Below are positions 1 through 47,844 of a stretch of 47,844 nucleotides of DNA, one piece after another (within the stretch, counting starts at the first letter, position 1; each line of letters starts with the position of its first letter). The notes under the pieces were generated by a model that saw nothing but the letters and a program-made list of their open reading frames with translations, made no database searches and was not told where the DNA came from. A program made the position numbers and the translations under genes. The stretch lies in the NCBI GenBank assembly GCA_026415155.1, contig JAOAHQ010000008.1:1-47844 (forward strand). The letters are read 5' to 3'. The DNA is from Rhodocyclaceae bacterium (GTDB lineage Bacteria; Pseudomonadota; Gammaproteobacteria; Burkholderiales; Rhodocyclaceae).

Positions 1-90
1 CGCGATTTCCCGCAGGCTACGACCTTGCTCAAGGCTCAGCTGGATCATCGTCCGTTCTTCACAACTCAGGTGACTATAGCGTTTTCCCAT
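1..90 (-). CDS. IS30-family transposase, N-terminal fragment cut by the window edge
   Basis: Reading the minus strand from the ATG at 90-88 gives 30 codons that run off the window. The residues begin MGKRYSHLSCEER and continue with a helix ending in SLREIA, which is the start of the N-terminal helix-turn-helix of IS30-family DDE transposases. In complete members this is followed by an R-LGRSPSTISREL-type recognition helix, here lost beyond base 1. Family assignment rests on this short but characteristic N-terminus. It is transcribed away from erpA, so the element entered with its transposase start facing the erpA 3' end. Whether the rest of the element is intact cannot be seen. Confidence 0.75.
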   Translation of the reverse strand, partial: MGKRYSHLSCEERTMIQLSLEQGRSLREIA

Positions 91-136
91 CGCAGCATTT
101 TCCCTCCCTAAAGTGTTGCACTTTATATTTGAGACC
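1..136 (-). mobile_element. End of an IS30-family insertion sequence
   Basis: The 5' untranslated end of the transposase gene and the probable terminal inverted repeat lie between the start codon (88-90) and erpA. The A/T-rich stretch at about 113-132 contains the AGTGTTGCACTTT-like sequence that I recall from IS30-type ends. The exact boundary is a guess, because the other end and the target duplication are outside the window. It lies immediately beyond a GGCGC-TTTGA-GCGCC hairpin (140-154) that follows erpA. Confidence 0.55.
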
Positions 137-166
137 GCCGGCGCTTTGAGCGCCCCTTGTTGCGAC

Positions 167-517
167 TCAAACGGAGAAGGAGGAGCCGCAGCCGCAGGTG
201 CTGGTCGCATTCGGATTCTTGATGACGAACTGCGAGCCCTGCAAACCTTCTGTGTAGTCGATCTCGGCACCAACGAGATATTGAAAGCTCATCGGGTCGA
301 TCAGCAACGTGACGCCATTTTTCTCCATCACGGTGTCGTCTTCGTTCGTGACTTCGTCGAAGGTAAAGCCGTACTGGAAGCCAGAACAACCACCGCCAGT
401 GACGAAGACTCGCAGCTTGAGATCGGGATTGCCTTCTTCTGCAATCAGCTCCTTGACCTTGTTAGCGGCGCTATCGGTGAAGATGAGGGGAGGCGGCATA
501 TCGGCAGGTGCATTCAT
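167..517 (-). CDS. erpA: Iron-sulfur cluster insertion protein ErpA
   Basis: A 116-residue A-type Fe-S carrier that delivers [4Fe-4S] clusters to apoproteins, in bacteria notably to isoprenoid-synthesis and respiratory enzymes. The family's three ligand cysteines are visible: Cys44 in [10 protein letters not shown], and Cys108 and Cys110 in the C-terminal STCGCGSSF. Length and the [15 protein letters not shown] start match ErpA rather than IscA. It is the last gene of a minus-strand run after argC, the coiled-coil protein and bactofilin, 45 bases behind bactofilin. A hairpin (140-154) just beyond the stop lacks a T-tract because the IS30 end begins there. IscA/SufA homologues are the alternative, but the N-terminal extension and sequence favour ErpA. 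Confidence 0.93.
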
Positions 518-562
518 TTGATTCTCTCCTTGGGTGGATTGAGGATTTCCAGATTAGAGGCT

Positions 563-964
563 TTAATGGGTGGCGGCGAGCTTAAGCTCTACAGTCTTGG
601 CGACTTCCCCGCTACGATGGACGAGCCGACCTTCCACGATCGCCCCCAAATGCATTTCGATAGCATTGTATTCGACATCGCCTGTCACACGCGCGCGGGA
701 CTGCAGTTCGAGGAACTCGCTCGATCGCACCGGCCCATTGATGGTGCCATTGACGACGAGATGAGAGACGCTGACCTCACCATCGATTCTGGCATGCTCG
801 CTGATGACCAAGGTACTCGGCTGTCCCTCGACGGCTTGTACATTGCCCCTGACTTCGCCATCGATGCGCAGTCCGCCTGAGAACTTTACGTCCCCCTCGA
901 TCGTCGTGCCGGAGCCGATCAGGCTATCGATCCGGTTATGGGGCTTGCTGTTCTTGCCGAACAT
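563..964 (-). CDS. Bactofilin (polymer-forming cytoskeletal protein)
   Basis: About 133 residues, starting MFGKNSKPHNRIDSLIGSGT. The central part is a series of short beta repeats rich in G, V and I (for example TIEGDVKFSGGLRIDGEVRG), typical of the bactofilin right-handed beta-helix. These proteins polymerise without nucleotides and scaffold cell-envelope or polar functions. The start at ATG 964 is chosen because AGAGGAG lies 6 bases upstream. A GTG at 982 in frame would add six residues and overlap the preceding stop codon. It follows the membrane coiled-coil gene with almost no gap, so the two are probably co-translated. The specific partner or process is not evident. Confidence 0.9.
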   Translation of the reverse strand: MFGKNSKPHNRIDSLIGSGTTIEGDVKFSGGLRIDGEVRGNVQAVEGQPSTLVISEHARIDGEVSVSHLVVNGTINGPVRSSEFLELQSRARVTGDVEYNAIEMHLGAIVEGRLVHRSGEVAKTVELKLAATH

Positions 965-978
965 GTCGGGCTCCTCTT

Positions 979-1752
979 TCACAAACTGACGACTTCGCTG
1001 GCCTTCAGGATGCCTGCCTCGTAAATCCTGATTTCGATGGCACTCGGCAGAAATCCCGCCGGCAGCGCAAACTTCCCTTCGATCCGCCGGAAGTTCTTCA
1101 AAACGATCTCATACTGAGACTTGTCCTGCTGATCCGGGGTGGGCAAAACAATCTTAGCACCGCCTGAAGGCGTGCGCGGCAATGCGACGAGCTGGAGATT
1201 GAAGAGGGATTCCTTGCCCTTACGCCCACCCTGCAACATCAGCACGAAGCTGTAACGATAGTGGCCGGGGCCACCCTCGGGCCGCACTGTAACGCGATCG
1301 AGCACGACGTCGCCGGCCGGCTTGCCTAACCGACCACTGAGGCGTTCAAAAACCGCAATATCCTCCTTGAGCTTGGCATTCTCTTGCACGAGGGCGGCAT
1401 TTTTTTCGGACAAGAGCTGTTGAGCGGCACGCTCGATTTGCAGATTGCTCTCGCTAGCTGTCAAGAGACCACGCAAACGGCCGACCTCTTCTTTGAGCGC
1501 CAGGTTCTCGGCCCGCAAGGCTTCGAGTTCGAGTTCGGTCTCCGAGCGATTGAATCCAGCAATGCGTCGCCCGGCATCAAAGGCCCATTCGACCAGGCCA
1601 ACGGAGAGAAAAATGATTGCCACCCAACCGATTGCCCGCCAATACCAGGGCAGCTTGGTACGCACCGCCACCTCGGGAGCGGCGATGCCGAAACGCCCCC
1701 GCCAGCGACGCAGCGTCAGGGCAAGACGGGAAGCTGTGAAAGCCCCAGGCAT
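979..1752 (-). CDS. Membrane-anchored coiled-coil protein, DUF6776-like
   Basis: From the ATG at 1752 the product is about 257 residues. A single hydrophobic segment (about residues 39-57, [16 protein letters not shown]) is followed by a long charged coiled coil (about 69-137, repeated E-x-LRAEN / LKEEV / LSEKN patterns). A C-terminal globular region (about 140-257) follows, with [20 protein letters not shown] and ending in KASEVVSL. This layout matches the DUF6776 family found beside bactofilin in betaproteobacteria. Function is unknown; an envelope role with the neighbouring bactofilin is inference. The chosen start overlaps the end of argC by 37 bases. An internal GTG just before RTKLPW is a possible alternative giving a shorter cytoplasmic tail. 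Confidence 0.75.
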
Positions 1753-2744
1753 TCCTCGAAGCCGAACATGAGATTCATGTTCTGGATGGCCTGTCCTGCT
1801 GCGCCTTTGACAAGGTTGTCGATGACAGAGAGTATGACCAGCGTATTCCCCTCTTGTGGACGATGCACTGCAATCCGGCAAACATTCGCCGCGCGCACCG
1901 AACGGGTGTCGGGATGCGATTTCGGCGGCAAGACATCGACGAAGGGCTCGCTCGCAAAACGCTGCTCGAACAGAGCTTGGAAATCCTCTTCACGCGTGAT
2001 CCGCGCATAGAGCGTCGCGTGGATGCCGCGAATCATCGGCGTCAAATGCGGCACGAAGGTCAATCCGACTGGCTTTCCTGCCAAGAGCGTCAGTCCTTGG
2101 CGAATCTCCGGCCAGTGGCGATGGCCAGGCACGGCATAGGCCTTGAAGTTGTCGGATGCTTCAGCGAACAGGATATGGGTCTCGGCCTTGCGCCCAGCGC
2201 CTGAGACGCCCGATTTGGCATCCGCGATGAGTGCATCGACATCGACACAGCCAGCTTCGATCAGTGGCAGGAACCCCAGCTGCACGGCGGTCGGATAGCA
2301 ACCGGGATTGGCCACGAGGCGAGCGCTTTTGATGCGCTCGCGATTGATTTCCGGCAGCCCATAGACGGCTTCGGCCACGAGTTCCGGCGCGGCATGGGTC
2401 ATGCCATACCACTTCTCCCACACCGCAACGTCCTGAATACGAAAGTCGGCCGCTAGGTCGATGACGCGCACGCCCGCCTCAAGTAAGGCGCCGGCCTGCT
2501 GCATCGCCACGCCATTCGGGGTGGCAAAGAACACTACGTGACAGTCTTTGAGCGGTGCCTGCGCCGGATCGGTGAAACTTAAATCGACCCGGCCGCGCAG
2601 ACTGGGAAACATGTCTGCCACCGCAGTACCTGCTTCGGCGCGCGAGGTGATCGCAGCAAGCTCGACCTTGGGATGCTGCGAGAGGAGGCGCAAGAGTTCT
2701 ACGCCCGTATAACCCGTCCCACCGACGATGCCTACCTTGATCAT
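1716..2744 (-). CDS. argC: N-acetyl-gamma-glutamyl-phosphate reductase
   Basis: 342 residues. It catalyses NADPH-dependent reduction of N-acetylglutamyl phosphate to the semialdehyde, the third step of arginine synthesis. The N-terminal Rossmann motif GGTGYTG (residues 8-14) binds NADP. The catalytic cysteine is Cys149 in VANPGCYPT. Length is normal for the long (type 1) ArgC. The gene starts 63 bases beyond the rpsI terminator, so it probably has its own promoter, and its 3' end overlaps the following coiled-coil gene. The preceding enzyme, argB, is also in this window but 16 kb away, so arginine genes are scattered. Confidence 0.95.
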
Positions 2745-2806
2745 GGATGCGGTGTCCTCACTGCCATACAGAGAACTGCATGTTATCCGAGGCTGGGGCC
2801 ACTGAC

Positions 2807-2832
2807 AAAAAAGCCGCCTGACGGCGGCTTTC
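2807..2832 (-). terminator. Rho-independent terminator of rplM-rpsI
   Basis: GCCGCC at 2813-2818 pairs with GGCGGC at 2823-2828 around a four-base loop. On the minus strand the stem is followed by six T (2812-2807). It lies 10 bases past the rpsI stop codon and separates the ribosomal operon from argC. Confidence 0.85.
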
Positions 2833-2841
2833 GTGGTGCGA

Positions 2842-3234
2842 TCAACGCTTCGAGAACTGCTTGCGCCGACGCGCCTTGTGCAAGCCTACCTTCTTGCGCT
2901 CGACTTCGCGGGCATCTCGTGTCACGAAGCCTGCTTTCGACAAAACGGGCTTGAGGGTCGGGTCGTATTCGATCAGCGCACGCGTGATGCCATGCCGCAC
3001 GGCGCCAGCCTGACCGGATTCGCCGCCACCGCTGACATTGACCATGATGTCGAAGGTCGTCAGATGCTGGGTAAGCTCGAGGGGCTGACGCACGACCATC
3101 CGACCTGTCTCACGGGAGAAGAATTCATCGACGGGTTTGTCATTGACGATGAACTTGCCGCTACCGGCTTTCATGAAGACGCGGGCCACGGCGGTCTTGC
3201 GACGACCGGTGCCGTAGTAATAATTGGCTGCCAT
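2842..3234 (-). CDS. rpsI: 30S ribosomal protein S9
   Basis: 130 residues, the usual bacterial length. It begins [20 protein letters not shown], the conserved S9 start, and ends with the basic tail RRRKQFSKR that reaches into the ribosomal P site. It follows rplM by 20 bases, the normal bacterial L13-S9 gene pair, and is closed by a strong terminator. The alanine after the initiator suggests removal of Met. Confidence 0.98.
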
Positions 3235-3254
3235 GTGATTTCAGCTCCGGAGAA

Positions 3255-3683
3255 TCAAATTTCCAGCACTTTGGGCTGCTGCGCCGCATGCGGATGCGTC
3301 GCACCGGCATAGCACTTCATTTTCTTTGCCATCGCATAGCCGAGCGGCCCTTTGGGCAGCATGCCCTTGACGGCCTTTTCGAGCACGCGCGCCGGGAAAC
3401 GCTGCTGGAGTTTGAGGAAGTTGGTCTCATAGATACCGCCCGGGTAACCAGAGTGACGGTAATACTTCTTGTCCTCGGCCTTGTTGCCGGTGACCCGCAG
3501 CTTGTCGACGTTGATGACGACGATGTAGTCGCCCGTATCGACGTGAGGGGTGTATTCGGGCTTGTGCTTGCCGCGCAGACGGCGGGCAATCTCGGCAGCC
3601 AGACGGCCAAGCACCTTGTCCGTCGCATCGACGACGTACCAATCGCGCTTGACTTCATGCGGTTTGGCAGAAAAAGTCTTCAT
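3255..3683 (-). CDS. rplM: 50S ribosomal protein L13
   Basis: 142 residues, the standard L13 length. It starts [20 protein letters not shown] and contains the conserved [23 protein letters not shown] block (about residues 25-47) and the [16 protein letters not shown] region. L13 is an early-assembly 23S rRNA binding protein. First gene of the rplM-rpsI operon. The promoter candidate at 3770-3799 would give a leader of roughly 80 bases. Confidence 0.98.
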
Positions 3684-3769
3684 GGAGGATCCCTGCTACT
3701 CGAAGATGCTCGGTCTTGTGCGCAGCTAAACTTTTGCGCAACCCGACCAGCATTGCTGAAAAGCCGCGC

Positions 3770-3799
3770 ATGATACCCAAGCAAACGAAGTCAAGTCAA
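3770..3799 (-). promoter_or_regulatory. Candidate promoter of rplM-rpsI
   Basis: On the minus strand TTGACT (3799-3794) is separated by 18 bases from TATCAT (3775-3770). A second TTGACT overlaps it, 5 bases further downstream, but with poor spacing. It lies about 87 bases before the rplM start codon. The 230-base interval 3684-3913 otherwise holds only a 23-bp repeat copy and the osmC -10 candidate. Confidence 0.55.
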
Positions 3800-3830
3800 A
3801 TACTTTCACTAGACCTTGCGGCTGGGTAGG

Positions 3831-3853
3831 GCCGTCCGGCGAGCGCCGATTAT
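3831..3853 (+). repeat. 23-bp dispersed repeat, copy 1 (intergenic)
   Basis: GCCGTCCGGC then GAGCGCCGATTAT. Matches the window-wide consensus (GCCGTC, two variable bases, then GC(C/G)AGCGCCGACTTT) with C-to-T and T-to-A changes near the end. It lies between the divergent rplM promoter and the osmC gene. Confidence 0.75.
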
Positions 3854-3880
3854 CGGCACGTCGTCCCTATCGGCCTTCGC

Positions 3881-3886
3881 TAGAAT
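3881..3886 (+). promoter_or_regulatory. Candidate -10 element of the osmC-type gene
   Basis: TAGAAT, 28 bases before the chosen ATG at 3914. The same hexamer recurs about 30-45 bases before the starts of proS, argB and cytochrome c4. No convincing -35 element is visible. Confidence 0.4.
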
Positions 3887-3913
3887 GGTTCTGTTGCAAT
3901 GCTGGAGAACGAC

Positions 3914-4330
3914 ATGGAATGCATCGTACGCTGGCACGAGGGCATGAGCTTCATCGCTCAGACAGGCAGCGGGCATTTGGTGCCAATGGATGGCGCGCCC
4001 GAAGCGGGCGGGCATAACTGGGCGCCGCGCCCGATGGAGATGCTCTTAGCGGGTGCGGGAGGCTGCACCTCTTACGACGTCATCACGATCCTGCGCAAGG
4101 CGCGCCAGGAAGTCACGGGCTGCGAGGTCAAGCTCACCGCCGAACGAGCGGCGGAAGATCCCAAGGTCTTTACGCGCATCGATCTGCATTTCGTCGTCAA
4201 GGGCAAAGGCCTCAAGCCCGAGCTGGTCGAGCGTGCCATCAAGCTTTCCGCTGAGAAATACTGCTCCGCGACGATCATGCTCGGCAAGACTGCGCAATTG
4301 AGCCACAGCTGGGAAATCGTCGAGGTCTGA
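3914..4330 (+). CDS. OsmC family protein
   Basis: 138 residues from ATG 3914, chosen over an in-frame ATG at 3899 because GGAG lies about 8 bases upstream of 3914 and nothing suitable precedes 3899. OsmC/Ohr-fold proteins are dimeric thiol peroxidases. The two redox cysteines are seen as Cys51 in GAGGCTSYDV and Cys117 in EKYCSATIML. The PRPMEMLLAGAGGC stretch is typical of the YhfA-like branch rather than Ohr. It is monocistronic and converges on coq7 with a 13-base gap. The substrate is not predictable from sequence. Confidence 0.9.
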   Translation: MECIVRWHEGMSFIAQTGSGHLVPMDGAPEAGGHNWAPRPMEMLLAGAGGCTSYDVITILRKARQEVTGCEVKLTAERAAEDPKVFTRIDLHFVVKGKGLKPELVERAIKLSAEKYCSATIMLGKTAQLSHSWEIVEV

Positions 4331-4343
4331 GAAGCCGAACCGG

Positions 4344-4970
4344 TCACACCCAGTATGCGGTCGAGGTCATGACCTTGGCGGCAAGCTTCATGCCCAGTTT
4401 TGCCGACACGGGCAATTCCACTGCGCCCAATCGCTGCGCGGTTTCGGCATGGGCGACTTCATCGACCCTCATCTGTTCGAGGATGGCGCGCGAACGCTGA
4501 TCATTTTCCGGTAGGCGCTCCAAATGACCCGTCAGATGCGCCTCGACCTGCCGCTCGGTCTCGGCGAGAAAGCCCAAGCTGATCGGATCGCCGAGCCGGC
4601 CGGCGATGGCGCCGATCACCCATGCGCCGGCATACCACAGCGGGTTGAGCAGGCTTTTTCTGCCGCCGAGCTCCTCGATGCGCCGTTCGGTCCAATTAAG
4701 GTGCTCGGTTTCCTCCCAGGCCGCCTGTTCGAGGGCCTTCCTCACCGACGCATCGCGGGCGGTAAAGGCCTGGCCGGCATAGAGGGCCTGCGCGCAGACT
4801 TCGCCGACATGATTGACGCGCATCAGGCCAGCGACATGGCGGCGCGCCTCCCCGTCGAGGTCAGCCTCGGGCAGGTCTTCGCCCGGCATGGGCCGCACCG
4901 TCGGGGCCTTGGCAAATACGGTGCGCAAGGCCTGATCGAGCTGGAGAATCAAAGGGTCGAGCAAGCTCAT
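4344..4970 (-). CDS. coq7: 2-polyprenyl-3-methyl-6-methoxy-1,4-benzoquinone hydroxylase
   Basis: 208 residues from ATG 4970. Coq7 is a membrane-associated di-iron enzyme that performs the last ring hydroxylation of ubiquinone synthesis. The carboxylate-bridged iron ligands are visible: E57 (VNHVGEVCA), the E86-ETEH90 block, an E in [16 protein letters not shown] (about 137-151) and D170-EVAH174. A hydrophobic hairpin around residues 111-135 would dip into the membrane. Upstream in-frame codons are open to 5126 but lie inside the preceding gene and look non-native. The gene follows the CNP1-like gene by 11 bases in an rppH-CNP1-coq7 run. Confidence 0.93.
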
Positions 4971-4981
4971 GACGAGGCCCT

Positions 4982-5518
4982 TCAGGTAGCATGTGGATGC
5001 TTGCCCAGTTTGAGGGCATTCCGGCCTTCGGCGGGCGAGGCGATCGGCACGCCACCGGGGCAGAACAGATCGCGCGAGAGGGCGGCATGGTGGCGATTCA
5101 TCGGCTTGTTTTCGATCGGCCGCCACTCGCTCAAGCGGGCCTTCGCCCAGCTCCTGTCGCCGCGTCCTGTCGCATAGATGCGGAACTCGCGCGTTTCGCA
5201 GCGGATGCCCTCGAAGCTCACATTGGTCGTCCCGCCCGCGGTGCGCACGACGAGGACGTAACGCACCACGCCGTCCTTGCCGACACTTAAGCTCGTGCCA
5301 TCGATGAAAAAGCGGTGCGCCGTCATCTCGCTCACATAGAAGGGCAACAGGTTGGCTTCCTCAGGATAGGCGGGCGGCTCGACCACTTCTTCCTGCCAAG
5401 GCGGCGCATCGGGGTCGTCCTGGCGCAAGCCAAACTGCGCCTGAGCGAGGCCTACCCCGCTAAGCAAGCAGAACGTCCCTGCGAGCCCAAGCAGCCGCTT
5501 AGCGCACATGCGACTCAT
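4982..5518 (-). CDS. Exported CNP1-like family protein
   Basis: About 178 residues from the ATG at 5518; an ATG at 5509 is equally possible. The N-terminus [22 protein letters not shown] is a signal peptide with likely cleavage after AQA. The mature part contains the CNP1-like domain: [27 protein letters not shown], then an [20 protein letters not shown] motif. Two cysteines (in GIRCETREF and DLFCPGGVP) could form a periplasmic disulfide. The family is widespread in betaproteobacteria and its role is unknown. The start overlaps the 3' end of rppH, suggesting translational coupling. Confidence 0.85.
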
Positions 5519-6047
5519 GCTCGGCTGACGCCGCGGCCTCGAGCGTCGGCCAGCCGGCCTGCCCCTCAGGCAGGTGCTGAAAGAGCAGATGAGCAAGCTC
5601 GGTGAGCGCCTGCTCATAGACCCGGCGCTTGAATTCGATCACCGTATCGAGCGGCACCCAGTAATTGCTCCAGCGCCAAGCGTCAAATTCGGGCTTCTCG
5701 GTCGCGCGCAGGCAGACATCGCTGTCGCGGCCGATGAGCCGCAGCAGAAACCAGATCTGTTTTTGCCCTTTGTAAGTGCCGCGCCACTCGCGGCGCACCC
5801 ATTGTTTCGGCACCTCGTAACGCAACCAATCGCGCGTGCGGCCGAGGATGCGCACATGCTCGGGCCGCAAGCCGATTTCTTCATAGAGCTCGCGATACAT
5901 CGCCTGCTCGGGCGTCTCGCCCTTCTTGATGCCGCCCTGCGGAAACTGCCAGGAGTGTTCGCGGATGCGTTTGCCCCAGAAGACCTCGTTGCGATGGTTG
6001 GTCAGAATGATGCCGACGTTCGGGCGATAGCCTTCCCGGTCGAGCAT
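5499..6047 (-). CDS. rppH: RNA pyrophosphohydrolase (Nudix)
   Basis: 182 residues from ATG 6047 ([13 protein letters not shown], the canonical RppH start). The enzyme removes pyrophosphate from mRNA 5' ends and so triggers RNase E decay. The Nudix box is complete at about residues 38-60: [13 protein letters not shown] followed by [10 protein letters not shown], with the metal-binding REXXEE glutamates present. The [17 protein letters not shown] segment is also characteristic. It is divergent from proS, with a 111-base shared upstream region. Confidence 0.95.
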
Positions 6048-6119
6048 GATGAAACCTCGAATGTTGGATTGACGGAATTGTTTCACATTTCGGTCGGTCG
6101 AGGGAAGCCGGCAAGGTCT

Positions 6120-6125
6120 TAGAAT
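6120..6125 (+). promoter_or_regulatory. Candidate -10 element of proS
   Basis: TAGAAT 34 bases before the proS ATG; no clear -35. The hexamer is shared with other gene starts in this window. Confidence 0.4.
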
Positions 6126-6158
6126 TGCTCCCTATTCCCATCGATCCGGAATCTCCTC

Positions 6159-7886
6159 ATGCGCGCCAGCCAGTTTTTCATCAATACGCTCAAGGAAGCT
6201 CCCGCCGATGCCGAAATCGTCTCGCATCGGCTTTTGACGCGCGCCGGCATGATCAAGAAACTCGCCGGCGGCATCTACACCTACATGCCGATGGGCCTGC
6301 GGGTCATCCGCAAGATCGAGGCCATCATCCGCGAGGAGATGAATCGCGCCGGGGCGATCGAATTATTGATGCCGATCGTGCAGCCGGCCGAGCTCTGGCA
6401 GGAAACCGGCCGCTGGGAGAAGATGGGGCCGGAACTGTTGCGCGTGAAGGATCGCCATGCGCGCGATTTCGTGATCCAGCCCACTTCCGAGGAAGTCATC
6501 ACCGACATCGCCCGCAGCGAAATCCACAGCTATCGCCAGCTGCCGAAGAACTTCTACCACATCCAGACCAAATTCCGCGACGAGCGGCGGCCACGCTTCG
6601 GCGTGATGCGCGGCCGGGAGTTCACGATGAAGGATGCCTATTCCTTCGACCGCGACGAGGCCGGCGCCGAAAAGAGCTATCGGGCGATGTATGAGGCCTA
6701 CGTGCGCATCTTTAAGCGCATGGGCTTAGCCTTTCGCGCCGTGCGCGCCGACACCGGCGCCATCGGCGGCTCGCTTTCCCACGAGTTCCAGGTCATCGCC
6801 GAAACGGGCGAAGATCTGATCGCCTATTGCCCCGACTCCGACTACGCGGCCAACATCGAATTGGCCGAGGCGCTGCCAGCGAATGCCGTCCGGCCAGCGC
6901 CGACTTGTCCGCTGCGCAAGGTCGCCACGCCTGACACGACGCGTTGCGAAGACGTGGCCAAGCTCTTGGGCCTGCCGCTCGAACAGACGGTGAAGTCCGT
7001 CGTGCTGGCCGTCGACACCCCCTTGGGCGCCGAGCTTTGGCTCTTGCTCTTGCGCGGCGATCACGAACTGAACGAGGTCAAGGCCGGCAAAGTGCCCGGG
7101 CTCGATCAAGGTTTCCGTTTCGCGACGGAGGCCGAGATCCTCGACCACTTTGGCTGTCCGCCAGGCTTCCTCGGCCCGCTCAATACGAAAAAGCCGGTGA
7201 GAATCGTCGCCGACCGCACGGTGGCCAACATGGCCGATTTCGTGACGGGTGCCAACGAGATCGGTTTTCACCTCCAGGGCGTCAATTGGGGGCGCGATTT
7301 GCCCGAACCCGAGATCGTCGCCGACATCCGCAACGTCGTCGCGGGAGATCCCTCGCCCGATGGCAAGGGAAAGCTCGCGATCCAGCGCGGCATCGAAGTC
7401 GGCCATGTGTTTTTCCTCGGCACCAAGTATTCCGAGGCGATGAACTGCACCTATCTCGATGAGACCGGCAAGCCGCGGCTCATGGTCATGGGCTGCTATG
7501 GCATCGGTGTGACGCGTCTCGTCGCTGCCGCGATCGAGCAGAACCACGACGAAAAAGGCATCATCTGGCCGGATGCGATCGCCCCCTTCACGGTCGTCAT
7601 CTGCCCGGTCGGCTGGGGCAAGTCCGAGGCCGTGCGCCAGGCGGCGCTCGAGCTCTATGAGAAGCTCGTCATTTCCGGCATCGACGTCATCCTCGACGAC
7701 CGCGACGAGCGGCCTGGCGTGATGTTCGCCGATTGGGAGCTCATCGGGGTGCCGCACCGTATCACGATCGGCGAGCGCGGCCTCAAAGAAGGCGTGGCCG
7801 AATACCAGCACCGGCGCGAACCGGCCGCGACCAAGGCGCCGCTTGCCGAGATCGCCGCGCTGATTCGCCAGAAGGTATGCGCCTAA
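6159..7886 (+). CDS. proS: Prolyl-tRNA synthetase (bacterial type, with editing insertion)
   Basis: 575 residues. Class II aminoacyl-tRNA synthetase charging tRNA-Pro. The N-terminal catalytic part includes [20 protein letters not shown] (about residues 140-160). A YbaK-like editing domain is inserted at about 245-400 ([23 protein letters not shown]). The second half of the active site carries the conserved [14 protein letters not shown] block, and an anticodon-binding domain ends the protein (about 475-575). Residues 243-250 (AVRPAPTC), in the linker entering the editing domain, are encoded by a copy of the 23-bp repeat. Followed by the transglycosylase gene, which starts inside its last codons. 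Confidence 0.97.
6885..6907 (+). repeat. 23-bp dispersed repeat, copy 2 (inside proS)
   Basis: GCCGTCCGGC then CAGCGCCGACTTG, within the proS linker between catalytic and editing domains, read in frame as AVRPAPTC. The segment does not look longer than in other prolyl-tRNA synthetases as I remember them, so substitution rather than insertion is possible. Confidence 0.75.
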
Positions 7887-8485
7887 CCCTGCTCGCCTTT
7901 CTCGTTTCGCTGGCGGCTTCCGCCTGGGCCGGCGCGCAGAAATATGAGCCCTTGGCCGCAAGCGTGCAGGCGGCCTTGCATGCCGCCGTCTCCGACCGCG
8001 CCGCGCCCGAGCCGCGCTTCGAGAGCCTGCAGGAAAAGATCGACTGGCTCACCGAGATGTCGCGCCGCCTCGAAAAACGCATGCCCGACCGCCAGGCGCG
8101 CCTCGAATTCTTGAAGACCGTGCGTTATGAAGCCCAGCGCGCCGGGCTCGATCCTCAGCTCGTGCTGGGGCTCATCGAAGTGGAAAGCGGCTTTCGCAAA
8201 TATGCCGTCTCCTCGGCCGGCGCGCGCGGCTACATGCAGGTAATGCCCTTCTGGGTCGAGCTGATCGGCGAGAAGGGGCACAACCTGTTTCATCTACGCA
8301 CCAACCTGCGCTATGGCTGCACGATCCTGCGCCACTATCTCGACATGGAAAACGGCGATCTCTTTCGCGCGCTCGGCCGCTACAACGGCAGCCTCGGCCG
8401 GCCCGAATACCCCAATATGGTGCGCGCCGCCTGGGAGCGCCGCTGGGCCTGGGGGCCGCGCGTGATCCAGACTTCGGCGCGCTGA
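7877..8485 (+). CDS. Exported lytic transglycosylase
   Basis: 202 residues from ATG 7877, which overlaps the proS stop by 10 bases (translational coupling). A signal peptide ([20 protein letters not shown]) targets it to the periplasm. The SLT/GH23 domain has the catalytic glutamate at about E103 in [18 protein letters not shown], followed by the conserved [11 protein letters not shown] and a later [11 protein letters not shown] motif. It cleaves peptidoglycan between MurNAc and GlcNAc with anhydro-bond formation. The small size (one domain) places it with MltE/Slt-domain-only proteins rather than MltC or MltD. Confidence 0.9.
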
Positions 8486-8491
8486 TTCGCG

Positions 8492-8514
8492 AAAGTCGGC
8501 GCTGGCGGGACGGC
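8492..8514 (-). repeat. 23-bp dispersed repeat, copy 3 (intergenic)
   Basis: On the minus strand GCCGTCCCGC then CAGCGCCGACTTT, an exact consensus match. It fills most of the 32-base gap between the convergent stop codons of the transglycosylase gene and ffh. Confidence 0.85.
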
Positions 8515-8517
8515 CCT

Positions 8518-9888
8518 TCAGTGCGGCAGGCCCGGCAACCGCCCCCACATCAACCCTTTGGCGGCGCGCAGCATCTTCGCCATGCCGCCCTTGGAAAACT
8601 GCTTCATCATCTTTTGCGTCTGCTCGAACTGGTTGAGCAGGCGATTGACTTCCTGCACCGTGACGCCCGCGCCGGCGGCGATGCGGCGCTTGCGGCTCGC
8701 CTTGATGATTTCGGGCTTGGCGCGCTCGGCCGGCGTCATCGAGTTGATGATGCCTTCGATGCGGCGGATCGCCTTGTCCTCGACCGCGCCGCCCGCTTGC
8801 TGCGCCATCTGCGCAAACTGCGCGGGCATCTTCTCGAGCAGGGCGCTCATGCCGCCCATTTTCTTCATCTGGCCGATCTGTTCCTTGAAGTCGTTGAGAT
8901 CGAAGCCCTTGCCGGACTTCATCTTCTTGACGAATTCCTGCGCCTTTTCCTGATCGACGCCGCGCTGCGCCTCCTCGACGAGGCCGAGGATGTCGCCCAT
9001 GCCGAGGATGCGGCTCGCCATACGCTCGGGATGGAATTCCTCGATGCCGGCGAGTTTCTCGCCGACGCCGGCGAACTTGAGCGGCTTGCCCGTGACATGG
9101 CGCACCGACAGCGCCGCGCCACCGCGCGCATCGCCGTCGAGCTTGGTGAGGATCACGCCGGTCAAGGGCAGCGCCTCGTTGAAGGCCTTGGCGGTATTCA
9201 CGGCATCCTGACCGAGCATCGCATCGACGACGAAGAGGGTCTCGACGGGGTTTAACTGCGCATGCAGCTCGCGGATCTCGGCCATCATCGCCTCGTCGAT
9301 GGCTAGCCGGCCGGCGGTATCGACGAAGAGCACGTCGTGGAAGTGGCGCCTGGCGTGATCGAGCGCGGCGGCCGCGATCTCGGCGGGCGTTTGTCCCGCG
9401 TGTGAGGGGAAGAAATCGATGCCGGCCTGGGCGCAGACGGTTTTGAGCTGCTCGATGGCCGCAGGGCGATAGACGTCGCAAGAAACTGCCAAGACTTTTT
9501 TCTTTTGGCGCTCCTTGAGCCATTTGCCGAGCTTGGCGGTCGTCGTCGTCTTGCCCGCGCCCTGCAGGCCCGCCATCAAAATGACCGCCGGCGGCGGGCA
9601 GGCGAGGTTCAATCCGGCCTTGGCCCCGCCCATCAATTCGGTCAGCTCGCGATGGACGACGCCGACCAAGGCCTGGCCGGGCGTGAGCGAGCCGATCACC
9701 TCCTGGCCGACGGCCTTCTCCTTGACGCGGGCGATGAAGTCTTTCACCACCGGCAGCGCGACGTCGGCCTCGAGAAGCGCCATACGCACCTCGCGCAGCA
9801 TCTCGGCGATGTTCTCTTCGGTCAGACGCGCCTGGCCGCGCAGGGTCTTGACGACCTTGGCGAGCCGCTGGGTCAGGGTATCGAGCAT
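8518..9888 (-). CDS. ffh: Signal recognition particle protein Ffh
   Basis: 456 residues from ATG 9888 (MLDTLTQRLAKVVKTLRGQ). SRP GTPase that binds signal sequences of nascent membrane proteins together with 4.5S RNA and FtsY. Visible are the N domain, G1 loop GLQGAGKTTTTAK (about 107-119), DTAGRLAIDE (G3), TKLDGDARGG (G4) and the methionine-rich M domain (MKKMGGMSALLEKMPAQFAQM and on to the C-terminus). An upstream in-frame start would add 15 unrelated residues and overlap the divergent gene's upstream region. Divergent from ypjD with 48 bases between starts, a neighbourhood conserved in proteobacteria. Confidence 0.96.
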   Translation of the reverse strand: MLDTLTQRLAKVVKTLRGQARLTEENIAEMLREVRMALLEADVALPVVKDFIARVKEKAVGQEVIGSLTPGQALVGVVHRELTELMGGAKAGLNLACPPPAVILMAGLQGAGKTTTTAKLGKWLKERQKKKVLAVSCDVYRPAAIEQLKTVCAQAGIDFFPSHAGQTPAEIAAAALDHARRHFHDVLFVDTAGRLAIDEAMMAEIRELHAQLNPVETLFVVDAMLGQDAVNTAKAFNEALPLTGVILTKLDGDARGGAALSVRHVTGKPLKFAGVGEKLAGIEEFHPERMASRILGMGDILGLVEEAQRGVDQEKAQEFVKKMKSGKGFDLNDFKEQIGQMKKMGGMSALLEKMPAQFAQMAQQAGGAVEDKAIRRIEGIINSMTPAERAKPEIIKASRKRRIAAGAGVTVQEVNRLLNQFEQTQKMMKQFSKGGMAKMLRAAKGLMWGRLPGLPH

Positions 9889-9936
9889 GGAAATGGGGCG
9901 GAAAGGATGAAAAGGGCTTGGTGTAGACTCCAAGCC

Positions 9937-10785
9937 ATGTCTTCGATTCTACTGCATCCGCCTGCCGCGAACTTGGCCGCCGCCATGCTCTACGTCGGCC
10001 TCGCGGTGCATTTCTGGCGATCTCGCTGGCAGGGCGCGCTGCTCGACCAGCCGGTGGCGGGCCTGGCGCCTTGGGAGCGAGCCTTGCTGGCCATCGCCCT
10101 CCTTGCGCATGGCTTGAGCCTCGCCTCCGCCATCTTTCCCGGTGAAGGGATGGCGATGCGCTTTGGCTTCGCCGTCGCGCTCTCGATGATGATGTGGCTC
10201 GCCGTCGCCTTCTACTGGATCGAGAGCTTCTACGCGCGCATGGAGGGCCTGCAGATGCTCGGCCTGCCGCTCGCGGCGGCCTGCGTGCTCCTGCCATGGC
10301 TTGCACCGGCTCAGCATGCGCTGCCGAATGCCGATTCACTCGCCTTCCGGCTTCATTTCCTCCTCGCCATGCTCGCCTACAGCCTCTTCCTGCTCGCGGC
10401 GCTGCACGCGATCCTGATGGCGGTGGCCGAGCGGCGATTACACCGCGGACGGCTCACGCCGCTCTTCGCCGGCTTGCCGCCCCTGCTCACGATGGAAGCG
10501 CTGCTGTTTCGCCTCATCCACATCGCCTTTGCGCTGCTCACCCTGACCTTGCTCACCGGCGTGCTGTTTTCCGAACACATCTTCGGCAAGGCGCTGCCCT
10601 TCAATCACAAGACCGTCTTCGCGCTGCTCTCCTGGCTCATCTTTGCCGCCTTGCTGATCGGCCGGCAGCGCTTCGGCTGGCGCGGCCGCACCGCCCTTTC
10701 CTGGACGCTGGCAGGCTTCGCCGCGCTCTTGCTCGCCTACGTCGGCAGCCGTTTCGTGCTCGAGGTCCTGCTCGGGCGACCCTGA
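9937..10785 (+). CDS. ypjD: YpjD-like inner membrane protein (CcsA/CcmC-type cytochrome c assembly fold)
   Basis: 282 residues, nearly all hydrophobic, with about eight transmembrane helices. The C-terminal part carries LLTGVLFSEHIFGKALPFNHKTVFALLSWLIFAAL, resembling the haem-handling core of CcsA/CcmC/HemX proteins. The ffh-ypjD-corC arrangement is the same as around ffh in Escherichia coli, which supports the YpjD name. In that family proposed roles (cytochrome c assembly or magnesium/cobalt homeostasis) are not settled. The CorC-type gene follows after two bases. Confidence 0.85.
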   Translation: MSSILLHPPAANLAAAMLYVGLAVHFWRSRWQGALLDQPVAGLAPWERALLAIALLAHGLSLASAIFPGEGMAMRFGFAVALSMMMWLAVAFYWIESFYARMEGLQMLGLPLAAACVLLPWLAPAQHALPNADSLAFRLHFLLAMLAYSLFLLAALHAILMAVAERRLHRGRLTPLFAGLPPLLTMEALLFRLIHIAFALLTLTLLTGVLFSEHIFGKALPFNHKTVFALLSWLIFAALLIGRQRFGWRGRTALSWTLAGFAALLLAYVGSRFVLEVLLGRP

Positions 10786-10787
10786 CC

Positions 10788-12077
10788 GTGGAGGAAATTC
10801 CGCTCTCGGCCCTGTCGATCGCGCTGATCGTGCTGCTCGCCTTTTCCGCCTTCTTCTCGATGCCGGAAACCAGCATGATGGCGGCGAACCGATACCGGTT
10901 GCGCCACGCAGCAAGCCAAGGCCATCGCGGCGCGCGCCTCGCGCTCTCCTTGCTCGAGCGCGCCGACAAGCTCTTGGGCGTGATCCTGCTCGGCAACAAC
11001 CTCGTCAATGCCGGCGCCGCGACCCTGGTGAGCGTCATCGCGATCGAACTCCTCGGCGAGGACAAGTGGGCACTCTCGGCGGCGACGCTCTTCACGACCT
11101 TCGTCATCCTCGTCTGCTCGGAGATCACGCCGAAGGTGATCGCGGCGACTTATGCCGACCGGCTCACCCCCGTGCTCGCTTTCCTGCTCTGGCCGCTCTT
11201 GCGCGCCGTCTATCCGGTCGTCTGGTTCGTAAACCTCTTCTCGCGCGGGCTCTTGGCGCTGATGCGCTTGAAGCCCCAAGGCATGGCGGAAGCGCCGCAT
11301 CTATCCGCCGACGAGCTGCGCTCGGTGATTTTGGAGTCCGGCCAGTTCATTCCATCTGAGCACCGCGCGATCCTCGTCAATCTCTTCGACCTCGAGCACG
11401 TGACGGTAGAGGACATCATGACGCCGCGCGGCGAAATCGAAAGCATCGATCTGGCCGCGCCGCTCGAGGAAATCCGCGAGAAGCTCGCCACGAGCTTCCA
11501 TACCCGCCTGCCCGCCTATGAAAACGAGCCGAGCAACATCATCGGCATCCTGCACTTACGGCGCGTGCTCGCCGGCACCTTGGGCGAGGGCCTCACGCGC
11601 GAACAGCTCAAAAAAGACCTCGCGGAACCCTATTTCATCCCCGCCGAGACGCCCGCCTACGCGCAGCTCGGTTTCTTCCGCGAAAACCGGCAGCGCCTCG
11701 GGCTCGTCGTCGACGAATACGGCGAACTGCTCGGCCTCGTCACGATCGAGGACATCATCGAGGAAATCGTCGGCAAATTCACGACTGGCATGCCGGGCAG
11801 CGCCGCGAGCTTTGCCTGGGATGAAGATGGCACGGCACTCGTCGATGGCAGCCATGCCTTGCGCGAGGTCAACCGCCTGCTCGGGCTCAACTTGCCGCTC
11901 GATGGCCCCAAGACCTTGAACGGCTTGATTCTCGAACACTTGCGCGACATTCCGGAGATCGGCGTGGGCCTGCGCATCGCGGGCGTGGCGATGGAGATCG
12001 TGCAAACCGAGCACCGGCGCGTCAAAACCGTGCGGATTCATCGCCCCAGCGCCACTGCCGGCAGGCCAAAAACCTGA
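10788..12077 (+). CDS. CNNM/CorC-type membrane protein with CBS domains (YfjD-like)
   Basis: About 429 residues from GTG 10788. The start VEEIPLSALSIALIVLLAFSAFFS aligns with the MDDIPLS-type start of YfjD/CorB proteins. An N-terminal DUF21/CNNM membrane domain (about 1-180; NRYRLRHAA, GVILLGNNLVNAGAATL, EITPKVIAATYADR) is followed by two CBS domains (about 210-330; VEDIMTPRGEIESIDL, VVDEYGELLGLVTIEDIIEEIVG). A C-terminal CorC_HlyC transporter-associated domain closes it (DGSHALREVNRLLGL). Members are linked to magnesium/cobalt efflux. The usual FSGSETGMM signature reads FSMPETSMM here, a mild divergence in the first helix. Confidence 0.88.
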   Translation: MEEIPLSALSIALIVLLAFSAFFSMPETSMMAANRYRLRHAASQGHRGARLALSLLERADKLLGVILLGNNLVNAGAATLVSVIAIELLGEDKWALSAATLFTTFVILVCSEITPKVIAATYADRLTPVLAFLLWPLLRAVYPVVWFVNLFSRGLLALMRLKPQGMAEAPHLSADELRSVILESGQFIPSEHRAILVNLFDLEHVTVEDIMTPRGEIESIDLAAPLEEIREKLATSFHTRLPAYENEPSNIIGILHLRRVLAGTLGEGLTREQLKKDLAEPYFIPAETPAYAQLGFFRENRQRLGLVVDEYGELLGLVTIEDIIEEIVGKFTTGMPGSAASFAWDEDGTALVDGSHALREVNRLLGLNLPLDGPKTLNGLILEHLRDIPEIGVGLRIAGVAMEIVQTEHRRVKTVRIHRPSATAGRPKT

Positions 12078-12144
12078 CGTTCGCCTTTACAAGAAGGCGC
12101 GGGCAGGGCATGATCATCTTGCATATCGACTCAGGGAGCGGTCA

Positions 12145-13359
12145 ATGGCGGCAGAAAAGAAGAAGGACGATCAAATCACCTTCTCCTGGGAAGGCAAGGA
12201 CAAGAGCGGCAAGCTCGTGCGCGGCGACATGCGCGCCGCCTCGGAGACCATCGTCCGCACGACCTTGCGCCGCCAGGGCATCAACGTCACCAAGGTCAAG
12301 AAGCAGAGCTTCCGCGGCGGCGGCAAGGTCACCGACAAGGACATCACGCTTTTCACGCGCCAGATGGCGACGATGATGAAATCCGGCGTGCCGCTCTTGC
12401 AGGCCTTCGACATCGTCGCCAAGGGCGCCTCCAACGCGGCCTTGGCCAAGCTACTGATGGACATCAAGACCGACGTCGAGACGGGCTCTTCCTTGAGCCA
12501 GGCCTTCCGCAAGTATCCGCTCTACTTCGATCAGCTTTACTGCAACCTCATCGAGGCCGGCGAGCAGGCGGGCATTCTCGATCAGCTGCTCGACCGGCTG
12601 GCAACCTACAAGGAAAAGACGCAGGCGATCATCTCGAAGATCAAGAGCGCCCTCTTCTACCCGGTCTCGGTGATCGTGGTCGCCTTCATCGTCACGGCGG
12701 TGATCATGATCTTCGTCGTGCCCGCCTTCAAAGAAGTATTCAAAAACTTCGGCGCCGACCTGCCAGGCCCGACGCTCGTCGTCATCGCCATCTCGGATTA
12801 TTTCGTCGCCAACTGGTGGCTCATCTTCGGCGTCATCGGCGGCGGCCTCTATGCCTTCTTCTATACCTGGAAGCGTTCGGAAAAGATGCAGATCTTCATG
12901 GATCGCCTCGCGCTGCGCTTCCCCGTCTTCGGGCCGGTGATCCGCAAAGCGACCATCGCGCGCTGGACGCGCACGCTCTCGACGATGTTCGCCGCCGGCG
13001 TGCCGCTCGTCGAGGCGCTCGATTCGGTCGGCGGCGCGGCCGGCAACTACGAATACAAGCAGGCCACCAAGCAGATCAAGGCCGAGATCAGCACCGGCTC
13101 GAGCCTCACCGCGGCGATGCAAAACACCAACGTCTTCCCGAACATGGTGGTGCAGATGATCGCGATCGGCGAGGAATCCGGTCAGCTCGACGCGATGAGC
13201 GGCAAGGTGGCGGACTTTTACGAGCAGGAGGTCGATGATGCCGTCGAGGCGCTCTCGAGCCTCATGGAGCCAATGATCATGGTCATCCTCGGCGTCGTCA
13301 TCGGCGGCATCATCGTCGCGATGTATCTGCCGATCTTCAAGCTCGGCGCGGTGGTCTGA
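12145..13359 (+). CDS. pilC: Type II/IV secretion-type inner membrane platform protein PilC
   Basis: 404 residues. The polytopic platform protein of type IV pilus machines couples the PilB/PilT ATPases to pilin assembly. Two tandem GspF domains are seen (about 65-190 and 265-395), each with a TRQMATMMKSGVPLLQAFD-like or TRTLSTMFAAGVPLVEALD-like opening. Three hydrophobic segments are present (about 170-195, 220-240 and 375-398). The N-terminal KKDDQITFSWEGKDKSGK is typical of PilC. It is followed directly by pilD, but the usual upstream pilB is missing and a CorC gene takes its place. An MSHA MshG assignment is a weaker alternative. Confidence 0.93.
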   Translation: MAAEKKKDDQITFSWEGKDKSGKLVRGDMRAASETIVRTTLRRQGINVTKVKKQSFRGGGKVTDKDITLFTRQMATMMKSGVPLLQAFDIVAKGASNAALAKLLMDIKTDVETGSSLSQAFRKYPLYFDQLYCNLIEAGEQAGILDQLLDRLATYKEKTQAIISKIKSALFYPVSVIVVAFIVTAVIMIFVVPAFKEVFKNFGADLPGPTLVVIAISDYFVANWWLIFGVIGGGLYAFFYTWKRSEKMQIFMDRLALRFPVFGPVIRKATIARWTRTLSTMFAAGVPLVEALDSVGGAAGNYEYKQATKQIKAEISTGSSLTAAMQNTNVFPNMVVQMIAIGEESGQLDAMSGKVADFYEQEVDDAVEALSSLMEPMIMVILGVVIGGIIVAMYLPIFKLGAVV

Positions 13360-13363
13360 TCCC

Positions 13364-14209
13364 ATGCCTCTTCTCGATCCGGCGGTCTTGGCCATCGCCT
13401 GCGGCTTTTTTGGCCTCTTGATCGGCAGCTTCTTGAATGTCGTCATCCACCGGCTGCCGATCATGCTGGAGCGCGACTGGCAGCGCCAGTGCGCCGAACT
13501 CGCAGGAAAGCCGCCGCCCGAGGAAGAACCGTTTTCGCTCCTCTGGCCGCGCTCGCGCTGCCCCCACTGCGGGCGGCCCGTCGCGGCCCATGAGAACATT
13601 CCGCTCATCAGCTATCTGCTGCTCAAAGGGAAATGCCGCGGCTGCGGTGAGCCGATCGGGCTGCGCTATCCCTTCGTCGAAGCGCTCACGGGCCTGTTAT
13701 TTGGCCTCGCCGCCGGGCAGTTCGGCTTGACGCTCGCCGGCTTAGGGGCGCTTGCCTTCATCGCCGCGATGATCGCGCTCGCCTTCATCGACTTCGACAC
13801 CCAGCTCCTGCCCGACGACATTACCTTGCCGCTTCTCTGGGCCGGGCTCCTCATCAACCTTCCCGGCACCTTTACGACGCTGCCCTCGGCCGTCATCGGC
13901 GCCGCCGCGGGGTATCTCGCGCTCTGGTCGGTCTATTGGCTCTTCAAGCTCGTTACCGGCAAGGAAGGCATGGGCTATGGCGACTTCAAGCTGCTTGCCG
14001 CGATCGGCGCCTGGCTCGGCTGGCAGATGCTGCCGCTCGTGATCCTGCTCTCCTCCTTGGTCGGCGCACTGGTCGGCGTCGGCCTCATCGTGCTGGCGCG
14101 CCACGGCCGCAACGTGCCGATTCCCTTCGGCCCCTATCTGGCCGCCGCCGGATTAATCGCCCTCTTTTGGGGCAGGGACTTGAATCTCGCCTACCTCGGC
14201 CTGATCTGA
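13364..14209 (+). CDS. pilD: Prepilin peptidase / N-methyltransferase PilD
   Basis: 281 residues, a multi-pass membrane aspartic protease that cleaves type III signal peptides of pilins and pseudopilins and N-methylates the new N-terminus. The cytoplasmic zinc site is intact (CPHC at 66-69, CRGC at 91-94). The two protease aspartates are in DFDTQLLPDD (about D145) and GYGDFK (D207). It starts 4 bases after pilC. The genes that usually follow (coaE, yacG) are replaced by an fmdB-type gene with its own promoter candidate. Confidence 0.95.
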   Translation: MPLLDPAVLAIACGFFGLLIGSFLNVVIHRLPIMLERDWQRQCAELAGKPPPEEEPFSLLWPRSRCPHCGRPVAAHENIPLISYLLLKGKCRGCGEPIGLRYPFVEALTGLLFGLAAGQFGLTLAGLGALAFIAAMIALAFIDFDTQLLPDDITLPLLWAGLLINLPGTFTTLPSAVIGAAAGYLALWSVYWLFKLVTGKEGMGYGDFKLLAAIGAWLGWQMLPLVILLSSLVGALVGVGLIVLARHGRNVPIPFGPYLAAAGLIALFWGRDLNLAYLGLI

Positions 14210-14220
14210 CGGGCGTCTCG

Positions 14221-14226
14221 TATAAT
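14221..14226 (+). promoter_or_regulatory. Candidate -10 element of the FmdB-DUF502-aspS run
   Basis: Perfect TATAAT located 24 bases before the ATG of the FmdB-like gene and 12 bases after pilD. No good -35 is seen at 16-18 bases. The site would drive the run from 14250 through aspS and possibly the RNase/barstar pair. Confidence 0.55.
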
Positions 14227-14249
14227 GCTGTTCTTCAAGGAGATTGCCC

Positions 14250-14513
14250 ATGCCGATCTATGCCTATCGCTGCAACCAGTGCGGTTTCGAACAGGACGTC
14301 CTGCAAAAGATGTCTGATGCGCCGCTCACGACCTGCCCTGAGTGCAAGACCGAGAACTTTGCCAAGCAGCTGACGGCTGCGGGCTTCCAGCTCAAGGGCA
14401 GCGGCTGGTATCAGACCGATTTCAAGAACAGCGCGCCCAAGCCCGCACCCAAGAACGACAACCCGCCCCCCTGCCAAGGCGGCAGCGGCAGCTGCGCCTG
14501 CGCGGCGGAATAA
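14250..14513 (+). CDS. FmdB family zinc-ribbon protein
   Basis: 87 residues from ATG 14250, with AAGGAG 9 bases upstream. An N-terminal zinc ribbon has CxxC pairs at Cys8/Cys11 (RCNQCGFEQD) and Cys29/Cys32 (TCPECKTE). It is followed by the AAGFQLKGSGWYQTDFK block shared by the family and a low-complexity Pro/Lys then Gly/Ser/Cys tail. These small proteins were first annotated as regulators of formamidase genes, but in betaproteobacteria they typically sit, as here, before DUF502 and aspS. No specific role can be claimed. Confidence 0.9.
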   Translation: MPIYAYRCNQCGFEQDVLQKMSDAPLTTCPECKTENFAKQLTAAGFQLKGSGWYQTDFKNSAPKPAPKNDNPPPCQGGSGSCACAAE

Positions 14514-14517
14514 GCGC

Positions 14518-15162
14518 GTGGCCCCGCTCAAGAAATACTTCATCACCGGGCTCCTGATCTGGATCCCGCTCGTGATCACCCTCTGGGTGCTGACGGCGAT
14601 CATCGGCACGATGGATCAGTCGCTGCACTTGCTGCCGGAGGCGATCCATCCCGACAAGCTGATCGGCATCCACATCCCGGGCGTCGGCACGCTGCTCACG
14701 CTGCTCGTGATCTTCCTCACCGGGCTTGTCACGGCGAACATCGTCGGCCAGAAGCTGGTGCGCTTCTGGGAAGGGGTGCTTGCGCGCATTCCGATCGTCA
14801 AGTCGATCTACTACAGCGTCAAGCAGGTCTCCGACACGCTCTTCTCGAGCACGGGGCAGGCCTTCCGCAAGGTGCTGCTGGTGCGCTTTCCGCATCCCGA
14901 GGCCTGGTCGGTCGCCTTCATGACGGGCGTGCCGGCCCGGCAGATCGGCGATCTGTTGCCAGATGAGCATGTCAGCGTCTTCATCCCCACCGCGCCGAGC
15001 CCGGTGAATGGCTTTTTTTTCTTCGTCAAGAAATCCGACACGATCGAGCTCGACATCAGCGTCGATGACGCGCTCAAATACATTGTCTCGATGGGCGTCG
15101 TGCCCCCCTCGCCGCGCCAGCCCCATCCCGGCTACCTGATGGGGCGCGCCCAGAACGAATGA
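14518..15162 (+). CDS. DUF502 family membrane protein
   Basis: 214 residues from GTG 14518, four bases after the FmdB gene. Two N-terminal transmembrane helices (about 6-28, [20 protein letters not shown], and 56-76, [19 protein letters not shown]) are followed by the DUF502 domain ([20 protein letters not shown], then VAFMTGVPA and [19 protein letters not shown]). Family function is unknown. Its constant position just upstream of aspS in betaproteobacteria suggests co-transcription. Confidence 0.9.
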
Positions 15163-15170
15163 TCTTTTGC

Positions 15171-15193
15171 GCCGTCTTGCCGGCGCCGACTTT
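15171..15193 (+). repeat. 23-bp dispersed repeat, copy 4 (between DUF502 gene and aspS)
   Basis: GCCGTCTTGC then CGGCGCCGACTTT, one base off consensus. It occupies the middle of the 43-base leader of aspS, ending 12 bases before its ATG, where a ribosome-binding site would be expected. Confidence 0.8.
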
Positions 15194-15205
15194 TGGAACC
15201 CGAAC

Positions 15206-17005
15206 ATGCGAACTCATTATTGCGGCCAACTTTCCGCCCGCCACGTCGATCAAGAGGTCATCCTCTGCGGCTGGGCCCATCGCCGCCGCGATCACGGCGG
15301 CGTGATCTTCATCGACCTGCGCGATCGCACCGGCCTCGTGCAGGTCGTCTGCGATCCCGACCGTCCCGAGATGTTCAAGCTCGCGGAGGCCGTGCGCAAT
15401 GAGTTCGTGCTCAAGATCAGCGGCCGCGTGCGCCGCCGTCCCCCCGGCACCGAGAACCCCAACCTCGCCTCGGGCGAAGTCGAGGTGCTCTGCCAGGCGC
15501 TCGAGATCCTCAACACGGCCGCCACCCCGCCCTTCCAGCTCGACGACGATCATCTCTCGGAGACCGTGCGCTTGACGCACCGCGTCATCGATCTGCGGCG
15601 GCCGCAGATGCAGAAAAACCTCATGCTGCGCTACCAGGTGACGCGCGCCTTCCGCCGCTTCCTCGATGAGCACGGCTTCATCGACATCGAAACGCCGATG
15701 CTCACCAAATCGACCCCCGAAGGCGCGCGCGACTATCTCGTGCCTTCGCGCGTGCATCCGGGCCAGTTCTACGCCTTGCCGCAATCGCCGCAACTCTTCA
15801 AACAGCTCTTGATGGTCGCAGGCTTCGACCGCTACTACCAGATCGTCAAGTGCTTCCGCGACGAGGACTTGCGCGCCGATCGGCAGCCCGAATTCACCCA
15901 GGTCGATATCGAAACGTCGTTCATGGACGAAGGCGAGATCATCGCGCTGATGGAAGAGATGATCCGCGCGGTCTTCAAGGAAGCGCTCGCCGTAAAGCTG
16001 CCCAATCCCTTCCCGCGCTTGACCTACGCCGAGGCGATGCGCCGCTTCGGTTCCGACAAGCCCGACTTGCGCGTGACGCTGGAACTGACCGAAATCACTG
16101 ATGCCGTGCAGGATGTCGCCTTCAAGGTTTTCTCCGGCCCGGCCAACTCAGGCGGGCGGGTCGCCGCCTTGCGCATCCCCGGCGGTGCGAGCTTGACGCG
16201 CGGCGAGATCGACCAGCTTACGGAATTCGTCAAGATCTATGGCGCCAAGGGCCTCGCCTACATCAAGGTCAATGACGTCACGAAGCTCAACGAGGAGGGC
16301 CTGCAGTCGCCGATCGTCAAGAATCTGCATGAGCGGGCGCTTGCGACCATCATGGCGCGCACCGGCGCGCAAAGCGGCGATCTGATCTTCTTCGGGGCGG
16401 ACAAGGCGAAGATCGTCAATGATGCCTTGGGCGCCTTGCGCGTCAAGCTTGGCCACGAAAAGGGCTTCCTGAGCGGCACCGCCTGGACGCCGGTCTGGGT
16501 CGTCGATTTCCCGATGTTCGAATACGACGAAGAGGAGAAGCGCTGGACGGCCTGCCACCACCCCTTCACCTCGCCGAAGGATGGCCATGTAGAGCTCATG
16601 AAGACGAACCCCGGCGAGTGTCTCGCCAAGGCCTATGATCTTGCGCTCAATGGCTGGGAGATCGGCGGCGGCTCGGTGCGGATCCATAAGCCCGACGTCC
16701 AGGCCAAGGTCTTCGAGGCGCTCGGCATTGGCGAAGAAGAGCAGCGCGCCAAGTTTGGCTTCCTGCTCGACGCCTTGAAATATGGCGCCCCGCCGCATGG
16801 GGGACTCGCCTTCGGCCTCGACCGCATCGTCACGTTGATGGCCGGTGCCGAATCGATCCGCGACGTGATCGCCTTCCCGAAGACGCAGCGCGCCCAGTGC
16901 CTGCTCACCGAGGCGCCCTCGGCCGTCGATGAGAAGCAGTTGCGCGAGCTGCACATCCGCCTGCGGCAGAAGGTCGAAACGCAAGTCGAGGTCGGCAAAG
17001 GCTGA
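15206..17005 (+). CDS. aspS: Aspartyl-tRNA synthetase
   Basis: 599 residues from ATG 15206 ([18 protein letters not shown], the usual AspRS start). An in-frame ATG at 15167 would translate through the 23-bp repeat and is not believed. Domains are an N-terminal OB fold, then the class II core with motif 2 around [18 protein letters not shown] (about 222-239), the bacterial GAD insertion (about 290-420), and motif 3 [12 protein letters not shown] near the C-terminus. It may be the non-discriminating type (charging tRNA-Asn too), as is common in betaproteobacteria, but this cannot be read directly. Its stop TGA overlaps the next ATG by one base. Confidence 0.96.
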
Positions 17006-17346
17006 TGCGTGCGCTCGTCTGTCTCCTCCTCACCCTGGCATTCGCCGCCGCGCAGGCGCAGGAGATCGCACGCGCCGAGCTGCCGCCCGAAGCCATCGAA
17101 ACCCTGCGTTTGATCGAGCAGGGCGGCCCGTTTCCCTACCGGCGCGATGGCATCGAATTCCGCAACTTCGAACGGCGGCTGCCGGTGATGCCGCGCGGTT
17201 ATTATCGCGAATACACGGTGCCGACCCCCGGCGCAAAGCACCGCGGCGCGCGGCGCATCGTCTGCGGGGGCGAATCGCCGGCGCGGCCCGATGCCTGCTG
17301 GTATACCGCCGACCACTATCGCAGCTTCAGAAAGATCGTGCCATGA
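17005..17346 (+). CDS. Secreted guanyl-specific ribonuclease (barnase/RNase Sa type)
   Basis: 113 residues. A signal peptide ([19 protein letters not shown]) is followed by a microbial RNase N1/T1-family domain. The catalytic triad equivalents of barnase are visible: Glu69 in YYREYTVPTP, Arg83/84 in RGARRIVCGG and His104 in YTADHYRSF. Cys87 and Cys98 can form the disulfide seen in RNase Sa-type enzymes. It would cut RNA after G. Start and stop overlap both neighbours (TGATG with aspS, ATGA with barstar), so it is translated with its inhibitor. Confidence 0.92.
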   Translation: MRALVCLLLTLAFAAAQAQEIARAELPPEAIETLRLIEQGGPFPYRRDGIEFRNFERRLPVMPRGYYREYTVPTPGAKHRGARRIVCGGESPARPDACWYTADHYRSFRKIVP

Positions 17347-17777
17347 ACTACGCAGCGATCCTGGCCCGCCTCGAACACGCCGGCGTCTATCACATGCCGC
17401 TCGATGGCGAGGCCGCCCTCATCGAAGGCGCCTTGCACAACGGCTTCGAGGTCTTTCGCGTCGATCTCGCCCATGCGCATAACAAAGAAGAGATGCTCGA
17501 AGCCATCGGCAAGGCGATGCACTTTCCCGAGTGGTTCGGCGCGAATTGGGACGCGCTGCTCGACTGTCTTGCCGATTTGGGCTGGCGGCCCGCCGAAGGC
17601 TATGTGGTGATCCTCGAACACTGCGACGGCATCCATGGCCTCGCCGAGGCCGACTTCGTCCATGCGCTGCAGGTATTCGAGGCGGCCGCCAACGAATGGC
17701 GCGAGCAGGGCATCCCCTTCTGGTGCTTCGTCGACATGATGGCCGACGGCATCAACTGGCTCTCCGACATCGCTTGA
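17343..17777 (+). CDS. Barstar family ribonuclease inhibitor
   Basis: 144 residues, cytoplasmic. Barstar-like proteins plug the active site of barnase-type RNases. The family core is clear in HFPEWFGANWDALLDCL (about 60-76), containing the helix and acidic residue that face the RNase, and in GYVVILEHCDG. It is longer than Bacillus barstar (90 residues) through an N-terminal extension (1-35). The ATGA overlap with the RNase gene places inhibitor and nuclease under the same message. Its stop codon TGA (17775-17777) is at the first base of the left arm of a 17-bp inverted repeat. Confidence 0.92.
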   Translation: MNYAAILARLEHAGVYHMPLDGEAALIEGALHNGFEVFRVDLAHAHNKEEMLEAIGKAMHFPEWFGANWDALLDCLADLGWRPAEGYVVILEHCDGIHGLAEADFVHALQVFEAAANEWREQGIPFWCFVDMMADGINWLSDIA

Positions 17778-17986
17778 ACCCAGATTGTCCATTAGACCGG
17801 GCAGGTCATCCATGAGGAAGCTCAACGACCTTCGCACTGCCCTACGTGGCGGCGCTCGGGCTGCGGGCGGCATCTGCGCGCCCGTGCTCCTCGTCCAGAG
17901 GCAACGCTATGGACTCGTCGCCCGAGCGGGCATCTCCTCGCCCTCGCCGGCGAGCGCCGCTCGCGTTCCAATGGACAATCTGGGTT
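17777..17986. repeat. 210-bp segment bounded by perfect 17-bp inverted repeats
   Basis: AACCCAGATTGTCCATT at 17777-17793 and its exact complement AATGGACAATCTGGGTT at 17970-17986. The inside (about 176 bp) has no gene I can support. TTGA flanks both sides (17774-17777 and 17985-17988) and could be a target duplication overlapping the repeat ends. It could be a non-autonomous transposable element or an invertible segment. It exactly fills the space between the barstar stop and the possible nudB starts. Confidence 0.75.
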
Positions 17987-17993
17987 GAACGTC

Positions 17994-18449
17994 GTGTCCG
18001 GCCACAAGCGGCCTGTTTCCGTATTGGTCGTCCTGCATGATGCCGCGTTGAACATCCTCCTGCTCGAGCGTGCCGCCCAGCCGGGTTTCTGGCAATCGGT
18101 GACCGGTTCGCAAGAGCAGGACGAACCCCTCGTCGAGACGGCCTGCCGCGAAGTCCGCGAAGAAACCGGCATCGCCTGCGCACCGGCCGAGCTCGTCGAT
18201 TGGCATCTTTCGAACCGCTTCGAGATCTTCCCCATTTGGCGTGCGCGCTATGCGCCGGGCGTCACGCACAACGTCGAGCATGTCTTCAGCCTTTGCGTCC
18301 CTGCCGGTACACCGGTGCGTCTCACCCCGGGAGAGCACCGCGCCTATCGTTGGCTGCCCTGGCGCACGGCGGCGGCCGAGTGCTTCTCCTGGACCAACCG
18401 CGATGCCATCCTCATGCTGGGGCTTGAAAAAACCTACTCGGCGACCTAA
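17994..18449 (+). CDS. nudB: Dihydroneopterin triphosphate pyrophosphatase (NudB-like Nudix hydrolase)
   Basis: About 151 residues from GTG 17994, which places the KRPVSVLVVLHD strand as close to the N-terminus as in other NudB proteins; TTG 17985 is the alternative. The Nudix box is at about residues 38-60: GSQEQDEPLVETA then CREVREETGI, with the REXXEE core intact. NudB removes pyrophosphate from dihydroneopterin triphosphate in folate synthesis. The gene has lost any obvious upstream leader because the inverted-repeat element ends at its start. Other small Nudix hydrolases are possible, but the context after aspS supports NudB. Confidence 0.85.
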   Translation: MSGHKRPVSVLVVLHDAALNILLLERAAQPGFWQSVTGSQEQDEPLVETACREVREETGIACAPAELVDWHLSNRFEIFPIWRARYAPGVTHNVEHVFSLCVPAGTPVRLTPGEHRAYRWLPWRTAAAECFSWTNRDAILMLGLEKTYSAT

Positions 18450-18485
18450 ATTGGCATTGGCAACAAGAAAAGAAAGGAGGGCATC

Positions 18486-18908
18486 ATGAGCAAACTGACG
18501 CGTTACGATCCGTTCGACGATTTCTTCCGCGGCTTTTTCGTGCGGCCGATCGAGATGGGGGCGCTCGGGAGTGTCGCCGAAGCGCCGAGCATCAAGATCG
18601 ATGTGAAAGAGCAGGAGAAAGCCTATGTCGTGCACGCCGAACTCCCGGGCGTGAAGAAGGAAGACATCCATGTCACGATCGATGGCCCGCTCGTCTCGAT
18701 CAGCGCCGAGCGCAAGGAAGAGAAGGAAGTGAAGGAAGGCGAGCGCATCTTGCGCAGCGAACGCTATTTCGGCAAGGTCTCGCGCAGCTTCCAGCTCGGC
18801 CAAGACATTGACGATACGGCCGCGACGGCGAAATTCACCGACGGCGTGCTCGAGCTCACGCTGCCGAAGAAGGCCGCCACGCAGTCGAAGCGGCTCAAGA
18901 TCGAATGA
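18486..18908 (+). CDS. Small heat shock protein, Hsp20 family
   Basis: 140 residues, ATG with a strong AAAGGAGG 7 bases upstream. ATP-independent holdase chaperone. The alpha-crystallin domain spans about 33-130: IKIDVKEQEKAYVVHAELPG, then GVKKEDIHVTIDG and the C-terminal FTDGVLELTLPKK. The tail carries KRLKIE in place of the usual I-x-I. The N-terminus begins LTRYDPFDDFF. No sigma-32 promoter is visible in the 36-base gap after nudB. A hairpin terminator follows at 18950. Confidence 0.95.
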   Translation: MSKLTRYDPFDDFFRGFFVRPIEMGALGSVAEAPSIKIDVKEQEKAYVVHAELPGVKKEDIHVTIDGPLVSISAERKEEKEVKEGERILRSERYFGKVSRSFQLGQDIDDTAATAKFTDGVLELTLPKKAATQSKRLKIE

Positions 18909-18915
18909 GAGCCTG

Positions 18916-18938
18916 AAAGTCGGCGCTAGGCCGACGGC
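18916..18938 (-). repeat. 23-bp dispersed repeat, copy 5 (after hsp20)
   Basis: Minus strand GCCGTCGGCC then TAGCGCCGACTTT. It begins 8 bases after the hsp20 stop, just before the terminator hairpin, whose stem also contains the GACGGCGC/GCGCCGTC sequence. Confidence 0.8.
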
Positions 18939-18949
18939 GTGAAGAGTGA

Positions 18950-22872
<3,923 letters not shown>

Positions 22873-22910
22873 GGAGAGGTCTAGGGCATCAACATTAACG
22901 CGGGCTGATA

Positions 22911-22916
22911 TAGAAT
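22911..22916 (+). promoter_or_regulatory. Candidate -10 element of cytochrome c4 gene
   Basis: TAGAAT within TATAGAATAG, 41 bases before the ATG at 22957; no clear -35 element. Confidence 0.35.
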
Positions 22917-22956
22917 AGCGCGTTTATTGTTCGCTGCGCAGTCCACGAGGAGCCTC

Positions 22957-23610
22957 ATGATGACCCGCTTTTCGCTCAATGCCCTGCTGTTTTCGCTCGC
23001 CGCCCTCGCATTCGCGGCCCAGGCCAACGAGCCCGCCCCGGCCGCTTACAAGGGCGATGCCGCCCGTGGCCAGCCGATCGCCTCCACCGTCTGCGGCGCT
23101 TGCCACGGCCCGGATGGCAACAGCCCGAGCTCGGCGAACCCGAAGCTCGCCGGCCAGCATGCCGAATATCTCTACAAGCAGATGAAGAACTTCAAGGCCG
23201 ACGCAAACGGCAAGAGCGAGCGCGTCAATGCGATCATGAACGGCATGATCGCGCCTTACACCGACGAGCAGATGAAGGACTTCGCCGCCTATTTCGCTTC
23301 GCAGAAGCCCACGCTCGGCGAAGCGAAGAACCGCGAGACGCTGGAGCTCGGCAAGAAGCTCTGGCGCGCGGGCGATGCGAGCAAGGGCTTGCCTGCCTGC
23401 GCCGGCTGCCACGGCCCGACGGGCGCCGGCCTGCCCATCCAGTATCCGCGTCTGGCCGGCCAGTATGCCGAATATACCGAGGCGCAGCTCAAGGCCTTCC
23501 GCGCCGGCGAGCGCGCCAACGATCCGAACAAGATGATGCGGATGATCGCGCTCAAGATGACCGACGCCGAGATCAAGGCGGTAGCGGATTACATCGCCGG
23601 CTTGCACTGA
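22957..23610 (+). CDS. Dihaem cytochrome c4
   Basis: 217 residues from ATG 22957, with GAGGAG 4 bases upstream. A signal peptide (RFSLNALLFSLAALAFAAQA) is followed by two homologous class I cytochrome c domains. Their haem sites are CGACH (about residues 46-50) and CAGCH (about 148-152), each followed by a GPxG motif. Distal methionines are likely in NGMIAPYTDEQM and KMMRMIALKMTD. It is a periplasmic electron carrier to terminal oxidases. The neighbour engB is the typical partner. A 144-bp palindromic element begins at the base after the stop. Confidence 0.95.
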   Translation: MMTRFSLNALLFSLAALAFAAQANEPAPAAYKGDAARGQPIASTVCGACHGPDGNSPSSANPKLAGQHAEYLYKQMKNFKADANGKSERVNAIMNGMIAPYTDEQMKDFAAYFASQKPTLGEAKNRETLELGKKLWRAGDASKGLPACAGCHGPTGAGLPIQYPRLAGQYAEYTEAQLKAFRAGERANDPNKMMRMIALKMTDAEIKAVADYIAGLH

Positions 23611-23754
23611 GGAAACGCTGATAAATCTGCTGCGCGGTCGGATGGCTGCGTTCTCCGGTGCTCGCTCCCTCGCCTATCTACTCGATATGTCTCGGTCGCT
23701 GCGCTCCGTGCGCCTTGCCCTCCGACCGCTCGCGACGATTTCTCAAGCGTTTCC
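23611..23754. repeat. 144-bp imperfect palindrome (MITE-like) after cytochrome c4
   Basis: The ends GGAAACGCT (23611-23619) and AGCGTTTCC (23746-23754) are inverted. Inner arms also match: GGTCGGA (23636-23642) with TCCGACC (23721-23727), and AAATC near both ends. No coding potential. The layout resembles short non-autonomous elements that I recall from Rhodocyclales-type genomes. It separates the stop codon of cytochrome c4 from the terminator at 23783. Confidence 0.7.
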
Positions 23755-23782
23755 CTAAGCCCGCTTTTCCAGGCAATGATTG

Positions 23783-23809
23783 AAAAAGGCGGCCGCTGGC
23801 CGCCTTTTT
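23783..23809. terminator. Bidirectional-looking Rho-independent terminator
   Basis: AAAAA-GGCGGCC (stem 23788-23794), loop GCT, GGCCGCC (23798-23804), TTTTT. A perfect 7-bp GC stem with A and T tracts on the two sides. It ends the cytochrome c4 transcript beyond the palindromic element and lies 22 bases before the histidine kinase start. Confidence 0.9.
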
Positions 23810-23831
23810 GTTTTCGTCATAGACTGCGATC

Positions 23832-25748
23832 ATGAAGCGCTTCGGCCTGCGCCAACGCATCCTGCTCGCTGCCCTCGCCCCGGCGGTGCTCGTCGCTCTG
23901 CTGGTGACGGGGCTCCTCGCGAGCGAGCAGCTCAAACGGGCTGCGGAGGAGCAGCACCGGCGGCTTTCCGCCGTCGCCCGCCAGCTTTCCGCCTCGGCGG
24001 AGCACAGCCTCTTCGTCGGCGACCGCGAGATGCTGCTGCGGCTGCTCGAATCCGCCCTGCCCGAGCGCGACGTGATCGCTGCCGCCTTCCTCGACGGGCA
24101 AGGCCGAGTGCTCGCCTCCACCCTGCCGCCGGAACGGCTCCCCGCCGTCGAGACAGCGTTCGTCGGCTGGTCGGCTTCCGCGCTCGATGAGCCGCGCGTG
24201 CATTGGCACCTCATCGACATCTGGCCGACGAGCTATGGCGAGGCCGATCTCTTCATGAGCGACGTGGCCGTCCCCGTGCTGCCCTTGGGCCGCCTCATGC
24301 TGCAAATCTCCAACCAGTCCCTGCTCGACGAGGTGCGCCAACAGACCTCGCAGGCGGCAGGCATCGCGATCGTCGCGTTGCTCTTCGGCATCCTGCTGGC
24401 GCTGGGGCTTGCCCACGGCCTGCTGCGCACGCTCGGCGAGATCGGCCGCGTCGTCGCCGGCATCACGCATGGCCGCCTCGAGGTGCGCGTCGCTCCCTTC
24501 GCCTGTGAAGAGCAGGGGGAGCTCGGCGAACTCGCACGCGGCATCAACACGATGGCGGCCGCCGTCGGGCAGACCCAGGAGGAGCTCAAGCGCCGCATCG
24601 AAGAGGCAACCGCCAGCCTGCGCGCCGAGCGCGACGCCGCCGAGCGCGCCGCCCGTGCGCGCAGCCGCTTCTTCGCGGCGGCGAGCCATGACTTACGCCA
24701 GCCGGTGCAGGCGCTTGCTCTCTTCGTCGAGCGCCTACGCCACGACGCGAAAGGCAGCGCCTTGCTGCCCAAGATCAAACAGCTCGCGCGCACCGTCGAG
24801 ACGCTGCAAAGCCTGTTGGATAGCTTGCTCGACTATTCGCGCCTCGCAAGCCAGGCCTATTCGATCCAGCGGCAGCCGGTGCAAGCGAGCGTCGCAATCG
24901 GCACGGTGCTCGACGAATTCTCCCCCCTGGCGGACAAACGCGGCATTGCGCTGCGTCGGCATCTCAACGAGTGCTGGCTCGATACCGATCCGGTGCTGCT
25001 CTATCGCCTGCTCATCAACCTCATCGGCAATGCGATCCGCCACACCCGTCACGGAGCCGTGCTCGTCGCCTGCCGGCGCCGCGGTGAAAAGGTGCGCATC
25101 GAGGTCTGGGATACCGGGCCCGGCATCGCACCCGAACAGCAAGCGGCGATCTTCGAGGAACTCGTGCAGCTTAACAACCCCGAGCGCGATGCCAACAAGG
25201 GCTTGGGACTGGGACTCGCCATCGTCAAGCGCATCAGCGAGCTCCTCGATCATCCGATCGAGCTGTGCTCACGCTTAGGCCACGGCAGCCGTTTCGCCGT
25301 GACGATTCCGCTCGCCCCTGCCCCGCCCGCGGCCCTCGTTGCACATGAAGAATTCGCCGATTCAGCGGAAGTTGATCTGCTCGTGGTGGGCGAGGCGAGC
25401 ACGGAGCGCGATGCGCTCCTCGAGCTCATCAGCACCTGGGGCCACGCACGCGCCCAGGCGCTGTTGCCCAGCGAGGCGCTCGCCTGGGTCGCCCGCCACG
25501 GCGCGCCGGCGCTCACCGTCTATGAGACCGCTGGCGATCTTGCCGCGGCCGAGGCGCTGCTCGATCGCATCGACACCGTCGCCTGCACGAGCGTGCCGGC
25601 CCTGTTGATCCATCCGGGCCCGTTGCGGCCGGGGGCGGTGCATGGACGGCGGCGCTTATTGCTGCCGCGCCCGTTCAGACCCGCCCGCCTGCGCGCGCTG
25701 CTCGATCATCTCCTTGGACGGGCTGAGCCTTCCGCCGACCCCGCCTGA
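23832..25748 (+). CDS. Membrane sensor histidine kinase with degenerate C-terminal receiver
   Basis: 638 residues. TM1 (about 9-30) and TM2 (about 175-197) bracket a periplasmic sensor region of about 145 residues. HAMP (about 198-250) and a coiled coil (247-278) follow. The HisKA phosphoacceptor is His286 in AAASHDLRQPVQAL, and the HATPase has its N box at NLIGNAIRH (about 395-404), G1 DTGPG (427-431) and G2 GLGLGL (457-462). The C-terminal about 115 residues (VDLLVVGEASTERDALLELI onward) have receiver-like alternation, but the strand that should carry the phospho-Asp reads ALTVYETAG. No partner regulator is adjacent. The last 43 bases overlap convergent bioC. Confidence 0.88.
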   Translation: MKRFGLRQRILLAALAPAVLVALLVTGLLASEQLKRAAEEQHRRLSAVARQLSASAEHSLFVGDREMLLRLLESALPERDVIAAAFLDGQGRVLASTLPPERLPAVETAFVGWSASALDEPRVHWHLIDIWPTSYGEADLFMSDVAVPVLPLGRLMLQISNQSLLDEVRQQTSQAAGIAIVALLFGILLALGLAHGLLRTLGEIGRVVAGITHGRLEVRVAPFACEEQGELGELARGINTMAAAVGQTQEELKRRIEEATASLRAERDAAERAARARSRFFAAASHDLRQPVQALALFVERLRHDAKGSALLPKIKQLARTVETLQSLLDSLLDYSRLASQAYSIQRQPVQASVAIGTVLDEFSPLADKRGIALRRHLNECWLDTDPVLLYRLLINLIGNAIRHTRHGAVLVACRRRGEKVRIEVWDTGPGIAPEQQAAIFEELVQLNNPERDANKGLGLGLAIVKRISELLDHPIELCSRLGHGSRFAVTIPLAPAPPAALVAHEEFADSAEVDLLVVGEASTERDALLELISTWGHARAQALLPSEALAWVARHGAPALTVYETAGDLAAAEALLDRIDTVACTSVPALLIHPGPLRPGAVHGRRRLLLPRPFRPARLRALLDHLLGRAEPSADPA

Positions 25749-26551
25749 TCCGTCGCAGCCCGGCGCTGGAAATGGATCACGGCGTGCTTAGGGGCCGCCT
25801 TCCAGGCGTGGCCGTAAACGACCTCGAAGTGCGCCGGCAAGAAACCGTCTTGCCGCTCCCAGGCCGCGAAGAGCTTGCGCCAATCCCGCCAGCTGAGATG
25901 CCCCAGCAGCCCGCGCGCGCCCAAGCGGCGCTGGTCGGCGAGAAAGAGCCGCGGCGAGCGGTAGGTGAGGGTGATCATCTCCATCTCCATGACCGGATCG
26001 GCAAAGCCGCAGCGCGCCAAGAGGTCGCCGATGTCGTGCATGTCGGCGAAGCGGCGGATCGGCGCGCCCAAGCGGCGCAGTTCCTTGAGCGTATCGGGGC
26101 CGAGCAGCGAGAAATGCAAGAGCCCCTCCTGGGCGAGCACGCGATGAAGTTCCGTCAAGGCGGCGGCAAGCTCGTCAGGCCCCTCGAGCCAGTGCAGCAT
26201 GAGATTCGACCAGACGAGATCGAGGCTCTCGGCAGCCAACGGCAGGGCGCGCACATCGGCATTGACAAGCCGCGGCGCACGGCCCGAGAGGCGCGCCCAC
26301 CAGCCCGCGCGCGCGCGCACGGCCGCAAGCATCGGATAGGCAAGATCGATCGCGAGCGGCAAGGCCTGCGGGTAGCGCGCCGCCAAGATCCTCAAGCCAT
26401 CGCCGGTCGCGCAGCCGATGTCGGCAAAACGATGGGGCTTAAGCCGCACGCACTCGAGACGCTCCGCCATGCGACGGCCCACCTCGCGCGCCAAAAACGC
26501 CGCGCTGTCGTAGGATGCCGCAGCGCGCGCAAAATCCTTGGCCACACTCAT
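25706..26551 (-). CDS. bioC: Malonyl-ACP O-methyltransferase BioC
   Basis: 281 residues. SAM-dependent enzyme that masks malonyl-ACP as its methyl ester so that fatty acid synthesis can build the pimelate chain of biotin. Motif I is RFADIGCATGDGLRIL (about 42-57), and a later VWSNLMLHWLEGPDEL block is typical of BioC. The end has a short charged tail. Biotin is the cofactor of the propionyl-CoA carboxylase encoded 8 kb away. Its start is only 16 bases from the divergent comF start, so promoters must overlap coding sequence. The 3' end overlaps the kinase gene by 43 bases. Confidence 0.88.
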   Translation of the reverse strand: MSVAKDFARAAASYDSAAFLAREVGRRMAERLECVRLKPHRFADIGCATGDGLRILAARYPQALPLAIDLAYPMLAAVRARAGWWARLSGRAPRLVNADVRALPLAAESLDLVWSNLMLHWLEGPDELAAALTELHRVLAQEGLLHFSLLGPDTLKELRRLGAPIRRFADMHDIGDLLARCGFADPVMEMEMITLTYRSPRLFLADQRRLGARGLLGHLSWRDWRKLFAAWERQDGFLPAHFEVVYGHAWKAAPKHAVIHFQRRAATDQAGSAEGSARPRR

Positions 26552-26567
26552 CTAGTGATCTTCCTCG

Positions 26568-27284
26568 ATGCCTCTGCCCCTGTCAATCGACGCTTGGTTG
26601 AACCGGCTCCTACCGCGCGTCTGCCTCTTGTGCGGCGATCGGGCCACAGGGGCGCTGTGCGCGGAATGCGAGGCCGACCTGCCGCGGCTTGCCGGGCCGC
26701 TTTGCCCCGTCTGCGCGCAGCCGCTCGAAGCGCCAGCGCCCGCCTGCGGCGCTTGCCTCAAACAGCCGCCGGCCTTCGATGCCTGCTTTACGCCGCTTCA
26801 GTATGCGCCGCCCGCCGACGCCCTCGTGCGCCTCTTCAAGTTTCCGGGCGAGCCCTTCGCCCGCCGTCTCGCCAGCGCCGACTGTCTCGCCGCCGCGATG
26901 CTCGGCGGCCCCCGGCCGGCGGGCGACGTTATCGTGCCCGTGCCGCTTTCCCGCGCGCGGCTCAAAGAGCGCGGCTTCAACCAAGCACTCGAACTTGCCC
27001 GGCCGCTCGCACGCGCACTTATGCTGCCGCTCGATACGACGGGCCTCGTGCGCGTGCGTGAGACCGCGCCGCAAAGCACGCTGGCCTGGGAAGAGCGCGC
27101 GCGCAATCTGCGGCAGGCCTTTCTCGCCGAGCGCAGCTATGCGGGCCTTTCCGTCATCCTCGTCGATGACGTGATGACGACGGGGGCGACCTTCGATGCC
27201 GCGGCAAGCGCGCTCAAGGCGGCAGGAGCAGTGCGCGTCTTCGGCTGGAGCGCAACGCGGGCCCTCAAGGCTGGGCCGCCTTGA
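26568..27284 (+). CDS. comF: ComF family protein (phosphoribosyltransferase-like)
   Basis: 238 residues. The N-terminal double zinc ribbon has cysteines at about 19/22, 31/34, 46/49 and 60/63 (RVCLLCG, LCAECE, LCPVCA, ACGACL). The C-terminal PRTase domain includes VIVPVPLSRARLKERGFNQ (about 125-143) and a PRPP loop VILVDDVMTTGATFDAAA (about 207-224). ComF/GntX proteins are needed for DNA uptake during natural transformation in several bacteria. Residues 99-106 (RRLASADC) are encoded by the 23-bp repeat in the same frame as in engB. The 3' end overlaps convergent mshN by 20 bases. Confidence 0.92.
   Translation: MPLPLSIDAWLNRLLPRVCLLCGDRATGALCAECEADLPRLAGPLCPVCAQPLEAPAPACGACLKQPPAFDACFTPLQYAPPADALVRLFKFPGEPFARRLASADCLAAAMLGGPRPAGDVIVPVPLSRARLKERGFNQALELARPLARALMLPLDTTGLVRVRETAPQSTLAWEERARNLRQAFLAERSYAGLSVILVDDVMTTGATFDAAASALKAAGAVRVFGWSATRALKAGPP
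26863..26885 (+). repeat. 23-bp dispersed repeat, copy 7 (inside comF)
   Basis: GCCGTCTCGC then CAGCGCCGACTGT, one base off consensus, on the coding strand and read as RLASADC. Confidence 0.82.
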
Positions 27285-28368
27285 ACTTCTGCTCGGCGGT
27301 AGCAGCGAGTTCCGCCGGCAGATTGCCCGCTTCCTTGGCCTTGGCATAGGCCTGGCGCGCCTCCTCCAATCGGCCCACCTGTTCGAGCGCGACGGCGAGC
27401 CCAAACCACCAGCGGCCTTCGGCGGGCCGTAAGGCGAGCGCGGCGCGAAAGCGCTCTGCCGCCTCGGCAAAGCGCTGCTGCTTTTGCAGCAAGAAGGCAT
27501 AGAGGCTCTGGTAATCGGCATCCTGCGCGGCGTAAGCGGCGTGTTTTTCGAGCGTTGCCAGCGCCTCGGAAAGCTCGCCCTGCTCGAACTGCAGGCGCGC
27601 GAGAATCACCGCCCAGCCCGTCTGCGCCGGATCGAGCATAAGCCCCGCTTGTGCGACGCGCTTTGCATCCTCCCAGGCCTTGGCGCCGACGAGCACCGAC
27701 AAGAGCGCCTGGCGCGCGCGCGCATGCTGCGGATCGAGTTCGAGCGCATGTTGAAAGAGCGGTTGTGCCACCGCGGGCTCGCCGCGCTTGACCGCCTGCA
27801 TGCCCTTGCGGTATTCGGCCTCGGCGAGCTCGCGCCCCGGCCCGCCGCGGCTTTGCTTGTCGATCTGCGCTTCGGGCGCCGGCACCGCTGGCGCGGGATC
27901 GGTCTTGACGGTGGCCGCCGCCGGTTCGCGAACCTCTTGGCGGTTGTCGCTCTTGGTCGGGGATGAGCGCTCTACGGCCTTGCCTGGCGCTGCTTGGGGA
28001 AGCGCTAGCTGTGTTGCAAGCTTCATCTCGCCGAGATCGGCGCGCTTCGCTTCCGCCGCCGGCGCGCTCCCCGCAGCGGGCGGGGCGGGCGTCGCAGGTG
28101 CGGGCGAGGCGGCGGTGGCAGGCGAAAAAGTCGGCGCTGGCAAGACGGCCTGGGGCGGCGAAGAGGGAGGCGGCGCCATGAGCCAGGCGACGGCGAGGCC
28201 TGCGACGAGGCCGCCCAAGGCCATGCCGATCAAAAGATAGCGCCAAGACTGGGCGCGCGACGAGCGCGCCGGCGGCAGAGGGCGCAAGCGCGGCGGCAGG
28301 CCGGCGCGCTCTTGCTCGCTCGCCTGGCGGGCATCCAAGTCGCGCAGCATCTGGTTGATGACGCTCAT
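27265..28368 (-). CDS. mshN: MSHA biogenesis protein MshN-like (TPR)
   Basis: 367 residues. The N-terminus MSVINQMLRDLDARQ is the recurrent start of MshN/GspB-type proteins. A transmembrane helix (about 43-65, WRYLLIGMALGGLVAGLAVAW) is followed by a long Pro/Ala-rich periplasmic linker (about 66-165). Four or five tetratricopeptide repeats come next (about 175-365, for example ALELDPQHARARQALLSVL and RAALALRPAEGRWWFGLAVAL). The linker contains AVLPAPTF, encoded by a copy of the 23-bp repeat. It is the last gene of the msh run, 10 bases after mshM. The role in MSHA pilus assembly is inferred from family and context. Confidence 0.85.
   Translation of the reverse strand: MSVINQMLRDLDARQASEQERAGLPPRLRPLPPARSSRAQSWRYLLIGMALGGLVAGLAVAWLMAPPPSSPPQAVLPAPTFSPATAASPAPATPAPPAAGSAPAAEAKRADLGEMKLATQLALPQAAPGKAVERSSPTKSDNRQEVREPAAATVKTDPAPAVPAPEAQIDKQSRGGPGRELAEAEYRKGMQAVKRGEPAVAQPLFQHALELDPQHARARQALLSVLVGAKAWEDAKRVAQAGLMLDPAQTGWAVILARLQFEQGELSEALATLEKHAAYAAQDADYQSLYAFLLQKQQRFAEAAERFRAALALRPAEGRWWFGLAVALEQVGRLEEARQAYAKAKEAGNLPAELAATAEQKFKAAQP
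28127..28149 (-). repeat. 23-bp dispersed repeat, copy 8 (inside mshN)
   Basis: On the coding strand GCCGTCTTGC then CAGCGCCGACTTT, an exact consensus match, in the proline-rich linker and read as AVLPAPTF (a different frame from engB and comF). Confidence 0.85.
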
Positions 28369-28378
28369 CGCGCTTCTC

Positions 28379-29212
28379 CTACCAAGGCCACCAGCGCCGC
28401 GGTTTCACCGCGCCTTCGGTGTCTTCGATGGCGGCGTCGATGTGGTGCGCCTCGACCTTGAGGCTGCCTTCGCCAAAGGCGGCGATGAGCGCCTTGTGGG
28501 CGAGGATGTTGACGAGCCGCGGGATGCCTTCCGAGCCGCGGTGCAACCGCTTGATGGCGGAAGGCGCAAAGAGCGGCTCACCAGCATATCCGGCGATGCG
28601 CAGCCGCTGTTCGAGATAGCTGCCGATCTCCTCGGCTTCGAGGCGGCGCAGCCGATGGTGGAAGACGATACGCTGCTTGAGCTGGCGCGCCGAATGGGCA
28701 TCCAGCATCTCGTCGAGCTCGGGCTGGCCAAAGAGGACGATGTGCAAGAGCTTGCGCTTTTCCGTCTCGAGGTTTGATAGCAGGCGCAGGCTCTCGAGGG
28801 TGAGCCGCGGCATGGTCTGCGCTTCATCGATGCAAAGCACGACCTTCTTGCCGGCGCGCGCGAGATCGAGCAGGCGATGGTTGAGCCGCTTGATGACGTG
28901 CGCTGCCTCGGGTTCGCCCGCGGCCGTGCCCAGATCGTCGGCCACGGCGCGCAGGAAGGCGCGCGGCTCCATCTGCGGGTTGGGCAGATAGGCCGCCTTC
29001 CATTCGGGCCCCAATTCAGCGAGGAAGTGGCGGCAAAGAAGCGTCTTGCCGGTGCCGACCTCGCCGACGATCTTGATGAAACCCTCGCCGCTTGCGAGCG
29101 CACAATGCAGGAGGTTAAGCCCTTCGAGGTGGCTTTGGCTCGGATAGACGAAGTCGGTATCCGGCGTCAAGCCAAAGGGCAATTGCGTCAAACCGAAGTG
29201 GGCGAGGTACAC
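28379..29212 (-). CDS. mshM: MSHA biogenesis AAA ATPase MshM (ExeA/GspA family)
   Basis: 277 residues from GTG 29212. The start MYLAHFGLTQLPFGLTPD is the ExeA/MshM signature. Walker A is GEVGTGKTLL (about 50-59), Walker B VVLCIDEAQ (about 123-131), then sensor-like LLSNLETEKRKLLHIVLFGQ. ExeA-type ATPases help secretins assemble through the cell wall. The sequence ends near WWPW without a peptidoglycan-binding domain, as in MshM. The gene is separated from mshL by 256 bases that hold a long palindrome, and its GTG start has only a weak ribosome site. Confidence 0.88.
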   Translation of the reverse strand: MYLAHFGLTQLPFGLTPDTDFVYPSQSHLEGLNLLHCALASGEGFIKIVGEVGTGKTLLCRHFLAELGPEWKAAYLPNPQMEPRAFLRAVADDLGTAAGEPEAAHVIKRLNHRLLDLARAGKKVVLCIDEAQTMPRLTLESLRLLSNLETEKRKLLHIVLFGQPELDEMLDAHSARQLKQRIVFHHRLRRLEAEEIGSYLEQRLRIAGYAGEPLFAPSAIKRLHRGSEGIPRLVNILAHKALIAAFGEGSLKVEAHHIDAAIEDTEGAVKPRRWWPW

Positions 29213-29240
29213 GGCTTAACGATCCAAAACGAATGGGCTG

Positions 29241-29418
29241 CGAGAGAAGCGGCCGGGCAGTCGGCTCATGGTTCGCGGGCGGGGGCACCAATGGGCTTGG
29301 GCGCGGGGCGCCCACCACTCGCTGACGCTCATACAAGTGGGCGCCTTTTCCGCGCCCACAGCCTTCGGCTGCCGACGCCCGCTCACAAATCGTCGCCCAC
29401 CCGGCCGCTTCCCTCTCG
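29241..29418. repeat. Large imperfect palindrome (about 178 bp) between mshL and mshM
   Basis: Outer arms CGAGAGAAGCGGCCGGG (29241-29257) and the complementary CCCGGCCGCTTCCCTCTCG (29400-29418) pair with a 2-base bulge. Middle arms GCGGGCG / CGCCCGC also pair. The inner core is TGGGCGCGG (29298-29306) with CCGCGCCCA (29350-29358), and GGCGCCCAC (29307-29315) with GTGGGCGCC (29337-29345). The 21-base loop is centred near 29326. No gene is supported in it. As RNA within an mshL-mshM message it would form a very stable hairpin. Confidence 0.8.
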
Positions 29419-29468
29419 TCACCGTTTTCTCGTCCATTGCCTTGCCATCCCTCTGGATCCAACTGCGT

Positions 29469-31178
29469 TTAGCGCGGTGCCACGGAGAGCGGCGGCAGGA
29501 GGAAGTCGCGCACGCGTTCGCTGCTTTGATCGAGATCCCTGACCCAGGCGCGGTCGTCCTTGATGATGGTCGGCTTCAAGAGGATCACGAGTTCGCGCTT
29601 GGCGAGCGAACGGCCGCGCTGCCCCAAGAGATTCCCCGCCGTGGCTCCGGCCGTGCCAGGCAGCCCGCGGCTGTCGCTGCTTTGCTCCTGCGTCATGAGG
29701 CCGCCGATGGCGACGATGTTGCCATCCTGCACGCGCACGATGCTGTCGGTCTCATTGACGCTCGAGGTTGCCAGGGGCAGCGTGTATTGGCCCATCGTGC
29801 CGAGATCGACGACCTTGTTCTTTTCCGAGACGGTGCTGATCGCCGGATGGATATGCAGGATGATGTTGCCATCGTCGTCGATCTGCGGCGTCACGTCGAG
29901 CGAGATGCCCGAGAAGTAAGGCTGCAGCGTCAGGGATGGTGTGGCCGTGGTGCCGGCCGTGGTGCTCGTCGTCGTCGTCGTGACATTGGTGACGAAGAGC
30001 TCGTCGGTGCCGACCTTGAGCACCGCCTTCTGGTTGTTGATCGTCGCGATGCGCGGGCTCGAGAGCACCGAGACCGTGCCTTGCGTTTCGAGAAAGTTCA
30101 AGAGCGCTGCGAAGTTGGCGGTCTGGAAGGCAAGCCCCACGAAGCCGTTGCCGAGCGCCGAAGCCGCCATCGTGCCAGCGAGCCCCGGCAAGGCGGCAAG
30201 ATCATTGCTGCCAAGCGCCCCCGTGCCCGAGGGGCCGAGCGAGCCGCCGGGCTGCAGCACGCCGAGGCTCAAGCGATTGGTCTGGCTGCCATTGAAGGAA
30301 GCCCAGTTGATGCCGGACTGATATTGTTCGTGGAGGCGCACTTCGAGGATCTTCGCCTCGAGCATCACCTGACGCTCGACCATCGCCTGGGTGGCCTTGA
30401 GATACTGCTCGACGGCGCGCAGCTCGCGCGGCAGCGCGCGCACGACGACCACGCCCGAGAGGCTATTGACGACGACGCTGCGCCCCTCGCCGGCGACGAG
30501 GGTGTCGAGCGCGCTCTTCAAATCTTTCCAGAAATCGGCATCCGACTGCGTCTGCACCCGGCTCGTCGTGCTCGTGACAGGCTGCGTTCCTCCTGGCACC
30601 GGCGCCGCCACGCCGGGCGGCGTCGTCGTCGGCGTGGCCGTACCCGTGGGGCCGGCGCTGGTGATCGCGCTCGAGGTCACGCGCAATTCGGTCGCTCCCT
30701 GGCGGCGGCTGGCGAGGTAATTGACCTGGAAGACACGCGTCTGCAAGGTATTCGGCTGGATCGTGATGCGATTGCCCTGGATGCTGAATTCGTAGCCATA
30801 GAGCTCGCGGATTGCTTCCAAGGCCTCCTTGACCGTGACATCCTTGAGATTGACCGTGATGTTGCCGGTCACTTCGGGGCCGACCAGCATGTTGTACTTG
30901 GTGCCGGTGACGATGGCCATGAAGACCTGCGCCGCCGGCGCATTGACGACGGAGAGATCGAAGCGCGCCTCCGCTTGGCCATTGTCCTGCGGCGGCAGGG
31001 AGACGGTCAGCGGCGGCAGTAGAGCCGCCTCCGGGCTCTTCCCTTCGCTCGTCTTGCGTTCTTTGACGGCCTGCTGAAGTTCCGCCCCGATTTGCTCGCG
31101 CACGAGATCGGGCCGTGGCGGCGGCGCCGCACAGGCAGCGAGCCCCAGCGCCATCGGCATCATCCACCAGCTTCTCAT
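29469..31178 (-). CDS. mshL: MSHA pilus outer-membrane secretin MshL
   Basis: 569 residues. A lipoprotein signal ends at Cys15 (LGLAACAAPPP). The secretin/TonB short N-terminal domain is at about 70-140 (YNMLVGPEVTGNITVNLKDV, EALEAIRELYGYEFSI). N-domains and a Thr/Pro/Gly-rich linker follow (about 165-205). The secretin core is at about 320-555 (LNFLETQGTVSVLSSPRIAT, then SVNETDSIVRVQDGNIVAIGGL and ELVILLKPTII). It forms the outer-membrane pore for the pilus. A run of Thr codons inside the core (NVTTTTTSTT) is encoded by a short triplet repeat. ATGA overlap with mshK. Downstream mshM is split off by the palindrome. Confidence 0.92.
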   Translation of the reverse strand: MRSWWMMPMALGLAACAAPPPRPDLVREQIGAELQQAVKERKTSEGKSPEAALLPPLTVSLPPQDNGQAEARFDLSVVNAPAAQVFMAIVTGTKYNMLVGPEVTGNITVNLKDVTVKEALEAIRELYGYEFSIQGNRITIQPNTLQTRVFQVNYLASRRQGATELRVTSSAITSAGPTGTATPTTTPPGVAAPVPGGTQPVTSTTSRVQTQSDADFWKDLKSALDTLVAGEGRSVVVNSLSGVVVVRALPRELRAVEQYLKATQAMVERQVMLEAKILEVRLHEQYQSGINWASFNGSQTNRLSLGVLQPGGSLGPSGTGALGSNDLAALPGLAGTMAASALGNGFVGLAFQTANFAALLNFLETQGTVSVLSSPRIATINNQKAVLKVGTDELFVTNVTTTTTSTTAGTTATPSLTLQPYFSGISLDVTPQIDDDGNIILHIHPAISTVSEKNKVVDLGTMGQYTLPLATSSVNETDSIVRVQDGNIVAIGGLMTQEQSSDSRGLPGTAGATAGNLLGQRGRSLAKRELVILLKPTIIKDDRAWVRDLDQSSERVRDFLLPPLSVAPR

Positions 31179-31546
31179 CGCTTCGACTCCTTCTTCGCCT
31201 TGCCCGCCGGCGCGACAGGCTTCTTCTCGGCCGCCGGGGTGAGGCGCAGGGTTTCTTCACCCAAGGGCCCACGCAACACGACGCGGTCTTCCCGAATCTT
31301 GACGAGGCGCGCCTCGCCGACTTTGCCGCCAAGCTCCACGAACTCGCCATTGATGAGCGCGGCCGGCTTGCCCCCTTTGCGCAGGATCACCGATTGCAGC
31401 GTAAGCGCGGCCGGCGGGGCAGACTCCGGTGCCCCGGCGTTCGTGACCATGAGATTTGCCGGCGGGCGGGTCGGATCGGGCAATTGGGCTTGCGCCATGC
31501 CCATGAGGGCGAGCCCCACGCCGAACGAAATCAGACGACGAGCCAT
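31175..31546 (-). CDS. mshK: MSHA biogenesis protein MshK-like
   Basis: 123 residues, exported. A signal peptide (RLISFGVGLALMGMAQA) is followed by LPDPTRPP, the start shared by MshK and PilP-like secretin-partner lipoproteins without the lipobox. A small beta domain follows (LQSVILRKGGKPAALINGEFVELG, then a VVLRGPLGEE strand) and a Lys-rich tail. MshK probably links the inner-membrane assembly complex to the MshL secretin. It overlaps mshJ by 16 bases and mshL by 4. Confidence 0.85.
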   Translation of the reverse strand: MARRLISFGVGLALMGMAQAQLPDPTRPPANLMVTNAGAPESAPPAALTLQSVILRKGGKPAALINGEFVELGGKVGEARLVKIREDRVVLRGPLGEETLRLTPAAEKKPVAPAGKAKKESKR

Positions 31547-32223
31547 GCCGACTCCAAACTCAAGGTATAGACCGTGATCGTCAGCTCACTGACCGGATGC
31601 TCAGTGACGACAAGCCGCATGCCGCCCCAGAGGAGCTTTTGCGGCAGGCGCTCGAGCTCGCTCACATAGGCGAGCAGCTCGGGATAGCTGCCGGCAATCT
31701 TGATCTCGATGCCATGCTGATAGAGGTTGCCCGCCAAGTTTCGCTCGGCAGGCTTTGCACTTTCCCCTTTCTCGCTCTTGGGCGGGGCGATCAGCGGCTC
31801 GGGCGGCAGGGTCGTCAGGCTCACGAGGGAAAGGCCACGATGGCGGGCCAAGAGCGTTTGCAAGAGCACCGGCGCTTCGGTGGGCGCGACGAGCAGGCGG
31901 TCGAAGCGCTCGATCTCGCGCTCCACGTCCGCAAGTTGCTGCTGCAGGCGCTGTAGTTCGGCGCGATTGACGGCATCGGGATCGCTGCGGTTGCTCGCGA
32001 GTGCGAGAAGCTGCGCCCGCAATTGCTCCTGCTCGGCCTGCTGCTGAGTGAGCGTCTTTTTGAGGCGGGCCGCCTCTTGCTGGGCCGGTTCGATCGCGAG
32101 GCGATAGCCGCCAAAGAGCAGTGCGAAGACCGTGGCGCCAGCCACCAAGAGCTTTTCGCGACGTTGCAAGGCGGCAAAGCGCGCCGAGGCCGCTTGCCAT
32201 TGGGCCGTGAGCGTGGTGCTCAT
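31531..32223 (-). CDS. mshJ: MSHA biogenesis protein MshJ (PilO-like)
   Basis: 230 residues. One N-terminal transmembrane helix (about 24-42, EKLLVAGATVFALLFGGYRL), a periplasmic coiled coil (about 45-115, QQQAEQEQLRAQLLAL and LQRLQQQLADVEREIERFD) and a C-terminal ferredoxin-like domain (about 165-228, GIEIKIAGSYPELLAYVSEL) form the layout of PilO/MshJ. It would be part of the inner-membrane alignment complex with the PilN-like product of the gene before it. ATGA overlap with that gene. Confidence 0.87.
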   Translation of the reverse strand: MSTTLTAQWQAASARFAALQRREKLLVAGATVFALLFGGYRLAIEPAQQEAARLKKTLTQQQAEQEQLRAQLLALASNRSDPDAVNRAELQRLQQQLADVEREIERFDRLLVAPTEAPVLLQTLLARHRGLSLVSLTTLPPEPLIAPPKSEKGESAKPAERNLAGNLYQHGIEIKIAGSYPELLAYVSELERLPQKLLWGGMRLVVTEHPVSELTITVYTLSLESAWLVV

Positions 32224-32918
32224 CCCGTCCCTCCCGCGCCGCTACGCGCCGGAGCTTCGCCTTCGGCCTTGAGCGGGATCAGCGTGAATTCATGCCAGGG
32301 CGCGCGCTGGGAAAGTGTTGATGCCGGTGTAGGCGCCGGTGAGGGCATCGTGCCGGCGGGGGGCTCGGCCTTGCCCGGCTCGAGCTTCAAGGCCGCGAAG
32401 GCACGGCCTTGAAAGGCCGCTTCGCGGTTGAGGCGGCGGATGTATTCGGGCAAGAGCGCCGGATCCAGCGTGCGGCCGCGGATTTCCATGCGACCGTGGG
32501 CATCGACGCTAAACCCCGTCAGCCACAGTCCATTCATGCTCTGCCGCGCCAAGCCCCGCAGCAGCTCGGCGTAAGGCTCGCCCGCTTTGCCCGCGCGGCG
32601 CTCTGCCAAGGCTTCATGCACGGCGCGGCGCTGTTCGAGCCGTTGGCGCTGCTGGGCGATCGCTTCGACGAGCGCCGCATCGGGCTGACGTTCGGCCAGC
32701 GTCTGGCCCAAGCGCGCGAACTGTTCGCGCAGCGCCTTCGTCTGCGCTTCACTGTCGGCCACTCGTTTCGCCAGCACCGGCAGTTCGAGGCGTGCCGCGA
32801 CAGCATGGACGAAGACGACGAGGGCGAGCCCCACGCCGAGCACCAAGAGATTGCCGAGCGTGAGCCACTCGCGCGTGCGCTTGAGCGTCGGATCGTAGAG
32901 GTTGATCTGCTGGGCCAT
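32220..32918 (-). CDS. PilN-like MSHA biogenesis protein (MshI2)
   Basis: 232 residues. MAQQINLYDPTLKRTREWL is the classic N-terminal INLYxP motif by which PilN-type proteins bind PilM-type partners. A transmembrane helix (about 21-45) is followed by a coiled coil (about 50-100) and a small periplasmic domain (about 120-185, LARQSMNGLWLTGFSVDAHG). The Pro-rich extension at the C-terminus is unusual for PilN. It lies 3 bases after the PilM-like gene, so the two are an MshI/PilM-PilN pair. Confidence 0.85.
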   Translation of the reverse strand: MAQQINLYDPTLKRTREWLTLGNLLVLGVGLALVVFVHAVAARLELPVLAKRVADSEAQTKALREQFARLGQTLAERQPDAALVEAIAQQRQRLEQRRAVHEALAERRAGKAGEPYAELLRGLARQSMNGLWLTGFSVDAHGRMEIRGRTLDPALLPEYIRRLNREAAFQGRAFAALKLEPGKAEPPAGTMPSPAPTPASTLSQRAPWHEFTLIPLKAEGEAPARSGAGGTG

Positions 32919-32921
32919 GCT

Positions 32922-33848
32922 TTAACCCTCCCGGAGCGCCGCGCCAAGCGCCAGCCAGCCTTCCGCCTGGCGTTGGGGTTCGGCGAGCTGCGGCACGGCC
33001 TCGAGGTCGAGCGCGCTGGCAAGATCGGCCTGAACTACCGGCAAGGAGAGATTGGCGGCCAGATAGGCGAGGAAGGCCTCCCCGCCCGGCAAGGGGCCGA
33101 TCAAGAGGCGTGTGAGCGGAATGGCACTAAAGTTGCGGTCGAAGTTGTCGAGCGTGCGCTGGATGTCGAGCAGCACGCGCTCGAAGAGCGCTTCGGCCTG
33201 GCCGTCGGCGAGCTCGGCGGCGCTCACCTCGATGTGGCGCGTCATGATGAGCTCGCCGCGATGGCTGATCGTGAGGCGGCCGCCCTCGCCATCGAAGGCG
33301 ACGAGCGCCAGCGCGCGGTTTTCCTCTTCGAAGAGCGCGGCGAGGTTGCGCTGGGCGAGCTCCGGGATGTCGATGGCCGCGAGCGCTACCTTGGCGTCTT
33401 GGAACGCCCAGATGCGCGGCTGCAAGACGGCGTGGCTCGCCACGACGACCCAGACTTGCGGCGTGCGGCTGCCGGTGGCAGGAATGTCGAGGAGATCGAG
33501 GCCGGCCGCTTCGACGGGAAAATCGACCATCTCCTTGATGCGCCAGCGCAGCGCCTCGCGCAGCTCTTCACGGGGCAGGCTCTTGGCATTGTCGGGCACA
33601 TCGACCTGGAGGAGCTGATATTGGCCGTGGCCGAGCAAGGTAGTGCAAGGACTGTGACCGATGCGCTTGGCTTGCTTAAGCCGCTTCAAGGACTCCGCTT
33701 CGCTGCCCTCGCGCGCGAAGCTTTCGCAGGCGCGCACGAGGGGCTTGGCCGCACCGCGCCGCAGCACGCTGGCCACGACGATGCGCTCGGCCTCGAAGAT
33801 CACCGATGTCCAGCCATCACCGCGCGCCTCTTTTCTCCAAAAAGACAT
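32922..33848 (-). CDS. mshI: MSHA biogenesis protein MshI (PilM-like)
   Basis: 308 residues, no signal or transmembrane segment. The sequence has the actin-like ATPase pattern of PilM/MshI (WTSVIFEAERIVVASVLRRG near the start, ALALVAFDGEGGRLTISHRGEL in the middle, and RLLIGPLPGGEAFLAYLAA late). The LPREELREALRWRIKEMVDFP stretch is typical of MshI. It should sit on the cytoplasmic face and bind the INLYxP motif of the next gene's product. First gene of the msh run, starting 125 bases after the pccA stop. Confidence 0.87.
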   Translation of the reverse strand: MSFWRKEARGDGWTSVIFEAERIVVASVLRRGAAKPLVRACESFAREGSEAESLKRLKQAKRIGHSPCTTLLGHGQYQLLQVDVPDNAKSLPREELREALRWRIKEMVDFPVEAAGLDLLDIPATGSRTPQVWVVVASHAVLQPRIWAFQDAKVALAAIDIPELAQRNLAALFEEENRALALVAFDGEGGRLTISHRGELIMTRHIEVSAAELADGQAEALFERVLLDIQRTLDNFDRNFSAIPLTRLLIGPLPGGEAFLAYLAANLSLPVVQADLASALDLEAVPQLAEPQRQAEGWLALGAALREG

Positions 33849-33919
33849 ATCCGGGCCTGTTTTACCGTCTGCCCGGAGTCTAGCGATCCCCCTCGAGCGG
33901 GAATGCCCGAAAAGAAGGC

Positions 33920-33940
33920 GAAAAGCGGGCCTTTCGGCCT
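33920..33940 (-). terminator. Weak terminator-like hairpin after pccA
   Basis: On the minus strand AGGCC-GAAA-GGCCC makes a short GC stem with a GAAA tetraloop, followed by CGCTTTTCGCC. The T-tract is short, so termination may be partial and allow read-through into mshI. Confidence 0.35.
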
Positions 33941-33945
33941 AGGGG

Positions 33946-33968
33946 GCCGTCGGGCCAGCGCCGACTTT
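33946..33968 (+). repeat. 23-bp dispersed repeat, copy 9 (after pccA)
   Basis: GCCGTCGGGC then CAGCGCCGACTTT, an exact consensus match, ending 5 bases from the pccA stop codon. Confidence 0.85.
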
Positions 33969-33973
33969 CGGGC

Positions 33974-35965
33974 TTATTTGAAAGAGAGGATCGGCTGGTC
34001 GACCGAGAGGCTCTCGCCCGGCTTGGCGAGCCACGCATCGACGATGCAATCGCGTTCGGCCTTCAAGACGTTTTCCATCTTCATCGCTTCGATCTTGGCG
34101 AGCACCTCGCCGGCCTTGACTTCCTGGCCGGGGGAGACGGCGATGTGGGTCAAGAGCCCCGGCATCGGCGAGAGCAGGAACTTCGACATGTCGGGCGGCG
34201 CCTTGTGCGGCATCAGCGAGAGCAAATGCGCCGCACGCGGCGAGAGCACCAGGAGGTCGATTTGCGTGCCCCAGTGAAAGAGGCGGTAGCCGAGGCCGCG
34301 GCGCTCGACCTGCATCGTGAAGGGCTCATCGTTACACGTGCCGCGATAAAGCGGCTCGCCGAAGCGCCAGTCGGAGCGGATTGCATAGGTCTCGCCGCCG
34401 AGCGCGATGTCCCAGCCGCCCGCGGCGGGAGCGACAGTCACCACATGATCGCTGCCATCGGGCAGCCGCACGACGAATTCCTCGGCCGGCCGGTATTCGT
34501 GGCCGGGCATCTGGCCGGAAATCAGCGCGTTGCGTTCCTCATGCTGGCGATGCATCGCTGCCGCGACGGCGATGAGAAGCGCCGGATCGTCATGCGGCAC
34601 CATCGAGGCATCGAAGCCTTTCGGGTAGGACTCGGCGATGAGGCCGGTGCTGAAATGGCCCGAGACGAAGCGCGGATGCTGCATGAGCGCCGCCTGGAAG
34701 GCGATGTTGGCGGCCACGCCGCGGATCACGAAGGCATTCAAGGCATCGCGCATCTTGGCGATCGCCCCTTCGCGCGTCGGCGCGTGGGTGATGAGCTTGG
34801 CGATCATCGAGTCATAATACATCGAAATCTCGCCGCCTTCATAGACGCCGGTATCGACGCGCACGCCATGGCCCTCGGCCGGCGGGATGAACTTGACGAG
34901 GCGGCCCGTCGAGGGCAGAAAGCCGCGGAACGGATCCTCGGCGTTGATGCGGCACTCGATCGCCCAGCCGTCGATCTTGAGGTCTTCCTGACGGAAGGGC
35001 AGCTTCTCGCCGGCGGCCACGCGAATCATCCATTCGACGAGATCGAGGCCGGTGATCATCTCGGTGACCGGATGCTCGACCTGCAAGCGCGTGTTCATCT
35101 CGAGGAAGTAAAAGCTCTTGTCCTTGCCATTGACGACGAACTCGACGGTGCCGGCCGACTGGTAATTCACGGCGCGTGCCAGCGCCACCGCCTGTTCGCC
35201 CATCGCGCGGCGCGTTTCCGGATCGAGGAAGGGCGAGGGCGCCTCCTCGATGACCTTCTGGTGGCGGCGCTGGATCGAGCATTCGCGCTCGAAGAGATAG
35301 ACGAGGTTGCCATGCGCATCGCCCAACACCTGGATCTCGATGTGGCGCGGCTCTTCGACGTATTTCTCGATGAAGACGCGGTCATCGCCAAAGGCGTTCT
35401 TTGCCTCGGTCTGACAGGAGGCAAAGCCCTCATAGGCCTCCTGGTCGTTCCAGGCCACCCGCAGCCCCTTGCCACCGCCGCCCGCGGAGGCCTTGATCAT
35501 CACCGGATAGCCAATCTTCCGGGCGATTTCCACCGCCGCCTGCGGGCTTTCGATCGCCTCGTTGTGGCCCGGGATCGTATTGACCTGAGCGGCCAGCGCG
35601 AGCTTCTTCGATTCGATCTTGTCGCCCATCTTGGCGACCGAGTCGGCCTTGGGGCCGATGAAGACGATGCCCGCTTCCTCGAGCCGGCGGGAGAACTCGG
35701 CGTTTTCCGAAAGAAAGCCATAACCCGGGTGCACGGCCTCGGCGCCAGTCTGTTTGCAGGCGGCGATGAGCTTATCCATCACGAGATAGCTTTCTTTCGA
35801 GGGCGGCGGGCCGATCAAGACGGCTTCGTCGGCCAGCTCGACGTGCAGGGCATCGCGGTCGGCTTCCGAATAGACAGCGACGGTGGCGATGCCGAGCTTG
35901 CGGCAGGTCTTGATGACGCGGCAGGCGATCTCACCGCGGTTAGCGATCAGGATCTTCTTGAACAT
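33974..35965 (-). CDS. pccA: Propionyl-CoA (acyl-CoA) carboxylase, biotin carboxylase / BCCP subunit
   Basis: 663 residues. The biotin carboxylase region (about 1-450) opens MFKKILIANRGEIACRVI. It has the ATP-grasp glycine loop KASAGGGGKGLRVA (about 162-175), ERECSIQRRHQKVIEE and the catalytic EMNTRLQVEHPVTE. A BT-type linker domain follows (about 500-590), and the C-terminal biotinyl domain has the biotin lysine in KIEAMKMENVLKAE (about 630). Together with PccB it carboxylates propionyl-CoA to (S)-methylmalonyl-CoA. It follows pccB by 10 bases, with meaB and mcm further upstream, which fixes the substrate better than sequence alone. Confidence 0.93.
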   Translation of the reverse strand: MFKKILIANRGEIACRVIKTCRKLGIATVAVYSEADRDALHVELADEAVLIGPPPSKESYLVMDKLIAACKQTGAEAVHPGYGFLSENAEFSRRLEEAGIVFIGPKADSVAKMGDKIESKKLALAAQVNTIPGHNEAIESPQAAVEIARKIGYPVMIKASAGGGGKGLRVAWNDQEAYEGFASCQTEAKNAFGDDRVFIEKYVEEPRHIEIQVLGDAHGNLVYLFERECSIQRRHQKVIEEAPSPFLDPETRRAMGEQAVALARAVNYQSAGTVEFVVNGKDKSFYFLEMNTRLQVEHPVTEMITGLDLVEWMIRVAAGEKLPFRQEDLKIDGWAIECRINAEDPFRGFLPSTGRLVKFIPPAEGHGVRVDTGVYEGGEISMYYDSMIAKLITHAPTREGAIAKMRDALNAFVIRGVAANIAFQAALMQHPRFVSGHFSTGLIAESYPKGFDASMVPHDDPALLIAVAAAMHRQHEERNALISGQMPGHEYRPAEEFVVRLPDGSDHVVTVAPAAGGWDIALGGETYAIRSDWRFGEPLYRGTCNDEPFTMQVERRGLGYRLFHWGTQIDLLVLSPRAAHLLSLMPHKAPPDMSKFLLSPMPGLLTHIAVSPGQEVKAGEVLAKIEAMKMENVLKAERDCIVDAWLAKPGESLSVDQPILSFK

Positions 35966-35975
35966 GTCCGGTTCC

Positions 35976-37508
35976 TCAGAGGGGAATATTGCCGTGCTTG
36001 CGCCACGGGTTCTCGATCTTCTTGTTCCTCAGCATCACCAAGGAACGGCAGATACGCTTTCTCGTCTCGTGCGGCTGGATCACGTCGTCGATGAAGCCGC
36101 GCGCGCCGGCGACGAAGGGGTTGGCGAACTTGGCCTTGTATTCGGCCTCACGCGCGGCAAGCTTCACCGGGTCGTGCTTGTCTTCGCGGAAGATGATCTC
36201 GACGGCGCCCTTCGGGCCCATGACGGCGATCTCGGCCGAGGGCCAGGCGAAATTGACGTCCCCCCGCAGGTGCTTGCTGGCCATCACGTCATAGGCGCCG
36301 CCATAGGCCTTCCTTGTGATGACGGTGATCTTCGGCACCGTGCATTCGGCATAGGCATAGAGGAGCTTGGCGCCATGCTTGATGATGCCGCCATACTCCT
36401 GCGCCGTGCCCGGCATGAAGCCCGGCACGTCGACGAAGGTGATGATCGGAATGTTGAAGGCATCGCAAAAGCGCACGAAGCGTGCCGCCTTGATCGAGCT
36501 TTTGATGTCGAGGCAGCCGGCCAAGACCATCGGCTGATTGGCGACGATGCCGACCGTCTGCCCTTCCATGCGCGCAAAGCCGATCACGATGTTCTTGGCG
36601 TGATCCGGCTGCAATTCGAAGAAGTCGCCCTCATCGACGACCTTGACGATCAGCTCCTTGATGTCATAAGGCTTATTCGGGTTATCGGGCACCAGCGTAT
36701 CGAGGCTTAAGTCGATGCGGTCGGCCGGATCGGTGGTCGGCCGGATCGGCGGCTTCTCGCGGTTGTTCTGCGGCAGGAAGTTGAAGAAGCGGCGCACGAG
36801 CAAGAGCGCCTCGACGTCGTTTTCGAAGGCGAGATCGGCCACACCGGATTTCGTCGTGTGCGTCGTCGCGCCGCCGAGCTCCTCGGCCGTCACTTCTTCA
36901 TGCGTGACGGTCTTCACGACGTCAGGGCCGGTGACGAACATGTAGGAGGAATCCTTGACCATGAAGATGAAGTCGGTCATCGCCGGGCTATAGACCGCGC
37001 CGCCCGCGCAGGGCCCCATGATGAGCGAAATCTGCGGGATCACGCCGGATGCGAGGACATTTCTCTGGAACACCTCGGCATAGCCGCCCAAGGCCGCCAC
37101 GCCTTCCTGAATGCGCGCGCCGCCTGAGTCGTTGAGACCGATGATCGGCGCGCCCACCTGCATCGCCTTGTCCATGATCTTGCAGATCTTCTCGGCATGC
37201 GCTTCGGAGAGCGCGCCGCCGAAGACGGTGAAATCCTGCGAGAAGACGAACACCATGCGGCCATTGATCGTGCCGTAGCCCGTGACCACCCCGTCGGAGG
37301 GCACCTTGTTCTCGGCCATGCCAAAGTCCGTGCAGCGGTGCTCCTTGAACATGTCCCACTCTTCGAAGGTGCCCGGGTCGAGCAGGAGTTCGATGCGCTC
37401 GCGCGCCGTGAGCTTGCCCTTGGCGTGCTGGGCGTCGATGCGTTTCTGCCCGCCGCCCAGCCGCGCCAGCGTGCGCTTTCTTTCCAGTTCCGCGATGATC
37501 TCGTGCAT
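35976..37508 (-). CDS. pccB: Propionyl-CoA carboxylase, carboxyltransferase subunit
   Basis: 510 residues. A fused alpha/beta carboxyltransferase of the crotonase fold: the N-half has [18 protein letters not shown] and [24 protein letters not shown] (about 120-145), the C-half [31 protein letters not shown] (about 375-405) and [14 protein letters not shown]. It transfers carboxyl from biotin to propionyl-CoA. Length and blocks fit PccB rather than the methylcrotonyl or geranyl forms. The neighbour meaB supports propionyl-CoA. Confidence 0.94.
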
Positions 37509-37520
37509 GGATGGGTTCTC

Positions 37521-38552
37521 CTAGAAATACCGGTTCAGCAGATTCAGAAGCCGCTGCGCGGCGGCCGTGGGAGAGGTTTCGCCCGCCTCGACGGCGCGGG
37601 AAAGCTCAGGCAAGAGCGCGCGCACTGCCGGATGTTCGCGAAAACGGTGGCGTAATCCTGCATCGATCGCCTGCCACATCCAGGCGAGCGCCTGGCGGCG
37701 CCGCTTGTCTTCCCAGGCGCCGCTCGCCCGCTGGGTGCGCTCGAATTCGAGCAGGGCCTGCCAGACGGCTTCGATGCCCTGGCCGCGGTGCGCGCTTACC
37801 GTCAGCACCGGCGGCCGCCAGCCCGAAGCGGATGGATGCAAGAGCGCAAGCGCGCTTCGCAGGCCCTGTGCGGCGCGCTCGGCCGCGGCGGCATCGAGGT
37901 CGGCCTTGTTGATGACGATGAGATCAGCGAGTTCCATGATGCCGCGCTTCATGCCCTGTAGCTCGTCGCCCGCATTCGGCAATTGCAAGAGCACGAAAGC
38001 GTCGGTCATGCCTGCCACGGCCGTCTCGCTTTGCCCGACGCCGACGGTCTCGACGATGACGACATCGAAGCCGGCCGCCTCGCAGAGGAGCAGCGCCTCG
38101 CGCGTTTTCTCGGCCACCCCGCCGAGGGCGCCCGCCGAGGGCGAGGGTCGAATGAAGGCCGCCTCCAGTTGGCTTAAGCGCGCCATGCGCGTCTTGTCGC
38201 CCAAAATCGAGCCGCCGCTTAAGGAAGAGGACGGATCGACGGCGAGCACCGCAACTTTTTTGCCCGCTTCGATGAGATAAAGGCCGAAAGCCTCGATGAA
38301 GGTCGATTTGCCGACGCCAGGCACGCCCGTGAGGCCGATGCGCAGGCTCTTGCCCGTCTGCGGCAAGAGGGCGTCGAGCAGGCGGCCCGCACGTTCCTGG
38401 TGGTCGGCGCGCGTCGATTCGATCAGCGTGATCGCCTTGGCCAGCGCGCGACGCTTTCCCGCTAGCACGCCGTTGATGAGGGCCCGATCCTCGGTCGCGA
38501 GCGACTGAGGCGCAACCGAGGGCCGTCGTGCCAGCGCCGAGTGTTCAGACAA
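37521..38552 (-). CDS. meaB: Methylmalonyl-CoA mutase-associated G3E GTPase MeaB (ArgK)
   Basis: About 343 residues from TTG 38552, chosen because GGGAG sits 7 bases upstream; an in-frame TTG at 38591 lies deeper in the toxin gene. Walker A is [18 protein letters not shown], then [24 protein letters not shown] and the GTP-specificity NKADLDA. MeaB loads and protects adenosylcobalamin on the mutase. The start overlaps the toxin stop, so its ribosome site lies in the toxin gene. Codons 3 to 11 (EHSALARRP) contain a copy of the 23-bp repeat before the conserved [22 protein letters not shown] start of the family. Confidence 0.9.
38522..38544 (+). repeat. 23-bp dispersed repeat, copy 10 (5' end of meaB)
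   Basis: GCCGTCGTGC then CAGCGCCGAGTGT on the strand opposite to meaB. Two changes near one end. It is translated in meaB as part of EHSALARRP. Confidence 0.75.
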
Positions 38553-38961
38553 TTTGAAACTCCCGCCCGTCGGGCAGCCGATAGCGCGCAAAATCCTTGC
38601 AATCGAGCGTCATGATCTCGTGAATGCCGGTCTCGACCGCGAGCCAATAGAGCGAGGCGTCGGCGAAGTCCATTTCCGCTTGAGCGTCGGTATAGCGCGC
38701 CATCCAGCGCACCATGTCCTCGAGATGCGCAGGATCGAAGGGGTAAACGATGACACCTCCTAAGCCCACCCACTTGAGCATCTCAAAGCGGCGCGGCGGC
38801 GCAAGCATATAGCTTGCCTCGGCGATGCAAGGCCAGGTCGTAACGAGTCGGGTGCCTTCCTGAGCTAGCCGAGCAAGCTTGGCCTCGACTTCGCTGCGAT
38901 GGGCGTCGGTTGGCGAGAAGGCAGCAATCAAAGGGCCCGCATCAAAGAGAATGCTTCGCAC
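38545..38961 (-). CDS. PIN-domain (VapC-like) toxin ribonuclease
   Basis: 138 residues from GTG 38961. The acidic metal-binding set of PIN nucleases is present: Asp7 in [13 protein letters not shown], Glu48 in CIAEASYML, Asp98/Asp101 in [10 protein letters not shown] and Asp120/Asp123 in [13 protein letters not shown] toxins of this size typically cleave tRNA or rRNA. The start overlaps the CopG-type antitoxin gene by 20 bases, the normal antitoxin-toxin order. It sits inside the mcm-meaB-pccBA run on the same strand. Confidence 0.88.
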
Positions 38962-39193
38962 GGAGTTTGTCCTTGACCTTCTCGCTGGCGTTCTCCGAAT
39001 CGCGGCTGGTCGGCTCGCAGACGCAATAGGCCTCTGGATCGCGCACCTCCATGAGCAAGGCATAAGGGTTCTTCATGCCGAGCACGCGCTCCAAGGCATC
39101 CTTGACGACCTCGGACTTCGTGATGCCGCGCCGCCGCGCTTCCTGCTCGAGGCGGCTTTCCAGCAAGGGATCGAGACGAACGGATAGGGCCAT
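38942..39193 (-). CDS. CopG/ribbon-helix-helix antitoxin
   Basis: 83 residues. The N-terminus ALSVRLDPLLESRLEQEARRRGITKSEVVKDALERVL is a ribbon-helix-helix DNA-binding domain (about 2-38). The C-terminal half ([23 protein letters not shown]) is charged and would wrap the PIN toxin. A GGAGGATGCC ribosome site precedes the ATG. A perfect 17-bp palindrome lies 20-36 bases upstream and is the likely autoregulatory operator. Confidence 0.88.
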   Translation of the reverse strand: MALSVRLDPLLESRLEQEARRRGITKSEVVKDALERVLGMKNPYALLMEVRDPEAYCVCEPTSRDSENASEKVKDKLRAKHSL

Positions 39194-39212
39194 GGCATCC
39201 TCCAGGAGTGAA

Positions 39213-39229
39213 ATACGGTATTACCGTAT
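39213..39229. promoter_or_regulatory. Palindromic operator of the toxin-antitoxin pair
   Basis: ATACGGTA-T-TACCGTAT, a perfect inverted repeat between the mcm stop (39242) and the antitoxin start (39193). It has the position expected for autorepression by a ribbon-helix-helix antitoxin and contains A/T-rich steps usable as a -10 region. Confidence 0.75.
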
Positions 39230-39241
39230 CACAGTTCATCC

Positions 39242-41407
<2,166 letters not shown>

Positions 41408-41461
41408 CGCATCCACTCCGCTCTTCGTCGTTATAGGCATAGTCCGCTGGACTGAGGCCGC

Positions 41462-41490
41462 TTGACTTTCTCGCGCCCAAATAATACTTT
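41462..41490 (+). promoter_or_regulatory. Candidate promoter of the GntR-crotonase pair
   Basis: TTGACT (41462-41467), 17-base spacer, TACTTT (41485-41490). The predicted start of transcription is within a few bases of the ATG at 41501. A CATAATTATG palindrome at 41494-41503 overlaps the start codon and could be a GntR site. No ribosome-binding site is visible. Confidence 0.45.
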
Positions 41491-41500
41491 ATCCATAATT

Positions 41501-42172
41501 ATGAATGCAAGAGACGATGAAAAGCCGCTGGCGCTGCCGGCGCTCTACGAACAGGTCGCCGAGCGGCTGCGCGCGCGCATCTATGCGCACGAGCTTGCGC
41601 CCGGCGCTTGGATCGACGAACAGGCGCTCGCCGACGAGTTCGGCATCTCCAGGACGCCGCTGCGCGAGGCGCTCAAGGTGCTCGCCGCCGAGGGGCTCGT
41701 GGTGCTCAAACCGCGGCGCGGCTGCTACGTCGCGCAGTTGTCGGAGCGCGATCTCGACGAAATCTTCCCCGTGCTGGCGCTACTCGAAGGCCATGCCGCC
41801 GAACAGGCCTGCCGGCGTCTTTCGAGCGCCGACTTCGCGCGCCTCGAAGCGCTGCATGCCGAGCTCGAGCGCCACGCCGCGGCACACGACACCGACCGCT
41901 TCTTCGAGGCGAACCAGGCCTTCCACAACGCCTTGCAGTCGCTCGCCGGCAACCGCTGGCTCTCGCAGCTCATCGACGACACGCGCAAGTTCTTGAAGCT
42001 CACGCGCCGCGATTCGCTGCGGCTCGAAGGTCGCATCGAGCAATCGCTCGCCGAACACCGCCAGCTCCTCGCCGCGCTGGCGCGGCGCGATGCGGCTGCC
42101 GTGTGCCAGGCAATGCAGGCGCACATCCTTTCCGGCCGCGCGGCGCTCGCGCAGCTTCTGACGCAATCGTGA
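41501..42172 (+). CDS. GntR-family transcriptional regulator (FadR/FCD subgroup)
   Basis: 223 residues from ATG 41501. The N-terminal winged helix is at about 10-75 (VAERLRARIYAHELAPGAWIDEQALADEFGISRTPLREAL then VVLKPRRGCYVAQLS). The FCD ligand domain (about 80-220) has the metal-site histidine pattern FHNALQSLAGN and an EHRQLLAAL motif. Divergent from mcm and coupled to the crotonase gene, it is a candidate regulator of propionyl-CoA/methylmalonyl-CoA genes, probably responding to an acid or CoA-derived ligand. Target and ligand are inference. Confidence 0.9.
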   Translation: MNARDDEKPLALPALYEQVAERLRARIYAHELAPGAWIDEQALADEFGISRTPLREALKVLAAEGLVVLKPRRGCYVAQLSERDLDEIFPVLALLEGHAAEQACRRLSSADFARLEALHAELERHAAAHDTDRFFEANQAFHNALQSLAGNRWLSQLIDDTRKFLKLTRRDSLRLEGRIEQSLAEHRQLLAALARRDAAAVCQAMQAHILSGRAALAQLLTQS

Positions 42173-42945
42173 GCGGCGCGATTCTCTTCAAGCGCGAGGG
42201 CCGCTGCGCCTTCGTCACGCTCGCCAACCCCGGCAAGAAGAATGCCCTCGATGCCGCGATGTGGCGGCGGCTCGCCGAGGTCTTCGCCGAGCTCGACGCG
42301 CAAGACGGCTTGCGCTGCATCGTCATCGCGGGCGAGGGCGGGGCCTTCGCCGCCGGCGGCGATCTCGATGAGATGCATAAAGCGCGCGCCACGGTCGAAG
42401 GCGCGCTTGCCTATCATGAAACCGTCGGCCGGGCGCTCGAGGCCATCGCGCACTGCCGCCATCCGGTGATCGCCGAGATCCGCGGCCCCTGTGTCGGCGG
42501 CGGGCTCGAGATCGCCTGTGCCTGCGATCTGCGGATCGCGGCCGCCTCGGCGCGCTTCGGCATCCCGATCCAGCGGCTTGGCTTTTCGATCTTTCCCGGC
42601 GAACTCGCAGCACTGCTCAGGCTCGTCGGCCCGGCCGTCATCAAGGAGCTCCTCCTCGAAGGCCGCCTGCTCTCGGCCCGTGAAGCCTACGAGAAAGGCC
42701 TGGTGACACGCGTCGTCGCCGACGCAGCGCTCGCCGAAGAGGTGCGTGCGACGGCCGAGCGCATCGCCGCCGGCGCGCCGCTCGTCGCGCGCGCTCACAA
42801 GCAGTGGATCGCACGCCTGTTGGACGGCGCCCCTTTGACGGACGACGAAAAACGGGCATCCTTCGCCTTTCTCGACACGGCGGACTACCGGGAAGGCCTG
42901 GCGGCCTTCCGGGACAAGCGCCCGCCACGCTTCACAGGAACCTAG
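42169..42945 (+). CDS. Enoyl-CoA hydratase/isomerase (crotonase) family protein, atypical active site
   Basis: 258 residues from GTG 42169, which overlaps the GntR stop. Crotonase-fold landmarks are the oxyanion loops GAFAAGGDLDEMH (about 55-67) and GPCVGGGLEIACACDLRI. Of the two glutamates used by canonical hydratases, the first equivalent is present (GGGLEIA). The second, normally in an FGxPEv block, is replaced: the sequence reads FGIPIQRLGFSIFPGE. This suggests a decarboxylase, isomerase or hydrolase rather than a hydratase. With mcm next door, a malonyl- or methylmalonyl-CoA-type decarboxylase is a possibility but not shown. Confidence 0.85.
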   Translation: MSGAILFKREGRCAFVTLANPGKKNALDAAMWRRLAEVFAELDAQDGLRCIVIAGEGGAFAAGGDLDEMHKARATVEGALAYHETVGRALEAIAHCRHPVIAEIRGPCVGGGLEIACACDLRIAAASARFGIPIQRLGFSIFPGELAALLRLVGPAVIKELLLEGRLLSAREAYEKGLVTRVVADAALAEEVRATAERIAAGAPLVARAHKQWIARLLDGAPLTDDEKRASFAFLDTADYREGLAAFRDKRPPRFTGT

Positions 42946-42959
42946 AGGAGCTCATCTCC

Positions 42960-43418
42960 ATGTCTCACAGAATCGCCGCGGCCCTCGCCGCCGCGCTCTT
43001 CGCCACGCTCGCCCTGCCCGCGCCCGCCGCCGAGCACGCCAAAGTCGGCGCTCGCCCGACGGCCCCTCAGGCGGCGAAAAACCGCATCGTCATCCAGATC
43101 AACGAGGACGATGGCAAGAAATGGATGGCGGTGCTCGCCAACATCAAGAACATCCAGGCCGAGCTCGGGCAAAGGAATGTCGCGATCGCCGTCGTCGCCA
43201 TCGGCGCGGGGCTCGGCATGCTCGCCGCCGATTCGATCGCCGCCAACGAGGTCGAGGATGCGATCAAAACCGGCGTCGAGTTCATCGCCTGCGGCAATTC
43301 GATGACGGCGCAGAAGGTCGCGCCGGAGGATCTCGTCGCCGGCAGCCAGATCGCCAAGGCCGGCTATGTCGAGATCATGCGCCGCCAGCAAGCCGGCTGG
43401 ACCTACCTACGACCATGA
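42960..43418 (+). CDS. Exported DsrE-like family protein
   Basis: 152 residues from ATG 42960, GAGGAG upstream. A signal peptide (RIAAALAAALFATLALPAPAAE) is followed by KVGARPTA, encoded by the 23-bp repeat, and then a DsrE/F-like domain (NRIVIQINEDDGKKWMAVLANIKNI, VAIVAIGAGLGML-type strand, VEFIACGNSM with a single Cys). DsrE-fold proteins in the cytoplasm relay sulfur, and exported versions are of unknown role. The conserved Cys in ACGNSM is present. The HAD gene follows with an ATGA overlap. Confidence 0.88.
   Translation: MSHRIAAALAAALFATLALPAPAAEHAKVGARPTAPQAAKNRIVIQINEDDGKKWMAVLANIKNIQAELGQRNVAIAVVAIGAGLGMLAADSIAANEVEDAIKTGVEFIACGNSMTAQKVAPEDLVAGSQIAKAGYVEIMRRQQAGWTYLRP
43041..43063 (-). 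repeat. 23-bp dispersed repeat, copy 11 (inside the DsrE-like gene)
   Basis: On the minus strand GCCGTCGGGC then GAGCGCCGACTTT, an exact consensus match. Translated in the gene as KVGARPTA, exactly between the signal peptide and the folded domain. Confidence 0.85.
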
Positions 43419-44065
43419 TCGACTGGAACGCGATCGACACCGTCTTGCTCGACATGGACGGCACCTTGCTCGATCTCCATTTCGACAACCACTTCTGGCT
43501 CACGCATGTGCCGCAGCGCTACGCCGAAGCGAAGGGCCTGCCGTATGAGGCGGCGCGCGAGGAGCTCATGGCGCGCTATCACGCGCGCGCCGGCACGCTC
43601 GAGTGGTATTCGGTCGATTACTGGGAGACCGAGCTTGAGCTCGACATCATGCGGCTTAAGGAGGAAGTCGCCCACTTGATCCAGGTGCATCCGGCCGTCG
43701 TCGACTTCCTTGGCTGGCTGAGGCGGGAAGGAAAGCGCATCGTGCTCGCCACCAATGCGCATCACAAGAGCCTGACGCTCAAGCTGGCGAAGACCGGTCT
43801 CGAACCCCACTTCGATGCGATCGTCTCCTCCCACGCGCTGGGCTGCGCGAAAGAGGAGCGCTGCTTTTGGGAGAAACTGCGCGCGCTCGAGCCCTTCGAG
43901 CCGGCGCGCACGCTGCTCGTCGATGACAGCCTGCCTGTCCTCGATGCGGCGCGCGATTACGGCATCCGCCATCTGGTGGCGGTCCGCACCCCCGACACGA
44001 AACTGCCGCCGAAAGACACGCGCGGCTATCCGGCGATTGACAGCTTCGCCGAGCTGCTTCCATAA
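43415..44065 (+). CDS. yrfG: HAD-superfamily GMP/IMP 5'-nucleotidase, YrfG-like
   Basis: 216 residues, ATGA overlap with the DsrE-like gene. Motif I is TVLLDMDGTLLDL (D13 and D15), followed by HFDNHFWLTHVPQRYAEAKG, a block typical of YrfG. Motif II is IVLATNAHHKSL and motif IV RTLLVDDSLPVLDAA. YrfG dephosphorylates purine nucleotides such as GMP and IMP in vitro. The stop codon overlaps the first bases of a Fur-box-like palindrome belonging to the following iron transporter gene. Confidence 0.88.
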   Translation: MIDWNAIDTVLLDMDGTLLDLHFDNHFWLTHVPQRYAEAKGLPYEAAREELMARYHARAGTLEWYSVDYWETELELDIMRLKEEVAHLIQVHPAVVDFLGWLRREGKRIVLATNAHHKSLTLKLAKTGLEPHFDAIVSSHALGCAKEERCFWEKLRALEPFEPARTLLVDDSLPVLDAARDYGIRHLVAVRTPDTKLPPKDTRGYPAIDSFAELLP

Positions 44066-44083
44066 TGAGAACTGTTCTCAACT
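44062..44083. promoter_or_regulatory. Fur-box-like palindrome before the FeoB-like gene
   Basis: ATAATGAGAACTGTTCTCAAC. The core TGAGAAC-T-GTTCTCA (44066-44080) is a perfect 15-bp inverted repeat, and the first ten bases match the classical ATAATGATAA half-site at nine positions. It lies 18 bases before the TTG start of the FeoB-like gene. Confidence 0.65.
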
Positions 44084-44097
44084 AGTCGGCTCGCTGC

Positions 44098-46146
44098 TTG
44101 TCCTCCGCACCGCACACCTTTCCGCTTGCCGGCCCCTTGCTGCGCGGCAGCCGCTGCCCGCGCGTGGCGATCCTCGGCCAGGCGCGCGCCGGCAAGAGCG
44201 CCATCTTCCGCGCCGCCTCGAGCACGGCGGTGCGCCACGCGCGCCTCGCCGGCATCGGCCCGGCCTATGAAGAATGCCAGGTCGAGGTCGGGCTCGACCA
44301 GCTCTCGCTCGTCGATCTGCCGGCACTCGAAACCTTCCATAGCCTCTCGCCCGAGACGGCGGTGATTCTGAAATACCTGCTGTGGGGCGATTGCTGGCCG
44401 GCGATCGCGCGGCACGAGGCGCACCAGCCGGCCGCGGCCTTCGCCGCGCCGGACGTGCTGCTTCTGGTGATCGACGCCACGGCGCTCGAGCGCGATCTCG
44501 AGCTTGCCCTGGAGCTCGCGCAGATCGGCAAACCGCTCGTCATCGCCTTGAACCGCATGGACGAAGCCCGTGCCAAGCGCCTCTTCATCAACGTGCGGGC
44601 ACTCTCGGAACGGCTGGGCGCTCCTGTGGTGCCGACCGTCGCCCACATGGGGCTGGGCCTCGCTGAGCTCTTCACCGCCATCGTGCGCGCGGCGCGTGAA
44701 AGGCGCGCGCCGACGCCCCAGCCGCCTTCGCCCTACATCGCCCAGCATCTCGCGCCGATCGCCGAGCTGGCGGCGCAAGCCGAGGTGGCCGAGGCCTTTC
44801 GCGCGCCGACCACTTTTTTAGCCCAGCAGCTCGCCGAAAACGACGACTACTTCGCCGCCGAGCTCCGCTGCCATTTTCCGCAGCATCATGGCGCGCTGCT
44901 CGCCGCGCGCGAGGCGGCCGATGCGGCGCTCCCCCGCCCCCTGGGCGAAGAAATCCATGCCGACCGCCACCATCGCGCGGCGCTGCTCTTCGAAGCCGTC
45001 ACGCGGCCCGGCGGCGGCGAGATCACCCCGCGCTGGCAGCGGCTTGCCGACGAACTCTTCTTGCATCCGCGCTGGGGCTTTGCCGGCACGCTGGCTATCT
45101 TCGCGCTGGTGCTCTTCTTCGTCTTCGAGGTGAGCAGCTGGCTCGATGCGCTCACCGTCGCACGCTTGAATGCCTGGGCGGAAGCCTGGCAGCCAAGCGG
45201 CTTGGACGGCATCCTCCTGCGCGCCGTGGCCGATGGCCTGCTGGGGCTCATGGGCATCGTCATTCCCTACATGATCCCGCTCGTGCTGCTCCTTGCCTTC
45301 CTCGAAGAATCGGGCCTCATGCATCGCGTCGCCTTCGTCGTCGACCGCGGCTTTCACCGGCTCGGCCTGCACGGCGGCGTGGCGCTGCCCTTCCTGATGG
45401 GGCTGGGCTGCAACGTGCCGGCGCTCGCTGCCACGGCCGCGGTCACCCACGGCCGCGACCGTGCGGTGGCCGCGCTCCTCATCACCTTCTTGCCCTGCTC
45501 GGCGCGCTCGGCGGTCATCCTCGCCTTGGGCGGCAAGTATCTCGGCGGCTTCGGCGTCTTCGCCCTCTTCATGCTCGCGCCGATTGTCGTCAGCCTCGTC
45601 GGCAAATTCCTCAAGCATCGCTATCCCGAAACCACGCCAGGCATCATCCAGGAAATCCCTCCCTATGCGCTGCCCACGCTGCGCCGGCTCGTCTGGCTTA
45701 CCTGGGAGCGAAGCCGCGACATCGTCACGATCGTCTTGCCGCTCTTGGTCGCCGGCAGCGTCGTGCTCGCGCTACTTGCCTATTTCGGCCTCGATGCGTG
45801 GATCAACTGGCTCCTTGCCCCGGTGACGAGCGGCTGGCTGGGGCTGCCCGCCGAGCTTGGCGTGCCGATCCTCTTTGGCGTACTGAGAAAGGAGCTTTCG
45901 CTCCTGATGGTCTTCCAGGCACTCGGCACGCAGGAACTCGCCGGCGTGCTCGATTCGACGCAGATCGCCACCTTCCTGGCCTTTCTCACCTTTTACGTGC
46001 CCTGCATCTCCACCTTCGCGATGATGCTCAAGCTCCTTGGCCGGCGCGAGGCGTTCTTTTCCGTGGCGCTGTCGGTCTCAGCGGCGCTCGCCGTCGCCGC
46101 GGCCGTACGCTGGCCTCTCGAGCTCTTCTCGGCTATGCTGAGCTGA
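44098..46146 (+). CDS. feoB: FeoB-like ferrous iron transporter
   Basis: 682 residues from TTG 44098. An N-terminal G domain has G1 GQARAGKSAIF (about 27-37), DLPALETFHSLSPET at G3, and G4 LNRMDEA. A helical insertion follows (about 205-330), then the membrane part (about 335-680) with two Gate-like repeats (LPFLMGLGCNVPALAATAAV and GVPILFGVLRKELSLLMVFQA). The GCNVPA and LRKEL motifs are FeoB signatures. Shorter than E. coli FeoB (773) and with an unusual G3: FeoB normally has DLPGxYSL, here DLPALETFHSL. No feoA is adjacent. The Fur-box-like site upstream supports iron control. Confidence 0.88.
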   Translation: MSSAPHTFPLAGPLLRGSRCPRVAILGQARAGKSAIFRAASSTAVRHARLAGIGPAYEECQVEVGLDQLSLVDLPALETFHSLSPETAVILKYLLWGDCWPAIARHEAHQPAAAFAAPDVLLLVIDATALERDLELALELAQIGKPLVIALNRMDEARAKRLFINVRALSERLGAPVVPTVAHMGLGLAELFTAIVRAARERRAPTPQPPSPYIAQHLAPIAELAAQAEVAEAFRAPTTFLAQQLAENDDYFAAELRCHFPQHHGALLAAREAADAALPRPLGEEIHADRHHRAALLFEAVTRPGGGEITPRWQRLADELFLHPRWGFAGTLAIFALVLFFVFEVSSWLDALTVARLNAWAEAWQPSGLDGILLRAVADGLLGLMGIVIPYMIPLVLLLAFLEESGLMHRVAFVVDRGFHRLGLHGGVALPFLMGLGCNVPALAATAAVTHGRDRAVAALLITFLPCSARSAVILALGGKYLGGFGVFALFMLAPIVVSLVGKFLKHRYPETTPGIIQEIPPYALPTLRRLVWLTWERSRDIVTIVLPLLVAGSVVLALLAYFGLDAWINWLLAPVTSGWLGLPAELGVPILFGVLRKELSLLMVFQALGTQELAGVLDSTQIATFLAFLTFYVPCISTFAMMLKLLGRREAFFSVALSVSAALAVAAAVRWPLELFSAMLS

Positions 46147-46787
46147 TGCGCCGGCCGCTTTATGTGCTCATTGCCAGCTTGGCTCCGCTCGTCGCGGGGG
46201 CGCAGGCCCTTTACCTCTGCGAAGACCCGCGCACCGGGCGAAAAATCGCCCAGGACAGCCCCTGCAAGACCGGCAAGCTGCTGCGTAGCTACGAGCTGCC
46301 GAGCCTTGAAGAGCAAAAGGCCCGTGAGGCGGCGAGTCGCCAGGCCAAACGCGAATTTGAGCGGCTGCACCCGGGCACCTATGCGCCCGAGGAATACATG
46401 ACGGAAGAAGAGCTCGCCGCCTGGCGCGCCGAGCAAGGCAGGCGCGAAGCCTTGCGGCGTAAGCAGGAGGAGGCCGCCGCCATTCAAGAAGCGCAGCGCC
46501 GCGCGCAGGAAGCCGAACGGCGCGCCCGGGAAGCCGAGCGCACCGCGGAGGAAGCTCGCGCGAAGGCCTCGGCCGCCGAAGCCGCTGCCAGCCGCACCGA
46601 GCGGCCGCTTCTCATCGTGCCGACACCCGCCCTCGTCCCCGCCCCGCCGTATCAGCCGCGCCTGCCCACGGCGCCCCGGCCGGCACCCTTCCTTCAGCCG
46701 CGCTGCGAGCGCGAAGACTGCCAGGAGGCGCCACCGCGCCGCGAAGGACGCGAAGCGCCGCCCGCCACGGGGCGGCGGCCTCTGTAA
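46146..46787 (+). CDS. Exported coiled-coil protein with DUF4124-like N-terminus
   Basis: 213 residues, TGATG overlap with the feoB stop. A signal peptide (RPLYVLIASLAPLVAGAQA) is followed by a short DUF4124-like segment (LYLCEDPRTGRKIAQDSPCKTG with two Cys). A long Glu/Arg/Ala helix comes next (about 55-150; RRAQEAERRAREAERTAEEARAK pattern) and a Pro-rich tail ending in TGRRPL. The helix is TolA-like but no TonB C-terminal domain is seen. Unknown function, translationally coupled to the iron transporter. Confidence 0.75.
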   Translation: MRRPLYVLIASLAPLVAGAQALYLCEDPRTGRKIAQDSPCKTGKLLRSYELPSLEEQKAREAASRQAKREFERLHPGTYAPEEYMTEEELAAWRAEQGRREALRRKQEEAAAIQEAQRRAQEAERRAREAERTAEEARAKASAAEAAASRTERPLLIVPTPALVPAPPYQPRLPTAPRPAPFLQPRCEREDCQEAPPRREGREAPPATGRRPL

Positions 46788-46788
46788 G

Positions 46789-46811
46789 GCCGTCCCGCCA
46801 GCGCCGAGAAA
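46789..46811 (+). repeat. 23-bp dispersed repeat, copy 12 (intergenic)
   Basis: GCCGTCCCGC then CAGCGCCGAGAAA. It starts 2 bases after the stop of the coiled-coil gene, between it and a convergent gene. Confidence 0.75.
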
Positions 46812-46841
46812 AACAAACCTGCGCTTGTGTCTATCGAGCCC

Positions 46842-47492
46842 CTACCAACTCCTGGGCTCGAAGTCGGGGCGGTTTTTCAGCACCACGTCGTCATCGGCCT
46901 GCACGAGCACATACAGGCCCTGCCGCTCGGCATAGCGAATCACTTCCTCCGGCGCGCCCATCGCCGCCACCGCGCCATGCAAGACCTTGTCGGCGTGCTC
47001 CGTGAAGCAGGCCTTGAAGCGGGCAAGCCGATCGAGATGCTCATCGACGTCGTCGCTGGTCAAGCGGCTCTTGCATTCGACGGCGATCGCATGATCGCCA
47101 TTGATGACCAAGAGGTCGATCTCGAGGATCGCCTCGCCCTCGTCGTTCTTGGCCAAGGCGTTCGGATAGACGCGATGCACCGGAATGCCGCGCGCCTGGA
47201 AGAGCCGCACCACGGCAGGTTGCACCATGTCCTGCACGAATTGCCCGACCCGGTTGCCCAAGTCCCCGAGCTGGCGCTTGAGCTCGCGGATCTGCCGGTC
47301 GGTCTCCTGCATGCGCCGGTCGGTCTCCTTGCCGGATTCGCGCAGCTCGCGGATCAGTTGATCCGTCTCTTGCATACGGCGATCGGTCTCCTGGCCCTGC
47401 TCGGCCAGCGAGAAGATCATCGCTTTGAGTTCATCCCAGGAAATGTCGGCAGCGGTCGTCATATGGCAGAACATCGACGATTCATTCGGCAT
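46842..47492 (-). CDS. DUF3782-like protein with coiled coil and PD-(D/E)XK-type nuclease fold
   Basis: 216 residues from ATG 47492; ATG 47462 (MTTAADISWDEL) is an alternative start. The N-terminal third is a coiled coil built from near-identical repeats (RRMQETDQLIREL, RRMQETDRQIREL), encoded by an imperfect DNA direct repeat around 47290-47400. The C-terminal domain has EIDLLVINGDHAIAVECKS (about 140-160), with the D-(x)n-ExK pattern of PD-(D/E)XK nucleases. Homologues annotated DUF3782 are frequent in cyanobacteria and proteobacteria and often behave as accessory genes. No substrate can be stated. Confidence 0.8.
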   Translation of the reverse strand: MPNESSMFCHMTTAADISWDELKAMIFSLAEQGQETDRRMQETDQLIRELRESGKETDRRMQETDRQIRELKRQLGDLGNRVGQFVQDMVQPAVVRLFQARGIPVHRVYPNALAKNDEGEAILEIDLLVINGDHAIAVECKSRLTSDDVDEHLDRLARFKACFTEHADKVLHGAVAAMGAPEEVIRYAERQGLYVLVQADDDVVLKNRPDFEPRSW

Positions 47493-47531
47493 GACCAGTT
47501 TACCACTGCGCCGCGCAGGAGGAAATGAGGT

Positions 47532-47825
47532 TCAGGCAGCTCCGCCGAGCGCCGCGATCACCTCAGGCGGGGCCTGGACGAGCTCGATCAGCACGCCCTC
47601 GCCGGCGATCGGAAATTCGTCGCTCGCCTTCGGATGCAGAAAGCAGATGTCATGGCCCGCCGCGCCCTTGCGGATGCCGCCGGGCGCAAAGCGCACGCCC
47701 TGGGCCGTGAGCCACTCGACGGCCTTGGGCAGATCAGCGGCCCACAGGCCGACGTGATTGAGCGGTGTTGCATGCACCGCCGGCTTCTTTTCGGGATCGA
47801 TGGGTTGCATCAGATCCACTTCGAC
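47532..47825 (-). CDS. VOC-family protein, methylmalonyl-CoA epimerase-like, 5' end missing
   Basis: 98 residues of real sequence. The beginning is cut by the contig end, and five residues (MYKRQ) that appear upstream come from adapter DNA. The visible half-domain [25 protein letters not shown] and the later DICFLHPK then [11 protein letters not shown] match the C-terminal beta-alpha-beta unit of methylmalonyl-CoA epimerases (HHIAFEVDD..., FLHPK..., GVLIELVE). Metal ligands expected there are the His in NHVG and the Glu in LIELVQ. If correct it would complete the propionyl-CoA route of this window. Lactoylglutathione-lyase-like members are the alternative. Confidence 0.65.
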
Positions 47826-47844
47826 CTGTCTCTTATACACATCT
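47826..47844. other. Nextera/Tn5 mosaic-end adapter remnant
   Basis: The last 19 bases, CTGTCTCTTATACACATCT, are the complement of the Tn5 transposase mosaic end used in Nextera library preparation. This is vector-type contamination at a contig end, not genome sequence. Confidence 0.97.

Follow-up and report, generated by a model that had tools for sequence, protein, structure and literature searches.

A 23-bp motif dispersed through the genome of a Rhodocyclaceae bacterium is, judged from its sequence and from where its copies stand, probably a DNA-uptake signal. On balance it seems to represent a third and independently evolved class of putative uptake signal, carried by environmental betaproteobacteria of the Rhodocyclaceae group and characterised by a 23-bp two-block form, genus-level dialects, repeated losses, a nearly regular spacing and reading by a predicted surface receptor. 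Self-specific DNA uptake via short genomic signals is described, in those parts of the literature drawn upon here, for the Neisseriaceae and Pasteurellaceae. If the present proposal is right it would add a further case, in free-living bacteria and with natural dialects and losses among close relatives, and so a system in which one could follow the origin of such codes and the co-evolution of motif with receptor, and test if even spacing results from uptake bias; the motif would also serve as a tag by which to trace gene flow in environmental genomes.

A short motif in hundreds of copies

Aligned copies define a conserved block of exactly 23 bp, AAAGTCGGCGCTGGCRRGACGGC, outside of which the flanks are flat. 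Genome-wide there are 563 copies in 2.38 Mb, 283 on one strand and 280 on the other, against 1 and 0 for the reversed control, and so one short motif is vastly over-represented. The mismatch classes from 0 to 4 form a gradient, with counts of 32, 37, 30, 17 and 10, and reversed and complement controls give none in any of these classes. The original prediction, of a dispersed repeat family, thereby gains hundreds of further copies and not just a few.

Within the window (the whole stretch of 47,844 nt that was analysed) a scan that tolerated at most 3 mismatches in 21 specified bases found 13 sites, for a shuffled-sequence expectation of 0.00 (Table 1). These are 11 of the 12 copies originally listed, the coordinates and strands of all 12 being correct, plus two weak intragenic copies at 19981 and 41814 which that list lacked; the twelfth listed copy, at 46789, has 4 mismatches over 20 fixed bases. 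The even division of the 12 between intergenic and intragenic positions was likewise borne out by a codon-usage gene caller, from which the status of each window copy is taken. Strands in Table 1 are those of AAAGTCGGCGCTNGCNNGACGGC, opposite in sign to those first given.

Table 1. Copies of the 23-bp motif in the window
Copy	Location	Position	Strand	Mismatches
Motif copy	Intergenic	3831..3853	-	2 of 20
Motif copy	Intragenic, prolyl-tRNA-synthetase-like gene (6159-7886)	6885..6907	-	1
Motif copy	Intergenic, between convergent genes	8492..8514	+	0
Motif copy	Intragenic, start of class II (D/K/N type) aminoacyl-tRNA synthetase gene (called 15167-17005)	15171..15193	-	1
Motif copy	Intergenic	18916..18938	+	1
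Weak copy	Intragenic, HAD-hydrolase gene	19981..20003	+	3
Motif copy	Intragenic, GTPase gene (EngB-like)	22354..22376	+	0
Motif copy	Intragenic, ComF-like gene (26598-27284; DZR_2 + Pribosyltran)	26863..26885	-	1
Motif copy	Intragenic, TPR-protein gene	28127..28149	+	0
Motif copy	Intergenic	33946..33968	-	0
Motif copy	Intergenic	38522..38544	-	2
Weak copy	Intragenic, GntR-family regulator gene	41814..41836	-	3
Motif copy	Intragenic, gene of unknown family (42960-43418)	43041..43063	+	0
Decayed copy	Intergenic	46789..46811	-	4 of 20 fixed bases

Substitution at orthologous sites

Of 516 comparisons between orthologues 384 were ungapped, and a net loss of 20-26 bp was seen in just 6. In coding sequence the identity of the motif between species is 0.912 against 0.749 for its flanks (all ungapped comparisons). 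Single copies from the window illustrate the pattern: that at 19981 has 1 mismatch in genomes G013, G011 and G001 and is replaced without a gap in G004, G016 and G017; that at 22354 is kept with 0-2 mismatches by 12 of 13 relatives and has 9 in the motif-less G006; and that at 26863 aligns in nine relatives, seven of them ungapped with 0-2 mismatches and two gapped. Taken together the alignments show, at the level of sequence comparison, a motif gained and lost by substitution and not by insertion. Orthologous loci had been pointed to as a check when the repeat was first noticed, and the same-genus, repeat-less G006 is indeed without the motif at the compared sites.

These results bear on whether the motif is a mobile unit of the REP or MITE type, multiplied by a transposase such as a RAYT. 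REP elements mobilised by RAYT transposases are dispersed, of high copy number, enriched between genes and palindromic, forming a stem-loop. The motif shares with them its shortness, its dispersal in hundreds of copies and an intergenic enrichment (3.4-fold in the sample described below), but it is non-palindromic, and the best folds of its two strands, at -5.1 and -2.6 kcal/mol, bear out the weak palindrome originally remarked upon and do not amount to a stable hairpin. Further, two thirds of the copies are intragenic, absence at orthologous sites arises mostly by substitution with the signature of insertion lacking, and the dialects alter the middle of the motif while both its ends stay. Of the three roles put forward in the original prediction that of an uptake sequence is the best supported, and that of a REP/RAYT unit is contradicted because a hairpin is lacking, placement is mostly intragenic and origin is by substitution; a mobile unit of this kind is now highly improbable.

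An even scatter along the chromosome

Placement and spacing were surveyed in 448 kb of one genome, 92.5% coding and with 116 copies, of which 79 (68%) are intragenic and 30 intergenic. The intragenic copies are biased in reading frame, 71 of the 79 lying in three of the six frames. Hundreds of copies, some of them inside genes, might also suggest a polar replication or repair signal of the Chi or KOPS kind; however neighbouring copies are randomly oriented (59 opposite and 53 same-strand pairs), and it is this want of local polarity that contradicts such a reading. Signals of the Chi and KOPS type are in addition far shorter than 23 bp, and a polar role seems barely conceivable.

Copies occur at a mean density of about one per 3.8 kb and are evenly spaced: the coefficient of variation (CV) in the 448 kb is 0.555, where class-matched placement gives 0.98, and of 275 natural 8-mers of similar abundance not one reaches this evenness. 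Wide motif-free gaps coincide with TCA-cycle genes and with a glycosyltransferase cluster of low GC; the latter fills the 8.4-kb gap on C10, where an rRNA operon was considered and Rfam gave none.

The markedly even spacing is what might be expected of the main rival explanation, in which the 23-mer is bound by an abundant protein of the cytosol, serves to organise, compact or mark the chromosome at intervals of about 4 kb and has no part in uptake. The neutrality of the motif as to strand, its dialects and its losses would also fit a co-evolution of site and protein. Against this, copies held in fixed frames in tRNA synthetases and other core genes, together with a gradient of near-matches, are more typical of a drive than of some hundreds of required sites, and the rapid loss of the motif in single species within carrier genera (G006, G194 and G277) would be odd for a chromosomal site. 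We know of no chromosome-organising site of this form, and although this explanation deserves to be kept in view it is unlikely.

Likeness to known uptake signals

By analogy the motif resembles uptake signals, DUS and USS, rather than REP elements or polar chromosome sites. The DUS of Neisseriaceae is likewise a short non-palindromic motif in hundreds of copies, found within and between genes, with lineage dialects and with some family members lacking it; its reader is ComP, a minor pilin (PMC3630211, PMC12616744). It is however of about 10-12 bp, whereas the motif here has 23 bp in two blocks. Neisserial DUS also often form close inverted pairs that serve as terminators, in contrast to the 448-kb sample, where no two copies lie within 200 bp of each other and the closest copy starts are 347 bp apart. 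Neither the sequence of the DUS nor its dialects are matched by the 23-bp motif, which is thus not a neisserial DUS in the strict sense, and where ComP is the receptor of the DUS, the reader of the 23-mer is a predicted one. With the Pasteurellaceae USS the motif has in common a mostly intragenic placement (68% here and 65% in H. influenzae; PMC1939737), even spacing, origin by point mutation and dialects; its sequence is unrelated and its 23-bp block much longer than the 9-bp USS core.

If the motif is an uptake signal, each copy would be a site that the competence pilus recognises through a DNA receptor at the cell surface, probably one of the minor pilins, and in natural transformation the cell would preferentially import DNA of its own kind. 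Homologous recombination would then swap resident near-copies for imported copies, such that biased uptake slowly converts near-matches to matches wherever the sequence is tolerated. The even spacing may arise because one site every few kb would suffice for uptake. Receptor and motif would co-evolve, lineages thereby drifting into dialects, and once specificity was lost the motif would decay through point mutation. That a receptor reads the 23-mer, that this reader belongs to the machinery of uptake and that biased uptake drove the accumulation of the motif is what we infer.

Uptake machinery and the candidate reader

The genome to which the window belongs has ComEC, DprA and a type IV pilus minor-pilin cluster. 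Among 44 genomes, motif-bearing or not, ComEC is present in 43, the exception being a carrier (G188) that is 85% complete, and DprA is above the cut-off in 42, both genomes that lack a full DprA (G114 and G019) being motif-rich. A DNA packaging or export signal, serving a gene-transfer-agent-like or pilus-mediated exchange and not the import of naked DNA, could account for about one site per 3.8 kb, and any biased exchange with recombination would leave the same signature. However, since nearly all the genomes tested have ComEC and DprA, transformation offers the simpler route, and packaging or export is very unlikely.

Pilins were considered as genes that might track the motif. Of 61 genomes 53 have the ComP_DUS-family pilin (PF16732), whether or not they bear the motif, and it fails to separate carriers from non-carriers. 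No gene of the fimT-pilV-pilW-pilE cluster tracks the motif in the 20 genomes compared, and no pilin does so in the inventories of six genomes (partial for G017, G006, G277 and G110). An MSHA-like cluster is absent from the motif-poor G194 and present in G028, yet pilins of this kind occur in G006 and G277, which are motif-poor too. In the DprA tree G006 lies on a long branch, which prompted the idea of relaxed selection on DprA in this motif-less genome; there is no clear rate excess, the value for DprA of 1.65 comparing with a median of 1.39 and a range of 1.00-1.75 across 18 window genes.

Dialects and losses across the family

Of 249 genomes of the family 37 have the frame AAAGTC-N12-ACGGC in abundance, and of 291 sampled from the other families of the order none does. 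A cultured carrier is Sulfurisoma sediminicola BSN1 (134/157 copies). Both ends are constant and the middles are specific to the genus, as dialects, several genera being thinly sampled. Several losses have occurred within genera, with low-copy genomes nested among carriers (G006, G194 and G277); sister pairs that differ in this way are G028/G194, G110/G277 and G064/G124. De novo counts of 11-mers gave no motif of their own in 98 kb of G006 and 80 kb of G036, and in 60 kb of G021 a tandem repeat alone stood out. Separately, an exact copy of the motif occurs in 93 stretches of IMG/VR contigs.

Structure and placement of the motif

All twelve copies that the original prediction placed in the window are present, with coordinates and strands correct, and two weaker copies that the prediction missed accompany them (see the table); a shuffled window gave no matches. 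The window's genome, a draft of 70 contigs (2.38 Mb, 83.5% complete), carries 283 + 280 copies at three mismatches or fewer; the reversed pattern gives 1 + 0. Anatomy was worked out on a 447,844-base sample made up of the window and 400 kb from three contigs of its genome, with 116 copies. A logo of the 98 copies with at most two mismatches gives a conserved block of exactly 23 bp, AAAGTCGGCGCTGGCRRGACGGC, in which TCGGCGC and GACGGC are almost invariant and outside which the flanks are at about background. Folding of the 23-mer is weak, in keeping with the slight palindromy first claimed for it, and neighbouring copies form 59 opposite-orientation versus 53 same-orientation pairs.

Placement relative to genes relied on our own gene caller, which called 92.5% of the sample coding. 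Since 30 of the 116 copies are nonetheless intergenic, the motif is about 3.4-fold enriched in intergenic sequence, although two thirds of copies (79) are still intragenic; 7 run across gene borders. Intragenic copies mostly (71 of 79) occupy three of the six possible frames.

Features located in the window
Feature	Position	Strand	Remark
Motif copy, weaker	19981
Motif copy, weaker	41814
Motif copy, decayed	46789		4 of 20 fixed positions differ
Motif copy in GTPase gene	22354		anti-hemB RNA overlaps this gene
hemB (ALAD) gene	21075-22088		adjoins anti-hemB RNA
Anti-hemB RNA (RF02837)	22166-22258	+	Rfam, 56.6 bits
MITE-like 216-bp repeat	17774-17989		26-nt terminal inverted repeats, 88%

Spacing

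Copies in the 447,844-base sample lie a mean of 3.8 kb apart with a CV of 0.555, and the closest two starts are 347 bp apart. In 2000 class-matched placements (coding or intergenic) the CV averaged 0.98 and never fell below 0.733, and every placement had at least two gaps below 347 bp; of the 275 natural 8-mers present in 100-135 copies, not one reached the motif's evenness or was free of short gaps. The main rival to an uptake role is that the motif could be a chromosome-architecture site, and its strong evenness could favour this, because compaction sites are expected to be more even than the DNA uptake sequences of Neisseriaceae (DUS) or the uptake signal sequences of Pasteurellaceae (USS), according to an excerpt of PMC1939737. 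The three widest motif gaps were annotated at the first and third: TCA-cycle genes lie in one and a low-GC glycosyltransferase and O-antigen-ligase cluster in the other, the latter being apparently acquired DNA, judging by its composition; an uptake motif should be rare in constrained genes and in recently acquired DNA.

Distribution and dialects

Within the window's genus 18 of 19 genomes have 206-402 copies per strand, and the other, G006, has 2 + 2. In a different genus a de novo 11-mer count over 80 kb of one genome (G028) picked out AAAGTCAGTCC, which led to its dialect, AAAGTCAGTC...CACGGC, in which the frame is unchanged but the middle differs (18 matches versus 1 for the reversed control). 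The loose frame AAAGTC-N12-ACGGC occurs 30 or more times on each strand in 37 of 249 family genomes, from ten genera, where reversed controls give at most 8 per strand; intermediate genomes include G154 (10/16), G277 (12/7) and G097 (6/10). Middles vary by genus, as with GATACGGC endings in genus g88 and AAAGTCGACGCTGG in g69, both from small samples. Across 291 sampled genomes of the order's other families, whose reversed controls reach 15 on a strand, loose-pattern copies number at most 8 in all, with one exception (18). This exception, the Casimicrobiaceae MAG PDA_C_MAG.43, has both GGCGCT and AGTC dialects, reflecting either contamination or DNA from two kinds of donor.

Eleven of 17 genomes reached via named loci are motif-rich: that of the cultivated Sulfurisoma sediminicola BSN1 (134/157), MAGs under the titles Rugosibacter, Sulfuritalea, Sulfurisoma, Propionivibrio dicarboxylicus and Rhodocyclaceae, and, placed by title alone, MAGs titled Burkholderiaceae (274/288) and Gammaproteobacteria (256/294). 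The six poor ones, with 1-6 copies in all, are titled Tepidicella, Rhodoferax, Thiobacillus, Tepidiphilus, Azonexus and Casimicrobiaceae. Exact copies occur in 93 stretches of IMG/VR contigs; one such contig (L393, 883-2238) has five, four of them 316 bp apart, unlike the usual spacing.

Maintenance and loss

Sixty-five sites (at most one mismatch) were taken from 14 congeneric genomes, within the orthologous counterpart of part of the window, and gave 516 site-by-genome comparisons, which are non-independent as one site was often queried from several genomes. With up to three mismatches counted as kept and five or more as lost, 310 of the 376 coding comparisons were ungapped and comprised 270 kept and 40 lost; identity over the 20 fixed bases was 91.2% in all of these and 96.2% in those kept, compared with 74.9% in the flanks. 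Intergenic ungapped comparisons kept the motif in 67 of 73. G006 accounts for 17 of the 40 coding losses, all of its ungapped coding comparisons having 8-12 mismatches (flanks 69.6%), and therefore constraint on the protein is not enough to preserve the motif; the remaining 21 comparisons of G006 were gapped (8 coding, 11 intergenic, 2 at borders). Gaps of varied size fell within the motif in 132 of the 516 comparisons (66 coding, 53 intergenic, 13 at borders), and a net loss of 20-26 bp was seen in six. The motif is therefore preserved across species and is gained and lost mostly by point mutation.

On a single-gene DprA tree of 40 chosen genomes, whose deep branches are moderately supported, nine carrier genera form one group (85/93), and G124, G240, G006 and G277, with few or no copies, are nested inside it; G240 and G277 retain residual loose-pattern copies (7/4 and 12/7). 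The dialect genus g11, motif-poor G194 within it, joins motif-less g6 (95/87). Seven motif changes are needed on this tree, and none of 500 shuffles does as well.

A probable DNA-uptake signal

We infer the motif to be a DNA-uptake signal by its likeness to DUS and USS as they are described in the literature. Biased DNA import with recombination would yield dispersed, unpolarised and evenly spaced copies, partly intragenic in preferred frames, which would be kept by substitution and split into dialects. In excerpts of the sources, DUS and USS are evenly spaced and arise by point mutation, with 65% of H. influenzae uptake sites in ORFs (PMC1939737), and DUS have dialects and are missing from some family members (PMC3630211); the motif resembles them in its even spacing, copies within genes, point-mutation origin, dialects and non-carrier relatives. 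Among the open-licence papers listed by literature searches, no title or abstract opening describes the repeat, which may still be published. The neisserial DUS core is GCCGTCTGAA, opening with GCCGTC. The same six bases begin the motif's reverse strand, an agreement that could easily be fortuitous.

Several findings count against this reading. Competence genes are not distributed in step with the motif, ComEC being found in 43 and DprA above cut-off in 42 of 44 genomes. A full DprA is missing from G114 (one contig, 99% complete) and from G019. Both genomes are motif-rich, which sits awkwardly with upkeep by ongoing transformation; their DprA loss may be recent. Known or proposed DUS and USS receptors are minor pilins, according to part of PMC12616744. 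ComP_DUS-family pilins occur in 53 of 61 genomes, and no pilin follows motif presence in the sets compared. The DprA of G006 has no clear excess evolutionary rate.

Other elements

The 216-bp MITE-like repeat lies directly after a Barstar-family gene and is without the 23-mer. It has at least 14 further copies in the window's genome (90-97%) and nine further in the 448-kb sample (74-94%), with no other genome among the matches listed. In L249, a sequence from genome G021, a 144-bp unit is repeated eight times in tandem (positions about 1-1150), possibly encoding a repeat protein.
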